A program made the translations under genes and the position numbers. Under the pieces are notes generated by a model that was not told the DNA's origin, searched no databases, and saw only the letters and a list, made by a program, of their open reading frames with translations. Source: Lachnospiraceae bacterium (lineage in GTDB: Bacteria > Bacillota > Clostridia > Lachnospirales > Lachnospiraceae). From it: a stretch of DNA of 64,000 nt. The stretch is taken from the NCBI GenBank assembly GCA_017525525.1, contig JAFXSQ010000017.1, positions 57,973-121,972 of the forward strand. The letters are read 5' to 3'. Below are positions 1-64,000 of this stretch, in pieces; position 1 is the stretch's first letter, and the number at the start of each line of letters is the position of its first letter.

Positions 1-2658
1 GATCTTCTCGCAAGCCTTTCCGATAAGCCGGAGAAGGAGAAAACCTTAGAGCTCATAAAGCTGTTTGAAAGCGATAAGTATGCTACCGAACAGGATACAA
101 AAAGCTATGCCGAAGCCTTTTTGAACAAGCAGACCAAGGCTGTATCCGTATCGCTCTTTAAGTCCGTATTAAAGGAACAGGCAGGAAAGCTTAAGACAAG
201 CAGCCTGTTTAAGAAGGTACTCAATCTGAAGGACGGTATAGTTAAGGATCCGGAATACGGAGCAGCGGGCAACGGAGTCGGAATGATAAGAAGTGTCAGG
301 GATAAGATGATCATTGACTCGATCACAGACTCGGTGGCCGATCCGCTTTCGAATAAGGATGATGCTTATGTCTGGGCTGTGAACAATTTCAAGCGTTACT
401 TAAAGAAGCAGAAGCTTAAGGTTAAGCCCGCTGAGATCAATAAGTGGGAAGCTGAGATCATATCCGGAAGCATAAAGAAGGATACCTTCAACGAATATAA
501 GCTTTTATCCAAGGCGCTTAAGGGAGATGATAAGGGAAATATACTTCTTGAGCTTGGCGACAAGGACGAGATAAAGAGCTTTATAAATACCAAAGCTCTG
601 TCGGATATCCGTCTTGATGCAGTAAGAAAGCTCGATACTCAGGTGTATGAATATAAGGAGGAGTGCTGCAATCTCGCGCAGGAGGCGATGAATATCATCG
701 ATACGCTCGTGGATAAGACCCTTTATGCGGATATCCTAAAGCCTCTTGCCAAGCTTGCGTCGATAGATGCAGACAAGATCACACCTTCAGAGCTGTTCAA
801 GCTGATCAATGAAGTGGATAAGCTTGCGGATGAGATGGAGGAGGGAGTAAGAAAGAAGGATCTTACCGGCTTTACACAGAAATGGTTTGATGCCCTCGGC
901 TCGGACAGGTTCGCAGGTATATCCGAATCGGATTCCTTTGAAGGTCTTGTAAAGCTCTGCAACGATACATACAAGGAGTGTAAGGCATCAAGGAGCGAGC
1001 AGGAGGATAATGCCATAAATCTCGCGAAGGAAAAAGCCTTAGATGCAGAGCGTGAGCTTAAGGCTAAGGTTAAGGAAGCGAAAGAGCGGGAAGAAAAGGA
1101 AAAGATCGAGGAAAAGCTTAAAGAGTATAATAAGCAGCTCGGAGATCTGGAGAGAGAAGGCGAGAACCTCGACGATATCCAGGCGTTGGAAACAAATGCA
1201 AAGGCCAGAAGGACAACGCTCAAGAAAGCCTATATGGAGGTACGAAAGAAGAGGGTTACTGCCCAGGATAAGACAAAGACGTTTGAAGACGGAACTATAT
1301 CTTACGACAATTTTGTTCAGATATTCGCTTCGAAGGGAGTCAAATTAGTGGAAGGAAGCACTAATCTTAATCTGATCAATGCTGTCTTCAATTTGCTTCC
1401 GGCAGAGACCACCGGTGAGGAGATAGAGAAGCTTGCTGCTTTTGCACCGTTTAATTCTAATCAGATGCCCGGGTTCCTGCGTGAAGTAGAAAAGTACAAG
1501 AAGAAGGCCGGTAAAGCTGTATGGATTAAGACATCCAGGGAGTATATCGACGACATCGAAAGCTTCATCAAGCGAATCAATAATGTCGACGAAGAGCTCA
1601 AGACCATTGATAAAAGAAAGAAGTTTGATCCTGTTGATGCCGCCGCCGGGGAGAATGACGGAGAGATAGTCGACAATAACCAGGATAATAATCAGGTTGT
1701 TGAGGCAAGAGAAAGCCGGAGGATAACGGATGCGCTTAACAGGGATATAGGCAGATGCAGGAACTATGACGCTGTACATGCGGCGGTGAATAACCATCGC
1801 AATACACAGATGGGTTATAATGAAATGCTGGTGCATGCATCCTACTCGTTAGCAGCGGTACAGCTTGAAAACGAGGGTAAGAGATTCTCTGTCAAGGAGC
1901 TTAAAGCCAGGGCCAAGAGTATCGCCGGTTCATACTTCGGAGAGGATAATCGGGAGAAGTATACATATCAGAAGCTTAAGAAATCCCTCTTATCCAAGGA
2001 TAACGCCGTTTCTCTTAACAGACATATGGTGAATGATATGTACGGTGTATTCAAGAAGGCTGATATGAAGAAGTATATCAAGGATATGACAAAGCTTGAG
2101 TTCAATATGATGAACAGGATAGATCCTTCCGTGAGAAGTGCGGAATATCAGGCTCTTGTCAGAGCCGTTCGGAATGCGTCGCAGATAGTTCTTTCGAAAA
2201 ACTACGATGCGAATATAAATGCAATCGCAGATGCCAACTTAAGGCTTATAACCGCGGCTTTCAAGTATATGGATGACAAGAAGAGCGTGAGGTCAAGCTG
2301 GGACGGCAAGGCCAGGTTCGAGAATGCATTGGACGCTATCGCCATAGTCAGGACCTATGCTCACGGAACAGAGGAAATGATCGACCGGTATGTCGCATCC
2401 ATCAACAGGAAGCGTAAGACCGAGTCTGCCAATGCAAGATGGCACGTGGACATCAATAACTTCGGAGCGCGGAATGCCGAGCAAAAGGAGATTGCCCGTG
2501 AGGATGACAGGAAGCTCGGAAGAAAGGAAATGTTCTCGAGGATCAAGCAGGAGAGAAATCAGATCATAGACAATCCTGTGAATCAAGGCGGTGACCTTGC
2601 CGATGATGTATTTAATGCGATGAGAAAAAACAGCATCAAGATCAAAGAAGAGAATTAG
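1..2658 (+). CDS. Large lysine/glutamate-rich protein of unknown function, 5' end outside the window
   Basis: The reading frame is open from the first base of the window, so the start lies upstream and the TTG at 121 is not a credible start. The visible part is about 885 residues, highly charged and predicted mostly helical. A strongly coiled-coil-like Lys/Glu segment lies around bases 1000-1250. I see no signal peptide, membrane segment or recognisable catalytic motif, so it is probably cytoplasmic. I do not recognise the family. The last 197 codons recur nearly unchanged at 6290-6883. A GNAT-domain gene follows 104 bases downstream and may be co-transcribed. The frame is certain; no function can be assigned. 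Confidence 0.8.
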   Translation, partial: DLLASLSDKPEKEKTLELIKLFESDKYATEQDTKSYAEAFLNKQTKAVSVSLFKSVLKEQAGKLKTSSLFKKVLNLKDGIVKDPEYGAAGNGVGMIRSVRDKMIIDSITDSVADPLSNKDDAYVWAVNNFKRYLKKQKLKVKPAEINKWEAEIISGSIKKDTFNEYKLLSKALKGDDKGNILLELGDKDEIKSFINTKALSDIRLDAVRKLDTQVYEYKEECCNLAQEAMNIIDTLVDKTLYADILKPLAKLASIDADKITPSELFKLINEVDKLADEMEEGVRKKDLTGFTQKWFDALGSDRFAGISESDSFEGLVKLCNDTYKECKASRSEQEDNAINLAKEKALDAERELKAKVKEAKEREEKEKIEEKLKEYNKQLGDLEREGENLDDIQALETNAKARRTTLKKAYMEVRKKRVTAQDKTKTFEDGTISYDNFVQIFASKGVKLVEGSTNLNLINAVFNLLPAETTGEEIEKLAAFAPFNSNQMPGFLREVEKYKKKAGKAVWIKTSREYIDDIESFIKRINNVDEELKTIDKRKKFDPVDAAAGENDGEIVDNNQDNNQVVEARESRRITDALNRDIGRCRNYDAVHAAVNNHRNTQMGYNEMLVHASYSLAAVQLENEGKRFSVKELKARAKSIAGSYFGEDNREKYTYQKLKKSLLSKDNAVSLNRHMVNDMYGVFKKADMKKYIKDMTKLEFNMMNRIDPSVRSAEYQALVRAVRNASQIVLSKNYDANINAIADANLRLITAAFKYMDDKKSVRSSWDGKARFENALDAIAIVRTYAHGTEEMIDRYVASINRKRKTESANARWHVDINNFGARNAEQKEIAREDDRKLGRKEMFSRIKQERNQIIDNPVNQGGDLADDVFNAMRKNSIKIKEEN

Positions 2659-2662
2659 AGCT
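2065..2662 (+). repeat. Direct repeat, copy 1 (C-terminal part of the large unknown protein)
   Basis: This stretch matches 6290-6887 without any length change. The encoded peptides (197 residues) differ at five positions that I can find: I/V, N/D, D/N, D/N and V/A. Similarity stops shortly before the internal ATG and just after the stop codon, at ATTAGAGC. It is therefore a recent segmental duplication or gene-conversion tract and not an old paralogue. Confidence 0.9.
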
Positions 2663-2762
2663 GTGATTTTGATACGGAATCATGAATGTATTAGTTTTGT
2701 GACTTCAGATGTGCTATTTTGCACTTATAAGTCAGGCAACACTTATAGTTAAGGAGGTAAAG

Positions 2763-4211
2763 ATGGATAGTACTAATCTTGATGAATTGTTTGGTGATTA
2801 CGGAAACCCTACCGAGGAACAGCTTGAGCTTTCCGACAGGCTGTCCGGGCTGCTGACGCAGATCAGCGATTCTTATAACAATGCCTACAATATTGCAGAA
2901 AGAATTGAATTTGATGACGCTCTTATAGATGAATTTCAGACCACTGCCGCAATGCTTGCATTAATGGAAGCTTCGGAAGAAAGCCATGATGATGCTAAAA
3001 TGGTTGAGGATGGATACCTGAAGCTGATCGATTGTCTGATCCGCATGGCCAAGGTGCTGAATCCGCTCTCGGGCTTCGGAAAAGAACGGCTTTTATCCGC
3101 CTATGAGGTTTTGGATACATTTGAGGAAATATATCACCCTCTGTTAACAGCGATAAACAAGGATAATATCGATGCGTTTGTCGATCTGCTCTCCGACAAG
3201 GAGTACGACGAGGTCTTCTACGGAAGGAAGAAGGCAATCGGAGCGCTTCGCACCGAGGAAGACGGAACCTATGCCGCAGGAGTCGCGGTATACAGGATAG
3301 AGACTGCTCCTGTGCTCGATAATATGGTGATAAGGCTTGATCATATCTATGTTCACGAGGATTTCAGGTCACACGGAATCGCCAATCTGCTGATGGCCGC
3401 GGTTGTCCGCCCGATGCTTAAAGATCCGGCTTCAAGGCTCACCATAAGCTATATGCCTCATGGAACTACCGAAGAATACAGAGACGCCTACGCTCAGGCC
3501 ATAGAGGATGAGTTTGACAGTACCGAAGAGTTCTTTAGTTCTTGGAAGCTGAGCTTTTCCCTGTCTTTCGGCAATAACTATTACATATCTCTTGAGGATG
3601 CCTCAAAGGCAAAATATATGCAAAACTCGACCAAGGGGATCGTGAGCTTAAAGCAGCTCGGCAGCAATAAGGACACTCTGTTAAGGAAATTCCTTGCAAA
3701 GTACAATGATGCTTACTACAAAGAGTTCCTTTCCGATTCCGATGGGTATTATGATGAAGATGTAAGCTGCGCTTACCTTGACTACGGAGAGTTACACTCC
3801 TTACTTCTCTCTCACCGCTATTATGACGGAACCTACACTGTAGATTTCCTCTGCCCCGACCTTGAGGATGAAATGGTTTTGCCGGAAACGGTAACCCGCC
3901 TGCTTCATTTTGCGACAGATGCTTGCACCGAAAGGGGCGAGACGGATTCCATGATTGAAATACATATTGCCTCCGAGGAAGGCTACAGCTTACTCAGAAA
4001 GGAGCTTCCCGGTGCTAAAACAGCTCTTGTGTTTGAGGGTATACTTGCTCCGCTCGTTCCCGAAGAGACCTTATCCACCGAGCAGTGGGAAAAGCTCAGG
4101 GAAGAAGCAGAGCTTACCGGTAAATACAGCTACGACGAAAATGAATTTTCGTCGCTTTCGGAGGAAACAATAACGGATCGTATCACGGAGCATTTGAATT
4201 CATATACGTAA
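2763..4211 (+). CDS. GNAT-domain protein of unknown role (482 aa)
   Basis: The start is ATG 2763 because AAGGAGGT lies at 2751-2758; the frame is open back to 2709, but that stretch has no ribosome site. Residues about 160-220 look like a GNAT acetyltransferase core. The segment LDHIYVHEDFRSHGIANLLM carries the usual beta-strand followed by the R/Q-x-x-G-x-G/A acetyl-CoA loop, here RSHGIA. The N-terminal 130 and C-terminal 260 residues are acidic and helical and I do not recognise them. The C-terminal part may be a second, degenerate GNAT fold. The substrate is unknown. The gene sits between two large proteins of unknown function on the same strand. Confidence 0.75.
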   Translation: MDSTNLDELFGDYGNPTEEQLELSDRLSGLLTQISDSYNNAYNIAERIEFDDALIDEFQTTAAMLALMEASEESHDDAKMVEDGYLKLIDCLIRMAKVLNPLSGFGKERLLSAYEVLDTFEEIYHPLLTAINKDNIDAFVDLLSDKEYDEVFYGRKKAIGALRTEEDGTYAAGVAVYRIETAPVLDNMVIRLDHIYVHEDFRSHGIANLLMAAVVRPMLKDPASRLTISYMPHGTTEEYRDAYAQAIEDEFDSTEEFFSSWKLSFSLSFGNNYYISLEDASKAKYMQNSTKGIVSLKQLGSNKDTLLRKFLAKYNDAYYKEFLSDSDGYYDEDVSCAYLDYGELHSLLLSHRYYDGTYTVDFLCPDLEDEMVLPETVTRLLHFATDACTERGETDSMIEIHIASEEGYSLLRKELPGAKTALVFEGILAPLVPEETLSTEQWEKLREEAELTGKYSYDENEFSSLSEETITDRITEHLNSYT

Positions 4212-4269
4212 AACAAGCCCGAACATGAAACAATCCTGCCAATACATTTTTAAAAAGGAGGCTAATGTC

Positions 4270-5724
4270 ATGGACGAATCATCATTCAACAACTCTTACG
4301 AAGAAGAGAGTATAGATAAAAAGAAAAGTATATCAATAATTGAGCAAGACGAGCAAAGCGTCAAATCTTCACTTAAAAGCAATATTTCAATAAGTGATGA
4401 ATCAAGCGAAAAAGCATTCAAAAAAACAAAAAGCAAAAAGGATGTTGATCAAGACGAGGTCAGCCTGATAGTACCCAAAAATAAGATCAAACAAAAATCC
4501 CTGTCAAGTAAACAAAAGCTTATCCGTAACGAGAAGCAAACCAAGGATTATACCAAATTGGGCATAAGCTTTGATCTTAAGGGAGTCAGCATCAACGATG
4601 CAGATTCGTCAAAAATGGTTGCGCTTAAAAGTGCGCTGAAGCAGTACCTTCTCGTTAAGAAGGAAATACTTGACAGCTATAGGAAGGACAAGAGAAAAGC
4701 AAACGTAGGGCCTGAGCTTATTCACAAAAGAGGGACTACCGGATTCGAATATGAAACCGATATTTACCAAGCGCTGGCAAAAAGACGTAGCGGTCTTACA
4801 CTTCAAGATGAAGACACATTAAGAGAAGCTTACAACCGGGTTCAGATCGCGCTTATTAATTATGTCTCCGGAAAATGTATCTGGTTCAAGATAGGAAGAG
4901 GAAGGGCCCGCTTAAAGCAGGTCAAAGCCGTAGCCGATATGCTTCAAGCCGACAATCGGGAGTTTGGCCTCTCCGAGACAAGAAGCGAGCTTTACAATAC
5001 ACAAGAGTCAGTACAATTTGATGCTTCTCACGGAATATACCCCACCTATTACGGCGTGCTCAAGAATAAGGATTATATAGATAAGCGTCACGAACGCCTG
5101 AGAAGAGAAGGCCGGAACAACAGCTTGCACTTAGGATGGTATGGTGCTCTGATCAAGGATATCGGAAATTGGGGGCTTGCGGCATACCACTTAGCCGGTG
5201 GAACAGCATTACGTACACTTGCAGTCCCTACCATGATCGCTGCAAATGCTATCGAGTTTGTTGGCAAAACCGCAAAGGTGGCCATGAAGGGACTGTCCAT
5301 GGTTACAAACGGGATCTTCAGGCTGTTCAGAAGCCAAAAGCGTTGGAATATCAAAGTTAATAAGCACACCATGACTCACGGGTGGACGAGTCTTTCGGAT
5401 GCAAGACTTATAAATTTGAATACATTGTTCTTCTTGCTCGGCACACCCATTTTAACCGTAAAGGATTCGGTACATTCCCTCTGCCGCTTTTTGAGGAACA
5501 AGTTCGGACCGGAACGCCCGGATAAATATGTCAGCGACATTTGGCTGGAAGATACCAGAAGAACCCGTTTTATCTTAAAAAGGATATTCATGAATGCAAA
5601 GAAAAACATCCGAAGCTTCTTTGGCGCAGAGAAGCCGATCAGCGACAGAGCCGATGCGGAATACAGAGATATTCGAAGAGAATACGATGGTCAGGAAGAT
5701 GAAGATTTCGATGACGAAGATTGA
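4270..5724 (+). CDS. Unknown protein, lysine/serine-rich N-terminus (484 aa)
   Basis: I chose ATG 4270 because AAGGAG at 4255-4260 precedes it by nine bases. Residues 1-100 are low-complexity Ser/Lys/Asp/Glu and probably disordered. Residues about 110-270 are helical and basic. A moderately hydrophobic stretch (about 290-350, rich in Ala/Gly/Leu/Val) could be amphipathic or membrane-associated. The tail is very acidic, ending in E/D repeats. No family is recognised. The gene has more AAA codons and lower GC than its neighbours, as acquired DNA might, but composition alone does not prove this. It follows the GNAT gene by 58 bases. Confidence 0.7.
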   Translation: MDESSFNNSYEEESIDKKKSISIIEQDEQSVKSSLKSNISISDESSEKAFKKTKSKKDVDQDEVSLIVPKNKIKQKSLSSKQKLIRNEKQTKDYTKLGISFDLKGVSINDADSSKMVALKSALKQYLLVKKEILDSYRKDKRKANVGPELIHKRGTTGFEYETDIYQALAKRRSGLTLQDEDTLREAYNRVQIALINYVSGKCIWFKIGRGRARLKQVKAVADMLQADNREFGLSETRSELYNTQESVQFDASHGIYPTYYGVLKNKDYIDKRHERLRREGRNNSLHLGWYGALIKDIGNWGLAAYHLAGGTALRTLAVPTMIAANAIEFVGKTAKVAMKGLSMVTNGIFRLFRSQKRWNIKVNKHTMTHGWTSLSDARLINLNTLFFLLGTPILTVKDSVHSLCRFLRNKFGPERPDKYVSDIWLEDTRRTRFILKRIFMNAKKNIRSFFGAEKPISDRADAEYRDIRREYDGQEDEDFDDED

Positions 5725-5747
5725 TCGTACAACACGGGAAATCTAGG

Positions 5748-5776
5748 TTGCCACCGCGAAAACGCTTTGGTACAAT
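5748..5776 (+). promoter_or_regulatory. Sigma-A type promoter for the small membrane protein
   Basis: TTGCCA at 5748-5753 and TACAAT at 5771-5776 are 17 bases apart, and TGG just before the -10 makes it an extended -10. Transcription would start about 25 bases before the ribosome site of the ORF at 5807. Confidence 0.6.
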
Positions 5777-5806
5777 AAAAAATAAAATCAAGGAGGATCG
5801 CTATTT

Positions 5807-6001
5807 ATGGAAGTGGATGTCGAATTTGACGTGACAGCAGACCATAATATAACTATTGGCGTAGCCTATGAGAGTGATCATCTTCACCTTAATGCTACAG
5901 ATGCTACATCTGTCTCGATAAATGTAGTGGCATTGTTTTTTCTGATTTCCTTCGGGCTTATTAATGCCTGTATTGTTATATGCAAGCGGACCCAATGCTA
6001 A
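5807..6001 (+). CDS. Small single-pass membrane protein (64 aa)
   Basis: ATG 5807 follows AAGGAGG (5790-5796) at normal spacing and lies behind its own promoter, so it is probably expressed despite its size. Residues 1-36 are acidic and polar with three histidines and no lysine. Residues 37-58 form one hydrophobic helix (INVVALFFLISFGLINACIV), followed by a short basic tail CKRTQC. The positive-inside rule places the acidic, His-containing part outside the cell. No family is recognised. The gene is flanked by apparent gene fragments, so it may itself be a remnant that kept its signals. Confidence 0.5.
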   Translation: MEVDVEFDVTADHNITIGVAYESDHLHLNATDATSVSINVVALFFLISFGLINACIVICKRTQC

Positions 6002-6002
6002 G

Positions 6003-6176
6003 ATGGATCTGCTAAACCTGATCCGTTTCGCGATAAGAAGCGCTGCCGCCGAGTACGGACCGGATACAAAGATACTTATCAGAAGACATAATCAGGCCGT
6101 AAAGGCGCTGTCAGATAAGCTTTTTCCGGACAAAAAGGGAAAGATGGCTCTGTTCGGAAAAAGAAAAGAGGATTAG
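6003..6176 (+). pseudogene. Probable gene fragment (57 codons, no start signal)
   Basis: An open stretch encodes a basic helical peptide beginning MDLLNLIRFAIRSAAAEYGP and ending in Lys/Arg-rich residues before TAG. It has no ribosome site, starts directly after the stop of the small membrane protein and is followed by another truncated gene. I read it as the 3' end of a lost gene. The rest of the gap to 6289 shows no coherent frame. Confidence 0.35.
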
Positions 6177-6289
6177 AAATCATGACAGAATTGTGTCGGC
6201 GGGGTAAGATATTATACATTGGTGTGGATTGAGCAACGGACTTGGCGATTATGAGATTTGCCGGTTGAGGATCGTGTAAAAAGGAGAAT

Positions 6290-6883
6290 ATGAAGAAGTA
6301 TGTCAAGGATATGACAAAGCTTGAGTTCAATATGATGAACAGGATAGATCCTTCCGTGAGAAGTGCGGAATATCAGGCTCTTGTCAGGGCTGTGAGGGAT
6401 GCTTCGCAGATCGTTCTTTCGAAAAACTATGATGCGAATATCAATGCTATCGCAGATGCCAACTTAAGGCTTATAACCGCAGCTTTTAAGTATATGGATG
6501 ATAAGAAGAGCGTGAGGTCAAGCTGGGACGGCAAGGCCAGGTTTGAAAATGCATTGGATGCCATCGCCATAGTCAGGACCTATGCTCACGGAACCGAGGA
6601 AATGATCGACCGGTATGTCGCATCCATCAACAGGAAGCGTAAGACCGAGTCTGCCAATGCAAGATGGCATGTGGATATCAATAACTTCGGAGCGCGGAAC
6701 GCCGAGCAAAAGGAGATTGCCCGTGAGGATGACAGGAAGCTCGGAAGAAAGGAAATGTTCTCGAGGATCAAGCAGGAGAGAAATCAGATCATAGACAATC
6801 CTGTGAATCAAGGCGGAAACCTTGCCGATAATGCATTTAATGCGATGAGAAAAAACAGCATCAAGATCAAAGAAGAGAATTAG
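6290..6883 (+). pseudogene. Truncated second copy of the large unknown protein (197 codons)
   Basis: The sequence is co-linear with 2065-2658 and differs at five residues. It lacks the roughly 690 upstream residues of the complete gene. AAGGAG at 6281-6286, three bases before the ATG, is not present at the matching place in the parent gene, so the fragment could still be translated as an independent C-terminal domain. The high identity and intact frame fit either a recent event or selection on the domain. Confidence 0.65.
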
Positions 6884-6908
6884 AGCGTAAACTGTAACGG
6901 ATCACGAT

Positions 6909-7001
6909 ATGAAAGGTGTCGCCAGAGGCCTGTCCAACAAGGAGATAGGAGATGAGCTCTTTTTGTCGGAGGGCACCGTACGAAAGGAAAAAATATATTA
7001 A
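6909..7001 (+). pseudogene. Remnant of a LuxR/NarL-type response regulator HTH (30 codons)
   Basis: The peptide MKGVARGLSNKEIGDELFLS, continuing into EGTVR, is the classic DNA-recognition helix-turn-helix of NarL/FixJ-type regulators. It then runs off into KEKIY and TAA instead of the usual NYISSIL continuation. Nothing upstream encodes a receiver domain. It is a leftover of a deleted two-component regulator. Confidence 0.75.
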
Positions 7002-7008
7002 AAAACTC

Positions 7009-7037
7009 TTGATTTATACGGTTTCTTATGCTAATAT
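7009..7037 (+). promoter_or_regulatory. Sigma-A promoter upstream of secG
   Basis: TTGATT at 7009-7014 and TAATAT at 7032-7037 are separated by exactly 17 bases. It lies about 70 bases before the secG start and just after the HTH remnant. Confidence 0.65.
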
Positions 7038-7104
7038 ATCTCGTGTTGTGCAGAATTGTGTACAGCATGACATTAATAGTTTTAGTAGGTTTGGAGGTTT
7101 TATC

Positions 7105-7341
7105 TTGAAGACGGCGCTTATAATAGTACTTTTGGTGATATCGATTGTCCTTTCCATTCTTATAATGATGCAGGAAGGCAAGGATAACGGACTTACCAGT
7201 GCGCTTACCGGATCGGTAGACAGCTACTGGAGCCAGAATAAGGGCAAGTCAAAGAAGGCAAGATTAAATAAGGCTACCGCGTTCCTCGGCGCTTTATTCA
7301 TGATACTTGCGCTTCTTGTTTCATCAAAGTTTATTAAGTAA
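7105..7341 (+). CDS. secG: Preprotein translocase subunit SecG (78 aa)
   Basis: SecG is the small accessory subunit of the SecYEG channel in the cytoplasmic membrane. The protein has the family layout: an N-terminal helix (TALIIVLLVISIVLSILIMM), the characteristic QEGK turn, a Gly/Ser loop and a second helix near the C-terminus. I chose TTG 7105 because GGAGGT sits at 7093-7098; the longer frame upstream runs through the HTH remnant and has no such signal. It is followed by a terminator and then rnr, smpB and ssrA, the usual order in Firmicutes. Confidence 0.92.
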   Translation: MKTALIIVLLVISIVLSILIMMQEGKDNGLTSALTGSVDSYWSQNKGKSKKARLNKATAFLGALFMILALLVSSKFIK

Positions 7342-7355
7342 TCAGGCTAAAAGAT

Positions 7356-7383
7356 AAGGGTTCCTATACAGGAACCCTTTTTT
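7356..7383 (+). terminator. Intrinsic terminator after secG
   Basis: A perfect 10-bp stem (AAGGGTTCCT with AGGAACCCTT) closes a 4-base loop and runs into six T residues. Confidence 0.9.
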
Positions 7384-7393
7384 ACAATAATTA

Positions 7394-7530
7394 TATGCAC
7401 ACGCACGCGTAATGAAATTAGCCGCTTTGCGGCACGCGTGTGGCGCAGCGATAAGTGAGACAGGAAATCTTTGATTTCCGTTGTCGAACTTATACAGAGT
7501 AGTAGGTTACGACTGCGTCTTACCTACTCG
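7394..7530 (-). repeat. Two-hairpin intergenic repeat, unit 1 (with an extra inserted hairpin)
   Basis: Read on the minus strand, this has hairpin A (CGAGTAGG pairing with CCTACT around GACGCAGTC) and hairpin B (inner stem GCCGC-AAA-GCGGC, conserved TTTCATTA, outer CACGCGT/ACGCGTG). Between them lies an additional hairpin containing GGAAATC/GATTTCC that is absent from the other six copies. It fills the gap between the secG terminator and rnr. Confidence 0.75.
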
Positions 7531-7557
7531 ATAATATATATTTGGGGGATGTGCAAT

Positions 7558-9714
7558 ATGGAAGAGAAAAACAACGATAGTATTGATAGCAACATTAAAG
7601 AAAGGCTTGAGAAGTTCATATACTCACCTGAGTATAATCCCATGAAGCTCAAAGACATATATTTTGTGTTGAATGTTCCGTCCGACAAAAGGTCGGAGGT
7701 TGAGCAGGCTTTGGGTGAGCTTATCAATGAGGGGAAGGTACACTTAAGCAAGAAGGGAAAGTACAAGCCTTTGGATGTACAGCTTATCGAGGGTACATTT
7801 ATAGGAAATAAAAAGGGTTTTGGCTTTGTTGCGGTTGAAGGCGAGCAGGAGGATTATTTTGTTCCCGCAAGAGATGCCATGGATGCATTTCACGGTGATA
7901 AAGTCCTTATCGAGCCGAGGGAGAGCTCGCGCTCGGGCAAGAGTCACGAGGCTAAGGTAGTCAAGATCCTGGAGAGAGGCTTTACGAAGATTGTAGGTAC
8001 CTTTGAGAAGCAGAAGGGCTTTGGTTTTCTGATCCCTGACAACAGGAAGATAGCTGACGATATCTTCATCCAGGGCGAGGATTCCATGGGCGCCATGACC
8101 GGACATAAGTGTGTGTGTGAGCTGACGAGTTACGGCAGCAAGGGCAAGTCGCCAGAGGGTAAGATAATCGAGATTATAGGGCATGTAAATGATCCGAAGA
8201 CAGACATGATCTCCGTGGTTAGGGCTTACGACATACCGATTGAATTTCCCGAGGATGTTATGAAATACCTAGACGAGATACCCGAGGAGGTATCGGAGGA
8301 AGAGCTTAAAGGCCGTGAGGATATGCGTGATTGGCTGACTATCACGATAGACGGAGAGGATGCAAAGGACTTAGACGATGCAGTTACACTTACCATCGAG
8401 GATGATGTGTACACTTTAGGAGTGCATATTGCTGATGTTACGCATTATGTGAAGGAGAAGTCACCCCTTGACAAGGAGGCCTTAAAGCGCGGTACAAGCT
8501 GCTATCTTGTGGACAGTGTAATACCCATGCTTCCCCATAAGCTTTCCAACGGTATATGTTCACTTAACCATGATGTCGACAGGCTTACGCTTTCGTGCAT
8601 TATGCGCTTTGACAAGACCGGTAAGCTGCTTGATCACCGTATAGTTGAAGGTGTGATTAATGTTAATAACCGTATGAATTATACGGATGTGAATAAGCTT
8701 TTGAACAAGACGGACGATGCTCCGGTGATGCAGTATATGCACCTTATGGAGATGCTTGAGAACATGAAGGAGCTGTCACGGATTCTTCGTGAGAAGAGGG
8801 AAAAGAGAGGCTCGATAGACTTCGATGTTCCCGAAACCAAGATAATTGCCGATAAGGACGGAAAACCTGTAGAGATAAAGCCTTACGACAGGAATACGGC
8901 AACCATGCTCATCGAGGACTTTATGCTTGCGGCCAACGAAACCATCGCCGAGGATTACTTCTGGCAGGAGCTTCCCTTCGAGTACAGAGTTCATGAACAG
9001 CCTGATACCGAGAAGATGGATAACCTGAGAGTGTTCCTGAATAATTTCGGTGTGTTTACAAAGCCTTCGCGGGATGAAATCCATCCCAAGGAGCTTCAGA
9101 AGATATTAAAGGCCATCGAGGGAGAATCCTACGAAGCTCTCATATCCAAGATTATGCTTCGTTCCATGAAGCAGGCAAGATATTCTACTGTGTGCAGCGG
9201 GCACTTCGGACTTTCGTGCAAGTATTACTGCCACTTTACATCTCCCATAAGGAGATACCCGGATTTGCAGATACACAGGATAATCAAGGAGAATATCAAC
9301 GGTACCTTAGATGAAAAGCGCATTGCTCATTATCATTCGATTCTCGGGCAGGTAAGCGATGATAATTCCATCAAGGAGAGGCGCGCCGAAGAAGCTGAGC
9401 GTGAGGTGGTAAAGCTCAAGGAGATAGAGTATATGTCCGAGCACATAGGCGAGGAGTTTGACGGTGTCGTGTCCGGAGTAACCTCTAATTTCGTGTTCGT
9501 AGAGCTTGAGAATACGGTGGAAGGAGCAGCTTCGGTTGCGGATATGTTCGACGACCTCTACTTCTTTAAGGAGGACGAGTATGCCATGGTCGGCGAGAAG
9601 ACAGGTAACCGCTACACTTTGGGTGACAAGGTAAGGGTCAAGGTCTTAAAATGTGATAAAATCAAAAAAAGCATTGATTTTTCGATAATTAGTGGTAATA
9701 TAGATAAGTCTTGA
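7558..9714 (+). CDS. rnr: Ribonuclease R (718 aa)
   Basis: RNase R is a 3'-to-5' exoribonuclease that degrades structured RNA and, with SmpB and tmRNA, removes non-stop mRNAs. The order is a winged-helix region (about 10-70), two cold-shock-like domains (about 75-220), the RNB catalytic domain with its metal-binding aspartates in [11 protein letters not shown] (about 265-275), and a C-terminal S1 domain (about 632-712). ATG 7558 follows GGGGGA; the frame is open upstream to 7471 but without a better start. No lysine-rich tail like that of E. coli RNase R is present. It lies directly before smpB, consistent with a shared trans-translation role. Confidence 0.95.
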
Positions 9715-9730
9715 AACAGGAGATATATGT

Positions 9731-10201
9731 ATGGCGAAGAAGACGGGTGTAAAGCTTATAGCCAACAATAAAAAAGCATATCATGATTTCTTTATAGAAG
9801 AAACCTTTGAGGCAGGCATAGCGCTTGTAGGTACTGAAGTCAAGTCCTTAAGACAGGGCTCGTGCAGTATCAAGGAGGCCTTCATAAGGGTTGAGAAGGG
9901 TGAGGTATATGTATACCAAATGCATATTGCTCCTTACGAAAAGGGCAATATCTTTAATCGCGATCCTCTCCGTATAAGAAAGCTTCTTCTTCACAGAACT
10001 GAGATAAACAGGCTGATTGGCCAGCAGAAGATGAAGGGCTACACCATAGTTCCTCTTCAGGTTTATTTCAAGGACAGTCTTGTCAAGATAGAGATAGGTC
10101 TTGCGCGAGGCAAGAAGCTCTATGACAAGCGTGAGGATATAGCTAAAAAGGATGCGGCAAGAGAAGCTGCAAGGGACTTCAAGATAAGAAATCTTGAGTA
10201 A
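9731..10201 (+). CDS. smpB: SsrA-binding protein SmpB (156 aa)
   Basis: SmpB binds the tRNA-like part of tmRNA and brings it to stalled ribosomes. The hallmarks are [19 protein letters not shown] near residues 35-55, the [10 protein letters not shown] segment, and the C-terminal [12 protein letters not shown] followed by a basic helix. The length is normal. ATG 9731 lies 16 bases after the rnr stop with GGAG upstream, so it is probably co-transcribed with rnr. The tmRNA gene is 590 bases downstream. Confidence 0.96.
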
Positions 10202-10284
10202 TAATTATGCGTACGGGTTTGTGGCGGCATAATGCTGCTTCAAAGCGCAAATTTGAAATAAATAATATCAGAGGAGATGTAACA

Positions 10285-10671
10285 ATGAGTCAGGCAAAGG
10301 TCGATAAATACAAGGAAGAGAAGAAAAACAGGGAAAAGAATATGAAGAAAGCCAAGGCAAAGAAGGCTGCCGCAGTAGTTATCTGTGCATGTCTCGCAGG
10401 CCTTATCATAGGCTATCCCGTAGGTAAAGGACTTTACAAGGTATCCAAAAAAAACAGAGATGCCAACGCTACATTTGCCGCAACGGCTTATGATACCTGG
10501 TTTAACCAGAAATGGGCAGGAAACTACAGCGGAATCATCCCTGAGGCTTCAGATACCGATGCCGAGGTTTCCGAGGACACATCAAGTGAGGATACAGAGT
10601 ACATGGATGAGATGATGGATGAAATCGGACTTGATGCTACAGATTTTGAACAGGTTACTACGGAGCAGTAA
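10285..10671 (+). CDS. Small membrane-anchored protein of unknown function (128 aa)
   Basis: GAGGAGAT lies just before ATG 10285; the longer frame from 10207 has no such signal. The layout is a very basic Lys/Glu/Arg N-terminus (residues 1-27), one membrane helix (about 28-48, AAAVVICACLAGLIIGYPVG), then an outward-facing domain with a WFNQKW motif and an acidic Asp/Glu/Ser/Thr-rich tail. The basic-in, acidic-out pattern gives an N-in topology. The position between smpB and ssrA suggests it may be made with them, but no family or function is recognised. Confidence 0.65.
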   Translation: MSQAKVDKYKEEKKNREKNMKKAKAKKAAAVVICACLAGLIIGYPVGKGLYKVSKKNRDANATFAATAYDTWFNQKWAGNYSGIIPEASDTDAEVSEDTSSEDTEYMDEMMDEIGLDATDFEQVTTEQ

Positions 10672-10681
10672 TCAGTTTATT

Positions 10682-10700
10682 AAAACGGTTGTTACCGTTT
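10682..10700 (+). terminator. Weak hairpin after the small membrane protein gene
   Basis: AAACGGT pairs with ACCGTTT over a TGTT loop. The following T-run is short and interrupted, so this may be a weak terminator or only a stem protecting the 3' end. Confidence 0.35.
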
Positions 10701-10710
10701 AACAAAATTT

Positions 10711-10783
10711 GTCATTCTGAGCGTTAGCGAAGAATCTTAAATAACAACAAATAAGATCCTTCGCTTGCGCTCAGGATGACACG
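10711..10783 (+). repeat. Short GTCATCCTGAG-type repeat, inverted pair
   Basis: Two copies face each other: GTCATTCTGAGCG to AGAATCTTA, then TAAGATCC to CTCAGGATGAC. Transcribed, they would fold into one long hairpin that ends seven bases before the 5' end of tmRNA. Confidence 0.8.
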
Positions 10784-10790
10784 CAATTCC

Positions 10791-11134
10791 GGGGTTGTAC
10801 CGGTTTCGACAGGAGCTTAGAAATTATGGTAGCCGTCCGTGGAGTCTGACCACGTTAAAACGGACAATTTAAAAATAAACGCTGATACAGATTACGCGTT
10901 AGCAGCCTAGGCGCTGCTCGTCAGGAGCGGGAGGTCCGCAGACCGCACACCGGCGTCGACGAATGCGGAAAACTCTGTTGTCAAAGCTTTGAGATAGCAG
11001 AAAATCTATGAAGCTACCGAGGCAGTCAGCCTGCTTGTGGGCGGTCGGTTGAGGGAATAATAAAACATAAGCTGTGGCGGAAGAAGCTGTAATGGAAGGG
11101 CTTTTGGACGCGGGTTCGATTCCCGCCAGCTCCA
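10791..11134 (+). ncRNA. ssrA: Transfer-messenger RNA
   Basis: tmRNA rescues stalled ribosomes by acting as a tRNA and then as a short mRNA for a degradation tag. The 5' end GGGGTTG pairs with CAGCTCC at the 3' end to form the acceptor stem. ACCGGTTTCGACAGG is the conserved 5' block, and GGGTTCGATTCCC is the T-arm. The tag frame ends ADTDYALAA followed by TAG (stop 10908-10910), ALAA being the ClpXP signal. The resume codon is not certain; the same frame is open back through DNLKIN. The discriminator A is 11134 and CCA is not encoded. The gene follows rnr and smpB. Confidence 0.95.
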
Positions 11135-11180
11135 TAAAAATAAAGAGGGATTTATTCCCTCTTTATTTTTATGGAGCTGG
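11126..11180 (+). terminator. tmRNA terminator: perfect 25-bp palindrome overlapping the tmRNA 3' end
   Basis: Bases 11126-11150 are perfectly complementary to 11156-11180 around a 5-base loop. The inner part (TAAAGAGGGA stem followed by TTTATTTTT) is an ordinary terminator. The outer nine pairs, however, are the tmRNA acceptor strand CCAGCTCCA and an exact inverted copy of it, so a read-through transcript could sequester the acceptor end. Confidence 0.85.
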
Positions 11181-11181
11181 A

Positions 11182-11267
11182 TGCGCAGGGACACCGTAAT
11201 GTAGATGTCAGCTAGAGCTGACCGGTGCCCCGCGCACGAGTAGGGGCGACTTCGTCTTCCCTACTCG
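11182..11267 (-). repeat. Two-hairpin intergenic repeat, unit 2
   Basis: On the minus strand, hairpin A is CGAGTAGGG pairing with CCCTACTCG around GACGAAGTC. Hairpin B has the inner stem GTCAGCT/AGCTGAC, the conserved ATCTACATTA and outer GCGC/GCGC and CACCG/CGGTG pairs. The unit is nearly the same as unit 3 but inverted. Confidence 0.75.
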
Positions 11268-11298
11268 AATATATTCTCGCCGGCCTCGTAAAAAACAC

Positions 11299-11327
11299 TT
11301 GACAATTAAGATATATGCGAGTATCTT
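11299..11327 (+). promoter_or_regulatory. Promoter of the cobalamin-riboswitch transcript
   Basis: A consensus -35 TTGACA (11299-11304) and TATCTT (11322-11327) are 17 bases apart. The transcript would start about 20 bases before the aptamer. Confidence 0.75.
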
Positions 11328-11354
11328 ACTGATTTGTGAAAAACATAACGAAAA

Positions 11355-11530
11355 GCTTTGAGGTGCCTTTGATTATGCTTTAAGCATAAGGCCAAAGGGT
11401 AAAAGGGAAACAGGTGAAAGTCCTGTGCGAACTCGTCACCGTGACGCGGAGTTTTTAAGCCATTTATGTCACTGGAGCAATCCGGGAAGGCGGCTTAAGA
11501 ATGATGAGGCTAAGCCGGGAAACCTGCCTT
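11355..11530 (+). promoter_or_regulatory. Cobalamin riboswitch aptamer
   Basis: The conserved blocks appear in order: TTTGAGGTGCC (P2), GGGTAAAAGGGAAACAGGTG, AAGTCCTGTGCGAACTCGTC, the variant GTCACTGG, CCGGGAAGGCGG, and the B12 box read here as AGCCGGGAAACCTGCC. These bind adenosylcobalamin or a related cobalamin and normally repress the gene downstream. The terminator at 11605-11638 is the probable expression platform. Confidence 0.92.
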
Positions 11531-11604
11531 GATGTCTGGTACATAAGATCACGAGTAATTGGTCGTGCCGTAAGGGAAGGTTTAAAAAGCCTTTGTTTTT
11601 ATGT

Positions 11605-11638
11605 GCCTGGATTCCTTTAAAGGAATCAGGGCTTTTTT
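11605..11638 (+). terminator. Riboswitch expression-platform terminator
   Basis: GCCTGGATTCCTTT pairs with AAAGGAATCAGGGC and is followed by six T residues. It lies between the aptamer and the ribosome site of the CbiK-like gene, so cobalamin binding would be expected to favour termination. An antiterminator partner was not worked out. Confidence 0.75.
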
Positions 11639-11675
11639 ATGTTTGAAATATAATATAAACGGAGGCATAACAAAA

Positions 11676-12950
11676 ATGAGAAAGAAAGTTTTAACTGCAG
11701 TCCTTGCAACCGCCATGACAGCCGCTTTGCTTGCAGGCTGTGGCAAGAAGGAAGAGACAACGGCGACAACCGCAGCTACAACAACCGAGGCTGCTACGGA
11801 GGCTAAGGAGACTGAAGCTGAAAAGACTACTGAGGCTACCGAGGAAGAGACAACCACAGAGGATCAGGCCGCTGCCGACAAGGCCGCAGCTGATGAGGTT
11901 GTTGCATTGATTGACGCTATATATGTACAGGAGTGGACACCGGATACAGATGCACAGTGTGCTGCAGCTAAGCAGGCGTGGGATGCGCTTACCGATGAGC
12001 AAAAGGAGCTTGTTGAAGGCGAGGAGGCCGATCCCGATTATTTCGGAAGAGACACAGGCGATGCATCAAAGGATGATCCGAGAAATGCAGATGATATAGG
12101 TGAGAACGAGATACTTGTAGTAAGCTTCGGAACATCTTTTAACGACAGCCGTGTTGAGGATATAGGCGGTATCGAGAAGGCTATAGAGGAGAGTAATCCG
12201 GACTGGTCTGTAAGAAGGGCGTTTACGGCACAGATTATCATCAACCACGTACAGGCGCGTGACGGTGAGAAGATTGATAATGTCGAGCAGGCTTTAGAGC
12301 GCGCTGTAGCAAACGGAGTTAAGAACCTGGTTGTTCAGCCCACACATCTTATGCACGGAGCTGAGTATGACGAGTTTAAAGAGGCTGTGGACAAATATGC
12401 TGACAAGTTCGAGAGTGTGAAGATATCAGAGCCGCTCCTGGGTGAGGTTGGAGCTACTGGTGAAGAAATCAACTCTGACAAGGAAGCAGTTGCAAAGGCA
12501 GTTACTGACGAGGCAGTTAAGGAATCCGAGTATGACAGCCTTGATGCTGCAAAGGAAGACGGAGCTGCATTCGTATTCATGGGCCACGGTACATCTCACA
12601 CAGCAAAGGTTACTTACACTCAGATGCAGAGCCAGATGAAGGCTTTAGGCTATGAGAATGTATGGATCGGAACAGTTGAGGGCGAACCCGAGGAGACCTC
12701 ATGTGAAAATATTATAGACGCAGTTGCAGAAGCGGGTTATACTAAGGTTATCCTTCGTCCGCTTATGGTTGTTGCAGGTGACCACGCTAACAACGATATG
12801 GCAGGCGAGGACGAGGATTCATGGCAGTCCATGTTCTTTAACAGCGGAAAGTTCACTTCGGTTTCATCTCAGATTTCAGGCTTAGGAAGAATTGACGCAG
12901 TTAAGGAGCTCTATGTACAGCATGTAAAGGCTGCTATGGAAGCTGAGTAA
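11676..12950 (+). CDS. CbiK-like cobalt chelatase / tetrapyrrole-binding lipoprotein (424 aa)
   Basis: The start is ATG 11676, with GGAGGC upstream. A lipoprotein signal peptide ends in LLAGC (Cys22). Residues 25-70 are a Thr/Glu/Ala linker, and about residues 143-424 match the CbiK family of anaerobic sirohydrochlorin cobaltochelatases. The usual metal-site motifs are present: PTHLMHGAEY with His224 (corresponding to Salmonella His145) and FMGHGT with His304 (corresponding to His207). CbiK is normally cytoplasmic, but this protein is predicted to be anchored outside the membrane. Periplasmic CbiK versions are known in Desulfovibrio. It lies first behind the riboswitch and before the B12 transporter, so a corrinoid or metal capture role is as likely as chelation for synthesis. 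Confidence 0.85.
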   Translation: MRKKVLTAVLATAMTAALLAGCGKKEETTATTAATTTEAATEAKETEAEKTTEATEEETTTEDQAAADKAAADEVVALIDAIYVQEWTPDTDAQCAAAKQAWDALTDEQKELVEGEEADPDYFGRDTGDASKDDPRNADDIGENEILVVSFGTSFNDSRVEDIGGIEKAIEESNPDWSVRRAFTAQIIINHVQARDGEKIDNVEQALERAVANGVKNLVVQPTHLMHGAEYDEFKEAVDKYADKFESVKISEPLLGEVGATGEEINSDKEAVAKAVTDEAVKESEYDSLDAAKEDGAAFVFMGHGTSHTAKVTYTQMQSQMKALGYENVWIGTVEGEPEETSCENIIDAVAEAGYTKVILRPLMVVAGDHANNDMAGEDEDSWQSMFFNSGKFTSVSSQISGLGRIDAVKELYVQHVKAAMEAE

Positions 12951-12981
12951 GCAAAAAAATAAGATAAGGATTTTATACTTT

Positions 12982-13926
12982 ATGAAAAAGAAGATAGGTT
13001 TCAGGAATACCGGATTGTTTATGTGTCTGGCCGCCTGCCTGATGCTCTCAGGCTGCGGAAACGGCGCGAAGGACGGGGGAAAGGACACGGCTGCCACTAC
13101 GGCAACTGTGTCCGAAGAATCCAAAACCACAGAGAAAAAAACGGATACGGAAGTTGTTTCGGAAACAACCACCGAAGCTGAAGATAAGTCTGAAAAGGAT
13201 CCATCAAAGCTTGACTTGGCCGACGGTCAATATCTTGCGGATTTTGACACCGACAGCTCTATGTTTCGCATCAATGAGATGTATGACAATAAGGGGCTGC
13301 TTACCGTAAAGGATGGAAAAGGCACGATATATATCGTTATGCCTTCTACCAAGATACAGCAGCTTTATCTTGGACTTGCCGAGGATGCAAAAAAAGATGG
13401 CGCAGAGCTGATTGAACACACGGTTGAGAGTGTGACCTATGATGACGGACTTACCGAAGATGCTAATGCATTTGAAGTGCCTGTTCCGGTGCTTGATGAG
13501 GAATTTGACCTTGCGCTTATCGGTGAGAAGGGCAAGTGGTATGACCACAAGGTTAAGGTATCTAACCCCGTTCCCGCTGTTGAAGAAGAGCCTTTGGGCG
13601 TGAAAGATGCTTCTACGGAAGGTGTGTCCGGAGAAACCGCGGATACGGTAAATATCACTTTAGAAGGCGGTACAGGAAAAGCAAGCATTAAATCCCCGGC
13701 CGAATACACGGTAAAGGACGATGCCTATGTTGTAAGGCTTGAATGGAGCAGTCCTCACTATGATTACATGATAGTGGACGGAGAAAAGTACATTCCGGTC
13801 AATACCGAAGGAAACTCGGTATTTGAGATACCGTTTAAGAATATATCCGAGCCGGTGACAGTCATTGCGGATACCACGGCAATGAGTGCGCCGCATGAGA
13901 TAGAGTATACAATTTCATTTAATTAA
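12982..13926 (+). CDS. Surface lipoprotein with two beta-rich repeats, NEAT-like (314 aa)
   Basis: The signal peptide ends LMLSGC (Cys25) and is followed by a Thr/Glu/Lys linker (28-70). Two related beta-rich modules follow (about 75-195 and 212-314). The second contains LEGGTGKASIKSPAEYTV, SSPHYDYMIVDGEKY and ADTTAMSAPHEIEYT. This pattern is seen in Firmicutes surface proteins of the haem/iron-uptake type, and I judge it NEAT-like with moderate confidence. It lies 31 bases after the CbiK-like lipoprotein and before the transporter genes, so it may bind a tetrapyrrole or corrinoid at the surface. The ribosome site is weak, suggesting translational coupling. Confidence 0.65.
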   Translation: MKKKIGFRNTGLFMCLAACLMLSGCGNGAKDGGKDTAATTATVSEESKTTEKKTDTEVVSETTTEAEDKSEKDPSKLDLADGQYLADFDTDSSMFRINEMYDNKGLLTVKDGKGTIYIVMPSTKIQQLYLGLAEDAKKDGAELIEHTVESVTYDDGLTEDANAFEVPVPVLDEEFDLALIGEKGKWYDHKVKVSNPVPAVEEEPLGVKDASTEGVSGETADTVNITLEGGTGKASIKSPAEYTVKDDAYVVRLEWSSPHYDYMIVDGEKYIPVNTEGNSVFEIPFKNISEPVTVIADTTAMSAPHEIEYTISFN

Positions 13927-13936
13927 ACATGTAAAT

Positions 13937-14022
13937 CGATCAGGGAAGACGCAGTCGAACCCTAATCGCGCGCGGTGCACCGGTCAACTTAAGCTGACAT
14001 CTACATATCGGTGCACCTGCGC
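13937..14022 (+). repeat. Two-hairpin intergenic repeat, unit 3
   Basis: Hairpin A is CGATCAGGG/CCCTAATCG around GACGCAGTC. Hairpin B has outer GGTGCACCG/CGGTGCACC, inner GTCAACTTAAGCTGAC and conserved ATCTACATAT. It abuts unit 4 in the same orientation. Confidence 0.75.
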
Positions 14023-14024
14023 AA

Positions 14025-14109
14025 TCGAGTAGGGAAGACGCAGTCGCACCCTAATCGCCGTGCCGACCGCGTGCCGCAAAGCGGCTGATTACATTACGCG
14101 GTCGTGCAC
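14025..14109 (+). repeat. Two-hairpin intergenic repeat, unit 4
   Basis: Hairpin A is CGAGTAGGG with CCCTAATCG. Hairpin B has outer GACCGCGT/ACGCGGTC, inner GCCGC-AAA-GCGGC and conserved GATTACATTA. It is almost identical to unit 6 at 54394, 40 kb away. Confidence 0.8.
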
Positions 14110-14116
14110 ATAATAA

Positions 14117-14142
14117 AGCCCACGACATTTATGCCGTGGGCT
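14117..14142 (+). terminator. Hairpin before the btuF-like gene (terminator or attenuator)
   Basis: AGCCCACG pairs perfectly with CGTGGGCT. The T-run is poor on the plus strand (GGTTTGAATTT) and moderate on the minus strand. It ends 11 bases before the ATG at 14154 and covers the place where a ribosome site should be, so it could also hinder translation. Confidence 0.5.
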
Positions 14143-14153
14143 GGTTTGAATTT

Positions 14154-15350
14154 ATGGGTTATAAAAACAGAGAGAAATCAATTAAAATATTGGCAGGCCT
14201 TTTAGTCCTTGTACTTGCGTTTCTGCTGACAGGCTGCGGTGATAAGAGCATCGGTGTATCCGACGAGTCAACAGCAGTACAGAATACAGTAACAGACAAC
14301 AATCCGCACTATACCTCCTTGGAGTTGAAATACGCTACCCAGTTTTCGATAGACGAGTATGAGAACGGGATAAAGCATATCCACATAGAGGACGGTTCTG
14401 ATTATGTTATTCTTCCTGAAGGAACGGATGAGAGCGCTTTATTGTCTATCGGAATAGACAATGCAGTTATAATAAAACAGGAACCGAAAAGCATATATAT
14501 GGCCGCTTCCTCGGCCATGGATTTAGTCAGAGAGCTTGATGGGCTTGACAGGATAAAATGCTGCAGCACAAAGGCCGAAGATTATGCGATTCCTGAGATA
14601 AGGGATGCCATTGAAAGCGGAAGTATCTCTTACGCGGGCAAGTACAGCGCTCCTGATTATGAAATGCTCTTGGCTACGGGAACAGAGCTTGCAATAGAGT
14701 CCACTATGATATACCACACTCCCAAGATAAAGGAACAGCTTGAGAGACTGGGCATACCCGTTTTAGTTGAGAGATCAAGCTATGAGCAGCACCCATTAGG
14801 AAGGCTTGAATGGATAAAGCTTTACGGACTTCTTCTTGGCAGGTACGATGAAGCTGTGAGTTTTTTTGATGACGAATGTTCAAGGGTAGATAAGCTTGTC
14901 GGCAGCCTTGAAGTAGGCAACAGGAAAAAGGTTGCTTTCTTCAGCATATCTCCGAACGGATATGTAAATGTCAGAAAGCCTCAGGATTATGTTAGCAGCA
15001 TGATAGATATGTCAGGAGGAAGCTATGCATTTTCCACATTAACTCCCGAAGATGATAACGCCCTGTCTACGGTTAAGCTTAACTGGGAGGACTTCTACAG
15101 GGATGCGGTTGACGCCGATATAATCATCTACAACAGTACCATATACGGCGGCTTTGAAACCATGGATGATCTGCTTTCACAAAATGAGCTCTTTAAGGAT
15201 TTTAAGGCTGTGAAAGAAGGTAATGTGTGGTGCACGAATATGAACCTCTTTCAGGAGAGCAGTAAGATTGCGGTTATAATCGAAGATATGTACAAGGTCA
15301 TCAACAATACCGACACGGGAACGGTTACATTTTTGTACAAACCGGAATAA
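14154..15350 (+). CDS. btuF: Corrinoid ABC transporter substrate-binding lipoprotein, BtuF-like (398 aa)
   Basis: The signal peptide ends LLTGC (Cys28). The mature part has the two-lobed BtuF/FhuD layout joined by a long helix. YMAASSAMDLVRELDGLDRI opens the N-lobe, and KKVAFFSISPNGYVNVRKPQ and SALSTVKLNWEDFYRDAVDA-like segments form the C-lobe. It would capture a corrinoid outside the membrane and pass it to the permease that follows seven bases later. ATG 14154 is preferred to GTG 14136, which lies inside the hairpin; neither has a clear ribosome site. The specificity for corrinoid and not siderophore is inferred from the surrounding genes. Confidence 0.85.
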   Translation: MGYKNREKSIKILAGLLVLVLAFLLTGCGDKSIGVSDESTAVQNTVTDNNPHYTSLELKYATQFSIDEYENGIKHIHIEDGSDYVILPEGTDESALLSIGIDNAVIIKQEPKSIYMAASSAMDLVRELDGLDRIKCCSTKAEDYAIPEIRDAIESGSISYAGKYSAPDYEMLLATGTELAIESTMIYHTPKIKEQLERLGIPVLVERSSYEQHPLGRLEWIKLYGLLLGRYDEAVSFFDDECSRVDKLVGSLEVGNRKKVAFFSISPNGYVNVRKPQDYVSSMIDMSGGSYAFSTLTPEDDNALSTVKLNWEDFYRDAVDADIIIYNSTIYGGFETMDDLLSQNELFKDFKAVKEGNVWCTNMNLFQESSKIAVIIEDMYKVINNTDTGTVTFLYKPE

Positions 15351-15356
15351 GACTAT

Positions 15357-16361
15357 ATGAAAAATAGACATATATTTCTGTACATTATCATATCAATACT
15401 TTTACTTTTGGCATTTGCGCTGAATTTGGGGATAGGAAGTAAAGGTATAAGCATCAGCGAGGCTTTTACTGCACTTTTCACCCATGACACGGACAGTGTA
15501 ACCGGTACCGTTGTGTGGGATATAAGGTTACCCAGGGCTATAGCAGCCCTTGTGCTAGGAGGCGCGCTTTCTCTGTCGGGATATGCGTTGCAAGCTTTCT
15601 TTGCCAATCCCATTGCGGGTCCCTTTGTGCTTGGCATATCCTCGGGAGCAAAGCTTATGGTTGCGCTTCTTATGGTTTCCGCATCCTTGAGCGGCTTTCG
15701 CTTAAGCTCGATATTGCTGATTGCGGCAGCCTTCATCGGTTCTCTGATAGTAACAAGGATAGTTATCTTTCTTGCGGGCCGTGTTAAGAGCATGTCCGTG
15801 CTTATCGTGTGTGGAGTTATGGTAGGATATATCTGTTCTGCGGTAACGGAGCTTGCGGTATCATTTGCGGATGATACGAACATAGTAAACCTCCATAGCT
15901 GGACCATGGGCAGCTTCTCGTCGATTTCCTGGGGTAATGTGATATGCTTTACTCCTGTTGTTGTCGCGGGATTTGTCATGATCTTCTTTATGTCCAAAGG
16001 TATAGAGGCTTATCTTTACGGCGAGCAGTACGCGCTTAGTGTAGGTATGAATGTGAAGCTTTTCAGAAAGCTTCTGATAGTTTGTTCAAGCCTGCTTTCC
16101 GCAACGGTTACGGCATTTGCGGGGCCGGTTTCCTTTGTCGGTATTGCGGTACCGCATGTGGCGAGGATGCTGTTTAAGACCTCCAAGCCGAAGCTTTTGA
16201 TAAGCGCGTCATTCCTGATGGGGGCGCTGTTTTGCTTAGTATGTGACCTTGTTGCAAGGAGACTTATATATCCGACAGAACTTTCCATAAGCACAATTAC
16301 TGCTGTGTTCGGAGCGCCGATAGTGATATCCATGCTGGTTAAAAAGGAACATAGAGCTTAA
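15357..16361 (+). CDS. btuC: Corrinoid ABC transporter permease, BtuC/FecCD family (334 aa)
   Basis: This is a polytopic membrane protein with about ten hydrophobic helices and the family signatures: DIRLPRAIAALVLGGALSLS near residue 55, NPIAGPFVLGISSGAKL near 85, and GPVSFVGIAVPHVARML near 260, where it contacts the ATPase. The length is normal for FecCD permeases. It starts six bases after the btuF stop and is followed 12 bases later by the gene carrying the ATPase, so the three form one transporter operon. Confidence 0.92.
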   Translation: MKNRHIFLYIIISILLLLAFALNLGIGSKGISISEAFTALFTHDTDSVTGTVVWDIRLPRAIAALVLGGALSLSGYALQAFFANPIAGPFVLGISSGAKLMVALLMVSASLSGFRLSSILLIAAAFIGSLIVTRIVIFLAGRVKSMSVLIVCGVMVGYICSAVTELAVSFADDTNIVNLHSWTMGSFSSISWGNVICFTPVVVAGFVMIFFMSKGIEAYLYGEQYALSVGMNVKLFRKLLIVCSSLLSATVTAFAGPVSFVGIAVPHVARMLFKTSKPKLLISASFLMGALFCLVCDLVARRLIYPTELSISTITAVFGAPIVISMLVKKEHRA

Positions 16362-16373
16362 CAGGTACAATAT

Positions 16374-18668
16374 ATGAAAAACATAGAAACCCAAAACTTA
16401 ACCGTGGGCTATGATAATACGCCGCTAATAGAGAGCATAACCCTGACCGTAAAGCCCGGACAGATTGTCTGTCTGGTCGGACCAAACGGTGCCGGGAAGA
16501 GTACCATATTAAAGACGGTTGCTTCGGTGCTTGAGCCTTTAGCGGGTGTGGTTTGTATAAACGGTGATGATTTAAATGAGCTGCCCTTAAAGAAAAGGGC
16601 AGGGCTTATGTCTATTATGTTCACATCCAGGCCGGATACAGGTTTTATGACTTGTTTTGATGTCGTAAGCGCGGGGAGATATCTGTTTACAGGCGTTCTG
16701 GGTAACTTAAGTGAGACGGATATAACTGCAGTTGACGAAGCCCTGAAGAATACGGGCGCCTTTGAGTTTAGGGACAGGCCCTTTAACAACTTAAGTGATG
16801 GGCAGAAGCAGAGAGTTCTTCTTGCGAGGGCTTTGGCGCAGGAACCCGAATACATGATTTTAGACGAACCGACAGGCTTTCTTGACATAGGTCATAAGCT
16901 TGAATTCGCTGACACACTTAAAGCTATGGTTAAGTCGAAAAATATCGGCGTGTTGATGTCCATGCATGAGCTCACCCTTGCTAAGAGTATTGCGGATACT
17001 GTTATATCTGTGACTGAGGATAACAGGATTGACAGGATAGGGGCTTCGGAGGATATTCTTACGCCTGACTATATCGAAAAACTTTTTTCGATGAAGCCGG
17101 GCGATTATGTGAGGTTATACGGCAGCATCGGAAGTGCCTGTGGTGTCAGATCAAGTATAATCAATAAGGAAAACGCTAACAGAAAGACAAAGGTTCTTAT
17201 GCTTCAGGGCACCATGTCCGGGGTAGGCAAAAGTCTGCTTACAGCAGGGCTGTGCCGTCTTCTTACGAATAAAGGCTATCGCGTAAGACCCTTTAAGTCC
17301 CAGAATATGGCTCTCAATTCATTTGTTACAGAAGACGGTTATGAAATAGGCAGGGCGCAGGCCATGCAGGCGGAGGCCTGTAAGACTGAACCGAGTGTCT
17401 ATATGAATCCGGTCCTGCTTAAACCGACGGGTGACAGAAGCTCACAGGTTATTGTGAACGGAAGACCTGTTAAGAATATGGGATGGGCAGAGTTTTCTTC
17501 ATACAAGAAGGAGCTTATTCCGCTTATTAAAGAAGCTTACGCAAAGCTTGAAGAGGAAGCGGATATTATTATTATAGAGGGGGCGGGTTCACCTGCCGAG
17601 ATTAATCTAAAGGCTGATGATATAGTTAATATGGGAATAGCAAAGCTGTTTGACGCGCCAGTGCTGCTTGTCGGTGATATCGACAGGGGCGGTGTGTTCG
17701 CTCAGCTTATCGGAACCCTTGATCTGCTTGAGGATGATGAACGGTCAAGAGTAAAAGGACTTATAGTTAACAAATTCCGCGGTGATAAAGCCGTATTTGA
17801 ACCGGGAGTAAGACAGCTTGAGGAAAAAGGCGGTATAAAGGTTGTGGGAGTTATCCCGTATATGCACCACAGTCTTGAGGATGAGGATTCGCTTGCGGAG
17901 ATTTTGAATCAGAAAAGCAATGCTCAGGCAAAGATTAAGATAGGGGTTGTAAGACTTCCGCACATATCCAACTTCACGGACTTTTATACATTTGCACAGT
18001 TTGAAGATGTGTCGCTTGAGTATATTACCAAACCGGAAGAGATAGATAGTTTTGATATGATTATACTTCCCGGAACAAAGAATACGATAGGGGATATGCA
18101 TTGGTTAAGGTCCAAAGGACTTGACCGGGCGATTAAAGAATATGCAAGGCATGAATTCCCTGTGATCGGAATATGCGGTGGCTATCAGATGCTCGGCTTG
18201 ACTATAACGGATCCGGATGACAATGAAGGCGGCGGACATATCGAAGGTCTCGGACTGCTGCCGGTTGATACCGTCTTTGCCGGTGATAAAAGACAGGTTC
18301 GGGTAAGCGGAAGAATAAAGGGCTCCGATGGTATGTTCTCAGAGCTTGACGGTGTCTGCTACGAGGGATATGAGATACATATGGGTAATTCTGTTAGCAA
18401 AGATCCTTCGCGCATAAGCTTCACTGAGAACGACTCGGGACTTTGTATTAATTCCGTCTGCGGCACCTATGTGCACGGCTTCTTCGATAAGGCAGAGGTG
18501 CTTTGCGGCGTTATAACGGCTCTTGCGAAGAAGAAAGGGATAAGTATTGATACATCCGGGATAAAGGATTATGTGAGCATTAAGGAAGCTGATTTCGACC
18601 GTCTTGCAAAGATAATAGAAGACAACATGGATATGAGCCTGTTGTATGATATACTTGGAATAGAATAA
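16374..18668 (+). CDS. btuD-cbiP: Fusion of corrinoid ABC transporter ATPase and cobyric acid synthase (764 aa)
   Basis: Residues 1-255 are an ABC ATPase of the BtuD/FepC type. It has Walker A GPNGAGKST at 36-44, signature LSDGQ at 140-144, Walker B YMILDEPTG and the H-loop in MSMHE. From about residue 272 the protein is a complete cobyric acid synthase (CbiP/CobQ), which amidates four side chains of adenosylcobyrinic a,c-diamide with glutamine and ATP. This part has its P-loop in GTMSGVGKS, the KSQNMALNSFVT motif, and a glutamine amidotransferase domain with Cys601 in GICGGYQ and His701 in VHGFF. No stop or frameshift separates the halves, and the linker is about 15 residues. These two proteins are normally separate. 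Confidence 0.93.
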   Translation: MKNIETQNLTVGYDNTPLIESITLTVKPGQIVCLVGPNGAGKSTILKTVASVLEPLAGVVCINGDDLNELPLKKRAGLMSIMFTSRPDTGFMTCFDVVSAGRYLFTGVLGNLSETDITAVDEALKNTGAFEFRDRPFNNLSDGQKQRVLLARALAQEPEYMILDEPTGFLDIGHKLEFADTLKAMVKSKNIGVLMSMHELTLAKSIADTVISVTEDNRIDRIGASEDILTPDYIEKLFSMKPGDYVRLYGSIGSACGVRSSIINKENANRKTKVLMLQGTMSGVGKSLLTAGLCRLLTNKGYRVRPFKSQNMALNSFVTEDGYEIGRAQAMQAEACKTEPSVYMNPVLLKPTGDRSSQVIVNGRPVKNMGWAEFSSYKKELIPLIKEAYAKLEEEADIIIIEGAGSPAEINLKADDIVNMGIAKLFDAPVLLVGDIDRGGVFAQLIGTLDLLEDDERSRVKGLIVNKFRGDKAVFEPGVRQLEEKGGIKVVGVIPYMHHSLEDEDSLAEILNQKSNAQAKIKIGVVRLPHISNFTDFYTFAQFEDVSLEYITKPEEIDSFDMIILPGTKNTIGDMHWLRSKGLDRAIKEYARHEFPVIGICGGYQMLGLTITDPDDNEGGGHIEGLGLLPVDTVFAGDKRQVRVSGRIKGSDGMFSELDGVCYEGYEIHMGNSVSKDPSRISFTENDSGLCINSVCGTYVHGFFDKAEVLCGVITALAKKKGISIDTSGIKDYVSIKEADFDRLAKIIEDNMDMSLLYDILGIE

Positions 18669-18699
18669 GATCCTTCGGTCTTTGCACTCAGGATGACAC
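18667..18699 (-). repeat. Short GTCATCCTGAG-type repeat
   Basis: On the minus strand it reads GTCATCCTGAG to GGATCTT. It begins inside the stop codon of the fusion gene and fills the whole gap before cobT, whose only ribosome-site candidate (AGGA) lies within it. Confidence 0.75.
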
Positions 18700-18706
18700 G
18701 ACAATT

Positions 18707-19786
18707 ATGACAAAGAATGAATTAAAAGAATTAAAAATAGATAAGCCTGACAGTAAAGTATACAATGCCGTTAAGCAAAGCTGGGATGCTTTGTCTAAAC
18801 CGTTAGACGGATTGGGGGACTTTGAAGCTCTTATCTGCAGAATAGGCGCGATTCAAGAAAGAATAATACCGTGCGCCGATAACAAAACGCTTGTCGTATT
18901 TTGTGCGGATAACGGAATCGTTAATGAAGGCGTAAGTCAGTGCGGCAAGGAGGTTACGTCTCTTGTTGCGGCTTCCCTCGGGAAAGGTGTCAGTACTGCA
19001 AATGTCATGGCAAAAAGCGCAGGAGTAAGAGTTGTTCCGGTTGATATAGGCATTGACTGTGAAGACAAAATCCCTGGAGTGATTGACAGGAAGGTGGTCC
19101 GTGGAACAAAAAGCTTTTTATCCGAACCCGCCATGAGCGAAGAAGAACTGCTTAATGCAATTTCATGCGGGATTGACATAGCTAAAGAGCTTATATATGA
19201 GGGTGTTGACATACTTGCAGCCGGAGAGATGGGAATAGGGAATACGACCTCATCCTCTGCAGTATTGTGTTCATTACTTGAAAAGGATGCTTCATTGCTG
19301 ACAGGCAGAGGCGCTGGCTTAGATGATACCGGTTTGGAAAAGAAGTTTAACGTGATTAAAACCGGACTTAAAAAGTATGTTTATTTGCAAGAATTGTCCG
19401 GGTTTGATAGAGGCTATGAAACCTTGAGATGCTTAGGCGGATTGGAGATAGCCGGAATGACCGGACTTTATATAGGCGCTGCTATAAATCACATTCCGAT
19501 AGTTGCCGACGGTCTTATAAGTCTTACGGCAGCGCTTCTTGCCGAGTATCTTGTGCCCGGAGCAAAGGATTATGTTATAGCCTCGCATAACGGCCGAGAG
19601 AGAGGCGTGGCGCTTGTTTTGTCGGAGCTTAAGCTAAAAGCTTTTATCAACGGTAATATGGCTTTGGGAGAGGGCACGGGCGCATTGATGCTCTTTCCGC
19701 TTATTGATATGGCGCTTGCATTATACCGTGACGGAATACATTTTGAAGAAGCGGGGATAGCTGCTTACGAGAGGTATAACAGATGA
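18707..19786 (+). CDS. cobT: Nicotinate-nucleotide:dimethylbenzimidazole phosphoribosyltransferase (359 aa)
   Basis: CobT makes alpha-ribazole phosphate, the precursor of the lower ligand of cobalamin. The N-terminal KPLDGLGDFE, the CADNGIVNEGVSQC block, GEMGIGNTTSSSAVL and the C-terminal LGEGTGALMLFPLIDMAL with the catalytic glutamate are all present. The length matches the family. The ribosome site is weak because a short repeat has replaced the usual leader. The stop overlaps the cobU start by four bases. The window has no bluB or bza genes, so how the base is obtained is not shown here. Confidence 0.93.
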   Translation: MTKNELKELKIDKPDSKVYNAVKQSWDALSKPLDGLGDFEALICRIGAIQERIIPCADNKTLVVFCADNGIVNEGVSQCGKEVTSLVAASLGKGVSTANVMAKSAGVRVVPVDIGIDCEDKIPGVIDRKVVRGTKSFLSEPAMSEEELLNAISCGIDIAKELIYEGVDILAAGEMGIGNTTSSSAVLCSLLEKDASLLTGRGAGLDDTGLEKKFNVIKTGLKKYVYLQELSGFDRGYETLRCLGGLEIAGMTGLYIGAAINHIPIVADGLISLTAALLAEYLVPGAKDYVIASHNGRERGVALVLSELKLKAFINGNMALGEGTGALMLFPLIDMALALYRDGIHFEEAGIAAYERYNR

Positions 19787-20319
19787 TAACACTTATAATC
19801 GGAATTCCCGACTGCGGCAAGTCAGCCTTGGCCGAGCAGTTGACGGTTGAGAACAGTATAAAAGAAGAACGTGTATATATCGCAACCATGATTCCCTACG
19901 GTGAGGAGGGAAGGCAGAGGGTGCTGAAACACAGAAAACTCAGGGCAGGGAAGGGATTTAGGACGATTGAGTGCCCGGGTAAGCTTGAAGAGATCGGTGA
20001 TGAGCTTAATGACGATGGTTCTCACGTCTGCCTATTGGAGTGCCTGACTAACCTGTGCGGGAATATAATGCATATGGATAAATATATCAATAAAACCACG
20101 GAAGAATTATGCGATATTATAACCGAAGATATAGTCGGATTTTCCGAAAAATGTAAAGCCCTGTATATAGTATCTAATGAATTCGATGCTTCGGACAGCA
20201 GTTATGATGATGAAACCGTGAAATATATCAGACTTGTAAAAAAGGTCAATGAAGCGCTCAAATCAAGGGCTGACAGATGCTACATCTACGAGGGAGGTGC
20301 GATTATGACGAAGTCATAA
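19783..20319 (+). CDS. cobU: Adenosylcobinamide kinase / guanylyltransferase, divergent (178 aa)
   Basis: CobU phosphorylates adenosylcobinamide and transfers GMP to it. The P-loop here is GIPDCGKS, where most members have GGxRSGKS. The middle keeps the HRKLRAGKGFRTIE segment with the nucleotide-linked histidine region, and LLECLTNLCGN replaces the usual LVDCLTLWLSN. The C-terminal third is divergent. The call rests on these motifs and on its position between cobT (4-bp overlap) and cobS. Confidence 0.82.
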   Translation: MITLIIGIPDCGKSALAEQLTVENSIKEERVYIATMIPYGEEGRQRVLKHRKLRAGKGFRTIECPGKLEEIGDELNDDGSHVCLLECLTNLCGNIMHMDKYINKTTEELCDIITEDIVGFSEKCKALYIVSNEFDASDSSYDDETVKYIRLVKKVNEALKSRADRCYIYEGGAIMTKS

Positions 20320-20330
20320 TTTTGCATCGC

Positions 20331-20405
20331 ACCGACTTTCGTCATAAGGGGTACCGCGAAGCGGTGGATTCCTTATGACATAAGACTGGGCAGGATTGCT
20401 TTAGC
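20331..20405 (-). repeat. Partial copy of the 140-bp composite repeat
   Basis: Only the central palindrome is kept: GTCATAAGG (20380s on the minus strand) through the ACCGC/GCGGT core to CCTTATGAC. The outer arms have diverged. It fills the gap between cobU and cobS. Confidence 0.65.
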
Positions 20406-20446
20406 AATCGTGCCATTACATATTATACGAGGAGGTTTTATTCTGC

Positions 20447-21232
20447 ATGAGCTATATTAAGGGCTTGTTGTACGCCTTATCGCTATATACAAGAATACCT
20501 GTACCGGCAGGTAAGCTTAAAGCCGAGGACGGAAGGAAGGCTATAGTTTTTCTTCCGGTTGCCGGAGCGATAATCGGACTGATAATATTCGGACTTAGTT
20601 TTTTATTCTCCGGAAAAAGCCTTCCGGAGCTGTTTGTGATATCGGTTTACACACTTGTACCGCTTGTCCTGACAGGAGGATTCCATGTGGATGGCTTTAT
20701 GGATGTGGCAGATGCAAAAAACTCATACAAGAGCCCGGAAGAAAAGCTTAAGATACTGAAGGATCCGCATATCGGTGCATTTGCAATCATAAGACTGGTC
20801 ATGCTCGGATTTGTTTGGCTTACGGCCATGAGTGTTTTGGTTAGGGCAGAAGAAAGAACGGCATTTTATCTGTGTTCGATTTCATTCTTTATGGTCCGCG
20901 CTGCCTGCGCCTTGCTTTCCGTATGTGTTAAAAGAGCGCGTAAGGACGGCATGCTTATCAGTGAGACAGACGGTGTATCAGCTTCGGATAAGCTAATCAT
21001 TAGTTTGCAGCTTGTCGCCGGGATCGTAGTGATGATAGCTTTATATCCCTTGGCAGGAGTGCTCAGCGTGATAGCAGTAATACTTTTTTCCGTATATTAC
21101 GTATTGATGTGCATGCGAGAGTTCTCGGGAGTGACCGGAGATACGGCGGGGTATTATATTACCGTATGTGAGACACTTATTTTGACCGCAATTGCGGCTT
21201 CTGAATTGATATGTCATCATTGTAACTTTTAG
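20447..21232 (+). CDS. cobS: Adenosylcobinamide-GDP ribazoletransferase (261 aa)
   Basis: CobS is the integral membrane enzyme that joins adenosylcobinamide-GDP to alpha-ribazole. It opens with the typical LLYALSLYTRIPVP. The acidic active-site motif GGFHVDGFMDVADA is near residue 80, KILKDPHIGAFAI near 105, and several hydrophobic helices follow. ATG 20447 has GAGGAGG upstream. It is 128 bases after cobU and 26 bases before the phosphatase gene. Confidence 0.93.
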   Translation: MSYIKGLLYALSLYTRIPVPAGKLKAEDGRKAIVFLPVAGAIIGLIIFGLSFLFSGKSLPELFVISVYTLVPLVLTGGFHVDGFMDVADAKNSYKSPEEKLKILKDPHIGAFAIIRLVMLGFVWLTAMSVLVRAEERTAFYLCSISFFMVRAACALLSVCVKRARKDGMLISETDGVSASDKLIISLQLVAGIVVMIALYPLAGVLSVIAVILFSVYYVLMCMREFSGVTGDTAGYYITVCETLILTAIAASELICHHCNF

Positions 21233-21258
21233 TCTTTTTATCTGTTTCGGAGAATTCT

Positions 21259-21882
21259 ATGAATAATACCATTGAATGCCTTCTTGTCAGACATGGCCTC
21301 ACAAAAGGAAATGAAGAAAAACGTTATATAGGGAACAGGTCTGATGAAGGTTTGAGTGTGGCAGGAAAAGAACAGTGCAAAAAGCTGTCTGAGGCACTCA
21401 GAAAACATACTGCAGGCAAAAAAAGCCTGTTGATTTCGGGTGAACTAAAAAGGTGTGTAACCTCTGCAAAGCTTTTGTTTCCTGACATTCCGGCTGTTAC
21501 GGACAAAGACATAAGCGAGATTGATTTCGGTGACTTTGAAGGGAAAAACCATCTGGAATTAAAGGACAATACTGATTATATGGCCTGGCTTGCTTCGGGT
21601 GGGACTTCTTCCTTTCCGGGCGGAGAAAGTAGGGAGGACTTCATAAAAAGGAGTTTTGATACATTTGCAAGAAATATCAAGCGCTTCGCGGGGGACTATG
21701 AACAGATTGTATTTGTCTGTCATGGAGGCAATATAATGTCCGTGATGAGCTCTCTTACCGGAAAGAATTATTTTGATTTTCAGGTCAGTTGCTGTGAAGG
21801 CTATAAACTTACGATGGAGGTTACAGATGAAGGGATTGATCTTGTGTCATACAGCAGCCTTCTTTATAGGGATAGCGCTTGA
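21259..21882 (+). CDS. cobC: Histidine phosphatase family protein, probable alpha-ribazole phosphatase (207 aa)
   Basis: The RHG motif of the phosphoglycerate-mutase-like fold is in LLVRHGLTKGNE near residue 10. The second catalytic histidine is in VCHGGNIMSVM near 155, and the substrate-binding arginine is in SGELKRCVTSA. These enzymes act on many substrates. Its place between cobS and cbiB supports removal of the 5'-phosphate from alpha-ribazole phosphate or cobalamin phosphate. Its last 18 codons overlap the start of cbiB. Confidence 0.82.
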   Translation: MNNTIECLLVRHGLTKGNEEKRYIGNRSDEGLSVAGKEQCKKLSEALRKHTAGKKSLLISGELKRCVTSAKLLFPDIPAVTDKDISEIDFGDFEGKNHLELKDNTDYMAWLASGGTSSFPGGESREDFIKRSFDTFARNIKRFAGDYEQIVFVCHGGNIMSVMSSLTGKNYFDFQVSCCEGYKLTMEVTDEGIDLVSYSSLLYRDSA

Positions 21883-22810
21883 CCTTATTATAGGCGATCC
21901 GGCATCGCTTCTGCACCCGATAAGGCTTATAGGCAGAATGATAAGCGGGCTGGAAAAAAAGCTGCTTAGGAAAGAGGATCCGCCTGTCAAAAAAAGGCGG
22001 GCAGGGTGCGTGCTTTGTACAATCGTAACACTGACATCCGGATTGGCCGTCGCTCTTGTTTGTGTTGCTGCTTATCTAACACATATCTATGCCGGTATTG
22101 CGGTCGAAGCAATACTTACCTGTTACCTTCTTGCGGCAAGGAGCCTATCCGTAGAAAGCATGAAGGTGTACAAGGCTCTAAGCCATGACACGCTTGATGA
22201 TGCACGAAAAGCAGTATCCATGATAGTCGGAAGGGATACTGACAGGCTGGACGAGGCGGGCGTAACGAGGGCAGCTGTTGAGACAGTGGCAGAGAATACC
22301 TCTGACGGGGTTATAGCGCCTATAATATATGCATTTATCGGCGGGCCTGTGCTCGGTTTTATGTACAAGGCAATAAATACCATGGACTCTATGGTGGGTT
22401 ATAAGAACGAACGCTATATGGATTTCGGGCGTGCAGCGGCAAAGACAGATGATGTGGTTAATTATATACCTTCGAGAATAAGTGCGCTGCTTATGATAGC
22501 AGCAGCATATATCGGAGGAAGAGTATACTCCGGACCTGATGCATGGCGGGTATTTAAACGTGACAGATATAACCACAAGAGTCCTAACTCGGCACAGACA
22601 GAGAGTGTGTGCGCGGGAGCGTTGAGGATAAGGCTCGGCGGACCGTCATATTACTTCGGAAAGCTCGTGGAAAAGCCTTACATAGGAGACAATATAAGGG
22701 ATGTAGAAGTTGAAGACATAAAAAGAAGTATAAAACTGATGTATCTTACCGATTTTATAAGCTTGATCGTATGCGCCTTAGTCAGCGTGGCGGCTATATT
22801 TTTAATGTGA
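21827..22810 (+). CDS. cbiB: Adenosylcobinamide-phosphate synthase (327 aa)
   Basis: CbiB is the membrane enzyme that attaches (R)-1-aminopropanol phosphate to cobyric acid. ALDLIIGDPASLLHPIRLIG opens the protein. AENTSDGVIAPIIYAFIGGP and INTMDSMVGYKNERYMDFGR are family signatures, and four to five membrane helices are visible. ATG 21827 follows GGAGG (21816-21820) inside cobC, so translation is coupled. A longer frame from 21773 lacks such a signal. Its partner CobD is encoded 300 bases downstream. Confidence 0.92.
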   Translation: MKGLILCHTAAFFIGIALDLIIGDPASLLHPIRLIGRMISGLEKKLLRKEDPPVKKRRAGCVLCTIVTLTSGLAVALVCVAAYLTHIYAGIAVEAILTCYLLAARSLSVESMKVYKALSHDTLDDARKAVSMIVGRDTDRLDEAGVTRAAVETVAENTSDGVIAPIIYAFIGGPVLGFMYKAINTMDSMVGYKNERYMDFGRAAAKTDDVVNYIPSRISALLMIAAAYIGGRVYSGPDAWRVFKRDRYNHKSPNSAQTESVCAGALRIRLGGPSYYFGKLVEKPYIGDNIRDVEVEDIKRSIKLMYLTDFISLIVCALVSVAAIFLM

Positions 22811-22838
22811 GGTTATACATCAGAAATATATAAAAAAC

Positions 22839-22867
22839 AAGACTTTTATGTTAGTTTTTGGTATAAT
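22839..22867 (+). promoter_or_regulatory. Extended -10 promoter inside the cobalamin cluster
   Basis: TATAAT (22862-22867) is preceded by TGG, and a poor -35 (AAGACT) lies 17 bases upstream. It would start a transcript carrying the frameshifted small gene, cobD and the cbi genes independently of the upstream riboswitch. Confidence 0.55.
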
Positions 22868-22922
22868 ATTTTTTATGTAACTATTGCTTATTACCACACT
22901 AATCAGAAAGCGAGGATTAAAG

Positions 22923-23148
22923 ATGGATAACAGTTATATAAAGCGTTCCAAGAAAAAAATGACCTTATATCGACACAGAAAAAGATATCAATGTACAGTC
23001 GGAGCATAAGGGAGAAGACCTTCCTGATGATTGGGATGGCTTTGAAAAATATGCAAAGCCCGTATCCGAAAAAAAGAAGAAAAAGAATCTTAACAATAAG
23101 TACAAGAATCAAAATATCAAGGTGACTCATTATGTTACACGGTGGTGA
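22923..23148 (+). pseudogene. Small lysine-rich gene broken by a frameshift, or a sequence error
   Basis: ATG 22923, preceded by GAGGAT, opens only 28 codons. The +1 frame after a stop at the A-rich site (about 22955) is then open to 23148 and encodes a plausible peptide with EHKGEDLPDDWDGFEKYAKP and a Lys/Asn-rich tail, but has no start of its own. Joined, it would be about 75 residues and overlap cobD by 17 bases. The -1 frame is also open here, so the reading is not certain. The product is unknown. Confidence 0.4.
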
Positions 23149-24172
23149 TATATATGATAAAAATAATATCGAATATGATTTCTCGGTAAACTTGAATCCC
23201 TTAGGGTGTCCTTCGCCGGTTCGGGAAGCGGTTTTGGAGGCCGCGGTTCTGTCGGGCAGGTATCCTGATTATTATCAAAGAGCTTTCAAGAAAGCGGTTG
23301 CCAAGGCAGAGGGAGTGGAACCTTCGCAGGTTATCGGCGGTAACGGCGCTTCAGAGCTGCTTATGTCGTTGGTTCGCATGCTCAAGCCCAAAAGTGCGCT
23401 TATTGTTACTCCCGGTTTTTCAGGCTACAGCCATGTGTTAAACTCTATAAAAGATTGTGAGAGCAGGGAGTACGCTCTTTCCGAGGATAAGGATTTCAAA
23501 TTAGACTCAGGGATTCTTAAAGTGATAACAGATGATTTGTCTCTTGTGATGCTTGGCAATCCGAACAATCCGACCGGAAGATATATAAGGCCGGCTCTTG
23601 CAGAAAAGATATTCAATAAGTGTTTGGAAACCGGAACATATCTAATTGTGGATGAAAGCTTTCATTACCTAACCAAGGGAAGTAAGTCCATGGTTCCGCA
23701 TATCGATGAGTATAAGGGGTTATTCGTAATAAGCTCTTACACAAAGCTCTTTTCACTTCCCGGTGCGCGTATAGGGTATTGCATCTGTGCTGAAGAAAAC
23801 ATAACAGGATTAAAGGCGTTTCTTCCGGAGTGGAATATGTCTATAATAGCGCAGCGTTCCGGAGAATTATGCGCGAGATTGCTCCGCCTTACTAATTATG
23901 CTTCCGAGACGCAAAGAGAAGTGTCTAAGGAAAGAGACTTTTTGTCTAATGAACTGGTCAAAGCAGGAGTCAGGGTGTTTCCCTCCGACACCTGTTTTAT
24001 CATGTTTTACAGTAAGCTTCCTTTATATGATCTGCTGCTTGAGAAGGGAATATTGATCAGGGATTTATCGACTGTTCCGGGCTTGAAGAATGGGTATTAC
24101 AGGATAGCGGTTAAAAGTCATGAGGAAAATGTTGTGCTTATTGATATGTTAAAAGAATTAGTGTCATCCTGA
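23132..24172 (+). CDS. cobD: Threonine-phosphate decarboxylase CobD (346 aa)
   Basis: CobD is a PLP enzyme of the aminotransferase class I/II fold that makes (R)-1-aminopropanol phosphate. HGGDIYDKNNIEYDFSVNLN is the usual N-terminus of the family. NPNNPTGRYI (about 146), DESFHYL (about 177) and SYTKLFSLPGARIGY with the PLP lysine (about 203) are clear. AAGGTG precedes ATG 23132. The last codons GTG TCA TCC TGA come from a short repeat, so the natural C-terminus has been replaced by VSS. Confidence 0.92.
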   Translation: MLHGGDIYDKNNIEYDFSVNLNPLGCPSPVREAVLEAAVLSGRYPDYYQRAFKKAVAKAEGVEPSQVIGGNGASELLMSLVRMLKPKSALIVTPGFSGYSHVLNSIKDCESREYALSEDKDFKLDSGILKVITDDLSLVMLGNPNNPTGRYIRPALAEKIFNKCLETGTYLIVDESFHYLTKGSKSMVPHIDEYKGLFVISSYTKLFSLPGARIGYCICAEENITGLKAFLPEWNMSIIAQRSGELCARLLRLTNYASETQREVSKERDFLSNELVKAGVRVFPSDTCFIMFYSKLPLYDLLLEKGILIRDLSTVPGLKNGYYRIAVKSHEENVVLIDMLKELVSS

Positions 24173-24199
24173 GGAACGAAGTGACGAAGGATCTTAACG
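24161..24199 (+). repeat. Short GTCATCCTGAG-type repeat forming the cobD stop
   Basis: It reads GTCATCCTGAGGAACGAAGT to GACGAAGGATCTTAA. The TGA of CCTGAGG is the cobD stop codon. Confidence 0.85.
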
Positions 24200-24209
24200 G
24201 AGCAAAAAA

Positions 24210-24848
24210 ATGAGCATAGAACATATACTTCCCGGGGATATAGAGCGGCGAAGCTTTGAAATCATAGAAGAAGAGCTTCAGAAAAGAAATCTCTATGTTC
24301 CCGAGGAAAAAAAGTTCATAGTAAAGCGCGCGATACATACAACCGCAGATTTTGAATATGCCGAAACTTTGGCTTTCTCGGAAAATGCGGTATCCAAAAT
24401 ATCGGAGCTTATATGTTCGGGGGCAGTAATCGTCACAGATACGAATATGGCTTGGGCCGGCATCAACAAGAAGGCGGCTTCGGAGTTAGGGATTGATGTC
24501 AAGTGCTTTATGGCAGATGAGGATGTCGCAAAGGAAGCTGTTTCACGAGGTGTGACAAGAGCAACAGTCAGCATGGAGAGAGCCGCTATGATAAAAAAGC
24601 CGGTTATATTTGCTGTTGGTAATGCTCCGACAGCATTGATAAAGATACGCGAGATGTACGACAACGGTACATTTGCGCCTGCTGCGGTTATCGGAGTTCC
24701 GGTAGGTTTTGTGAATGTCGAGGCGGCAAAGGAGCTTATAATCGAAACCGATATGACATACATAGTCAACAGAGGCAGAAAAGGAGGAAGCAATGTCGCT
24801 GCCGCTATTATAAATGCGTTTCTTTATACGCTTAAAGTGTCATCCTGA
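24210..24848 (+). CDS. cbiC: Cobalt-precorrin-8 methylmutase (212 aa)
   Basis: CbiC moves the C-11 methyl group to C-12 to give cobyrinic acid. IERRSFEIIEEEL near the start, KRAIHTTADFEYAE with the catalytic histidine near residue 45, and the C-terminal VGFVNVEAAKE and NRGRKGGSNVAAAIINA are family signatures. The ribosome site is the AACGGAGC that follows the upstream repeat. The protein ends VSS from a second short repeat, exactly as in cobD. Confidence 0.93.
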   Translation: MSIEHILPGDIERRSFEIIEEELQKRNLYVPEEKKFIVKRAIHTTADFEYAETLAFSENAVSKISELICSGAVIVTDTNMAWAGINKKAASELGIDVKCFMADEDVAKEAVSRGVTRATVSMERAAMIKKPVIFAVGNAPTALIKIREMYDNGTFAPAAVIGVPVGFVNVEAAKELIIETDMTYIVNRGRKGGSNVAAAIINAFLYTLKVSS

Positions 24849-24873
24849 GGAACGAAGTGACGAAGGATCTTAA
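24838..24873 (+). repeat. Short GTCATCCTGAG-type repeat forming the cbiC stop
   Basis: This sequence is almost identical to the copy at 24161. Its TGA ends cbiC, and the ribosome site of cbiD begins just past its right end. Confidence 0.85.
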
Positions 24874-24885
24874 TGAGGACAATTT

Positions 24886-26034
24886 ATGAGACAGGGATTT
24901 ACTACCGGAAGCTGCGCGGCTGCAGCGGCTAAGGCTTCAGCGTATATGCTATTTACAGGAACTAAAAAAAAGCATATTTGTATAGCCACTCCGGAAGGAA
25001 GGAGCTTTGAAGCAGAGCTCCTGAATGTAACGATAAATAAAGAAAGTGCCTCTTGTGCCGTAAGAAAAGATGGTGGCGATGACCCCGATGTTACAACCGG
25101 TGCGCTGATTTTTGCTAAAGTAAGCTTTATAAGCGCCGAGGATACAGGCATGTTTTCCGGCAATGAAATTATAATAGACGGCGGAGAAGGAGTAGGCCGT
25201 GTAACCATGCCCGGCTTGGATCAGCCGATTGGCAACGCAGCGATTAATTCCGTTCCGAGAAGGATGATAGAACAAAGTGTAAGTGAGGTTAAGGAGCTCT
25301 TTGATTATAGCGGAGCATTGTCGGTTATAATATCCGTGCCGGGTGGTGAGGAGATAGCGAAGAAGACCTTTAACCAAAGGCTTGGGATAGAGGGCGGCAT
25401 CTCGATACTCGGCACCAGCGGTATCGTTGAGCCCATGAGTGAAAAGGCTATAACCGATACTATAAGGCTTGAGCTAAGGCAAAAGCATACTCTCGGCTTT
25501 GATATGATTGCCGTTACACCCGGTAATTACGGAGCAGATTTTATTAAGGATACATATGGCTTTAATCTTGACAATGCCGTTAAGTGTTCGAATTACATAG
25601 GTGACACGATAGACATGGCAGCTGAAGAGGGATATAAATCCATGCTTTTATGCGGACATATAGGAAAGCTTATCAAGGTCTCCGGAGGCATAATGAATAC
25701 CCACTCGAAGGTGGCCGACTGCCGTATGGAGCTTATGTCGGTTTCGGCCATGGAGGCCGGCATTGACCGGGATACGGTTTTGAGAATTCTCGACTGTGTA
25801 TCGACGGATGCTGCTTTGGATATAATCCAAGAAGCGGGACAGATAAAGCATTTTATGAACCGTGTTATGTACAGGATAGAAAAGCATTTATATGCAAGGG
25901 CTGCAGGCAGACTTAAGCTTGAATGCATGGTCTTTTCAAATGTGTTCGGTCTTCTTGGACAGACCGCCGGCGCGTCTGAGCTATTGGATAATATAATGCA
26001 TGATATAAAGAATAAGCAGGTGAATTATGAGTGA
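24886..26034 (+). CDS. cbiD: Cobalt-precorrin-5B C1-methyltransferase CbiD (382 aa)
   Basis: CbiD methylates C-1 during anaerobic ring contraction and is a marker of the anaerobic route. MRQGFTTGSCAAAAAKA is the diagnostic N-terminus. DGGDDPDVTTGALI near residue 64, GVGRVTMPGLDQPIGNAAIN near 105 and TPGNYGADF near 210 also match. ATG 24886 follows GAGG. The end overlaps cbiF by eight bases. Confidence 0.95.
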   Translation: MRQGFTTGSCAAAAAKASAYMLFTGTKKKHICIATPEGRSFEAELLNVTINKESASCAVRKDGGDDPDVTTGALIFAKVSFISAEDTGMFSGNEIIIDGGEGVGRVTMPGLDQPIGNAAINSVPRRMIEQSVSEVKELFDYSGALSVIISVPGGEEIAKKTFNQRLGIEGGISILGTSGIVEPMSEKAITDTIRLELRQKHTLGFDMIAVTPGNYGADFIKDTYGFNLDNAVKCSNYIGDTIDMAAEEGYKSMLLCGHIGKLIKVSGGIMNTHSKVADCRMELMSVSAMEAGIDRDTVLRILDCVSTDAALDIIQEAGQIKHFMNRVMYRIEKHLYARAAGRLKLECMVFSNVFGLLGQTAGASELLDNIMHDIKNKQVNYE

Positions 26035-26767
26035 TAACAGTATAAAGCTTCATTTTGTCGGAGCGGGTCCGGGTGCTATGGACCTTATCACGGTTAAAGG
26101 CGCAAGGTTGTTAAATAAGGCTGATGTAGTGGTTTACACCGGCTCATTGGTCAACAAAGATTTGCTCGAATACTGCCCCTGCGCGACTGTTTACAACAGC
26201 GCGGATATGGATCTTGATGAATTGATAAGAATTATGGCTGAGGCCGTAAATGCAGGAAAAGAGGTGGTCAGACTTCAAACCGGCGATCCAAGCCTATACG
26301 GTGCCATAAGGGAGCAGATGGACGCGCTTGACCGGCTCGGAATAATGTATGACTCGGTTCCGGGAGTGAGTGCCTGTTTCGGCGCAGCGTCAAGCCTTAA
26401 TCTGGAATTCACGCTTCCCGGCGTATCTCAGTCACTTATTATAACGAGAATGCCCGGCAAGACAGGTGGCGTGCCCGACAAGGAGAGCATAGAAAGCTTT
26501 GCGGCGCATCATGCTACGATGGCAATTTACTTAAGCGCCTCCATGCTTGAGGAATTGTCTAAGAGGTTAGTCGAGGGTGGATACAGCAATAATACTCCGG
26601 CGGCCATTATTTACAAAGCAACCTGGCCCGAGGAGGAAAAGATTATCTGCACCGTGGGTACTCTTGCCGCGAAAGCCGCAGAGAAGGGTATTAATAAAAC
26701 AGCTCTTATTCTTGTCGGAGATGTGATAGATACGGTTGATTACGACAGGTCGAAGCTTTATTCATAA
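26027..26767 (+). CDS. cbiF: Cobalt-precorrin-4 C11-methyltransferase (246 aa)
   Basis: This is a SAM-dependent tetrapyrrole methylase acting at C-11. The SAM-binding loop VGAGPGAMDLITVKG, the VVYTGSLVN segment, LQTGDPSLYGA and GVSACFGAASSLN are typical of CbiF/CobM and distinguish it from CbiH and CbiL. It overlaps cbiD and is followed 12 bases later by cbiG. Confidence 0.93.
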   Translation: MSDNSIKLHFVGAGPGAMDLITVKGARLLNKADVVVYTGSLVNKDLLEYCPCATVYNSADMDLDELIRIMAEAVNAGKEVVRLQTGDPSLYGAIREQMDALDRLGIMYDSVPGVSACFGAASSLNLEFTLPGVSQSLIITRMPGKTGGVPDKESIESFAAHHATMAIYLSASMLEELSKRLVEGGYSNNTPAAIIYKATWPEEEKIICTVGTLAAKAAEKGINKTALILVGDVIDTVDYDRSKLYS

Positions 26768-26779
26768 AAGGGGATTGTT

Positions 26780-27811
26780 ATGCAGCTTATCAGGGTTGTC
26801 TCATTTACCCAAAAGGGCGAGAGATTAGCCGAGAAAATAGCATATGAGGGAGAATGCTTCAAGGTCGACCACAAGCTTCCCGGTGAGGATACGCGCGAGT
26901 TCCTTAAAGAGAGCTTTGCGATGGCTGTTCCGGTTGTATTCATAGGAGCATGCGGAATAGCGGTAAGGCTGATTGCGCCGCTTGTAAGGGATAAGTTTAT
27001 CGACAGCGCAGTAGTTGTGATTGATGAGAAGGGCAAGTATGTGATACCGATTCTTTCGGGGCATATCGGAGGAGCAAACAAGCTTGCCAAAGAGCTTGCG
27101 GGTATAACCCGCGGAGAAGCTGTTCTGACTACTTCAACCGATGTAAATGAACTGTTTGCCGCCGATCTTTTCGCGAAGTATAACGGACTTAGGATATATA
27201 ACCGTGACGGTATCAAGGCTGTATCATCAAAAATTATAGATAAAGGGCTTATAGAGATGAGTCTTTCGCCGGACATAGGTTTCAACTCATATGAGGTTCC
27301 TGAGGGCATTGCCATCAAGGCGTATCCGCCCGAAAAGCCGGTGGATATTATAGTTTCGTTCGATGAAGGCGACAGGGATATGTGCAGCCTGCTGCTAATT
27401 CCTAAGGAGTATACGGTGGGCATAGGCTGCCGTAAGGGGATATCGGCTGAAACTATTGAAAAACAGCTTGACAAATGCCTGAACCTTGCGGGATTAAATA
27501 CATACTGCGGCGAAGTAGCCGTAATTGCAAGCATAGATCTTAAGGTTGCTGAGTACGGTCTGCTAAAATGCGCCGCAAAAAAAGGCCTAAGGCTTAAGAC
27601 CTATCCGGAGGAAAGACTGCGTGAGATCGAGGGTGATTTCACAAAGTCCGAGTTTGTTAAAGATATAACAGGGGTTGACAACGTGTGTGAGAGAGCAGCC
27701 GTATGCGCTGCCGGAAAGAGCGGAGAGCTTATATTGAAAAAGCAAGCAGAGAACGGAGTTACGGTTGCGATAGCTAAAAGAATAGTAAGGATAAAGCGAT
27801 GGAAAGAGTAA
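26780..27811 (+). CDS. cbiG: Cobalt-precorrin-5A hydrolase CbiG (343 aa)
   Basis: CbiG opens the delta-lactone and releases acetaldehyde during ring contraction. IGACGIAVRLIAPLV near residue 55, DEKGKYVIPILSGHIGGANK near 75 and TTSTDVNELFA near 117 are the N-terminal signatures. A C-terminal domain (about 215-343) carries YTVGIGCRKG. The length is normal. The stop overlaps cbiH by 13 bases, so the two are translated together. Confidence 0.93.
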   Translation: MQLIRVVSFTQKGERLAEKIAYEGECFKVDHKLPGEDTREFLKESFAMAVPVVFIGACGIAVRLIAPLVRDKFIDSAVVVIDEKGKYVIPILSGHIGGANKLAKELAGITRGEAVLTTSTDVNELFAADLFAKYNGLRIYNRDGIKAVSSKIIDKGLIEMSLSPDIGFNSYEVPEGIAIKAYPPEKPVDIIVSFDEGDRDMCSLLLIPKEYTVGIGCRKGISAETIEKQLDKCLNLAGLNTYCGEVAVIASIDLKVAEYGLLKCAAKKGLRLKTYPEERLREIEGDFTKSEFVKDITGVDNVCERAAVCAAGKSGELILKKQAENGVTVAIAKRIVRIKRWKE

Positions 27812-28533
27812 TATACATTATAGGCATGGGACCCGGAGATGAGGAATACCTTACCGCACAGGCGCGTGAAGCGCTTATGAAAGCAGATGTTATCGTAGGA
27901 TACACGCTTTATGCTGAACTTATGAAGAAGATATTCCCCGATAAGGAATACAGAACCACCGGTATGCGCATGGAGGTCGAGCGGTGCAGACTTTGCTACG
28001 AGCTTTGTAAGGAAGGAAAAACCGTTGCCTTGATCTGCAGCGGTGATGCAGGCGTGTACGGCATGGCCTCGCCAATGTACGAAATGCTCAATGAATATAC
28101 AGATATCGAGCCGGTTGTTATTCCCGGGATAACCGCGGCTTTAAGCGGTGCCGCTGTTTTAGGTGCACCTTTAGGACACGACCATTGCATAATCAGCTTA
28201 AGCGACCTTCTCACACCGTGGGAGGTAATTGAAAGACGCCTGAAGGCTGCCACAGACGGCGATTTTGTAACGGTGCTTTATAATCCTTCGAGCAAAAAAC
28301 GCAAGGATTATCTGCAAAGAGCCTGTGACATCATGCTGGCCGCCGGTGCAAAGAGAGACTGTGCATGTGGTTATGTTCAAAATATCGGTCGTGAAGGAAC
28401 AAGGGCTAAGACACTCACCTTAGAGGAATTAAGGTTTGAAGAGGTTGATATGTTCACGACCGTATTCATAGGGAATTCTGAAAGCTATATCAAAGGGGAC
28501 AAGCTTATAACAAGCAGGAATTATCGAATATGA
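27799..28533 (+). CDS. cbiH: Cobalt-precorrin-3 C17-methyltransferase (244 aa)
   Basis: CbiH methylates C-17 and starts ring contraction. It has the methylase loop IGMGPGDEEYLTAQA, then ADVIVGYTLYAELM, SGDAGVYGMASPMYEM, PGITAALSGAAVLGAPLGHD and YNPSSKKRKDYL, all typical of CbiH/CobJ. It overlaps both cbiG and the next gene (ATGA, four bases). Confidence 0.95.
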   Translation: MERVIYIIGMGPGDEEYLTAQAREALMKADVIVGYTLYAELMKKIFPDKEYRTTGMRMEVERCRLCYELCKEGKTVALICSGDAGVYGMASPMYEMLNEYTDIEPVVIPGITAALSGAAVLGAPLGHDHCIISLSDLLTPWEVIERRLKAATDGDFVTVLYNPSSKKRKDYLQRACDIMLAAGAKRDCACGYVQNIGREGTRAKTLTLEELRFEEVDMFTTVFIGNSESYIKGDKLITSRNYRI

Positions 28534-29993
28534 GCAGTGTATTGATCTTCTCCGGCACAACCGAAGGAAGGCTTTTGGCCGAACGCTTAGCAGGGGCTTA
28601 TGTACCCTGCGATGTTTGTGTTGCGACAGAGTACGGAGAAGCTGTCATGCAGCCCTCAAACCTGATAAAGCTTCACATAGGACAGCTTGACGAGGATGGC
28701 ATGCGTAAGCTTTATGAAGAAACCGGGTGCAGGGTTGTGGTTGACGCAACGCATCCTTATGCCGAGCTTGTAACGAAAACGATAAAAAAAAGCTTGAATG
28801 GTACCGGGATTGAGTACCTTAGGCTTGAACGGGAAAATACGGACTTAACGGTACAGCACGTCTATTCGGATGCGACAGAATGTGCCGCTGCCTTAACATC
28901 CACGGAAGGAAATATATTGCTCACTACCGGCAGCAAGGAGCTTCATTTATTCTGCAAAGATGACGGTTTGAAAAACAGGCTATATGCCAGAGTCATTCCA
29001 AGTATCGAAAGTCTGAATATCTGCTATGATAACGGTCTTTCGGGAAGGCAGATTATTGCGGCTCAGGGTCCGTTTAGCGAGGAGACTAATATTGCTGCCA
29101 TAAAACAATATGACATAAAGCACATGGTTTTAAAAGAAAGCGGAAAAGAAGGCGGAGAGGACGCCAAGCTTTCCGCTGCGATAAAAACAGGAATAACCGC
29201 TCATGTAATAAAGCGTCCGGTAAGCGCTGTTGAAAACATCGAGCCAAACGGAATATCGGATAATAAGGTTACCCCATTCGGCATGAACATGAATTCTGTT
29301 ATTAAGAGATTATCCGACATACTTGATCTAAAGCTTGAAGAGGAAAAGCTTAAAGTTGACCTGACAGGTATAGGCTGCGGTAATCCCAAGCTTCTCACAA
29401 GGCAGGCTGAGGAACTGATTAAAGAGTCACAACACATCTTCGGCGCAAAAAGGATGCTTGAAACGGCGGTAAGGCTTAATTCCAAGGCCGTTTTGCACGA
29501 AAGCTACAGGGCCGATGAGATAATCCCCGAGCTTAAATCAATACAGGAAAAAGGCGGACAAAGGGTGTGCATATTGTTCTCCGGGGATGTTACATTTTTC
29601 AGTGGAGGAGTTAAGCTATATAGCAAGCTTAAAAGTCTTAGCTTTATCGATGTTACCATGATACCCGGGATATCTTCGTTGTCATTGCTTTGTTCCAGAC
29701 TCGGAGTGTCTTCTCAGGATGTCGCAATCATCAGCACGCACGGAGTTCATGAAGAGGTATGGAAAAAAGAGTTTGAAGTAAAGCTTGCATCTTCAGATAA
29801 GATATTCTTCATAACCTCGGGTGCGGAGGATGTGAGCAAGATTGGGACTTTGATAAAAGCTTCCCAAAAGAATGTTCGCATCTTCCTTGGATATAATCTG
29901 TCATACCCTGATGAAAAGGTATGGGAGGCAAAAGCCGAGGAGTGTATAGAAATAACAGAAAACGGACTATACGCCGGATTGATTCAAATATAA
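28530..29993 (+). CDS. cbiJ-cbiE: Fused precorrin-6A reductase (CbiJ) and C5-methyltransferase (CbiE) (487 aa)
   Basis: Residues 1-250 are CbiJ, which reduces cobalt-precorrin-6A: IFSGTTEGRLLAERLA at the start, VVDATHPYAELVTK near 71 and LLTTGSKELHLF near 130. Residues about 275-487 are CbiE, the C-5 methylase: VDLTGIGCGNPKLLTRQAEE, ILFSGDVTFFSGG and IPGISSLSLLCSRLG. The CbiT domain, which handles C-15 methylation and decarboxylation and is often beside or fused to CbiE, is absent and there is no room for it. The linker is short and the frame unbroken. Confidence 0.92.
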   Translation: MSSVLIFSGTTEGRLLAERLAGAYVPCDVCVATEYGEAVMQPSNLIKLHIGQLDEDGMRKLYEETGCRVVVDATHPYAELVTKTIKKSLNGTGIEYLRLERENTDLTVQHVYSDATECAAALTSTEGNILLTTGSKELHLFCKDDGLKNRLYARVIPSIESLNICYDNGLSGRQIIAAQGPFSEETNIAAIKQYDIKHMVLKESGKEGGEDAKLSAAIKTGITAHVIKRPVSAVENIEPNGISDNKVTPFGMNMNSVIKRLSDILDLKLEEEKLKVDLTGIGCGNPKLLTRQAEELIKESQHIFGAKRMLETAVRLNSKAVLHESYRADEIIPELKSIQEKGGQRVCILFSGDVTFFSGGVKLYSKLKSLSFIDVTMIPGISSLSLLCSRLGVSSQDVAIISTHGVHEEVWKKEFEVKLASSDKIFFITSGAEDVSKIGTLIKASQKNVRIFLGYNLSYPDEKVWEAKAEECIEITENGLYAGLIQI

Positions 29994-30016
29994 TAAATTT
30001 TTTGTTGAGGACATCG

Positions 30017-31372
30017 ATGAAACAAGCAATTATGATTGCTGCGACCGGGAGCGGATGCGGCAAAACTACAATTACATGCGCGCTTTTGGAGCTGCTCAAG
30101 CGAAAGTTTTCCAAAGTAAGCTCTTTTAAGTGCGGACCGGATTATATAGATCCGATGTTTCACCGGGAGGTTCTTAAGGTTCCGTGCAGAAACCTTGACC
30201 TTTTTTTCTCGGATGCATTTCAGCTTAAAAAGCTTTTTGAGGCAGATAATGACAGTGATATAAACGTGGTTGAGGGCGTAATGGGGTTGTACGACGGGCT
30301 TTCGCCTGAGAATAACGAGGCTTCAAGCTACCGCATTGCATGCGCACTTGATATACCTATAATCTTAGTTGTTGACGCACGCGGAATGGGGCACTCGCTT
30401 ATTGCGCTTATTAAGGGTTTTCTTGACATGGATGATGAGCACAGGATAAATGGCGTTATCCTAAACCGCATATCCGGCACATACGCCGAGAAGATATCAC
30501 CCGTTATAGAAAGAGAACTCGGAATACAGGTTGTGGGTTCAATGCCCATCACCGGCAATGTACTTGAAAGTCGTCACTTAGGCTTGAAGCTCCCTCACGA
30601 AAAGGAGCATTTGAGCGAAATAATCAAGGAAAATGCAAAGCTCTTAAACGAGTCCTTAAACCTTGAAAAGCTCCTTGCGATAAGCGCTATTGATAAAGCT
30701 GATAACAATACCGCTAACTCACATCCGCTATTTTTCGAAAAGCCCTTTACCGATGTGAAAATCGCGGTAGCAAGAGATGAAGCCTTCTGCTTTTACTACG
30801 AGGATAACTTAAAGGTATTAAGGGAAGCGGGCGCCGAGCTTGTCTTTTTCTCGCCCTTAAGAGACGTAGGACTCCCTAAAGGAATAAGCGGGCTTATACT
30901 TTACGGCGGCTATCCCGAGCTTTACGCAAAAGAGCTCTCGGAGAACACAAGCCTTATTCAAGATATCAGAAGCAAGCTTAATAATAACATGCCTGTTCTT
31001 GCCGAATGCGGCGGCTTTATGTATCTTCACGAAAATCTCATTACCGAAGACGGTGCCGCTTTTCCCATGGTCGGCGTTGTTAAGGGAGCCTGCAGATTTA
31101 CGGGACATCTTGTCAGATTCGGGTATGCCTCATATACCGACAAAGAGCATATTTTTCTTCCTGAAGGAACAGACAGTATTAGAGGGCATGAGTTTCATTA
31201 TTTTGAGAGTGACTATCCCGGAAGTGACCTTACGGCGGTTAAACCAGCCGGTGGAAATTCATTTTCCTCAAGCCACCTTTCAAGGTTCGGATGCATCGGA
31301 TTTCCGCATCTTTATTACCCCTCAAATCCCGAGCTTGCGCGTAGTTTTCTAATGTCACAAACGCTTGCGTAA
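30017..31372 (+). CDS. cbiA: Cobyrinic acid a,c-diamide synthase (451 aa)
   Basis: CbiA amidates the a and c acetate side chains using glutamine and ATP. The P-loop is ATGSGCGKTTIT near residue 9, then FKCGPDYIDPMFH (about 36) and NVVEGVMGLYDG. The glutamine amidotransferase domain carries LAECGGFMYLHE (about 330) and the C-terminal FGCIGFPHLYY histidine. ATG 30017 follows GAGG; the longer frame from 29921 overlaps the CbiE coding region. It is the last gene of the cobalamin run. Confidence 0.93.
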   Translation: MKQAIMIAATGSGCGKTTITCALLELLKRKFSKVSSFKCGPDYIDPMFHREVLKVPCRNLDLFFSDAFQLKKLFEADNDSDINVVEGVMGLYDGLSPENNEASSYRIACALDIPIILVVDARGMGHSLIALIKGFLDMDDEHRINGVILNRISGTYAEKISPVIERELGIQVVGSMPITGNVLESRHLGLKLPHEKEHLSEIIKENAKLLNESLNLEKLLAISAIDKADNNTANSHPLFFEKPFTDVKIAVARDEAFCFYYEDNLKVLREAGAELVFFSPLRDVGLPKGISGLILYGGYPELYAKELSENTSLIQDIRSKLNNNMPVLAECGGFMYLHENLITEDGAAFPMVGVVKGACRFTGHLVRFGYASYTDKEHIFLPEGTDSIRGHEFHYFESDYPGSDLTAVKPAGGNSFSSSHLSRFGCIGFPHLYYPSNPELARSFLMSQTLA

Positions 31373-31393
31373 ACACTAAAAAAATGGTAGAAT
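31365..31393 (+). promoter_or_regulatory. Promoter for the cytidylate-kinase-like gene
   Basis: TTGCGT (31365-31370), a 17-base spacer and TAGAAT (31388-31393) with an extended TGG. It overlaps the end of cbiA and starts a transcript just before GGAGGTGG at 31411-31418. Confidence 0.6.
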
Positions 31394-31421
31394 AAACCAT
31401 ATATGTGTTGGAGGTGGTGAC

Positions 31422-32039
31422 ATGGCAAAAACCGTAATCACAATAGGCAGACAATTCGGCAGCAACGGCCGTGAGATAGGCAAAAGACTTGCCGAGAAAT
31501 TAGATTATAAGTTTTATGACAAGGAGCTCTTAAACGAGGCCGCAAAGGCAAGCGGTCTCTCCGAGGATTTGCTTAAAAACCTTGATGAGCGCCCTAACAA
31601 AAGCTTTCTTTTTAATCTTGTTATGGATCCATACAGCTATAGTTTTTCTAATACAGGCTATCAGGTCAATCTCAACCAGCAGGCCTTTCAAGCTACATAC
31701 GATACCATCAAGAAATTGGCGGAGGATTCTCCGTGTATCATAGTCGGAAGATGTGCGGATTATGCATTGAGGCATAACCCGAACTTGCTCAGGCTTTTTA
31801 TCCATGCGCCTCTTGACTTCAGGATTAAGAATGTGGCCGAGCGTTTCGGTCTAAGCGAGGACAAGGCCAAAACACAGATAGGCCGTGAGGACAAGGCCAG
31901 AGCCTCGTACTACAATTACTACACCTCAAGAAAATGGGGCGCGCTGGAAACTTATGATGTATTTATCAACAGCAGCCTGATGAGCTTGGATAAGACTGTG
32001 GATGCGATAATGCAGTATATCGACGGCATAGAAGACTAG
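31422..32039 (+). CDS. Cytidylate kinase-like family protein (205 aa)
   Basis: The start VITIGRQFGSNGREIGKRLAEKLDYKFYDKEL is typical of the cytidylate-kinase-like family common in Firmicutes, which has a P-loop variant GSNGREIG. The CIIVGRCADYAL segment and the C-terminal YDVFINSSLMSLDKTVDAI also match. Members may phosphorylate nucleoside monophosphates, but few have been tested, and this is probably not the housekeeping Cmk. It has its own promoter and a good ribosome site and stands between the cobalamin and signalling genes. Confidence 0.82.
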   Translation: MAKTVITIGRQFGSNGREIGKRLAEKLDYKFYDKELLNEAAKASGLSEDLLKNLDERPNKSFLFNLVMDPYSYSFSNTGYQVNLNQQAFQATYDTIKKLAEDSPCIIVGRCADYALRHNPNLLRLFIHAPLDFRIKNVAERFGLSEDKAKTQIGREDKARASYYNYYTSRKWGALETYDVFINSSLMSLDKTVDAIMQYIDGIED

Positions 32040-32075
32040 CATTAAAGACTAGCATAGAGGACTAGCATAGAATCT
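32032..32075 (+). repeat. Three imperfect 15-bp tandem repeats
   Basis: The unit GACTAGCAT recurs three times with a 15-base period, starting at the stop codon of the kinase-like gene. Each copy contains a TAG. Confidence 0.7.
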
Positions 32076-32093
32076 TATTAGGGAGGATACAAA

Positions 32094-34178
32094 ATGAAAT
32101 CTATCAGGGTAAAGATTATCATATCTGTTTCGCTTGCGGTCTTTCTCTCGGTTGCCGTTATAGGTCTTGTTGGCATAATGAATGCTAACCGGATATCTGA
32201 CACCGAAGCTTCAGAGAATATGACACTTTCAGCGGGTATTGAAGGCGGCAAGCTTAATTCAAAGATTATGGGCATACAGCAGTCAGTCGATACATTTGCG
32301 GATATAGTCGTAAAGGGCATGGATTTTGAGCGTTTTCAGACGGATGCGGATTATGTCACTGAATATACAAACAGCATACTCGGTATGTGCTACAGCTTTG
32401 CAGAGGAAACCGAAGGCGCGATTACAGCTTATGTAAGATATAATCCTGAATTCACCGATCCGACTTCAGGTATCTTCCTTTCGAGGAATTCTACCTCGGA
32501 GCCTTTCGACAGCATACCGCCTACTGATTTTTCTATGTATGATCCATCGGATCTTACACATGTCGGATGGTATTACATACCGGTAAACAACGGTGCGCCG
32601 ATATGGATGGATCCATATCTGAACGAGAATATCAATGTCTACATGGTAAGCTATGTGGTGCCTATATTTATGGACGGCGTTTCTGTCGGAATTGTAGGAA
32701 TGGATATCGATTACAATACGCTTATTCAGGATGTGTCACAGGTTAAGATGTATGACACGGGAAGCGCTTTTCTGCTTACAAAAAGCGGTTCCGTTCTTTA
32801 CAAGGAATCTCTTGAGGTCGGAGATAAGCTTTCTTCGCTCGGAGACGGATGGACAGAGCTTGACAGCAAGATAACTGCCGGCGAAGCCGAGAATGAATTA
32901 ATAAAGTTCAAGGCAGGAAAGACCTATTACAGGGTGGCATACAGAAAGCTTGAGAACGGTATGATACTTGGCCTTGCAGCTCCGCAATCAGAGATTTATT
33001 CTCAGGCTAGAGGCTTAAGATATATGCTCATAGTGCTCGGCTTCTTGGTTATAGCAGTCATGATAGTCTTTGGACTTTTCGTCGGAGTAAGCATATCAAA
33101 GAAGATAAACAAGATGGTCGGCATTATAGATGATACGGCCAATCTTCACCTCGAATACAATCCTGAGCTTGAAAGCATGATGATGGAGCACAGCGAGCTC
33201 GGCAAGATGGCTAATTCTGTAGTCAACATGCGCGGCATGCTCCATGAGATCGTAGAAAACATGCGTCAGGTTCAGAGTACAATAACCGAGAGTACCGAAG
33301 ACTTAGACGGAATAATGGCTGACAATAACAAGATGTCCGAAACCAATTCCGAGACCACCCAACAGCTTGCTGCAAGTATGGAGGAGACCTCTGCTACCAC
33401 GGAGAACATCCTGAACAAGATAAACGAGGCTAACGCAAGCTCAGAGAAGATATACAGCCTTATCCATACGGGTAGAGAGACTGCAAGGAATATATCCGAG
33501 ATGGCAGAGGAATTAAAGAAGATGACCAAGGCATCCTCAGCTTCGACAAGAGATATGTACGACAGCATCCTAAAGGATACCGAGAAAGCTATTGAGCAGT
33601 CAAAGGCTGTTAAGCGCATCAACGAGATGACAGAGCATATTAACTCGATATCCGATCAGACCAATATGCTTGCTTTGAACGCAAGTATAGAGGCAGCCCG
33701 TGCGGGAGAAGCAGGAAGAGGCTTTGCGGTTGTTGCTTCTGAAATCGGTATTCTTTCGGCTCAGACAGCTGAGATAGTAGGACAGATAGATGCAATCATC
33801 TACGAAGTCAACGATGCGGTAAATAACCTTACGAAGTGCGTAAAGACCACTACCGGTTACCTCGGAGATTCAGTTATCTCCAATTACAGTGAGCTTGAGA
33901 AGGTCGGAGAAAGCTATGAGCGAGATGCCGCCGAGCTTCGCGCGATGATGAGAGATATAGACCATGCGACCAAGGAATTAAACTCAAGTATAGATGAGAT
34001 ATCCGCTTCGGTAGACGGAATCAACCGCATGATAGGCGAGAGCACGGATTCTATCTACGGTATTGCTTCAGAGTCGGAGAAGGCTATGACGGCCAACACC
34101 CAGGGCTATGAAAGACTTCGAGAGAACGAAGAGAGCATGAAGCAGCTCGAGGATATCATAAATCAGTTTAGTTTATAA
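32094..34178 (+). CDS. Methyl-accepting chemotaxis protein with Cache-type sensor (694 aa)
   Basis: A membrane helix (residues 7-30) is followed by an extracellular dCache-like sensor (about 35-300, with [16 protein letters not shown] and [10 protein letters not shown]), a second helix (about 305-330), a HAMP-like stretch and a long coiled-coil signalling domain. The hairpin tip [20 protein letters not shown], followed by [12 protein letters not shown], lies near 519-551. [17 protein letters not shown] is a likely methylation helix. The ligand is unknown. It is followed 18 bases later by a small membrane protein and then a diguanylate-cyclase-type regulator, so its output may concern c-di-GMP as well as CheA. 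Confidence 0.92.
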
Positions 34179-34195
34179 ATTACAGGAGATTTAAC

Positions 34196-34573
34196 ATGAT
34201 TCTTGCAATAAGCGGCGGAACACTTTTTGTGCTTTTACTTTTGGTGGCAGTTATACTATGCGCTTACTCGGTCAATAAGAGTTTAAAGATCAGCAAAAAG
34301 AATAAACAGAAATCACAGGCCATGATGAATGACCTCAATGTGCTTATGATGACACACGAGGCTAACAAGAAAAAGCTTGCGGAAAAAGAGGAAGCCCAAA
34401 CAGAGAACAAAACCGAAGCAAAGATTAATATTAAGCCGTCTCTAAAGGATGACGAGAAAATCAGGATAAAGACTCTGTATGAGGATGCCGGAATGAGCGC
34501 GGAGAATATCGCCGCAAAAATCGGCAAGGATATCAGTCTTATACAGGAGTTTGTTGACAACGGTCTTAAATAA
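34196..34573 (+). CDS. Small membrane-anchored protein with C-terminal HTH-like motif (125 aa)
   Basis: One N-terminal membrane helix (residues 6-28) leads into a basic coiled-coil stretch (30-75) and a C-terminal segment (about 83-125) with a helix-turn-helix look: GMSAENIAAKIGKDISLIQE. Similar small anchors lie beside chemotaxis and flagellar genes in Clostridia, but I cannot name the family. It has GGAGAT before its ATG and sits between the chemoreceptor and the REC-GGDEF gene, so a coupling role is possible. Confidence 0.65.
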   Translation: MILAISGGTLFVLLLLVAVILCAYSVNKSLKISKKNKQKSQAMMNDLNVLMMTHEANKKKLAEKEEAQTENKTEAKINIKPSLKDDEKIRIKTLYEDAGMSAENIAAKIGKDISLIQEFVDNGLK

Positions 34574-34617
34574 TAATGTATTAAATAAGGGGTGTATTTA
34601 CGGGAGGACAAAACAAC

Positions 34618-35982
34618 ATGTCGTATTGGATAGCGGTTGTTGATGATGATGTAACCAATTTAAAGATTGCAAGGGAATTACTTATACAGAACGACATCAA
34701 GGTAAGCGTGGCAAAGTCGGGAAGGATATTTCTTAACTTTATTAAGAGCAATCATCCCGATCTTGTATTGCTTGATATCCGCATGCCGGAGATGGACGGC
34801 TTTGAGGTATTGAAAAACCTTCGAAAGTATGAGGAGGAAGAGGGCTTAAGGAAAATACCGGTTATCTTCCTTACCGCGGATGAAACTGAGAATATAGAGA
34901 GTGAAGGTCTTGCCTTAGGCGCTGCTGACTTTGTGAGAAAGCCCTTCAACAAGGATGTTCTTTTGAGAAGAATCACCAATATTCTCAGGAACAATCAGAC
35001 CATCCATAATCTGTCAAAGGATGCAAATGTGGACAAGCTTACCGGCTTCCTGAACAAGGCCAGCGCTATAGAGGAGATGAAGGGACTTTGCCGTACCGAG
35101 AAGGGCGCGCTTATACTCCTTGACATAGACAGCTTTAAGCTTGTAAATGATGTGTACGGGCATGATATGGGCGACAATATCTTAAGGGCCTTCTCGAAGA
35201 TACTAAAGAGAAACTTAAGAGCCGATGATGTGGTGGGCAGGATAGGCGGAGATGAGTTTATAATCTTCGGAAGGAATATCCCTTATGACAGTGTTGTAGA
35301 TAATATTGTAAGTCGTATCAACAATCAGCTTGCTGAGATTTCGATAGAATACTTGGGCGAGGATCACCGTGTTCCTCTCGGAGTGTCGGCAGGAGCCGTA
35401 TTTATTCCGGATATAGGCGGAGACTATAGTGACCTGATAAAGCAGGCCGACAAGGCGCTTTCTTACGTTAAGAAAAACGGTACCCACGGCTACGCTGTCT
35501 TCAACGGAGAGGACGGTAAAACCGGTGATGAGTTAACCAGCCTCGACTCCTTAAGCAGACTTTCTCAAATCATGGATGAGAGAGGAGAGGCCAACAGCAT
35601 GCTTTGTTTGAGCCAGGAGGCCTTCATCAGTGTGTACCGCTTCATGCACCGTTATCTGCAAAGATACAACAGGGTTGCGCACAAAGCGCTCTTTACCATC
35701 ATCCCCAAACATGCCGAGTATTTGGGAAGCAACTTAAACGGCATGTACGATGCGTTCGGTGAGATGCTAAAAAAACACCTAAGAATAAGCGATTTTATGA
35801 TGAGGAATAAGCCGAACCAGTTCTTTGTATTCCTGCCGGAGCTTATGGAGCAGGATAGGGATACTGTTATTAACAGAGTGTTAAAAGGCTGGAAGGACCT
35901 CGGCTTTTCCGAGCATGCAGAGCTGCTTTACGAGCATGCGATAGTTAACGGACAGGAGGGAACAGCAACACATGAAGCATAA
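34618..35982 (+). CDS. Response regulator with GGDEF domain, probable diguanylate cyclase (454 aa)
   Basis: Residues 1-125 are a receiver domain: acidic pocket VVDDD at 7-11, phospho-acceptor Asp53 in LLDIRMPEMDG and KPF lysine near 108. Residues about 135-300 are a GGDEF domain with an intact GGDEF at 210-214, so c-di-GMP synthesis is expected. Residues about 315-440 look like a second, degenerate GGDEF (LRISDFMMRNKPNQFFVFLP) that has lost the signature. The gene follows the chemoreceptor pair and overlaps the next gene, a secreted hydrolase, by 11 bases. No kinase is nearby. Confidence 0.88.
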   Translation: MSYWIAVVDDDVTNLKIARELLIQNDIKVSVAKSGRIFLNFIKSNHPDLVLLDIRMPEMDGFEVLKNLRKYEEEEGLRKIPVIFLTADETENIESEGLALGAADFVRKPFNKDVLLRRITNILRNNQTIHNLSKDANVDKLTGFLNKASAIEEMKGLCRTEKGALILLDIDSFKLVNDVYGHDMGDNILRAFSKILKRNLRADDVVGRIGGDEFIIFGRNIPYDSVVDNIVSRINNQLAEISIEYLGEDHRVPLGVSAGAVFIPDIGGDYSDLIKQADKALSYVKKNGTHGYAVFNGEDGKTGDELTSLDSLSRLSQIMDERGEANSMLCLSQEAFISVYRFMHRYLQRYNRVAHKALFTIIPKHAEYLGSNLNGMYDAFGEMLKKHLRISDFMMRNKPNQFFVFLPELMEQDRDTVINRVLKGWKDLGFSEHAELLYEHAIVNGQEGTATHEA

Positions 35983-38260
35983 AACAATTAACAAAATCAG
36001 CAGGATCACTGCTTTGATCGTTGCATTCGCTGTAGCATTTACATTCTGCGTGCCTGTATATAAGGCAAAGGCTTTATCGAATATTAACGAAACCTTTAAT
36101 CCGGACACTGATTATACAAAGGCGACCGCAAAGGATGTAGGCAAGGCTAAGACCAAGAAAGGTATACAGGGTACTGAATGGAGAGATAAGGATTCGGCGG
36201 TCAGGGACTCTAACCCGGATGCCTTAAACATCGATCATGTACTTCTAAATCTCGATATGTCCCAGCTTTTCTGGACAAGCAGCAATGCGACACCGGGAGT
36301 TAATCCTGATGTGTACACCGATGCAAGCGGCAACACATATAAGTTCCACTATTATGATTACCTGATATTCTACGAGTGGAGGATAAGGGAGCTTGTGGAT
36401 GAGGGAAAAACAGTTACTCTTGTTTTGGTTATGCAGCAAAACTCCGATCCTGGGCTTCAGAATCTTATTTACCCGGGTGCAAGAGGAGTGCAGGGTGTTT
36501 ATTTTACAGCTCTTAACGTGAACGATGCCAATGCCAGAAAACAGATTTCAGCAGCGTTTCATTATCTTGCAAGAAAGTTTTCTTATTCACAGGATTTTGT
36601 TGAAAACTGGATCATAGGCAACGAGGCAAATGTTCCGACAAAGTATAACCATACCGGAACAAAAGATAAGAACATAAACGTGGATGTATGCGTGAAGTCA
36701 TTTGACATTCTGTATCAGGCACTTAAAGATGAATCTCCTTACGCGAAGGCTTACATCTCACTTACACATAACTGGCAGAATGACAATGGTGGCGATGGAA
36801 TACCTACAAAGACTTTCCTTGATGCATTTGCCGCAAAGGAGAAAGGAAAGAAGTGGAACCTGGCTTTTCACGCATATCCACCTAACATGGAGACCTCGAT
36901 GCTCTCAAAGCAGGCAGGTTCATGGCTCAGGCATGACTCGGCCACAAGCTATATATGTGGTGTCAACCTTGAGCAGCTGACCAATTATGTGAAGAAGACC
37001 TACGGAACCACACATAGAATCATTCTTTCCGAGCAGAGCTTTGACTCCAAGGGAATCGGTGAGGCAGAGCAGGCTGCAATGATAGCTTATACCTATTACG
37101 CAGGTGACCGAGACAGCATGGTAGATGCGGTTATTTTTTCTACCTGGATGGACAGCACAGCCTCCATACACGAGGGACACGCTTTAGGAATAGTTACCTC
37201 GACCGGTAAGCATAAGCAGGCCTATAATGTATTCAAATATATGAACCAGCCCGGTGTTACCAAGTATTCGGATGCAGCTTTAAAAACCTTAGGACTCTCT
37301 AAGTGGACAGACAAAATTACCTACTCTAAGAAGAGCGCGACCGGCACCTTAAAGAATGTCAGCATCAATATCGGGCAGCTGGACATTTCCTGTGTGAAGG
37401 CCGGACTGAACGCTACAAAATCAAGCAGCAATATTGATGTGGAGTATCGCTGGTATGTACAGAAGGTAGGCGCTTCAAATTGGACTCTTATTCAGAACTG
37501 GACATTGAATAACGAGCTTGTATCATGGACACCTTCGGGCTACGGCAATTATACCTTCCGGTGTGATTACAGGGTTGTCGGTAATTCGAGCTCCGCAGGC
37601 AAGGCAACCTGCAACTTTGTCCTCACAAAGTCAACTCCTTATTCGGTAACCGAGGGAAGCATCTTCGTACAGAAGCTTGATAAGAACGGGGTTACAGCCG
37701 GCATGACCTACAAGACCAACGGCTCCTGTGATGTAGAATTCAAATGGATTGCAAAACGCGCCGAGGATGAGGAAAAGGGTACATGGGAGACGATAAGCGA
37801 CTGGAAGCTTAACAACGAGTGGCTAAACTGGACGCCTAAGAAGTACGGAACCTATACATTATGCGTACAGTACAGAGTTCCCGGCAATCCTTCCTCCACC
37901 GGGCAATATATGATAGAGATAGAGTACCACCCTCACATCAAGGATAAGTGCATGACTTACTACACAGGTCCCGGCGGCGGTTACCTTATAGGCTTTGAAT
38001 CCTACGACAATCCGAACCAGTCTTATAAGTATGAGATGTTTGTTATGGACTTAACCCTTCTTGCCAACGGTTCACCCTCACCATGGGTTCACAGAACGGG
38101 TGCGATAAGACTTGCGAAGGGCGCCAATCCTTCTGACGGCAAGACCATGTGGACCATATGGCAGCCCAAGTACGGCTACTACCTTACACTTTTCAGACTT
38201 TACGATAAGAAAGGCAATATCATAGATGAAGTATGCTACGGCTTTGTAAATGCATACTGA
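35972..38260 (+). CDS. Secreted glycoside-hydrolase-like protein with shared C-terminal domain (762 aa)
   Basis: A signal peptide (residues 1-34, ending KAKA) precedes a TIM-barrel-like domain (about 70-430) of the DUF5722 type. The likely acid/base is Glu218 in NWIIGNEAN and the likely nucleophile is Glu354 in IILSEQSF, the clan-A pattern. Two Ig-like modules follow (about 455-550 and 555-650). The last 112 residues (651-762), starting YHPHIKDKC and ending CYGFVNAY, are nearly the same as the end of the GH9 cellulase at 40902. AGGAGG lies before ATG 35972. The family assignment is moderate and the substrate unknown. Confidence 0.8.
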   Translation: MKHKTINKISRITALIVAFAVAFTFCVPVYKAKALSNINETFNPDTDYTKATAKDVGKAKTKKGIQGTEWRDKDSAVRDSNPDALNIDHVLLNLDMSQLFWTSSNATPGVNPDVYTDASGNTYKFHYYDYLIFYEWRIRELVDEGKTVTLVLVMQQNSDPGLQNLIYPGARGVQGVYFTALNVNDANARKQISAAFHYLARKFSYSQDFVENWIIGNEANVPTKYNHTGTKDKNINVDVCVKSFDILYQALKDESPYAKAYISLTHNWQNDNGGDGIPTKTFLDAFAAKEKGKKWNLAFHAYPPNMETSMLSKQAGSWLRHDSATSYICGVNLEQLTNYVKKTYGTTHRIILSEQSFDSKGIGEAEQAAMIAYTYYAGDRDSMVDAVIFSTWMDSTASIHEGHALGIVTSTGKHKQAYNVFKYMNQPGVTKYSDAALKTLGLSKWTDKITYSKKSATGTLKNVSINIGQLDISCVKAGLNATKSSSNIDVEYRWYVQKVGASNWTLIQNWTLNNELVSWTPSGYGNYTFRCDYRVVGNSSSAGKATCNFVLTKSTPYSVTEGSIFVQKLDKNGVTAGMTYKTNGSCDVEFKWIAKRAEDEEKGTWETISDWKLNNEWLNWTPKKYGTYTLCVQYRVPGNPSSTGQYMIEIEYHPHIKDKCMTYYTGPGGGYLIGFESYDNPNQSYKYEMFVMDLTLLANGSPSPWVHRTGAIRLAKGANPSDGKTMWTIWQPKYGYYLTLFRLYDKKGNIIDEVCYGFVNAY

Positions 38261-38278
38261 TGATATTATTGTTTTAAA

Positions 38279-39718
38279 ATGAATTTTATCAGCTTAAGAT
38301 TTTTACTGTTTTTTGTAATATTGTTCACGGTTTATTATATTACTCCGAAGAAGTTCAGGTATGCGGTTATCTTCGTAGGAAGCTATGTTTTCTATGGGGC
38401 TTTCAGCCTGAAATACCTTATTATCCTCGGAGCGACGACATTGCTTACCTACGTCGGAGGGATAGCTTTAGAGAAGAAGAAATCCCGTGGAGTCTACGCT
38501 TTGTTCCTTATATTAAATATAAGCATTCTGGTTGTGTTTAAGTACACCAACTTTGCCATAGCCAATATAAACAAGCTTTTCTCTACGGACATTGCCGCTC
38601 TAAATCTTATCCTTCCGGTAGGTTTATCTTTCTACATTTTTATGTCGACAACCTACCTGAGCGATATATACAGAAAGGACTTTAAGGCAGAGAGAAACGT
38701 GATAAGATATGCGGCCTTTGTCGCATTTTTCCCGTCCATTCTTTCAGGTCCCATAAATAAGTCCAGAAATCTGCTGCCTCAGTTAAAGGAGCCCCGCGAT
38801 TTTGACGCAGACCGCGCCATAGCGGGCTTTATCCTTTTTTCTTGGGGGCTCTTTGAGAAGACCATGGTATCGAACAGACTTCTCGTGATCATAGACAGGG
38901 TCTACAATGATTACCAAAGCTATACCGGTGCTTATCTGCTTATAGCCGCAATATGTTTTTCACTCTACATATATGCGGATTTTTCTTCGTATTCCGATAT
39001 GGCACGAGGCATCTCGAAGATGCTTAACATTGAGATAGACAGGAACTTTAACAATCCTTATATCTCAACCTCGACGGGAGAGTTCTGGAACCGCTGGCAT
39101 TCAAGCTTAAACGAGTGGTTTGTTGAGATTGTCTACATACCCCTCGGCGGTAACAGAAAGGGCGTATTGAGGAAGTACCTCAACGTTATGATAGTATTCT
39201 TCATAAGCGGCCTTTGGCACGGAGCCGCATGGAATTTCATCGCCTGGGGCGTGATAAACGGAATCTTCGTTGTGATAGGTCAGATCCTTAAAAAGCCAAA
39301 GAGCAGGTTTTATGAGAAGATACAGGTTGATGAGAAATGCACATCAATCAGGTTTATCCGTCAGGTGATAGTGTTCATGCTTATCACTATTACCTGGGTA
39401 TTCTTCAGGAACGGAATACATGAGTCTCTGTACATAATCAGGCATATGCTTATATTTACACCGAGCAGGCTGCTAAATCCTGATTTGCTAAACCTGGGCG
39501 GCGATACAGCCAAGACCTTTATTACCATGTTAGGTCTTGGAATATTTACAGCGGTTCAGATAGCACGAAAGGACGAAAGCGGGAAGTATGCGCTGTTTAA
39601 GAAACAACCCGTATTCCTGCAGACCCTGCTTATTGCCTTGGTGCTGTGCATAGGGATATACGCTTCTTTCTCGGGAAGCACGGAACAGAATACACAGTTT
39701 TTATACTTTAAATTTTAA
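38279..39718 (+). CDS. MBOAT-family O-acyltransferase, AlgI/DltB-like (479 aa)
   Basis: This is a polytopic membrane protein with about ten helices. Signatures of the AlgI group include FYIFMSTTYLSDIYRK, FPSILSGPINKSRNLLPQL, DFSSYSDMARGISKMLNI, and the catalytic histidine in SGLWHGAAWNFIAWG near residue 318. AlgI-type proteins pass acetyl groups across the membrane for sugar acetylation. The gene is 18 bases after a secreted hydrolase and before an SGNH-like protein that fits as the outer acetyl acceptor. Acetylation of a surface or extracellular polysaccharide is the likely role. Confidence 0.9.
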   Translation: MNFISLRFLLFFVILFTVYYITPKKFRYAVIFVGSYVFYGAFSLKYLIILGATTLLTYVGGIALEKKKSRGVYALFLILNISILVVFKYTNFAIANINKLFSTDIAALNLILPVGLSFYIFMSTTYLSDIYRKDFKAERNVIRYAAFVAFFPSILSGPINKSRNLLPQLKEPRDFDADRAIAGFILFSWGLFEKTMVSNRLLVIIDRVYNDYQSYTGAYLLIAAICFSLYIYADFSSYSDMARGISKMLNIEIDRNFNNPYISTSTGEFWNRWHSSLNEWFVEIVYIPLGGNRKGVLRKYLNVMIVFFISGLWHGAAWNFIAWGVINGIFVVIGQILKKPKSRFYEKIQVDEKCTSIRFIRQVIVFMLITITWVFFRNGIHESLYIIRHMLIFTPSRLLNPDLLNLGGDTAKTFITMLGLGIFTAVQIARKDESGKYALFKKQPVFLQTLLIALVLCIGIYASFSGSTEQNTQFLYFKF

Positions 39719-39735
39719 TATATAAATGACACAGT

Positions 39736-39872
39736 GTCATCCTGAGCGTTAGCGACGCAGACCTCAATGCGAAGCGTTGAGGTGCCGGCCTTCGATGTCA
39801 TAAGGAATCCACCGCAAGCGGTACCCCTTATGACGAAATGCGAGGGCTTGCGAAGCAACAGGAAGGAGCTTA
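39736..39872 (+). repeat. 140-bp composite palindromic repeat, copy 1
   Basis: The order is GTCATCCTGAGCG, hairpin CCTCAATGC/GCGTTGAGG, then arm GTCATAAGG with core ACCGC-AA-GCGGT and CCTTATGAC, then GCGAGGGCTTGCGAAGC and GGAAGGAGCTTAA. It lies between the MBOAT and SGNH genes. Its right end supplies the only ribosome-site-like AAGGAG before the SGNH gene. Confidence 0.88.
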
Positions 39873-39886
39873 AAACGGATGAAAAA

Positions 39887-40831
39887 ATGAAAAAATTTTT
39901 GAAATTTGCAATAAGTACATCATTGCTGGCGGTTATATTCATGGCGCTTATCTTCGTCGGGATAGTAAAGTTCCCGAGCGGAACATTTCACCAAAGCTAC
40001 CAGAGCCTGATACAGGATAAGTATGATCAGCTGATTAATACGAATGAGCCGAAGATCATCTTCGTTGCGGGAAGCAGCTCGACCTTTGGGCTTGACCAGG
40101 CCATGCTCGAGCAGGCCTCAGGGAAAAAGGTGGTTAATCTCGGACTTCACGCCGGCTTCGGCCCCATATTCTACTCTGAGATATCAAAGGCTAATATCAA
40201 TCCCGGGGATATAGTGCTTCTGGGCTACGAGTACAACTGGTATCCGGAAAACGGCTTTGATATGGTCGGAACGGAGCTGATCATGACCGGAATAGATGAC
40301 AGGATAGAGCTTTATAAGTTTATCCCCTTTAGAAAATGGCCATCCTTCTTAGGATACCTCTTCACCTATGCGACGCAGAAAAATTATCACATTCCGCCGA
40401 CGGGAGCCTACTCGAGAGAAGCCTTTGATCCGGTGACGTCCCAGTACATCTATGAACGAAACGAGAAGATGGACTACGAGGCCATAAAAGACAATTTTGA
40501 GAGAATCGATTTAAAGGACGCTGTTATATCCGAGAACAGTGTAAAGTATCTCAAGGAATACAAAGAATTTGTGGAAAGCAAAGGAGCCTCCGTTTATTTC
40601 GTGGCTCCGCCAATCATAGAGAACACTGTAGTCTGTGATAAGGAGGACTTCCGGATATTTGCAAGACAGGAAGAGGAGAAGATAGGTATTCCCTTCATAA
40701 GCGACCCATCGGATTACATGTTCCCCGAGGAGCTTATGTATGACGCGCTTTACCACTGCAACACAGAGGGTGAGAAGGTGCGGACACAGATGCTCATAGA
40801 GGACTTAAAAAAAGCAGGAGTGATTAAATAA
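39887..40831 (+). CDS. SGNH-like membrane-anchored protein, probable acetylation partner (314 aa)
   Basis: I start at ATG 39887 (MKKFLKFA); the 40 codons upstream in the same frame are pure repeat sequence. A membrane anchor (residues 7-27) is followed by an SGNH/GDSL-like fold: block I VAGSSSTFGLDQ near 66 and a C-terminal DALYHCNTEG with the conserved Asp/His pair near 286. This resembles AlgJ/AlgX and DltD-type proteins that work with MBOAT acyltransferases, and the MBOAT gene is directly upstream. AAGGAG is 18 bases from the start, unusually far. Confidence 0.75.
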   Translation: MKKFLKFAISTSLLAVIFMALIFVGIVKFPSGTFHQSYQSLIQDKYDQLINTNEPKIIFVAGSSSTFGLDQAMLEQASGKKVVNLGLHAGFGPIFYSEISKANINPGDIVLLGYEYNWYPENGFDMVGTELIMTGIDDRIELYKFIPFRKWPSFLGYLFTYATQKNYHIPPTGAYSREAFDPVTSQYIYERNEKMDYEAIKDNFERIDLKDAVISENSVKYLKEYKEFVESKGASVYFVAPPIIENTVVCDKEDFRIFARQEEEKIGIPFISDPSDYMFPEELMYDALYHCNTEGEKVRTQMLIEDLKKAGVIK

Positions 40832-40837
40832 GAAGAA

Positions 40838-40888
40838 GCATCGTCCTCAGGATGACATGAGGTGTCACTCTGAGCGAAGAGTCTTAAA
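40838..40888 (+). repeat. Short GTCATCCTGAG-type repeat, degenerate inverted pair
   Basis: A minus-oriented end (TCCTCAGGATGAC) faces a plus-oriented copy (GTCACTCTGAGCGAAGAGTCTTAA). It ends one base before the GH9 ribosome site AGGAGGT. Confidence 0.7.
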
Positions 40889-40901
40889 CAGGAGGTACGG
40901 G

Positions 40902-42941
40902 ATGAAAAAAGCAAGATGTATCAAAAGAATTGTAGCGTTGGTGTTATGTCTGGTAATGCTTGTCGGAATATTTGAGACAGGCGGCTATCAGCCTAAGGCT
41001 TATGCCGAAATCAACTACGCAAAGCTGCTTCAGAGCTCACTATACTTCTACGACGCAAATATGTGCGGCAAAGAAGTAGGCAAGAAGAGTCTGCTTAACT
41101 GGCGTGGCAACTGTCACACTAACGACATCGCAACCTACACAAGAAGCGACGGACAGACTGTTACGGTTGACTTAACCGGCGGTTTCCATGATGCGGGCGA
41201 CCATGTAAAGTTCGGACTTCCCGAGGCTTATGCGGCCTTTCTTCTCGGGATGAGCTACGATACCGACATGAGCGCATATACAGCAACCGGACAGGCGGGA
41301 CATCTTAAGACTATCACAACTCATTTTGCCGATTATTTTGTTAAGTGCGCCGTGCTTGACGCAAACGGCAATGTAGATGCCTTCTGCGTGCAGGTCGGAC
41401 AGGGCGGAGGAGGCTTCGATCACGGTTACTGGGGTGCTCCCGAAAATCAGGTGTGCGCCAGGAACTCGAGACCTATATTCTTCGCCAATTCATCTGCGCC
41501 TTCTACCGATATAGTATCTCTTTCGGCTGCGGCTCTTGCCATGCAGTATAAGAATTTCGGCGGAGACAAGTATCTGACTACTGCCAAGAAGCTTTTTGAA
41601 TTTGCAAAGAATAACAACAAGGCCTGCAACCAGACAGCCGGAAGCTTCTACGCTTCATCAGGCTGGGCTGATGATTACTGCCTTGCAGCCATTATTCTTT
41701 ATACCATAACCGGAGACTCTAATTACAAGAATGAGTATGACAGATATTCAACCGAGGGCAAGGCTCAGAACATCTGGTGGCCTCTCGGCTGGGACAATGT
41801 AGCTCCTGCGGTTTATTATTACAGCGGAAGAGCAGCGGAGTTCACAAATCTTATGAATGCTTACATGGGCAGACAGAATCCGGATGGATATGTGTGCGTG
41901 GACTCCTGGGGTTCGGCTAGGTATAACACCTCCTTGCAATACACTGGACTTCTCTACGACAAGAAGACCGGCTCGTCTACATATCGCTCATGGGCAGAGG
42001 GGCAAATGGCTTACATACTCGGTAATAATGCTTATGACCGTTGCTATGTAACAGGTTACTCTTCAAACAGCGTTAAATACCCGCATCACAGGGCGGCTAC
42101 AGGCTATACCGGAGGCACCAAGGGTACAACCCCTCATGCGCATACTCTGATAGGAGCGCTGGTGGGCGGACCTAAGCAGGGCGGCGCTTATTCAGACACA
42201 ACCGATGATTACCAGTGTAATGAGGTGGCTATAGATTACAATGCCTGCCTTGTTGCGGCTACGGCAGCTCTCTACTCGGTAAATAAGTCGGGTATCACTG
42301 ACTCAAGCCTCTACAACGATGGACCTCAGGCACTCACATTGAACAGTGTATCCATTACCTCACAGGACAGAAAGAGCATAGTTTTAACCGCAAATACAAA
42401 CTATTCGGACGTATCCAAGGTTCAGTTTGCCTGGTATGCTTCAAAGGATGAAGGAAAAACCTGGACCTGCATAAAGAAATGGACAAAGGGCGCAAAGAAG
42501 ATTACCTGGAAGCCAAAGGAATACGGAGAATACACCGTGCTTTGCAAGGCCAAGAATGTCGGAACCGAGTCTTCAAAGGCCGTAAGCGCAATGTGCGCGG
42601 TATCGCATCATCCTTACATCAAGGATAAGTGCCAGATGCCATACTGGGGCGAGGGTGGCGGATACCTTATAGGCTTTGAGTCCTACGAAAATCCGAACCA
42701 GGAATACAAGTACGAAATGTTCGTTATGGACCTTACCCTTTATTCAAAGGGCGTTACCAACTGCTGGGTTCACAGGACCGGCGCAAAGAAGCTTAAAAAG
42801 GGAGCCAATCCTTCGGATGGAAAAACGCTCTGGACCATATGGCAGCCACAGTACGGATATTACCTGACCTTGTTCAGGCTCTATGATAAGAACGGAAAGA
42901 CTATTGACGAGGTATGCTACGGCTTTGTGAATGCATATTAA
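40902..42941 (+). CDS. Secreted GH9 endoglucanase-type cellulase (679 aa)
   Basis: AGGAGGT (40890-40896) fixes ATG 40902. A signal peptide (residues 1-36) ends AYA. The GH9 catalytic domain spans about 40-470. The catalytic base region is DAGDHVKFG (Asp97/Asp100), the histidine motif is KYPHHRAATG, and the acid Glu441 is in CNEVAIDYNA. These enzymes cut beta-1,4-glucan with inversion. One Ig-like module follows (about 480-565). The final domain (569-679, HHPYIKDKC to CYGFVNAY) is shared with the hydrolase at 35972. No dockerin, SLH or sortase signal is seen, so the shared domain may provide binding or attachment. Confidence 0.95.
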   Translation: MKKARCIKRIVALVLCLVMLVGIFETGGYQPKAYAEINYAKLLQSSLYFYDANMCGKEVGKKSLLNWRGNCHTNDIATYTRSDGQTVTVDLTGGFHDAGDHVKFGLPEAYAAFLLGMSYDTDMSAYTATGQAGHLKTITTHFADYFVKCAVLDANGNVDAFCVQVGQGGGGFDHGYWGAPENQVCARNSRPIFFANSSAPSTDIVSLSAAALAMQYKNFGGDKYLTTAKKLFEFAKNNNKACNQTAGSFYASSGWADDYCLAAIILYTITGDSNYKNEYDRYSTEGKAQNIWWPLGWDNVAPAVYYYSGRAAEFTNLMNAYMGRQNPDGYVCVDSWGSARYNTSLQYTGLLYDKKTGSSTYRSWAEGQMAYILGNNAYDRCYVTGYSSNSVKYPHHRAATGYTGGTKGTTPHAHTLIGALVGGPKQGGAYSDTTDDYQCNEVAIDYNACLVAATAALYSVNKSGITDSSLYNDGPQALTLNSVSITSQDRKSIVLTANTNYSDVSKVQFAWYASKDEGKTWTCIKKWTKGAKKITWKPKEYGEYTVLCKAKNVGTESSKAVSAMCAVSHHPYIKDKCQMPYWGEGGGYLIGFESYENPNQEYKYEMFVMDLTLYSKGVTNCWVHRTGAKKLKKGANPSDGKTLWTIWQPQYGYYLTLFRLYDKNGKTIDEVCYGFVNAY

Positions 42942-42962
42942 TCGCATCTGCATCTCATATAG

Positions 42963-42991
42963 TTGTATAATCGTCTGATTTAAGCTATAAT
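42963..42991 (+). promoter_or_regulatory. Promoter for the polysaccharide exporter operon
   Basis: TTGTAT (42963-42968) and TATAAT (42986-42991) are 17 bases apart. It starts a transcript about 58 bases before the permease gene. Confidence 0.65.
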
Positions 42992-43055
42992 TGTGCGCGT
43001 ATTTCGTTTAGATAACGTAAGATACCGGAAATAAAAACAGGATTTGTTTTGTAAT

Positions 43056-44012
43056 ATGACTAAGAAGAAAAAGCTTTTAATCTTAATACTTATAGCCGTA
43101 ACGATCATCTTTGATGCGCTTGTTTTGGCTTTGGGCACGAATATGTCCGCAAAGGAAAAGACGGTTCTTGTCGTTTTGTTTGACATAAGCGCGCTCGCTT
43201 TGATACTCTTCAAGGATGTACTTTTCGGCATGGCAGGGATTGTCTTACACGACAAGCGACTTATCCTGAATCTGTCAAAAAATGATTTCAAGACCAGATA
43301 TGCGGGGTCTTATTTCGGGATAATATGGGCCTTTATACAGCCCATCATCATGCTGCTTGTGTATTGGTTTGCGCTTGACATCGGGCTTAGAGCGGGAAAA
43401 ACCATGGAGCATCCGTTTATCTTATGGCTCATGGCCGGACTTGTTCCCTGGTTTTACTTTGCAGAGGCTTTGGGAACAGGTACAAATGCGCTTATGGAAT
43501 ATAGCTATCTTGTCAAAAAGGTAGTGTTCAAGATAGACATACTCCCGATAGTCAAGGTGACCTCGGCTATATTCATACACCTGTTCTTCGTTACATTTAT
43601 AATCATATTCCAGTGCTTTTACGGGTATTATCCGGATCTTTACACGATACAGGTTATCTATTACATAATTTGTATGTATGCCTTTATTCTCGGGCTTACA
43701 TACTTTACGAGCGCGGCTGTAATCTTCTTCAGAGATTTAAACCAGATTATATCCATCATACTTCAGGTAGGTATCTGGGCCACTCCGATTATGTGGAATA
43801 TACAGGATTTGATGCCGAAGCTCGACAAGGTTATGAAGCTGAACCCGGTATACTATGTGGTAAGCGGCTTCAGAGACAGTCTGCTTGTAAAGAAATGGTT
43901 CTGGGAGAGACCTGTATGGTCCATGATATTCTGGACTACGATAATATTGCTTTACGTATTCGGTTACAAGGTGTTCCAGAAGTTAAAAGTACATTTTGCA
44001 GATGTGTTATAA
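43056..44012 (+). CDS. ABC-2 type polysaccharide export permease, Wzm-like (318 aa)
   Basis: Two N-terminal helices are followed by LSKNDFKTRYAGSYFGIIWAFIQPIIMLLVYW, the hallmark of polysaccharide ABC-2 permeases, and four more helices. ATPIMWNIQDLMPKL and NPVYYVVSGFRDSLL near the C-terminus are also typical. The two extra N-terminal helices are unusual. ATG 43056 is preferred to TTG 43044, though the ribosome site (AACAGGA) is weak. The matching ATPase is at 45065, separated by an epimerase gene. Confidence 0.88.
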   Translation: MTKKKKLLILILIAVTIIFDALVLALGTNMSAKEKTVLVVLFDISALALILFKDVLFGMAGIVLHDKRLILNLSKNDFKTRYAGSYFGIIWAFIQPIIMLLVYWFALDIGLRAGKTMEHPFILWLMAGLVPWFYFAEALGTGTNALMEYSYLVKKVVFKIDILPIVKVTSAIFIHLFFVTFIIIFQCFYGYYPDLYTIQVIYYIICMYAFILGLTYFTSAAVIFFRDLNQIISIILQVGIWATPIMWNIQDLMPKLDKVMKLNPVYYVVSGFRDSLLVKKWFWERPVWSMIFWTTIILLYVFGYKVFQKLKVHFADVL

Positions 44013-44024
44013 TAAACAGAAGTA

Positions 44025-44127
44025 AATGCGTTGAGGTGCAGGCCTTCGATGTCATAAGGAATCCACCGCAAGCGGTACCCCTTATGACGAAATGCGAGGG
44101 CTTGCGAAGCAACATGAAGAGTCTTAA
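44025..44127 (+). repeat. 140-bp composite palindromic repeat, copy 2 (left end missing)
   Basis: It begins at GCGTTGAGGTGC and lacks GTCATCCTGAG and the left half of the first hairpin. The rest is nearly identical to copies 1 and 3. It lies between the permease and epimerase genes. Confidence 0.85.
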
Positions 44128-44141
44128 CGGAGGAAATAAGA

Positions 44142-44987
44142 ATGAAGATTTTGGTTACCGGCGCAAACGGTTATATAGGGCGATATGTGGTAAAGGAGCT
44201 GCTTGAAATGGGGCACGAGGTTATCGCCGCTGACATAAGATATGATGATGTGGACGAAAGGGCTGTAAGAAGCGATGTCGACATTTTCAGCGGTGCCGAA
44301 GATATATACACTAAATCCGGTTCTCCTGATGTTCTTATACATCTCGCTTGGAGAAACGGCTTTGTGCACAATGACTTAAGCCATATCAATGATCTTCCGA
44401 TGCACTTTGGCTTTATAAGAAATATGCTCGAGGGCGGTTTGAAGCACATAGTGGTTATGGGCTCCATGCACGAGGTAGGTTACCATGAGGGCGCGATAGA
44501 TGAGAACACGCCCTGTAATCCGATTTCACTGTATGCCATAGCCAAGAATACCTTAAGGCAGCTGACTTTGCTCAAAGCGAAGGAAAAGGGCGCGTGCTGC
44601 CAGTGGATTAGGGGCTATTACATCTTAGGCGACGACCTGAAGAATAATTCAATTTTCTCCAAGATAGTTGCTGCGGCGGCCGAAGGAAAGAAGGAGTTTC
44701 CTTTTACCTCCGGTAAGAATAAATACGATTTTATGCACGTTACCGAGCTTGCAAAACAGATTGCGACAACGGCCACACAGACTGAGGTCGACGGCATAAT
44801 CAACTGCTGTTCGGGAGAGCCTGTATCCTTAGGAGAAAAGGTTGAGAGTTTTATAAAGGAACATGGTTTTGACATAAAGCTTAACTATGGCGCATTTCCC
44901 GACAGAGCCTACGATTCTCCGGCTGTTTGGGGAGATAAGACTAAGATTGAGAAGATAATGAAAGATTCTTCGCTTCGCTCAGAATGA
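44142..44987 (+). CDS. NAD-dependent epimerase/dehydratase family protein (281 aa)
   Basis: The Rossmann nucleotide loop TGANGYIGRYV is at residues 6-16. The fold is the extended short-chain dehydrogenase type, with SLYAIAKNTLRQL carrying the catalytic YxxxK variant (Tyr-Ala-Ile-Ala-Lys) near 131. It probably modifies a nucleotide sugar for the polysaccharide exported by the flanking ABC genes, but the substrate is unknown. GGAGG precedes the ATG. The last seven residues (DSSLRSE) and the stop are encoded by a short repeat, so the native C-terminus has been replaced. Confidence 0.85.
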   Translation: MKILVTGANGYIGRYVVKELLEMGHEVIAADIRYDDVDERAVRSDVDIFSGAEDIYTKSGSPDVLIHLAWRNGFVHNDLSHINDLPMHFGFIRNMLEGGLKHIVVMGSMHEVGYHEGAIDENTPCNPISLYAIAKNTLRQLTLLKAKEKGACCQWIRGYYILGDDLKNNSIFSKIVAAAAEGKKEFPFTSGKNKYDFMHVTELAKQIATTATQTEVDGIINCCSGEPVSLGEKVESFIKEHGFDIKLNYGAFPDRAYDSPAVWGDKTKIEKIMKDSSLRSE

Positions 44988-45035
44988 CACAAGTATTGTA
45001 ATTCTGAAGAAGTGTCATCATGAACGAAAGTGAAG
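44961..45035 (-). repeat. Short GTCATCCTGAG-type repeat overlapping the epimerase 3' end
   Basis: GATTCTTCGCTTCGCTCAGA to ATGAC (minus orientation) is followed by a degenerate plus-oriented copy from GTCATCATGAACG. The first copy encodes the epimerase C-terminus. Confidence 0.7.
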
Positions 45036-45064
45036 GCGCTTACTAATAAACTTGGAGTTAACAA

Positions 45065-46411
45065 ATGAGCAACATTGCCATCAAGGTTGATGATGTAACA
45101 AAACTATATAAGCTGTACGACAAACCCTCCGATCGCTTTAAGGAGGCTTTGGGGCTTACAAAGCAGAAGAAATACAAGGAGCATTACGCGCTCCACAATG
45201 TAAGCTTTGAAGTCGAAAAGGGGCAGACAGTCGGTATAATCGGAACCAACGGTTCGGGTAAGTCAACTATTTTAAAGATTATAACCGGCGTGCTTTCCGC
45301 CACCTCGGGAAAGGTTGATGTCCGGGGCAGGATATCGGCTCTGCTTGAGCTCGGCGCAGGTTTTAACCAGGAATATACCGGCATGGAGAACATCTACCTA
45401 AACGGTACCATGATGGGATATACTCGCGAGGAGGTTGATGCAAAGCTTTCTACCATACTTGCATTTGCGGATATAGGTGATTTTATTCACCAGCCTGTGA
45501 AAACCTATTCCAGCGGTATGTTTGTAAGACTTGCATTTGCCGTGGCCATCAATATAGATCCGGAGATACTTATTGTGGACGAGGCTTTATCGGTCGGAGA
45601 TGTATTCTTCCAGGCAAAGTGCTACCACAAGTTCGAGGAGTTCAAGGAGGCCGGCAAGACCATCCTGATGGTAAGCCATGACCTGGGAAGCATCGCGAAG
45701 TACTGCGACAAGGTAGTCCTGCTAAATAAAGGACACATGGTGGATGTGGGTGAACCTAAGAAGATAGTCGACCTCTACAAGCAGATTTTAGTCAGCGAGG
45801 CAGAAGGCAGAAGCGAGGGCGAGGAGCAGCCGACCATAGATGATATGGAGGAAAAGCCGGCTTCCAAAGCAGATTCAAAGATTGATGACAAATCTGTACA
45901 AATGGCAGAGAAAAAGGTTGGTTCCGATGAAAAGAAGCTGTGGAAGAACATCCTTATGCAGAACCCGAACGTCCTTGACTACGGCGACAAAGACGCAGAG
46001 ATAATCGACTTCGCGATAATTGACGAGAAGAACCGCATCACCAATAACATCGAAAAGAACACTGAATTCAAGATAAGAATGAAGGTTGAATTCCATAAGG
46101 ATATAAATGAACCCATCTTTGCATTTACCATAAAGGACTTGCAGGGAACTGACGTTACGGGCACGAATACAATGTACGAAAAGGTTGACTTCGGAACGGT
46201 AAAGGCGGGCTCGGTCAAGGTTGTCGAATTCACACAGAATATGAACCTTCAGGGACGTAATTACCTTCTTTCGTTTGGCGTAGTCGGCTACAAGGACAGC
46301 GATTTTGCCGTATATCACAGACTTTATGATGTGTGCAATATCAACGTGATCTCAGACAAAGATACAGTCGGATTTTATGATATGAATTCTAAGGTTGAAG
46401 TATTAGAATAA
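45065..46411 (+). CDS. Polysaccharide export ATPase with C-terminal glycan-binding domain, Wzt-like (448 aa)
   Basis: Residues 1-240 are an ABC ATPase: Walker A GTNGSGKST at 60-68, the LLELGAGFNQEYTGMENIYL segment typical of Wzt/TagH, signature SSGMFVRLAFAVA and Walker B ILIVDEALSVGD. A charged linker (about 245-300) leads to a beta-sandwich domain (about 310-448) like the Wzt C-domain that recognises the end of the glycan before export. With the permease at 43056 it forms a complete exporter. Confidence 0.92.
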   Translation: MSNIAIKVDDVTKLYKLYDKPSDRFKEALGLTKQKKYKEHYALHNVSFEVEKGQTVGIIGTNGSGKSTILKIITGVLSATSGKVDVRGRISALLELGAGFNQEYTGMENIYLNGTMMGYTREEVDAKLSTILAFADIGDFIHQPVKTYSSGMFVRLAFAVAINIDPEILIVDEALSVGDVFFQAKCYHKFEEFKEAGKTILMVSHDLGSIAKYCDKVVLLNKGHMVDVGEPKKIVDLYKQILVSEAEGRSEGEEQPTIDDMEEKPASKADSKIDDKSVQMAEKKVGSDEKKLWKNILMQNPNVLDYGDKDAEIIDFAIIDEKNRITNNIEKNTEFKIRMKVEFHKDINEPIFAFTIKDLQGTDVTGTNTMYEKVDFGTVKAGSVKVVEFTQNMNLQGRNYLLSFGVVGYKDSDFAVYHRLYDVCNINVISDKDTVGFYDMNSKVEVLE

Positions 46412-46417
46412 ATCAGT

Positions 46418-46555
46418 GTCATCCTGAGCGTGGCGACGCAGACCTCAATGCGAAGCGTTGAGGTGCCGGCCTTCGATGTCATAAGGAATCCACCGCAAGC
46501 GGTACCCCTTATGACGAAATGCGAGGGCTTGCGAAGCAACAGGAAGGATCTTAAA
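46418..46555 (+). repeat. 140-bp composite palindromic repeat, copy 3
   Basis: This is a full-length copy beginning GTCATCCTGAGCG and ending GGAAGGATCTTAAA. It is nearly identical to copy 1, 6.7 kb away, and occupies the whole gap between the exporter ATPase and the methyltransferase. Confidence 0.9.
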
Positions 46556-46569
46556 ATAAGGAGTATTAA

Positions 46570-48855
46570 TTGAACGATAATATCCAATACATAGGCAAGG
46601 TTTCCCTTGATTATACATTATACGGAGGTGAAGACCTCTACAAAGACGGCTCCGAGGAGGAGCTTCTTTCGATTGTACAAAACACGGACGAGAGCGGTTA
46701 TAATGACATTATTACCGCAAGACGCTCCTGGCCCATCCTGTATCATCTTTCCGATATAAGAGGCAATATCGTTGACTTTCTGCCATTTACAAAGGAGGAT
46801 GAGGTTCTTGAGATAGGCGCCGGCTGCGGCGCAATCACGGGAACACTTGCAAGACATGCGGGACATGTGGACTGCATAGAGCTTTCCAAAGCAAGAAGCT
46901 TAGTCAACGCCACAAGACACCAAAGAATGGACAATATCAATATACTTGTGGGTAATTTCCAGGACATAGAGAAGACGTTAACAAAGCAGTACGACTACAT
47001 TACCCTTATAGGAGTGCTTGAATACGCGGCCAGCTACATCGCTTCGGATAAGCCCTATGAGGAGTTTTTAACTATCATAAAGAAGCATTTGAAGCCTGAA
47101 GGAAGGCTGATAATCGCAATAGAGAACAAGTACGGATTAAAATATTGGGCCGGCTGTAAAGAGGACCACATAGCCACCTTTATGAGTGGCCTGGAGGGAT
47201 ATGTCGGCGTTGACAGCGTAAAGACCTTTTCGAAGAACGGTTTGACTAAGCTGTTAGACAGCATTGGCTTACCCTGCGTAGATTACTATTATCCATATCC
47301 TGATTACAAGCTGCCTCTGTCGATATATTCAGACGAGTATCTTCCCTCAAAGGGCAGTCTTAATAACAATTTTCGAAATTTCGACAATGACAGGATGCTC
47401 CTTTTCGACGAGACAAGAGTGTTCAACAACCTTATAGATGACGGTATGTTCGAGATGTTCTCGAATTCGTTTCTTGTGTCTGCGGGAAGTACCGAGAGTG
47501 ACAAAAACGACAGAATTATCTTCTCTAAGTTTTCCAATGACAGAAACCCAGCTTATAAAATACGCACCGATATATATAAGAAGGACGGCAGGAGAGAGGT
47601 GTATAAGGTCGGAACAAGTGATGCCGGGGAAGAGCATATCAGGAAGATGGATAAGCTCTACGAAGGTTTACAGACTCAGGCCGAAAATACAATATTTGAT
47701 ATAAACAAAAGCAGATTGACTTCAAGCGGACTTGAGCTTGAGTACATTTCCGGTGAAACTTTGGAAAGTAAGTTGGATGAAGCGCTTCATAGTAAAGATA
47801 ATGGGCTGTTCTCACGAATGGTAATGGAATACCAGGATGAAGTGTGGAACATGGCCAAAGAGGACTTTGTGCCTACGGATAAGTATTACGAGGTATTCGG
47901 TGAAAATGCCTACACAGGACCGGCAAAGTCCATGAAGATAAGCAATATAGACATGATATTTCCGAATATAATTGTAAACGGAGACAAGTGGACTGTCATT
48001 GATTACGAGTGGAGCTTTGATTTCCCGATTCCGGTCAACTTCGTGCTTTACAGGACGATTCATTACTATATTTATACCGGAAGAGATAAGCTTCTTAATG
48101 ACATGGATATAGAGAGTCTTTTCAGCATGATGGGAGTTGACAGGTCTTTGGAGGAGGTGTACCTCTCCATGGAACGAAGCTTCCAGAATTTCATTATCCG
48201 TAACAACACTCCGCTTTGGAAGCTATATGAGATTATGGGGCGTCCGGTTTTGGATATGCCCGGCGCAGCGGACCGGATGGTCAAGAATCTTCCTTCGGTA
48301 ATCATGATAAAGAAGGACGAAACCACCGAAAGCAGGCAGTTGATTACCGAACAAAGCCAAGACGGAGTTACAAAAGCGGTGCTTGGTGTAAATGATGAGA
48401 TCAAGACACTCCTTTACTGTCCGGCGCAGCAAAGCTGTGTGGTCAAGATGATTTCGGTAAAAGCTTATACGTCTTCGGGCGAGGAATATGAGCCGGCGTA
48501 TATATACAGCGGCATTTCATACGAAGATAATGTAATCTTTTTCAAAGAGGACAATCCTCATATCATAACTGATGATATACATGAAGGTACAGAAAAGATT
48601 GTATTCAATTACAAGCTTGTGACCTGCGGCAAGGGAATGAAGGATGACTTTGACAAGCTGTTCGGACTTTTCCCCGAGAGAAACAGCCTGAAGGCCGAGA
48701 AGGAGAACATAATCGAAGAGGATTACAGAGAGGTTGTCGAGCTTCAGGAAAGACTTGAGCAGGCCGAGAACGAGCTTAACGCCATGAGAAACTCGACTTC
48801 ATGGAAAGTAACAGAGCCCGCAAGAAAGCTGCGGGGAATCGGGAAAGAGAACTGA
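46570..48855 (+). CDS. SAM-dependent methyltransferase with long C-terminal region (761 aa)
   Basis: I accept the TTG start because AAGGAG (46558-46563) sits six bases before it. Residues about 55-230 are a class I methyltransferase with motif I EVLEIGAGCGAITGTLA near 77. The middle (about 330-560) resembles a kinase-like or phosphotransferase fold (ISGETLESKLDE, FPNIIVNGDKWTVIDYEWSF), as in some glycan chain-terminator proteins. The C-terminus is a short coiled coil ending in SWKVTEPARKLRG, a motif common at the ends of polysaccharide glycosyltransferases. It probably modifies or caps the exported glycan. Confidence 0.78.
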   Translation: MNDNIQYIGKVSLDYTLYGGEDLYKDGSEEELLSIVQNTDESGYNDIITARRSWPILYHLSDIRGNIVDFLPFTKEDEVLEIGAGCGAITGTLARHAGHVDCIELSKARSLVNATRHQRMDNINILVGNFQDIEKTLTKQYDYITLIGVLEYAASYIASDKPYEEFLTIIKKHLKPEGRLIIAIENKYGLKYWAGCKEDHIATFMSGLEGYVGVDSVKTFSKNGLTKLLDSIGLPCVDYYYPYPDYKLPLSIYSDEYLPSKGSLNNNFRNFDNDRMLLFDETRVFNNLIDDGMFEMFSNSFLVSAGSTESDKNDRIIFSKFSNDRNPAYKIRTDIYKKDGRREVYKVGTSDAGEEHIRKMDKLYEGLQTQAENTIFDINKSRLTSSGLELEYISGETLESKLDEALHSKDNGLFSRMVMEYQDEVWNMAKEDFVPTDKYYEVFGENAYTGPAKSMKISNIDMIFPNIIVNGDKWTVIDYEWSFDFPIPVNFVLYRTIHYYIYTGRDKLLNDMDIESLFSMMGVDRSLEEVYLSMERSFQNFIIRNNTPLWKLYEIMGRPVLDMPGAADRMVKNLPSVIMIKKDETTESRQLITEQSQDGVTKAVLGVNDEIKTLLYCPAQQSCVVKMISVKAYTSSGEEYEPAYIYSGISYEDNVIFFKEDNPHIITDDIHEGTEKIVFNYKLVTCGKGMKDDFDKLFGLFPERNSLKAEKENIIEEDYREVVELQERLEQAENELNAMRNSTSWKVTEPARKLRGIGKEN

Positions 48856-48909
48856 TTCAAATAAAAAGTAACAGAGCCCGCAAGAAAGCTGCGGGGAATT
48901 GGGAAAGAG
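48805..48909 (+). repeat. Pair of 45-bp direct repeats, 60 bp apart
   Basis: 48805-48849 and 48865-48909 match except at one base (C/T at 48840/48900). Each encodes KVTEPARKLRGIGKE in the methyltransferase frame, but a stop at 48853-48855 separates them and the second copy is followed by TAA. Confidence 0.9.
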
Positions 48910-48925
48910 TAAGAAAGGATATAAT

Positions 48926-51202
48926 ATGGTTCTTAAAGATAAACCAAACAGATTATTGATATATTTCTTTTATGACAGGAATGGGGTTGTGGATAGCTAT
49001 ATCCCTTACATGCTTGACGATATGAAGAAGAATGTCAGTGACATTATAGTTGTCGTCAACGGCGAGCTGAACGATGCGGGACGAAAGACTTTTAATTCCT
49101 ATACAGATAAGGTCATTGAGCGAGAGAACAAGGGCTTTGATGTGTGGGCTTACAAGACTGCATTGGACAGTCTCGGCTGGGAAAAGCTTTCTGTATATGA
49201 CGAGATTATCCTTATGAACTTTACCATGATGGGACCGGTGTACCCTTTCAGTGATATGTTCAGCGCAATGTCAAAGAAGGACCTTGATTTCTGGGGCATA
49301 ACCCAGTTCTACAAGACAGATTTCGATCCCTGGGGCGGACTTCCGGACGGTTATATCCCCGACCATATACAATCCCATTTTATAGCGGTCAGAAGCTCGC
49401 TGCTTAATTCTGCCGCGTTTCATGATTACTGGGACAATATGCCCATGATAAAAGGTTATTTGGATTCGGTCATCAACCACGAAAGCCGCTTTACAAAGCA
49501 TTTTGAGGACAAAGGCTTTAAGTGGGAGGTTTACTGCGACGCTAAGGAGTTTGCTCCTTACAGCTATCAGCCGGCCGTCGGCATGGCAAAACGGATGGTG
49601 GACGAATACAAATGCCCCATATTCAAGCGCAGATCCTTCATGCAGGATTATGATGTCATATTAAACGAGTCCTGCGGACAGGAGGCTTATGAGCTTTATA
49701 AATTCTTAGATGAAAAAACCGATTATGACGTGAACCTGATTTGGGACAACCTTCTCAGAGTGGAGAATCAGGCTGACTTAAAGAAGAATCTTCAGTGGAA
49801 TTATGTGCTTTCATCCACAAAGGCTTATGATGACAACGCCGCTTCGGATAAGAAAATAGCCTTGGTTATGCATATACATTTTCTAGACTTGGTTGATGAG
49901 TGCGCGCGTTACGCCGCCTCCATGCCGGACGGCACTGATATGTATGTGACCACTAACACTGAGGAAAAGAAAGCAGCGATAGAAGCTGCCTTTTCGAAGA
50001 TATGTACCGGAAAGCTCGATGTGAGAGTAGTGCCGAACCGGGGCAGGGACGTGGGGCCGTTCTTAGTCGAATTCAGACCGTATTTAGATGATTATGATTA
50101 TATATGCCATGTGCATGACAAGAAGGCGGGACAGAGTAAACCGGGTTCCATAGGACTTTCTTTTGCGTACAAGTGCTTTGAAAATACACTCAAATCAAAA
50201 GAATATGTGAGAAATGTGCTTGATGTATTCGAGAAAAACCAGCGTGCCGGACTTCTTTCCCCACCACCGCCAAATCACTCTGATTATTACTTTACCCTCG
50301 GACTCGAGTGGGGCGCAAACTTCGAGAATACAGCTAAGCTTGCCAAAGAACTCGGGATAGATGTATCGATAAAGCAGGACAAGGAGCCGATAGCGCCCTT
50401 GGGTTCGTTCTTTTTTGCAAGAGCCAAGGCCTTAAAGCCGCTATTTGCCCGTGAGTGGACCTATGATGACTTTCCGGAGGAGCCCGTAGCGGACGACGGA
50501 ACAATACTTCATGCGGTGGAGAGGATATATCCTTTCTCGGCACAGGCCGCAGGTTATTATCCGGGCTGGATCTTATCGGATAGCGGAGCAGCCATGGAGA
50601 TTACCAACCTAAACCACATGTTAAGGCAGCTTAACAACGTGATTTTCTTCAGAGGAAACGATGCAGGCGGCTATATCGAAGTTTTGAAAAATCTGAACAA
50701 GTCCTATAGTGAAGCCATAGAGACGAGGATGCGCGACTTTAATAACGGCAGCGAAGCAAAGCTTTACATTGACAACGGAAAAACCGGTTTCTCCGAGGAG
50801 ACAGCTAAAGTCTGCAGGCCCGAATGTGTGCATGACAATGACGAAAAGAAGATCATTTCCTGTACATGGCGATTTGAATTTGCCGATAAGGACTGGGTAA
50901 AGGTATTAAGATTCGATCCCTGCGACAACGATAATATAGCCGTAAATGATCTTAACATAGAAGTAGAAGACATTGCGGGCAGGGTATATGAATTTACACC
51001 GGCCGACATGCTTACGAACGGAGTGAAGCTGTCAGACGGTTCCATAGTTTTCCTGGTTGTGGACCCTCAGGTAATATTCCCGTTAAAGAATAAGCTCAGA
51101 GTTAAAGAGGTTAGAGTAAGCGCGTATGCCGGAAGGATAAGCCAGGAACAGTATGCTGAAGTATCCGAGATGGCTGCCAACGTAGGAAAAAAGAAAAAGT
51201 AA
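48926..51202 (+). CDS. Rhamnan synthesis F-like protein (758 aa)
   Basis: AAAGGA at 48914 fixes ATG 48926; the frame upstream to 48899 lies in the direct repeat. The N-terminal half has the RgpF signatures: RLLIYFFYDRNGVVDSYI, NGELNDAGRK and NKGFDVWAYKTALDSLGW. The second half has the later part of the family: KIALVMHIHFLDLVDEC, VVPNRGRDVGPFLVEFR, YICHVHDKKAGQSKPG and AFYR-type anchors. RgpF proteins take part in rhamnose-glucose polysaccharide assembly. It suits the adjacent exporter and points to a rhamnan-like wall polymer. Confidence 0.88.
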   Translation: MVLKDKPNRLLIYFFYDRNGVVDSYIPYMLDDMKKNVSDIIVVVNGELNDAGRKTFNSYTDKVIERENKGFDVWAYKTALDSLGWEKLSVYDEIILMNFTMMGPVYPFSDMFSAMSKKDLDFWGITQFYKTDFDPWGGLPDGYIPDHIQSHFIAVRSSLLNSAAFHDYWDNMPMIKGYLDSVINHESRFTKHFEDKGFKWEVYCDAKEFAPYSYQPAVGMAKRMVDEYKCPIFKRRSFMQDYDVILNESCGQEAYELYKFLDEKTDYDVNLIWDNLLRVENQADLKKNLQWNYVLSSTKAYDDNAASDKKIALVMHIHFLDLVDECARYAASMPDGTDMYVTTNTEEKKAAIEAAFSKICTGKLDVRVVPNRGRDVGPFLVEFRPYLDDYDYICHVHDKKAGQSKPGSIGLSFAYKCFENTLKSKEYVRNVLDVFEKNQRAGLLSPPPPNHSDYYFTLGLEWGANFENTAKLAKELGIDVSIKQDKEPIAPLGSFFFARAKALKPLFAREWTYDDFPEEPVADDGTILHAVERIYPFSAQAAGYYPGWILSDSGAAMEITNLNHMLRQLNNVIFFRGNDAGGYIEVLKNLNKSYSEAIETRMRDFNNGSEAKLYIDNGKTGFSEETAKVCRPECVHDNDEKKIISCTWRFEFADKDWVKVLRFDPCDNDNIAVNDLNIEVEDIAGRVYEFTPADMLTNGVKLSDGSIVFLVVDPQVIFPLKNKLRVKEVRVSAYAGRISQEQYAEVSEMAANVGKKKK

Positions 51203-51268
51203 TAGTGCTGTTTTCAATTCAGCAACACATAATGATATACAAAATCTACAAAAGAAAGGGGTTATGAT

Positions 51269-54200
51269 ATGAAGAAGAAATCTATTTTCAGAAAGAAGCT
51301 TATGACTGCCGCTGTTTCTTTGGCAGCTTCATTTGCGCTCACTCTGACATCATTTCCGGTACCGGCCCGCGCAGCCGAAACAGAGTCGGAAAGCGAGTCG
51401 ACAACCGAAGACAAGTATCTGACCGAATTCCCTGAAAACAAAGAGATTCCTCTCACGAATCTCAATATTCCGTATGAGGATGTGTGCTACGTTTATCAGG
51501 AAAGACCTGAAAAATACGTGATACTTCCCGGAGATACGGTTGTGTTTACTCCGGATGAGATTGAGCTTACCGAGCAAATAGGATACTACGGTCAAAAGGA
51601 ATTGAAAGGATCGGGAACTGTGGACTTTCTACCGATTCACGATCCGGATGACACCTATGTTCCGAAGAAGGAGCTTTCCGAAAGCAGCTTTATTAACGGA
51701 GCTACCTATCAGGTAGGTACAATCAAATCAAACGGAACCGATTACGAGACAAATGCTATCCCTGATCAGACGGAGGTATCGGAAAGAACAGCTAAGGTAG
51801 GGTTTGTAAACGATTCCGACAGCATCATTCGTTTCGCGGGTTCGGCAGGCTGGGGTCCATATGACAAGCTTGAGGTCTTTGATATGTCCGGCGGAGCACC
51901 TGCGGCTATACTTTCAATCTACTACAGACAGCATTCAATGGAATATAAATATGTTGATGTGGATCATTACTTTAGCTATACAACTGAGGATAGCGACGCA
52001 ACATGGCAGGGCAGCGAATCACTTCTTCCGAAGAAGTATTCGATTCGAAATAATGTAGACAAGTATACACTTTACTTCCCTTGTCCTGTGGCAGAGGGAA
52101 AGCACTTCTGGCAATACTACATAACCGCTGATGAAGAAGGCGGATACACGCCTTCTTTGGATTTGAATGTATTCTATAATGACAATGACTACAACGTCAA
52201 AGGACAGCGTATGATCGCCTATAATTATGAATTAACTTCTGATTACGATTCGCAGTATGGCGATTACACTCTGAAGGCTCTTTTCATAGAGGGCGATACC
52301 ATGACACTTGACGGAAACGGAGGAACGGTAGAAGGACAGTCTAAGTGGATTGCAGAGCTCGATAGCGTACCGTCCGAAGAGAAATATGTGTACGCAGGAA
52401 CCTCGCGTGCAATCAACTTAAACGAAGACTTCAATGTGGTAAGAGACGGATACACCGTTGCAGGCTGGTACTATATGATTGATGAAGACGGTACAGAAGA
52501 AAGACATGCCTTCTACGGCTTTGGTGATGACAGAACATATTATACAGAATCCTACGGTTTGGACTACTATCTCAGTAACGAGGATGTTAAAAAGCTTTAC
52601 CCTGTATGGGTTGACTCCGAGGGCAACTACAGCGATCCTAACACCGGTCTTACTACACCACTTGAAGAAGTGATCATACCTAAGGAAGATGACACTACTG
52701 AGGATGATACAACTGAGGATGATACAACTGAGGGTGACAGCACAGAAAGCGACACTACCGAAGATGATAATCCGGGAGAAGAGATAACAAATCGAGAATT
52801 TCATACTGAATGCACTTACGACGCCGATAAGTATGAGGACGGATTCATAGCGATTGCTTCCTATAAGTATTATGAAAACGGCGTTGAGATTACGGATGCA
52901 CCGTTTTATTTCACACCTGCCGATGACGAAACTCTCGCAGAATTCGATGCAAAAGGCATTCATTTCATGGATCCGAGGATTGCGGCTGCAGGATATGACG
53001 AGAATACAATAGCTGCATTTGTGGACTATGACGGCTCCTGGACCGAATCATCTTTCTTATCTTATAAAGTCGGATTCTGGGACAATGGCAGCGGTACTTG
53101 GAAAATAGACACATATATCAATATGCCATACAATAAACCTGTTTGGATAACCGATAACAGTGCAACCGGCGAAGGCGCTGCCGCAAAGGACAGCTTCGTA
53201 ATTGAGTTTGAAGATTACTTCAATGATTACACCGACTATAAAGCTTATGTATATGATGAGCTTTCCGGCTCCGGCAAGGCTGAAGTAGAGAAGACCTTGG
53301 CAGCCAACGAGAAAGCTCTTGCATGCTTTACCACGATGCTCATGGTAGACAACGGCAACGGCCCCAGTCTTATTAACAATAAAGACGTCCTGCTGTTTTT
53401 CAGACCGGACGAGAATACCTTTGAACGCTGTGATGAATATGTATGGTATGAGCTTAAAAACTACAAAAAAGCCGGTTCATTTGACCCCGAATTCAGCAGT
53501 GCCGGAATCGGTGCGAACGTAAAAAGCACGGGAACTTACCTGCTGGTGGGTATCAACCATAGTACTTCGATTGAGAAAGCCACCGTATCGGGCCTTAAGA
53601 CCTCAGCTTACACAGGTAAGGCTATCACACCTGCCGTAACAGTTAAACTTGACGGCAAGACGCTTAAGAAGGGTACCGATTATGATGTAACATATGCCAA
53701 TAACACTAAGGCAGGTACAGCTACGGTAACTATCACAGGTAAGGGCGACTACTCAGGTACCATAACCAAGAAGTTCCTTATCAAGAAGATCAACTTTAAG
53801 TACAGAGCTTATGTACAGAAGAAGAACTGGATGTCATGGTCTACAGCCAACGTATCAGGTACATCAGCATCGACTATGGCCGGAACAACCGATAATCTCA
53901 GGATGGAGACAATCCAAATGCAGCTTGCCGGCGTATCCGGTGAAGTCAAGTATCGCGCCTATGTAGAAAAGATTGGCTGGACACAGTGGGCAACCACAGC
54001 GGATACAAAGACCTACGCAGGTACCAAGGGTATGTCAAGAAGAGTAGAGATGATACAGCTTAATGCTTCGGGCCAGGTTGCAACACTCTACGATATGTAC
54101 TACAGAGCTTACTCAGAGAAGTTTGGCTGGCTCGGATGGGCTAAGAGTGGAGAGAAGGCAGGTTCTGCCGGATACGCAAGAAAGCTCGAGGCCTTCCAGG

Positions 54201-54295
54201 TTAACTTCGTAAGAAAGGGAGAGAGCTTCAAGCTCACGTCCGACAGGACCAAGTGCTTCTATGACAAATCAAAAGACGGAGCTAATCCTAAGTAA
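51269..54295 (+). CDS. Large secreted surface protein with InlB-like, YDG and ChW-like repeats (1008 aa)
   Basis: A signal peptide (residues 1-35, ending ARA) precedes a large beta-rich region. About residues 345-400 resemble an InlB-type B-repeat (TLDGNGGTVEG, GYTVAGWYY). Residues about 470-500 are an acidic TTEDD repeat linker. A YDG-like module (about 770-845, AYTGKAITPAVTVKLDGKTL) is followed by three hydrophobic-W (ChW-like) repeats built on YRAYV-x-x-GW-x-x-W (about 845-995). The fold suggests cell-surface adhesion. No LPXTG or SLH anchor is seen, so the ChW repeats may do the attaching. It is the last plus-strand gene before the strand switch. Confidence 0.82.
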   Translation: MKKKSIFRKKLMTAAVSLAASFALTLTSFPVPARAAETESESESTTEDKYLTEFPENKEIPLTNLNIPYEDVCYVYQERPEKYVILPGDTVVFTPDEIELTEQIGYYGQKELKGSGTVDFLPIHDPDDTYVPKKELSESSFINGATYQVGTIKSNGTDYETNAIPDQTEVSERTAKVGFVNDSDSIIRFAGSAGWGPYDKLEVFDMSGGAPAAILSIYYRQHSMEYKYVDVDHYFSYTTEDSDATWQGSESLLPKKYSIRNNVDKYTLYFPCPVAEGKHFWQYYITADEEGGYTPSLDLNVFYNDNDYNVKGQRMIAYNYELTSDYDSQYGDYTLKALFIEGDTMTLDGNGGTVEGQSKWIAELDSVPSEEKYVYAGTSRAINLNEDFNVVRDGYTVAGWYYMIDEDGTEERHAFYGFGDDRTYYTESYGLDYYLSNEDVKKLYPVWVDSEGNYSDPNTGLTTPLEEVIIPKEDDTTEDDTTEDDTTEGDSTESDTTEDDNPGEEITNREFHTECTYDADKYEDGFIAIASYKYYENGVEITDAPFYFTPADDETLAEFDAKGIHFMDPRIAAAGYDENTIAAFVDYDGSWTESSFLSYKVGFWDNGSGTWKIDTYINMPYNKPVWITDNSATGEGAAAKDSFVIEFEDYFNDYTDYKAYVYDELSGSGKAEVEKTLAANEKALACFTTMLMVDNGNGPSLINNKDVLLFFRPDENTFERCDEYVWYELKNYKKAGSFDPEFSSAGIGANVKSTGTYLLVGINHSTSIEKATVSGLKTSAYTGKAITPAVTVKLDGKTLKKGTDYDVTYANNTKAGTATVTITGKGDYSGTITKKFLIKKINFKYRAYVQKKNWMSWSTANVSGTSASTMAGTTDNLRMETIQMQLAGVSGEVKYRAYVEKIGWTQWATTADTKTYAGTKGMSRRVEMIQLNASGQVATLYDMYYRAYSEKFGWLGWAKSGEKAGSAGYARKLEAFQVNFVRKGESFKLTSDRTKCFYDKSKDGANPK

Positions 54296-54304
54296 AGAGA
54301 ATAA

Positions 54305-54390
54305 TCGAGTAAGACAGACGAAGTCGCACCTTACTCGCTGCGCCGCCCACGTGTTACAAAGTGACAATTTACATTACGCGGGCGTGTGCA
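54305..54390 (+). repeat. Two-hairpin intergenic repeat, unit 5
   Basis: Hairpin A is CGAGTAAG/CTTACTCG around GACGAAGTC. Hairpin B has inner GTTAC-AAA-GTGAC, conserved TTTACATTA and outer GCCCACGT/ACGCGGGC. It is a tandem neighbour of unit 6 and shows compensatory changes against it. Confidence 0.8.
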
Positions 54391-54393
54391 TAA

Positions 54394-54479
54394 TCGAGTA
54401 GGGAAGACGCAGTCGCACCCTACTCGCCGTGCCGACCGCGTGCCGCAAAGCGGCTGATTACATTACGCGGTCGTGCACA
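54394..54479 (+). repeat. Two-hairpin intergenic repeat, unit 6
   Basis: Hairpin A is CGAGTAGGG/CCCTACTCG. Hairpin B has inner GCCGC-AAA-GCGGC and outer GACCGCGT/ACGCGGTC. It is nearly identical to unit 4. Confidence 0.82.
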
Positions 54480-54480
54480 T

Positions 54481-54519
54481 AGAAAAGGCACCCAATTTTC
54501 GAAGTTGGGTGCCTTTTCT
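54481..54519. terminator. Bidirectional intrinsic terminator between converging genes
   Basis: A perfect 15-bp stem (AGAAAAGGCACCCAA with TTGGGTGCCTTTTCT) has T-runs on both strands. It can end the surface-protein transcript from the left and the recombinase transcript from the right. Confidence 0.92.
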
Positions 54520-54556
54520 TAAAATATCTATTGATTTTTGATTAGATCCGTGATAT

Positions 54557-54584
54557 AGTTTACATAATATAATTACTGTTTATT
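54557..54584. other. Candidate dif-like Xer recombination site
   Basis: AGTTTACATAATATA (54557-54571) equals the XerD-side arm and centre of the Bacillus subtilis dif site as I remember it; the other arm is not conserved. It overlaps the stop codon of a Xer-type recombinase gene and lies exactly where gene direction flips. The call is an inference from these three facts. Confidence 0.45.
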
Positions 54585-55647
54585 TATTGTTTCTGTGTTC
54601 ACGAAGCTCGACCTTGTTCCTGTTGGTTCGCTTCTTATAATCATCCATATCGGCATAGTGCTTACGGGTAGTATTGACATCATTATGGCCGAGGACGTCC
54701 GCAACGAGGTAAATATCGCCGGTTTCGTTGTAAAGCGCCGTACCGAAGGTACTACGAAGCTTGTGAGGAGTTATTTTCTTTAATGGGACGGAAGCACCTG
54801 CGTATTTCCGTACCATTTTCTCGACAGCACGGACCGTAATCCGACTTTTACGGTTTGAAAGAAAGAGAGCGTTCTCAGAGCCCTTTACGGCGTCGATTTT
54901 CTTTCTTTCCTTGATATAGTCTTTAAGAGGGCCTAAGGCTTCGTCAGAGAAGTATACGATACCTTCCTTGCCGCCTTTTCGGATGATCTTTAAAGAAGTG
55001 TTCTCAAGATCGACATCATTCATGTCCAGGCCGACACACTCGGATATACGGATTCCGGTGCTTAACATCAGGGTCAATAAAGCCAGGTCTCGAACATGTG
55101 TTTTCTCGTGAAACGCAAGCTGATGTTCGGTAAGATTGTTTCCGAATTCGACCGTATCGAGGAAATTCGCGGTTTCGGCAGCATCCATACGCACAATGTT
55201 CTTGGAATGAAGCTTGGGCATATCGACCTTGGATACCGGGTTCTGAGTCACCATATCATGCTTATAAAGATACTTGTACATGACGCTTATTGCACAGAGC
55301 TTTCTTTTGATCGTAGCCTCGGAATTCTTGCGTAATTTACCCGTACGAGGATCCCTGTAATGCTGAAGGTGATACAGATAATCCTCAATGAATTCGTGAT
55401 CGACCTTAGAGAGCAAATCCAAGGATATGTCCATATATGATTCAACCTTGGAATCGGTCCAGGACTCAACGATGTAATCAAAGAAATGCTGAATCTCACG
55501 TGCGTACATAAGACGCGTTCTTGGACTGTGTGTCTGTGAAATGCCTCTGAAAAAGGTTGTCACATAACGGGGCATCTGCCGGGTGATGTTGTCGACGTAC
55601 TCGAGACTTTCGAGTTCAACCTGTTCGTGATAAGTTAATTCGGCCAT
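54580..55647 (-). CDS. Tyrosine recombinase, Xer-type (355 aa)
   Basis: The N-terminal half has a core-binding SAM-like domain (MPRYVTTFFRGISQTHSPRT, with a helical bundle to about 150). The catalytic domain carries Arg in LMLSTGIRISECVGL, the lysine hairpin KIIRKGGKEG, the ITPHKLRSTFGTAL box, LGHND and the nucleophile tyrosine in TRKHYADMDD. The length of about 355, longer than XerC/XerD, resembles the single-recombinase XerS group. ATG 55647 is preferred over 55656, which lies only two bases from AAGGAG. A dif-like sequence overlaps its 3' end. No phage genes are nearby, so chromosome-dimer resolution is more likely than phage integration. Confidence 0.85.
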   Translation of the reverse strand: MAELTYHEQVELESLEYVDNITRQMPRYVTTFFRGISQTHSPRTRLMYAREIQHFFDYIVESWTDSKVESYMDISLDLLSKVDHEFIEDYLYHLQHYRDPRTGKLRKNSEATIKRKLCAISVMYKYLYKHDMVTQNPVSKVDMPKLHSKNIVRMDAAETANFLDTVEFGNNLTEHQLAFHEKTHVRDLALLTLMLSTGIRISECVGLDMNDVDLENTSLKIIRKGGKEGIVYFSDEALGPLKDYIKERKKIDAVKGSENALFLSNRKSRITVRAVEKMVRKYAGASVPLKKITPHKLRSTFGTALYNETGDIYLVADVLGHNDVNTTRKHYADMDDYKKRTNRNKVELREHRNNK

Positions 55648-55766
55648 GATGATCATTTCTCCTTAAATATAGAATTTGCCGCCGGAAATGCGTACGGCGC
55701 TACTCTCGGTTTTATAAGGCATATTTATTCTTAAAACCTGAGTTTTGCGAACAAATACTTATCTTT

Positions 55767-55795
55767 AATATACTACTCTCACGCCGAAAAGTCAA
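55767..55795 (-). promoter_or_regulatory. Promoter of the tyrosine recombinase
   Basis: On the minus strand TTGACT (55795-55790) and TATATT (55772-55767) are 17 bases apart. The untranslated leader is about 110 bases and includes a small GCCG/CGGC hairpin. Confidence 0.65.
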
Positions 55796-55892
55796 GTAAA
55801 ATATGGGGGTTCCGTGGATTTTTATTATGTTTTTTATTCGAATAATTATATCTTTTTCAAAGTATACAAATGATGAAAAAGTAAATTGAAAT

Positions 55893-55925
55893 GTGTCATC
55901 CTGAGCGCAGCGAAGGATCTTTTTA
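55893..55925 (+). repeat. Short GTCATCCTGAG-type repeat between recombinase and unknown gene
   Basis: GTCATCCTGAGCGCAGCGAAGGATCTTTTT reads as one arm, and TTCTTCGCTGCGCCGG just beyond (55936-55950) can pair with its middle. In this 307-base gap I see only this repeat and the recombinase promoter. Confidence 0.75.
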
Positions 55926-55964
55926 AGACCATTTTTCTTCGCTGCGCCGGACAAGAATATTTGA

Positions 55965-56420
55965 CTATGCAGCCTTATTAAGCTCAAGGTTGCGGCACTC
56001 GATACGCACCGGACGTATCTTCTCCGTAAAGTCGTCTATCTTCTCAACCTCTGTTACAAGGTGTATTGCAAAGGCATATACGCCGTCTGTATATATAAAG
56101 TCGTGTGTGCCGTCCTTGCGCTCGTGAAGCCTCAAAGCCACATTGCACACGCTCATGCCCGGAAATTCGATGTTTGCTGCCACATCGCGCTTTATCAGGC
56201 GCTCCATGGTCTCCTCCATACTCCACTGCTTACTGCAGTTAGGCTTCTCCCTGGTGCCGCTTGTAAGGTCTGCGTAGTAAAGCCTGAGCTTGTCGAGACC
56301 TCTGGAGTTGCAGATAACTCTGTGGAACATATCGGCCATAACCTCGGTCATAGCACACTCGAGCTGATAAATCTTAGTCATAGGGTTCTTGTAATCTGTT
56401 CTAAACATAGGACATACCAC
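55965..56420 (-). CDS. Unknown protein (151 aa)
   Basis: I do not recognise the family. The protein is soluble, with five cysteines and a mixed alpha/beta pattern. Its second half (YTDGVYAFAIHLVTEVEKID, then PVRIECRNLEL) is strand-rich. AAAGGTGG precedes the ATG at 56420; a second in-frame ATG at 56408 has better spacing and may be used. It is preceded by an approximately 310-base structured leader with a consensus promoter, which is unusual for so small a gene and suggests regulated expression. The codons fit the rest of the window. Confidence 0.65.
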   Translation of the reverse strand: MVCPMFRTDYKNPMTKIYQLECAMTEVMADMFHRVICNSRGLDKLRLYYADLTSGTREKPNCSKQWSMEETMERLIKRDVAANIEFPGMSVCNVALRLHERKDGTHDFIYTDGVYAFAIHLVTEVEKIDDFTEKIRPVRIECRNLELNKAA

Positions 56421-56731
56421 CTTTCTTTTAAAAATGTAAATGTGTTTTTTTAATTCAAGTAGGTAAGACGCAGTCGCATCCTACTTGTTGTGCCGCCCGC
56501 TTGTCACGAAGTGACTATCTCATTAAGCGGGTGTGTGCATAAATAGTCCCTCCGGCAGGTACTTTGCCTGTAGCGGCCGGAGCGGTATTTAATTGTCAAA
56601 GTACGTTAAGAAAGCTGGGTACAAAAAAAGGTACCTGACTTGTTGATAAAAGGACAGACTTATAGCCCTTATCAACTTATCATCTACCTTCCTATGAAAT
56701 AAGAATCTAAAAACTTCCCTGATGAGAAGTA
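56421..56731 (-). ncRNA. Long structured leader upstream of the 151-aa protein
   Basis: From the promoter at 56738-56766 the minus-strand transcript would cross three structures. The first is a hairpin GTTGATAAGGG/CCTTTTATCAAC (about 56642-56676). The second is CTCCGGC/GCCGGAG at 56550-56582, whose inner strand GTACTTTG (56559-56566) can pair instead with CAAAGTAC (56597-56604). The third is repeat unit 7. The alternative pairings resemble a regulatory leader, but no known riboswitch class is recognised. Confidence 0.45.
56456..56540 (+). repeat. Two-hairpin intergenic repeat, unit 7
   Basis: Hairpin A is CAAGTAGG/CCTACTTG around GACGCAGTC. Hairpin B has outer CCCGCTT/AAGCGGG, inner GTCAC-GAA-GTGAC and conserved ATCTCATTA. 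Its stem changes relative to unit 6 are compensated on the partner strand. Confidence 0.8.
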
Positions 56732-56737
56732 TCTATC

Positions 56738-56766
56738 ATAATAACATGTTTGCAGTCGACTGTCAA
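56738..56766 (-). promoter_or_regulatory. Consensus promoter for the structured leader
   Basis: On the minus strand a perfect TTGACA (56766-56761), 17 bases and TATTAT (56743-56738). Confidence 0.75.
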
Positions 56767-56801
56767 TAGAAAATTAGTACTTTTGAATACATAGCAGTTA
56801 C

Positions 56802-56960
56802 TCAATTATCGCATCCTTTCTTTTTCATAGTTTCCGCGATGGCTTTTGCCGTTTCTGCGTATTTCCTTTCCGTGAGTGTCTTTATATCCTTTTCTGTCAT
56901 GTTATACTTCTTAACATTGCCCTTTTCGTCAAGCTCGAGCCTTAATGTTTCCTTAGCCAT
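56802..56960 (-). CDS. Small basic protein of unknown function (52 aa)
   Basis: ATG 56960 is preceded by AAAGGAGGT at ideal spacing. The peptide begins MAKETLRLELDEKGNVKKYN, continues MTEKDIKTLTERKYAE and ends KKKGCDN. It is short, charged, helical and has no membrane segment. The strong ribosome site and sensible composition argue that it is real. The promoter of the next leader starts just past its stop, so it is probably a single-gene unit. The gap 56961-57114 upstream is AT-rich with weak promoter-like sequences only. Confidence 0.65.
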   Translation of the reverse strand: MAKETLRLELDEKGNVKKYNMTEKDIKTLTERKYAETAKAIAETMKKKGCDN

Positions 56961-57114
56961 TGTTTAACCTCCTTTGTTTCTACACATACTATCCGTGCAA
57001 TTGTATTGTATATTGCATCTGCTCAAATTTTTTTAATTATTATGTTCATACAACGCTATTCTAACATAGATACACTCATTATAATCAAGTCTAATTATAA
57101 ATACAGTCCCGATT

Positions 57115-57708
57115 TTAATTCGAACCGGAGTATGCAGCCTGGTTGTTCTCCCTGTCCTTGATCATGTGCTGTAAGGTAATAAGGATAGCTACTACTATCT
57201 GTTCCTTGTCAAGCTGATAAATGTCCATACAGTATTTGTCGTGAAGAGAGATAAGCTTCTGTGATATCACAGCTATGATATTGTCAGTAGCATCATAAAG
57301 CTCGAAATTAAGACCGAGTATATTGCCTCTGAGCTGCCAGCCCAAGCCTTCTATATTCGTTATATCTTTGATAATTCTGAAGAACTCGTTCGAAAGCTCA
57401 AACTTGGTTCCGTCAGCCATGGTCACATAATGACGCTCATGGAAGCTTAAAAACTTTTTCTCTATATGAGCAACCTGCTTTCCTGCAGCGTCTGTGATGT
57501 CTGTTTTATCTAATAAAGTAAAGACCTTCGTGTTCGCCTGATAAACCACATTCTCGAGATTGTCTGTTACATCAATGTGTCGTTTTAAAGATATCAACTT
57601 ACTTGTCGTAAACAGTGATTTCTTCGGTTGTCCAAATTTTTCGGTGTTTACTACATTTGCTTCCTGTCCCGCCTCACGAAAGCGGTTCAACTTTGAAAAT
57701 GTACCCAT
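57115..57708 (-). CDS. LURP-one-related / tubby-like domain protein (197 aa)
   Basis: The central part (about residues 30-185) shows the LURP-one-related beta-barrel pattern: VYQANTKVFTLLDKTDITDA, AHIEKKFLSFHERHYVTM and LRGNILGLNFELYD, with an amphipathic C-terminal helix (VVAILITLQHMI). Proteins of this fold are often phospholipid-associated or scaffolds, and bacterial members are little studied. GGGAGG precedes the ATG inside the end of the HTH gene. It is the last gene of a kinase-HTH-LURP operon. Confidence 0.75.
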   Translation of the reverse strand: MGTFSKLNRFREAGQEANVVNTEKFGQPKKSLFTTSKLISLKRHIDVTDNLENVVYQANTKVFTLLDKTDITDAAGKQVAHIEKKFLSFHERHYVTMADGTKFELSNEFFRIIKDITNIEGLGWQLRGNILGLNFELYDATDNIIAVISQKLISLHDKYCMDIYQLDKEQIVVAILITLQHMIKDRENNQAAYSGSN

Positions 57709-57711
57709 TTT

Positions 57712-58170
57712 TCATTCCTCCCTGGTCTTCTTCTGCGGGGCGAGCAATTCTTCGTTCATCTCAAACAAAAGCTCGTTAGTCTGCATCACATTATACGCCC
57801 TGTTTATGGCATAAATCAACACCGAATCCCTCTTATTCTTTGCATACAATATCCCTTCTTGTGAAAGCTCAAGGCATCTGGTTACCTGCTCAAGTTTCAG
57901 ACCTGCAGCAATACACATGGTGATCAGATAATCCCGTGTGGGTGTTCTCTGACCGTTCAATAACTGGTAAAGATATGTCCTCTCTATCCCGGTCTTTTTC
58001 ACAAGCTCCGCCTTGCTTATCCCATTTTCATCAAGTAAAGCTATAAAATAACTCAGGAAGTCTGTCACAGCATAATCTGCTGTGTCCTGTACGTATCTTT
58101 TCAAACCTTCCTCAGAATCTGTATTATTCAGTATTTCAAGAAGATCCGAGGTTCTCTTATTTTCTATCAT
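57712..58170 (-). CDS. XRE-type helix-turn-helix protein (152 aa)
   Basis: Residues about 40-95 hold a helix-turn-helix: GISKAELVKKTGIERTYLYQ, then LLNGQRTPTRDYLITMCIAAGL. The N- and C-terminal parts are helical and acidic. It may be a DNA-binding regulator of its own operon or, as its long non-HTH regions allow, an adaptor. AAGGGGA precedes ATG 58170. It lies 22 bases after the kinase gene and three bases before the LURP-like gene. Confidence 0.82.
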   Translation of the reverse strand: MIENKRTSDLLEILNNTDSEEGLKRYVQDTADYAVTDFLSYFIALLDENGISKAELVKKTGIERTYLYQLLNGQRTPTRDYLITMCIAAGLKLEQVTRCLELSQEGILYAKNKRDSVLIYAINRAYNVMQTNELLFEMNEELLAPQKKTREE

Positions 58171-58192
58171 TATAATCCCCTTTTATTCATTC

Positions 58193-59356
58193 CTACTCCA
58201 AACCGATGATAAGCACCAAAAGCTCTGCAATAACAAATGATACAATAAACAAAACAATATCTATAAGTATAGTCGCACATATCTTGCCTATCTTTGAGAA
58301 TCCCTGCATCCATTTGACTTTAGAGCGCATACCGCGGTAATCACACGAGAAGAAAATAATAGCCATAAAACCTACAAAAAAAGACACCCGCGCAAAATTA
58401 AGCGCAATCTCGTTTTTTATGCTTTCAATCTTGAGACTGAGGCTTATGTATACAGCTGAAAAATACCCCAGCACTGCTACTATCATGTGCCACGGAACAC
58501 CTCTTCTAAAGCCCGGCAAAGCATACGGATCTTTTACAGGATGACCTGATTTTTCACTATAAATATTGTTATCATCGACCAACATCGTTTCAAGCTTCGA
58601 AGCATTTGTTTTTCCTGTTAGCATATCGATAAGCTCCTGCATATTCGAAAACCTGTCATCCGGATCAATGGCGGTACATTTGTCTACTATCTTAGACATT
58701 TTGGGATAATCAATTCCGGTAATGGAAAGAATCTCACGCATAGTAGCTCCGAAGCCGTAAATATCCGTTCTCTCATCACTTTCGGCAAAGCCGAATTGCT
58801 CGGGTGCAGCATAACCCTCCGTACCCATAATAAGAGTATCCCGACTTTTTACACCGGTCTTATTCCTGGCAATATTAAAATCTGTCAGAATCAGCGTTCC
58901 ATCGCCCATTACAAGAATATTGTCAGGCTTGACATCTCTATGAATTACAGGAGGCGTGAGACTGTGAAGTTCTTTTAATATAACGGCGAGCTGGTAGGCG
59001 ATACTTCGCAGCACTAGCTCATCAATAGCTTTAAGCTCAATAAAAGCAAGGAGGCTTACCCCTCTGATATACTCCTCTATAACTACAAGGCAATCCTCGC
59101 CGGAAAGCTTCGTCCTGTATATCTCATAAACAGTTGGAGTTCCTTTGATCGGATATTCTTTAAATGCACGATAAATACATTCATCAAATACGGTCAAAAC
59201 CCTGAGAACATAAACCGTTCCATCAGCTCTGCTCCTTACAAGATAAACAGTTTTATTCTTTTGCACCTCACCCAGATAATCATACATCCCGGATATATAA
59301 TCATCTTCATTCCATAATTCGGGTAACAATTCAGTTTTCTTGTTTTCATCACTCAT
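58193..59356 (-). CDS. Membrane-anchored Ser/Thr protein kinase-like protein (387 aa)
   Basis: I chose ATG 59356 (AGGAT just upstream) over 59392. The kinase domain (about 20-260) has the catalytic loop IHRDVKPDN (HRD at 139-141), DFN at 159-161 in place of DFG, and the activation segment GTEGYAAPEQ at 178-187. The glycine loop is not recognisable, and the ATP-binding lysine position appears to be Arg52 in YVLRVL. Activity may therefore be reduced or absent. Three membrane helices close the protein (about 300-387), and there are no PASTA repeats. It heads an operon with an HTH protein and a LURP-like protein, which could be its targets. Confidence 0.85.
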   Translation of the reverse strand: MSDENKKTELLPELWNEDDYISGMYDYLGEVQKNKTVYLVRSRADGTVYVLRVLTVFDECIYRAFKEYPIKGTPTVYEIYRTKLSGEDCLVVIEEYIRGVSLLAFIELKAIDELVLRSIAYQLAVILKELHSLTPPVIHRDVKPDNILVMGDGTLILTDFNIARNKTGVKSRDTLIMGTEGYAAPEQFGFAESDERTDIYGFGATMREILSITGIDYPKMSKIVDKCTAIDPDDRFSNMQELIDMLTGKTNASKLETMLVDDNNIYSEKSGHPVKDPYALPGFRRGVPWHMIVAVLGYFSAVYISLSLKIESIKNEIALNFARVSFFVGFMAIIFFSCDYRGMRSKVKWMQGFSKIGKICATILIDIVLFIVSFVIAELLVLIIGLE

Positions 59357-59401
59357 GTATCCTATTTTATCCCAAATCAGCCAATGCCGCAATATGAAAA
59401 T

Positions 59402-59435
59402 GCGCCGTACACGAAAGCATTTCCGTACACGGCGC
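59402..59435 (-). terminator. Terminator of the DUF4352-like gene
   Basis: On the minus strand GCGCCGTGTACGGAA pairs along its whole length, with a few G-T wobbles, with TTCGTGTACGGCGC and runs into ATTTTC. It lies ten bases after the stop of the upstream gene. Confidence 0.7.
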
Positions 59436-59445
59436 AGCTTTGTCT

Positions 59446-60045
59446 TTATTGAAGTTGAATTACCACTCTTTCATCTGACAGCATGGGCGAATACTCTAAC
59501 TCAACAGTTTTTGCATCCTTTGGAACCTCACATATTATCGTAAATGTAACGCTTCTTCCGGGGGAAAGATTTGTATTAATAAAGTCACTCACACTTGAGA
59601 TATACGTCTGATCACAAGACTTATTGTCTGCGTAGCAATCGAACTCATGTGTTCCAATGTACTTATCATTTTCATTGCCTGTGTTTGTAGCTGTGAAGGT
59701 TGCTGTCATATACTTGAACCCGTCCTTCGGAGTATGTAAGCCATATTTGTCGTCTTCAACAGAAAAATCAATATTTTCATCGTCAAAGGAAACCTTAAGG
59801 TTATCATACTCAAAGCTTCCGCCCGGTTTTACTACTGTCTCCTGCGGTGCTGCTTCGGTTGCTGCCGCCGTAGTATCGGCACCTGCGGAAGTACTGCCGT
59901 CAGCCTGAGTTGCAGCTGTAGTCGATTTTGAATTATCGATCTTGGTTTCTTTGTTCTTTTGACTGACACCTGCTATCGCTCCTATTATAATAAGCGCAAC
60001 AACCGCCATTCCGATGTAAGTAAAACATCCTTTTTTCTTTTCCAT
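59446..60045 (-). CDS. Membrane-anchored DUF4352-like protein (199 aa)
   Basis: AAGGAGGG fixes ATG 60045; a TTG two codons upstream is also in frame. A short basic start and one membrane helix (residues 9-29) are followed by a Thr/Ser/Ala linker (about 33-70) and an Ig-like beta domain (about 75-199). The domain has FKYMTATFTATNTGNENDKY and the C-terminal TFTIICEVPKDAKTVELEYS, the pattern of DUF4352/telokin-like domains. These are extracellular with mostly unknown ligands. The gene is probably transcribed alone and ends at a clear terminator. Confidence 0.8.
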   Translation of the reverse strand: MEKKKGCFTYIGMAVVALIIIGAIAGVSQKNKETKIDNSKSTTAATQADGSTSAGADTTAAATEAAPQETVVKPGGSFEYDNLKVSFDDENIDFSVEDDKYGLHTPKDGFKYMTATFTATNTGNENDKYIGTHEFDCYADNKSCDQTYISSVSDFINTNLSPGRSVTFTIICEVPKDAKTVELEYSPMLSDERVVIQLQ

Positions 60046-60121
60046 GAACAAGCCCTCCTTTTTAAAGGATTATAGCTTGTATGGACATACGTTTGGTGTG
60101 CAGTCTGCACACAAAAGTATA

Positions 60122-60361
60122 TCAGTATTCAGTTTTGATCATACTCCTGTCCGCTATGCCGAACTCCCGCATAAAACCGTCAAGCTCATCGTCGTTTCTG
60201 ATCAGGCGGGTGTCGCGGATGTGTCCGGTGGTCTTATCCTTTATGCCGGCGGTTTTCTCACCGGTACAGATACTGGCGCGTATCATGGGATATTCGGTCT
60301 CGGGGTTGTATGATTTTGTTGTAGGTTTCTTTTTCTTTCCGAACATATTAAAAATTGTCAT
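60122..60361 (-). CDS. Small unknown protein coupled to the patatin-like gene (79 aa)
   Basis: The start overlaps the end of the patatin-like gene by 14 bases, so translation is coupled. The protein is soluble and charged, beginning MTIFNMFGKKKKPTTKSYNP, with a middle ICTGEKTAGIKDKTTGHIRD. No membrane segment or family is recognised. A partner or accessory to the lipase is possible from position alone. Confidence 0.6.
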   Translation of the reverse strand: MTIFNMFGKKKKPTTKSYNPETEYPMIRASICTGEKTAGIKDKTTGHIRDTRLIRNDDELDGFMREFGIADRSMIKTEY

Positions 60362-61595
60362 ATTTCTTGGCTATCTCTTCAAACTTACTTATGTTAGAGT
60401 TTACGCTTGTATTCAGGCTTTCGTACTTAGTGTCGATACGAAGCTGCCTTACGATGTCATTATAGTCGTTCTCGGCAAGAACAGGCTCCATGCGGATGTA
60501 CATCTCATCCTGCATGAACTTCGTCTTCACAGCTCTCAGGCCGTCCTTGTAGCCGAGCATTTCACGGAACTTAACTTCGTTTTTCGAGAAGTTCAGTGTT
60601 CCGTCGAGAACTGAGCCTAAGTTGTGGCTCGGTTTTATGTGAATGATATGAGCATCGGGGAATGCGCTCTCATCTAAAACCTTGTTTGAATTAAGGCTTA
60701 TCACTATAAACGAACGGACACCGGCCTCGTATAAAGGCTTTATCGGCGTGTTGTCGGCAAGACCACCGTCACGGTATCTTGCGCCGTTTATTTCCACGGC
60801 ATCATATACCGCAGGTAAAGCGGTCGAGGCCATAAGGACCTGCTTAATCATATCATGTGATAGATCATTGATTCTCACGTACTCGGCATCATACTTCTCG
60901 GGAAAGCCGGAAGTTCTGGCAATGGTATGATATATGTCATACTTTGATGCCTTAAGCTTATCATAATCAGTATACTTGTCGCAAAGCCTGATCATATCAT
61001 TTCTTGAGAAATGAAGACTACCCGAAGCAAGCTGATCTGAGCTGATATCAAAAAGCGTAAGCATTGTTATCTCATCCCATGCCCTGTACATCAGGTCTAT
61101 ATCCTCCATGGTGTAAAGCATGGAGTTTACAGCGCCTATAGATGAGCCTGCCAGCATGGTTACGTCCTCAAGGAGGTTGTTTTCGGTCAGCGCTTTAATC
61201 ACACCGAGCTGATAAGCGCCCTTTCCGCCGCCTCCGTCCAATACAAGTCCTATTCCCTTTGCTTTCTCGGAGTCCTTCTTTATTCCGGTAATGTGAGTGA
61301 TAACCGGCGGTTCAGCAGGCGGTGTTGCAGGTGTTGCAGACACTTCAGGTTCAGCCTGACTTTCTGTCGTCACATCTGCCGGTATTGAAACCGGTGTTTC
61401 AACCGGAACAACGGTAACCTGTGAAGGCTCCGGCTCTTTGACTGATTCCGGCTTAATCGTTGGCTCAGGCTTTTCAATCACTACATCCTTCCCGAGCATT
61501 AGGTCTGTAAGCTTCTCGGCAAACTCCGGCTCTTTATCCTTAATCCCATAGGCATCCATCAATTCACTTATAGTCCGTCTCTCTTTTTGATTCAT
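60348..61595 (-). CDS. Patatin-like phospholipase (415 aa)
   Basis: Patatin-like enzymes are Ser-Asp dyad acyl hydrolases. The oxyanion loop GGGGKGAY is at 121-128, the nucleophile Ser152 lies in GSSIG at 150-154, and the catalytic Asp276 is in RDGG. Residues about 41-105 are a Pro/Glu/Thr/Val-rich linker, and residues 1-40 are a small helical domain, so the catalytic domain starts unusually late. No signal peptide is seen, so it acts inside the cell. A repeat lies between it and the VWA gene upstream. Confidence 0.92.
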   Translation of the reverse strand: MNQKERRTISELMDAYGIKDKEPEFAEKLTDLMLGKDVVIEKPEPTIKPESVKEPEPSQVTVVPVETPVSIPADVTTESQAEPEVSATPATPPAEPPVITHITGIKKDSEKAKGIGLVLDGGGGKGAYQLGVIKALTENNLLEDVTMLAGSSIGAVNSMLYTMEDIDLMYRAWDEITMLTLFDISSDQLASGSLHFSRNDMIRLCDKYTDYDKLKASKYDIYHTIARTSGFPEKYDAEYVRINDLSHDMIKQVLMASTALPAVYDAVEINGARYRDGGLADNTPIKPLYEAGVRSFIVISLNSNKVLDESAFPDAHIIHIKPSHNLGSVLDGTLNFSKNEVKFREMLGYKDGLRAVKTKFMQDEMYIRMEPVLAENDYNDIVRQLRIDTKYESLNTSVNSNISKFEEIAKKYDNF

Positions 61596-61606
61596 CTTGT
61601 CCCCCG

Positions 61607-61743
61607 TTAAGATCCTTCCTGTTGCTTCGCAAGCCCTCGCATTTCGTCATAAGGGGTACCGCTTGCGGTGGATTCCTTATGACATCGAAGGCCGGCACCT
61701 CAACGCTTCGCATTGAGGTCTGCGTCGCTACGCTTAGGATGAC
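61607..61743 (-). repeat. 140-bp composite palindromic repeat, copy 4
   Basis: This is a full copy on the minus strand, from GTCATCCTAAGCG to GGAAGGATCTTAA, between the VWA and patatin-like genes. As in copies 1 and 3, its right end points at the next gene's start. Confidence 0.9.
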
Positions 61744-61754
61744 AATAAATAATT

Positions 61755-62954
61755 TTATCTCGGTGCCATAAGCTTGCTTATCCCGTCCTTAAGACCGTCT
61801 AAAGTCAGCGGAAACATATCATAGATTTCCGCAAGTTTTCTCTCCGCTTCCATCCAGCCGAGGGAATTCAAGCCTCCGTGGTACCGGGGATTAAGCCAGA
61901 TTATCTTCTTATACTTGGTCTTGAAGAGCTTGTTCCATTCATATCCGCTCATACCGTCGTTCGGTCCGCGATAGTTTCCGTTCACGTCATAGAGCTCCTC
62001 GGGAGCCATCTGAGCATCGCCGACAATGACAACCTTATAGTCCTTATCTGTCTTCCTGAACAGCTCTTCCAGGTCTATCCAGTTGCCGAGCTCGCACTCC
62101 GCATCTTTATATACCTTGCTGTATATGCAATTATGAAAATAATAGGTCTTAACATCCTTGAAATGATTAGCCTTGTGAACGGCTTGGAAAAGGTCGTTGC
62201 ACATCTCGGCAAAGGGCATCATAGTTCCTCCGCAGTCAAAAAGCAAAAGAAGCTTTACAGAATTCTTTCTCGGCTTGTCAAACTCAAGCGAAAGCATGCC
62301 TCCGTTGTTGCAGGTTTCATCTATGGTCTTGTCCAAATCAAGCTCCGTCTTGGGTATGTCAAGCTTTGTCGAAAACTGTCTCAGCCTCCTGAAGGCCATC
62401 TGAAACTGTCTTATGTCCAAGGTCTTGTCATGTCTGAAATCCTGATACTTTCTCTCGCCTATAACCTGAAACGCAGACTGCATACCGGTCTTGCCCGACA
62501 CACGAAGACCTCCCGGGTTCCTTCCGTGATGTCCGAAGGCCGAACCGCCCGAGGTTCCTATCCAATAGTTTCCTCCGTTATGCTCGGACTTCTGCTCCTG
62601 CACGCGCTCACGGAACATACGCTTTGTCTCTGCCATCTCACGCCTGACATCAAAGGCATAAAGGTCCTTGTTGAGCTTTGATGTATCCATATCGCCCTTA
62701 TTAAGAAACTCCATGATAATCTCAGGTATCTCATCCTCACCGAAATGTGCATCCTTGAAATACTCAAGAAAAGCCATGTCATAACGATCATAGTCAGACT
62801 CTGTCTTGACCAAGGTCATGCGTCCGAGGTTATATAGTCCCTCAAGGGTGCAATTGACAAGCCCCCTGTCGAGCGCATCCATAAAAGTTATCCATTCGGT
62901 AGTGGAGACATTCAAGCCCTTATCACGTAATGTGTATAAAAAGTCTGTAAACAT
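61755..62954 (-). CDS. VWA-domain protein, CoxE-like (399 aa)
   Basis: The N-terminal half is helical (FTDFLYTLRDKGLNVSTTEW is the typical opening). Residues about 215-399 form a von Willebrand A fold. The first metal-site motif is DCGGT in LLLLFDCGGTMMPF instead of DxSxS, so metal binding may be altered. VVIVGDAQMAPEELYD and KIIWLNPRYHGGLNSLG are the later strands. CoxE/ViaA-type proteins work with a MoxR AAA+ ATPase, and one is encoded directly upstream. The client is unknown. Confidence 0.88.
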   Translation of the reverse strand: MFTDFLYTLRDKGLNVSTTEWITFMDALDRGLVNCTLEGLYNLGRMTLVKTESDYDRYDMAFLEYFKDAHFGEDEIPEIIMEFLNKGDMDTSKLNKDLYAFDVRREMAETKRMFRERVQEQKSEHNGGNYWIGTSGGSAFGHHGRNPGGLRVSGKTGMQSAFQVIGERKYQDFRHDKTLDIRQFQMAFRRLRQFSTKLDIPKTELDLDKTIDETCNNGGMLSLEFDKPRKNSVKLLLLFDCGGTMMPFAEMCNDLFQAVHKANHFKDVKTYYFHNCIYSKVYKDAECELGNWIDLEELFRKTDKDYKVVIVGDAQMAPEELYDVNGNYRGPNDGMSGYEWNKLFKTKYKKIIWLNPRYHGGLNSLGWMEAERKLAEIYDMFPLTLDGLKDGISKLMAPR

Positions 62955-63005
62955 TTATTATCCTCTAAATAAGATTCTTAGCTATGCTTAAGTCATGACA
63001 TTGAG

Positions 63006-63821
63006 TTAAAACCTTCTCTTCTTTACAATATCCACATCTTCATCCTTCTTGACAAGAACTCCGAGGTACGGAAGCTTCATCTCAAGAGTATCCGGGTCGC
63101 AGCCGCCGTGAATCAGCGCATGCAGCCAGTCTATAAGCTCTGATGTAGAAGGCTTCTTCCTGACCTCTTTAATATCTCTTATCCAATAGAAGGTCTTCAT
63201 CGCCTGCTCCAAAAGATGATCGTCAATAGAATTGAAATGAACTCTTACTATCTCATCCATCTCCTCCTTGGTGGGAAATGCGATGTAGTGGAATATGCAT
63301 CTTCTGAGGAAAGCATCCGGAAGCTCCTTCTCTGCGTTTGAGGTTATGATAACGATAGGTCTTGTCTTAGCCTTTACGGTTTCTCTCGTTTCATGGATAT
63401 AGAACTCCATCTTGTCAAGTTCCCAGAGAAGATCGTTGGGGAACTCAAGATCAGCCTTATCTATCTCATCTATCAAAAGAATACACTGCTCCTCACTCTT
63501 GAAGGCCTCACCGAGCTTTCCCAATTTGATATATCGGGAGATATCATCCACGCCTTCCTCGCCGAACTGGCTGTCGTAAAGCCTCTGTATGGTATCGTAC
63601 ACATAGAGGCCGTCCTGTGCCTTTGTGGTGGACTTTATATTCCAGATGTAAAGCGGCATGCCCAAGGCCTCGCTTATAGCCTCGGCAAGCATGGTCTTGC
63701 CGGTACCGGGCTCGCCCTTTATCAAAAGAGGCTTTTCAAGTATGCCCGCAACCTCAACCGCCTCGATAAGCTCGGGCGATGCAACATATTCCTTTGAACC
63801 TGTGAATTTAATTTCGCTCAT
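63006..63821 (-). CDS. MoxR-family AAA+ ATPase (271 aa)
   Basis: I start at ATG 63821 (MSEIKF); the same frame extends to 63980, but those 53 codons are mostly repeat sequence. Walker A is GEPGTGKT at 36-43, Walker B ILLIDEIDKAD, sensor 1 PIVIITSNAEKELPDAFLRR and an arginine finger follows. The length is compact for MoxR. MoxR ATPases with VWA partners act as chaperones in metal insertion or complex assembly (CoxD-CoxE, RavA-ViaA). The VWA gene begins 51 bases downstream. Confidence 0.93.
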   Translation of the reverse strand: MSEIKFTGSKEYVASPELIEAVEVAGILEKPLLIKGEPGTGKTMLAEAISEALGMPLYIWNIKSTTKAQDGLYVYDTIQRLYDSQFGEEGVDDISRYIKLGKLGEAFKSEEQCILLIDEIDKADLEFPNDLLWELDKMEFYIHETRETVKAKTRPIVIITSNAEKELPDAFLRRCIFHYIAFPTKEEMDEIVRVHFNSIDDHLLEQAMKTFYWIRDIKEVRKKPSTSELIDWLHALIHGGCDPDTLEMKLPYLGVLVKKDEDVDIVKKRRF

Positions 63822-63858
63822 TGCTATTATTGTTTCCCTTCTATATAATTCTTTAAAA

Positions 63859-63998
63859 TTAAGATTCTTCCTGTTGCTTCGCAAGCCCTCGCATTTCGTC
63901 ATAAGGGGTACCGCTTGCGGTGGATTCCTTATGACATCGAAGGCCGGCACCTCAACGCTTCGCATTGAGGTCTGCGTCACTTCGCGTAAGTCATGACA
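63859..63998 (-). repeat. 140-bp composite palindromic repeat, copy 5
   Basis: This is a minus-strand copy just upstream of the MoxR gene, running to the last bases of the window. The right part (GCGTAAGTCATGAC) is slightly divergent. Confidence 0.88.
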
Positions 63999-64000
63999 CG

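Follow-up and report, generated by a model that had tools for sequence, protein, structure and literature searches.

A terminator-associated two-hairpin repeat of Lachnospiraceae, probably a non-autonomous mobile element

The window analysed here, 64,000 nucleotides of a Lachnospiraceae genome (contig JAFXSQ010000017.1), contains seven units of a repeat of about 90 nt in which two unlike hairpins, A and B, stand in fixed order; the genome as a whole carries roughly a hundred copies. We consider it probable that the repeat is a non-autonomous, REP/BOX-like mobile element, inserting directly behind intrinsic terminators. A mobile DNA element is likelier than a functional RNA gene because of four features: the copy number, the presence of a third module (C) in some copies, the placement and orientation with respect to terminators, and the absence of units at two orthologous sites in a sister species. 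All of these were overlooked in a preliminary description. Its seven units were all found, within 1-2 bases of where it had put them. They are given here with the hairpins next to them; those at 7356-7383 (with an MFE statistic), 11131-11173 and 56550-56582 were read from the sequence.

7395-7531, minus strand: unit 1, A-C-B (R1 match 7391-7535, minus strand, 64.9 bits)
about 7501-7531, about 7451-7500 and about 7395-7450, minus strand: hairpin A, module C and hairpin B of unit 1
7356-7383: terminator hairpin and T-run facing the B end of unit 1, behind the upstream plus-strand ORF 6952-7341
10791-11137, plus strand: tmRNA (Rfam scan)
11131-11173: terminator hairpin of the tmRNA; unit 2 has its B end towards it
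11181-11268, minus strand: unit 2, A-B2, antisense to the tmRNA and immediately past its terminator
13936-14024, plus strand: unit 3, A-B2, first of a tandem pair with unit 4
14025-14111, plus strand: unit 4, A-B1, second of the pair
14116-14142: terminator-like hairpin next to unit 4 on its B side, kept in the sister species, which has no units there
54305-54391, plus strand: unit 5, A-B1, first of a tandem pair with unit 6
54394-54480, plus strand: unit 6, A-B1, second of the pair
54483-54520: terminator hairpin, with an A-run and a T-run, adjoining the B end of unit 6; the ORFs on either side, 51269-54295 (plus) and 54580-55656 (minus), converge
56455-56540, plus strand: unit 7, A-B1
56550-56582: GC-rich hairpin bordering unit 7 on its B side

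The units follow a common A/B plan, as had been described, but do not share a single layout: the unit at 7394 has an extra 50-nt third hairpin, module C, seated inside the 3' arm of hairpin A. In all seven, hairpin A bears the GAC-GNA-GTC tip attributed to it, and hairpin B combines a one-sided unpaired stretch with an outer stem and an inner hairpin, whose length of 5 or 6 bp defines two subtypes. The motif thought to be fixed in that stretch does occur, as ATTACATTA, but is not universal (TATCTCATTA at 56455, ATCTACATATC at 13936); the alternative stems quoted are likewise present, but hairpin A contains mismatches at 13936 and 14025 (CGATCAGGG/CCCTAATCG and CGAGTAGGG/CCCTAATCG). The foot of hairpin A, AATCGAG, is conserved and its tip varies; hairpin B closes with a GCAT end. 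Across copies the make-up is modular, built from A, B1, B2 and C, with a variable number of units and tandem arrays of 2-4.

Folded as RNA, the seven window units give z scores of -4.0 to -7.7; as DNA, on the same strand, six give -4.0 to -7.2 and the unit at 54305-54391 just -1.7. In an alignment of 14 B1 units, of which the window supplies four, 97.8% of cells are paired, against 89.5% in column shuffles, which preserve column make-up and not row relatedness, and at most 49.5% when the partner is slid by 1-3 columns, which preserves relatedness. The same holds in 49 units from 25 other genomes of 23 genera, none of which entered model building: 97.6% paired, 80.5% shuffled, at most 51.9% slid, with double-sided changes in 26 of 29 pairs. 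The preliminary description took covariation to indicate selection on structure. Structure is indeed conserved through double-sided stem changes, but such covariation is by itself no proof that each copy is under selection, since hairpin-templated correction or the swapping of whole modules could also produce such changes. A rival account makes the units decaying repeats, their stems altered by hairpin-templated correction or inter-copy recombination and not by selection. Recombination or deletion is visible in a B2/B1 chimera (the second copy at L008) and in shortened units (C7:16742 and C22:54864), and module C is near-identical among copies whose A stems differ; an architecture kept in those 49 units outlasts expected decay, however, and decay leaves the placement at terminators unexplained, so that we hold this account to be very improbable.

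Which strand folds, and as which nucleic acid, is harder to read from the stems. On the A-to-B strand, G-T pairs outnumber A-C by 95:55 in alignment A4 and 47:22 in A5, in counts that exclude rows with fewer than 60% Watson-Crick pairs; without the single richest column the ratios are 67:55 and 31:22, and the excess is then not significant. The strand call from wobble pairs was dropped, as its significance came through one column. The tip GA[CT]NNN[AG]TC is present in 71 of 111 distinct units, with a GNA loop in 56 of these 71. GNA minihairpins are treated for their stability in the excerpted text of PMC6479982; since GNA is common here and is not the usual tip loop in units of other genomes, it was demoted from a DNA signature to a hint. 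Support for folding as single-stranded DNA is weak.

In this genome a stable hairpin (-10 kcal/mol or lower over 60 nt, a value that 59% of the genome's random 60-mers reach) lies at the B end in 80 of 89 cases and at the A end in 26 of 88 (Fisher p 3e-17); -15 kcal/mol is reached by 79% of B ends against 20% of random 60-mers. Elsewhere the B end has one in 56 of 59 cases (38/40 plus 18/19) and the A end in 20 of 59 (17/40 plus 3/19). These come from 40 regions of other genomes, chosen from the best matches listed in the family survey, and from 19 of 26 further loci; left out were L062 (sister species) and six weak matches with a different layout (L071, L073, L074, L075, L085 and L086). The gene on the B side is directed at the element at 79 of 89 sites in this genome and at 42 of 55 in others, and points the opposite way at 10 of 89 and 13 of 55; the own-genome counts omit 4 of 93 clusters, which lie at contig ends. 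Between co-directional genes one orientation prevails by 41:8 in this genome and 27:3 elsewhere. Past the GCAT end the flank is A-rich (A at 0.90, 0.73, 0.75, 0.70 and 0.71 over the first five bases of 63 GCAT-ended clusters); the A-side flank of 87 clusters is near random beyond 5 bases, with no copy of the A-run seen in it. Eight riboswitch or T-box leaders were found on the B side, in scans of which one covered 20 chosen loci of this genome, and all eight aim their terminator at B: lysine (L223, L240), FMN (L232, L010), T-box (L254, L068, L072) and SAM (L084).

This arrangement could also be read as selection for benefit to the host, with the element staying in place as a second terminator, as a barrier to transcription or supercoiling or as protection of 3' ends, on DNA or on read-through RNA, and with one orientation selected. 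Placement and orientation relative to the terminator, together with the double-sided stem changes, are what such a role would lead one to expect, and REPs likewise lie near gene 3' ends (PMC3733652, in the part consulted). We nevertheless judge it unlikely: 27 of 37 genomes of the genus have no match and two orthologous sister sites are empty; units sit behind riboswitch and T-box attenuators, where a barrier is expected to harm expression; and hairpin A, on inspection, has a poor T-run on the gene strand.

A rather less likely alternative is an antisense or 3'-UTR RNA family, in which transcripts of the A-to-B strand would carry A and B as folded RNA and end at the adjacent hairpin. The strong RNA folding agrees with it, as do the 28 of 93 clusters flanked by convergent genes, where the A-side gene could transcribe A-B, and two distant copies (L071, L085) with a short GC hairpin and T-run behind B. 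Against this stand the 41 clusters between co-directional genes, in which the A-to-B strand is antisense; the lack of conserved sequence before A, where the flank is near random beyond 5 bases; a hairpin that appears to have no T-run on the A-to-B strand (L068); and the wobble bias, which is not significant outside one column.

Two orthologous sites are empty in the sister species: unit 2 is missing at the orthologous place in L087, and units 3 and 4 are missing while the neighbouring terminator-like hairpin is retained. The sites at 54305 and 56455 are uninformative there, because the syntenic place lacks the gene at 51269-54295 and coverage does not include 56455. At six orthologous sites both species have a unit, with different stems, which fits repeated insertion or conversion equally with fast evolution in place. 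Neither a target-site duplication nor an exact empty site could be demonstrated, since even the nearest relative, with about 72-87% DNA identity along neighbouring stretches, is not close enough.

The element is abundant and patchily distributed. A 14-copy model gives 114 matches in this genome, a few of them being one copy split across contig ends; some copies are identical over 137 nt, and contig ends bear identical A-C-B copies. The search of Lachnospiraceae genomes that had been proposed yielded matches in 85 of 397, and, in a survey that scored at most 42 candidates per genome, 10 of 37 genomes of the genus. Searches of phages and plasmids with one unit as query gave no match; one IMG/VR contig matched in two pattern scans. 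The belief that no named family has this layout is supported as far as Rfam goes: no Rfam family reached its gathering score on any unit of the window or of 80 loci. A permissive scan of 53000-58000 gave four matches, none of which reached its gathering score; the best, at E 0.025, covers the terminator that follows unit 6, and one at E 2.6 covers unit 7. We recognised no published account of the repeat in the portions of the open-licence literature consulted.

Several candidate mobilisers were considered and set aside. A Y1 transposase was rejected for the genus: PF01797 occurs in none of the 10 element-bearing genomes, this one included, and in 8 of the 27 others; some element-bearing genomes of other genera have it. 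No gene family recurs next to units in a manner suggestive of a mobiliser: of seven clusters of neighbouring genes present at three or more sites, one consists of units translated by chance, and the rest look, on reading, like common domains (surface-protein, GGDEF-like and transporter-like ones among them). Contig C59 (3.6 kb, with units at both ends) resembled an autonomous element, but it contains an FMN riboswitch, and its ORFs look chromosomal on reading (one ribD-like); we take it to be a plain contig broken at repeats. Retro-type mobility would be a special form of the reading we favour: a group IIC-like or other reverse transcriptase would insert an RNA copy behind terminators, much as group IIC introns go into intrinsic terminators (PMC4424553, in the section available), and one group II maturase domain of this genome adjoins a unit at C2. 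The maturase as mobiliser is unsupported, PF08388 being present in 2 of the 10 genomes of the genus that bear the element and in 3 of the 27 others, and the window units have no Rfam group II match; we give this form little credence.

Known systems offer partial parallels, as far as the excerpts consulted describe them. REP, BIME and REPIN sequences with RAYT are high-copy extragenic palindromes by gene 3' ends, in clusters and dimers, with subfamilies of alternative complementary stem residues (PMC3733652, PMC2817692). The present element differs in its two unlike hairpins, in direct tandem units, in being joined to terminators in mostly one orientation, in a genome devoid of Y1 transposase, and in its foot, which is AATCGAG in place of an unpaired GTAG/CGTC tag; the GTAG within CGAGTAGG is paired, and many copies have GCAG instead. 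BOX elements of Streptococcus pneumoniae are also small, interspersed and modular, and are thought non-autonomous; one is reported between T-box motifs, and mobilisation is proposed to depend on terminal inverted repeats resembling an IS (PMC3049150). Here the ends are unlike, AATCGAG and GCGCAT being, on inspection, not inverted copies. Group IIC introns share the terminator placement, insertion being in our case conjectural; a 90-nt unit with no reverse transcriptase or ribozyme match, and no co-occurring maturase, sets the repeat apart from them. IS200/IS605 transposases recognise subterminal secondary structures and work through single-stranded DNA intermediates (PMC6006769); their domain is the PF01797 missing from all ten element-bearing genomes of the genus. 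GA-cis RNA (RF02987) is also dispersed through this genome as a hairpin repeat, into which further hairpin modules, one of them C-like, may be inserted; its sequence and stems differ, and its model gives no match on the units.

The mobile-element reading would run as follows. Copies would have arisen by transposition, the GCAT end being joined to the T-run of an opposite-strand terminator, mostly in one orientation. It is probably the terminator DNA, and not the gene, that guides insertion, for the attenuators of riboswitch and T-box leaders are also used. Together with the A/T-rich linker that follows it, hairpin A looks like a weak terminator on that strand, and later copies could insert behind earlier ones, giving tandem arrays. 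A trans-acting enzyme, presumably one outside those found in this analysis, would read the folded strand, preferably as single-stranded DNA and possibly as RNA. Bolder, and possible more than probable, is the proposal that the repeats form a family-wide, previously undescribed class of mobile hairpin DNA that homes to terminators, attenuators included, and whose two-hairpin single strand is joined to the T-run end by a trans-acting enzyme of unrecognised kind.

The repeat is abundant and was met in roughly one in five of the genomes sampled from a single bacterial family, within a phylum, the Firmicutes, that rarely figures in the REP literature consulted; its terminator placement rule was met in the parts consulted of neither the REP nor the BOX literature. 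If mobility is true, the element would represent a second way for DNA to home to terminators, beside that of group IIC introns, and would point to a mobilising enzyme still to be named. Hairpins placed behind riboswitch and T-box attenuators may also affect the regulation that these leaders exert.

The window carries seven units of the two-hairpin repeat:

7395-7531, minus strand: unit 1, with the additional hairpin module C (type A-C-B)
11181-11268, minus strand: unit 2
13936-14111, plus strand: units 3 and 4
54305-54480, plus strand: units 5 and 6
56455-56540, plus strand: unit 7

The preliminary description had placed seven copies here, and these positions hold, direct reading and parsing agreeing within 1-2 bases; the common layout that it proposed is likewise present in all seven when read, parsed and folded. 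Hairpin A has the tip GAC-GNA-GTC in 7/7; hairpin B has an inner hairpin besides its outer stem and leaves a stretch unpaired on the 3' side, again in 7/7; AATCG.. and ..GCAT recur as unit ends. In unit 7395-7531, the 50-nt module C sits within the 3' arm of A. A chimeric unit at L008:1450-1539 fuses a 5' half of one hairpin-B subtype (B2) to a 3' half of the other (B1), with the joint near the common TTACCTTACG-like stretch and the outer stem broken. In the more distant genomes of loci L071, L074 and L085, a GC hairpin comes after the unit, together with a T-run or T-run remnant, and a longer hairpin around GGAAAT..ATTTCC lies beyond it; the element may therefore be longer there.

Conservation of the structure is solid, since pairing and double changes are found in training, own-genome and other-genome rows. 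The model R1 was trained on 14 A-B1 units of the own genome, 4 of the 7 window units included, so that its matches on those four are by construction; in the training rows 97.8% of cells are paired, double changes occur at 11 of 29 pairs, and pairing falls to 22-50% when partners are slid. Seven units of type A-B2 have 96.3% of cells paired. The own-genome stretches searched yield 105 matches (102 distinct rows, aligned to R1, which favours the model structure), 94.8% paired, with double changes at 29/29 pairs. That stems vary but stay paired, as first proposed, is borne out beyond the own genome by 49 units that were aligned to R1 but are not part of it (loci of 25 genomes, 23 genera): 97.6% of cells are paired, with double changes at 26 of 29 pairs, versus means of 80.5% and 16.1 pairs in the shuffled control. 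Wobble-pair support for the strand that folds is not solid, because G-T does not significantly outnumber A-C on the strand that reads from A to B once the single richest column is removed.

Polarity is the decisive pattern in what the units adjoin. In the own genome (3.19 Mb draft), R1 gives 114 matches at E<=0.001, in 93 clusters, some contig-end matches being halves of one copy; contigs C13 and C59, for example, match a single contig of the sister genome, one to each side of a unit. Just past the B end, the first 60 nt reach a folding energy of -10 kcal/mol or below in 80 of the 89 clusters with enough flank (median -21.3); past the A end they do so in 26 of 88 (median -7.9). The control of random own-genome 60-mers is less clear-cut at -10 kcal/mol, which 59% of them attain, than at -15, reached by 79% at the B end versus 10% at the A end and 20% of random 60-mers. 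A stem with 5 bp or more begins within 25 nt of the B end in 83/89 clusters; the T-rich side of the hairpin (>=4 T in 8) lies toward the element in 48 and away in 30 (Wilcoxon p 4e-4); and the B-side gene is directed at the element in 79/89, by simple ORF calls. Orientation is 41 versus 8 between co-directional genes; 28 clusters are flanked by convergent genes. Elsewhere, 59 units in other genomes have a hairpin at the B side in 56 and at the A side in 20, and the B-side gene is directed at the element in 42 of the 55 with an ORF call, looser than in the own genome.

Rfam scans of 80 loci find eight riboswitch or T-box leaders; the window holds a ninth leader:

L223, L240: lysine riboswitch
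L232, L010: FMN riboswitch
L254, L068, L072: T-box
L084: SAM riboswitch
window 11344-11545: cobalamin riboswitch (Rfam), on the A side of unit 2, 5' end toward the unit

All eight point their 3' end toward the unit's B end, 15-107 nt away; the terminator itself, rather than a gene end, thus seems to fix the place and orientation of the unit. In six (L232, L240, L254, L068, L072, L084) the leader and the next A-side ORF are co-directional, which would put the unit between the attenuator and the putative controlled gene. At L223 the nearest ORF call is opposite to the leader; at L010 the unit is at a contig end, with no ORF call on the A side. Unit 2 is located behind the tmRNA terminator. Genes for tRNA lie toward the B end in L255, L246 and L202, and at the A side in L052.

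The GA-cis RNA (RF02987; window 20289-20376; also L018, L021, L042/L022, L005, L058, L012, L054, L210, L219) behaves as a dispersed, partly tandem repeat in the own genome: 327 kb of its sequence contain 13 pattern hits (<=2 mismatches), several at contig ends. Some copies hold an inserted ~49-bp hairpin module and others lack it; two at L021 contain a C-like one. The classification of RF02987 as a simple RNA family may have to be reconsidered.

Empty sister sites, stem turnover, identical copies and the likeness of module C together point, at the level of sequence comparison, to a non-autonomous mobile element. The sister species (G012) has ~72-87% DNA identity to the own genome over neighbouring stretches and, at two window sites, the same genes without units. 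Behind its tmRNA there is no unit and the terminator sequence differs too; at the site matching 13923-14116 the units are missing and the terminator is conserved. At six further sites both species carry a unit, or what is left of hairpin A, with differing stems; turnover there is therefore faster than in the sequence around them, whether through fresh insertion, conversion or exchange of modules. A-C-B copies at L009, L010 and L019, all at contig ends, are identical over 137 nt, and module C is near-identical among copies with unlike A stems.

Three other features of the window may be recorded. An inverted repeat of the TGTCATTCTGAGCG...GAAGAATC type (10704-10783), just upstream of tmRNA, is missing at the orthologous G012 place and has many matching places elsewhere in G012. 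At the syntenic place G012 lacks the 1008-aa ORF (51269-54295) that precedes units 5 and 6; matches to window 51202 and 54556 are there about 60 bases apart. Near-identical coding stretches at 2417 and 6642, in ORFs 121-2658 and 6290-6883, suggest partial gene duplication.

Units are polar toward the terminator T-run and occur as tandem direct units; flank comparison reveals no duplicated flank around them. An enzyme acting in trans would read the two-hairpin strand and join the GCAT end of the element to the T-run end of the terminator palindrome; inserted copies could act as the next target, since on the same strand hairpin A and the A/T-rich linker after it look like a weak terminator, and this would account for the arrays. 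Single-stranded DNA is the preferred substrate, because terminators are palindromes able to fold in it and because tip loops in the own genome are frequently GNA (tip GA[CT]NNN[AG]TC in 71 of 111 distinct units, GNA loop in 56 of the 71), a loop that stabilises DNA minihairpins according to an excerpt of PMC6479982. GNA is not the usual loop in other genomes, which makes that argument weak, and an RNA intermediate may take the place of single-stranded DNA.

As to the enzyme, an IS200/IS605-type Y1 transposase is found in 0/10 element-bearing genomes of the genus (own included; several are incomplete drafts) and a group II maturase in 2/10; no neighbouring gene recurs tellingly beside units. 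On contig C2 of the own genome (14536-15101; L205), a group II intron maturase domain adjoins a unit, and the intron end apparently lies inside an arm of the neighbouring hairpin A (CTCGATT), as if that hairpin had served as intron target.

Matches occur in 18 genomes of a 99-relative set: 10/37 in the genus (own genome included), 6/24 in other genera of the family and 2/38 in other families of the order. Family-wide, at least 85 of 397 genomes match (ten candidates scored per genome); a class-wide sample gives 6/391, five of the same family, own genome included. With one unit as query, phage and plasmid collections give no match; pattern scans of IMG/VR match one contig.

The unit works like REP and BOX elements. 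It differs from REP in having no GTAG/CGTC tag, and the genus's element-bearing genomes have no RAYT, the REP partner; on these tests it does not count as a REP. The terminal repeats of BOX/MITE elements are not seen. Group IIC introns use the same target, intrinsic terminators (PMC4424553, in excerpt), but the unit has nothing of the intron body. The repeat is rated as one of the small, dispersed, structured repeats, and its placement rule as unusual.
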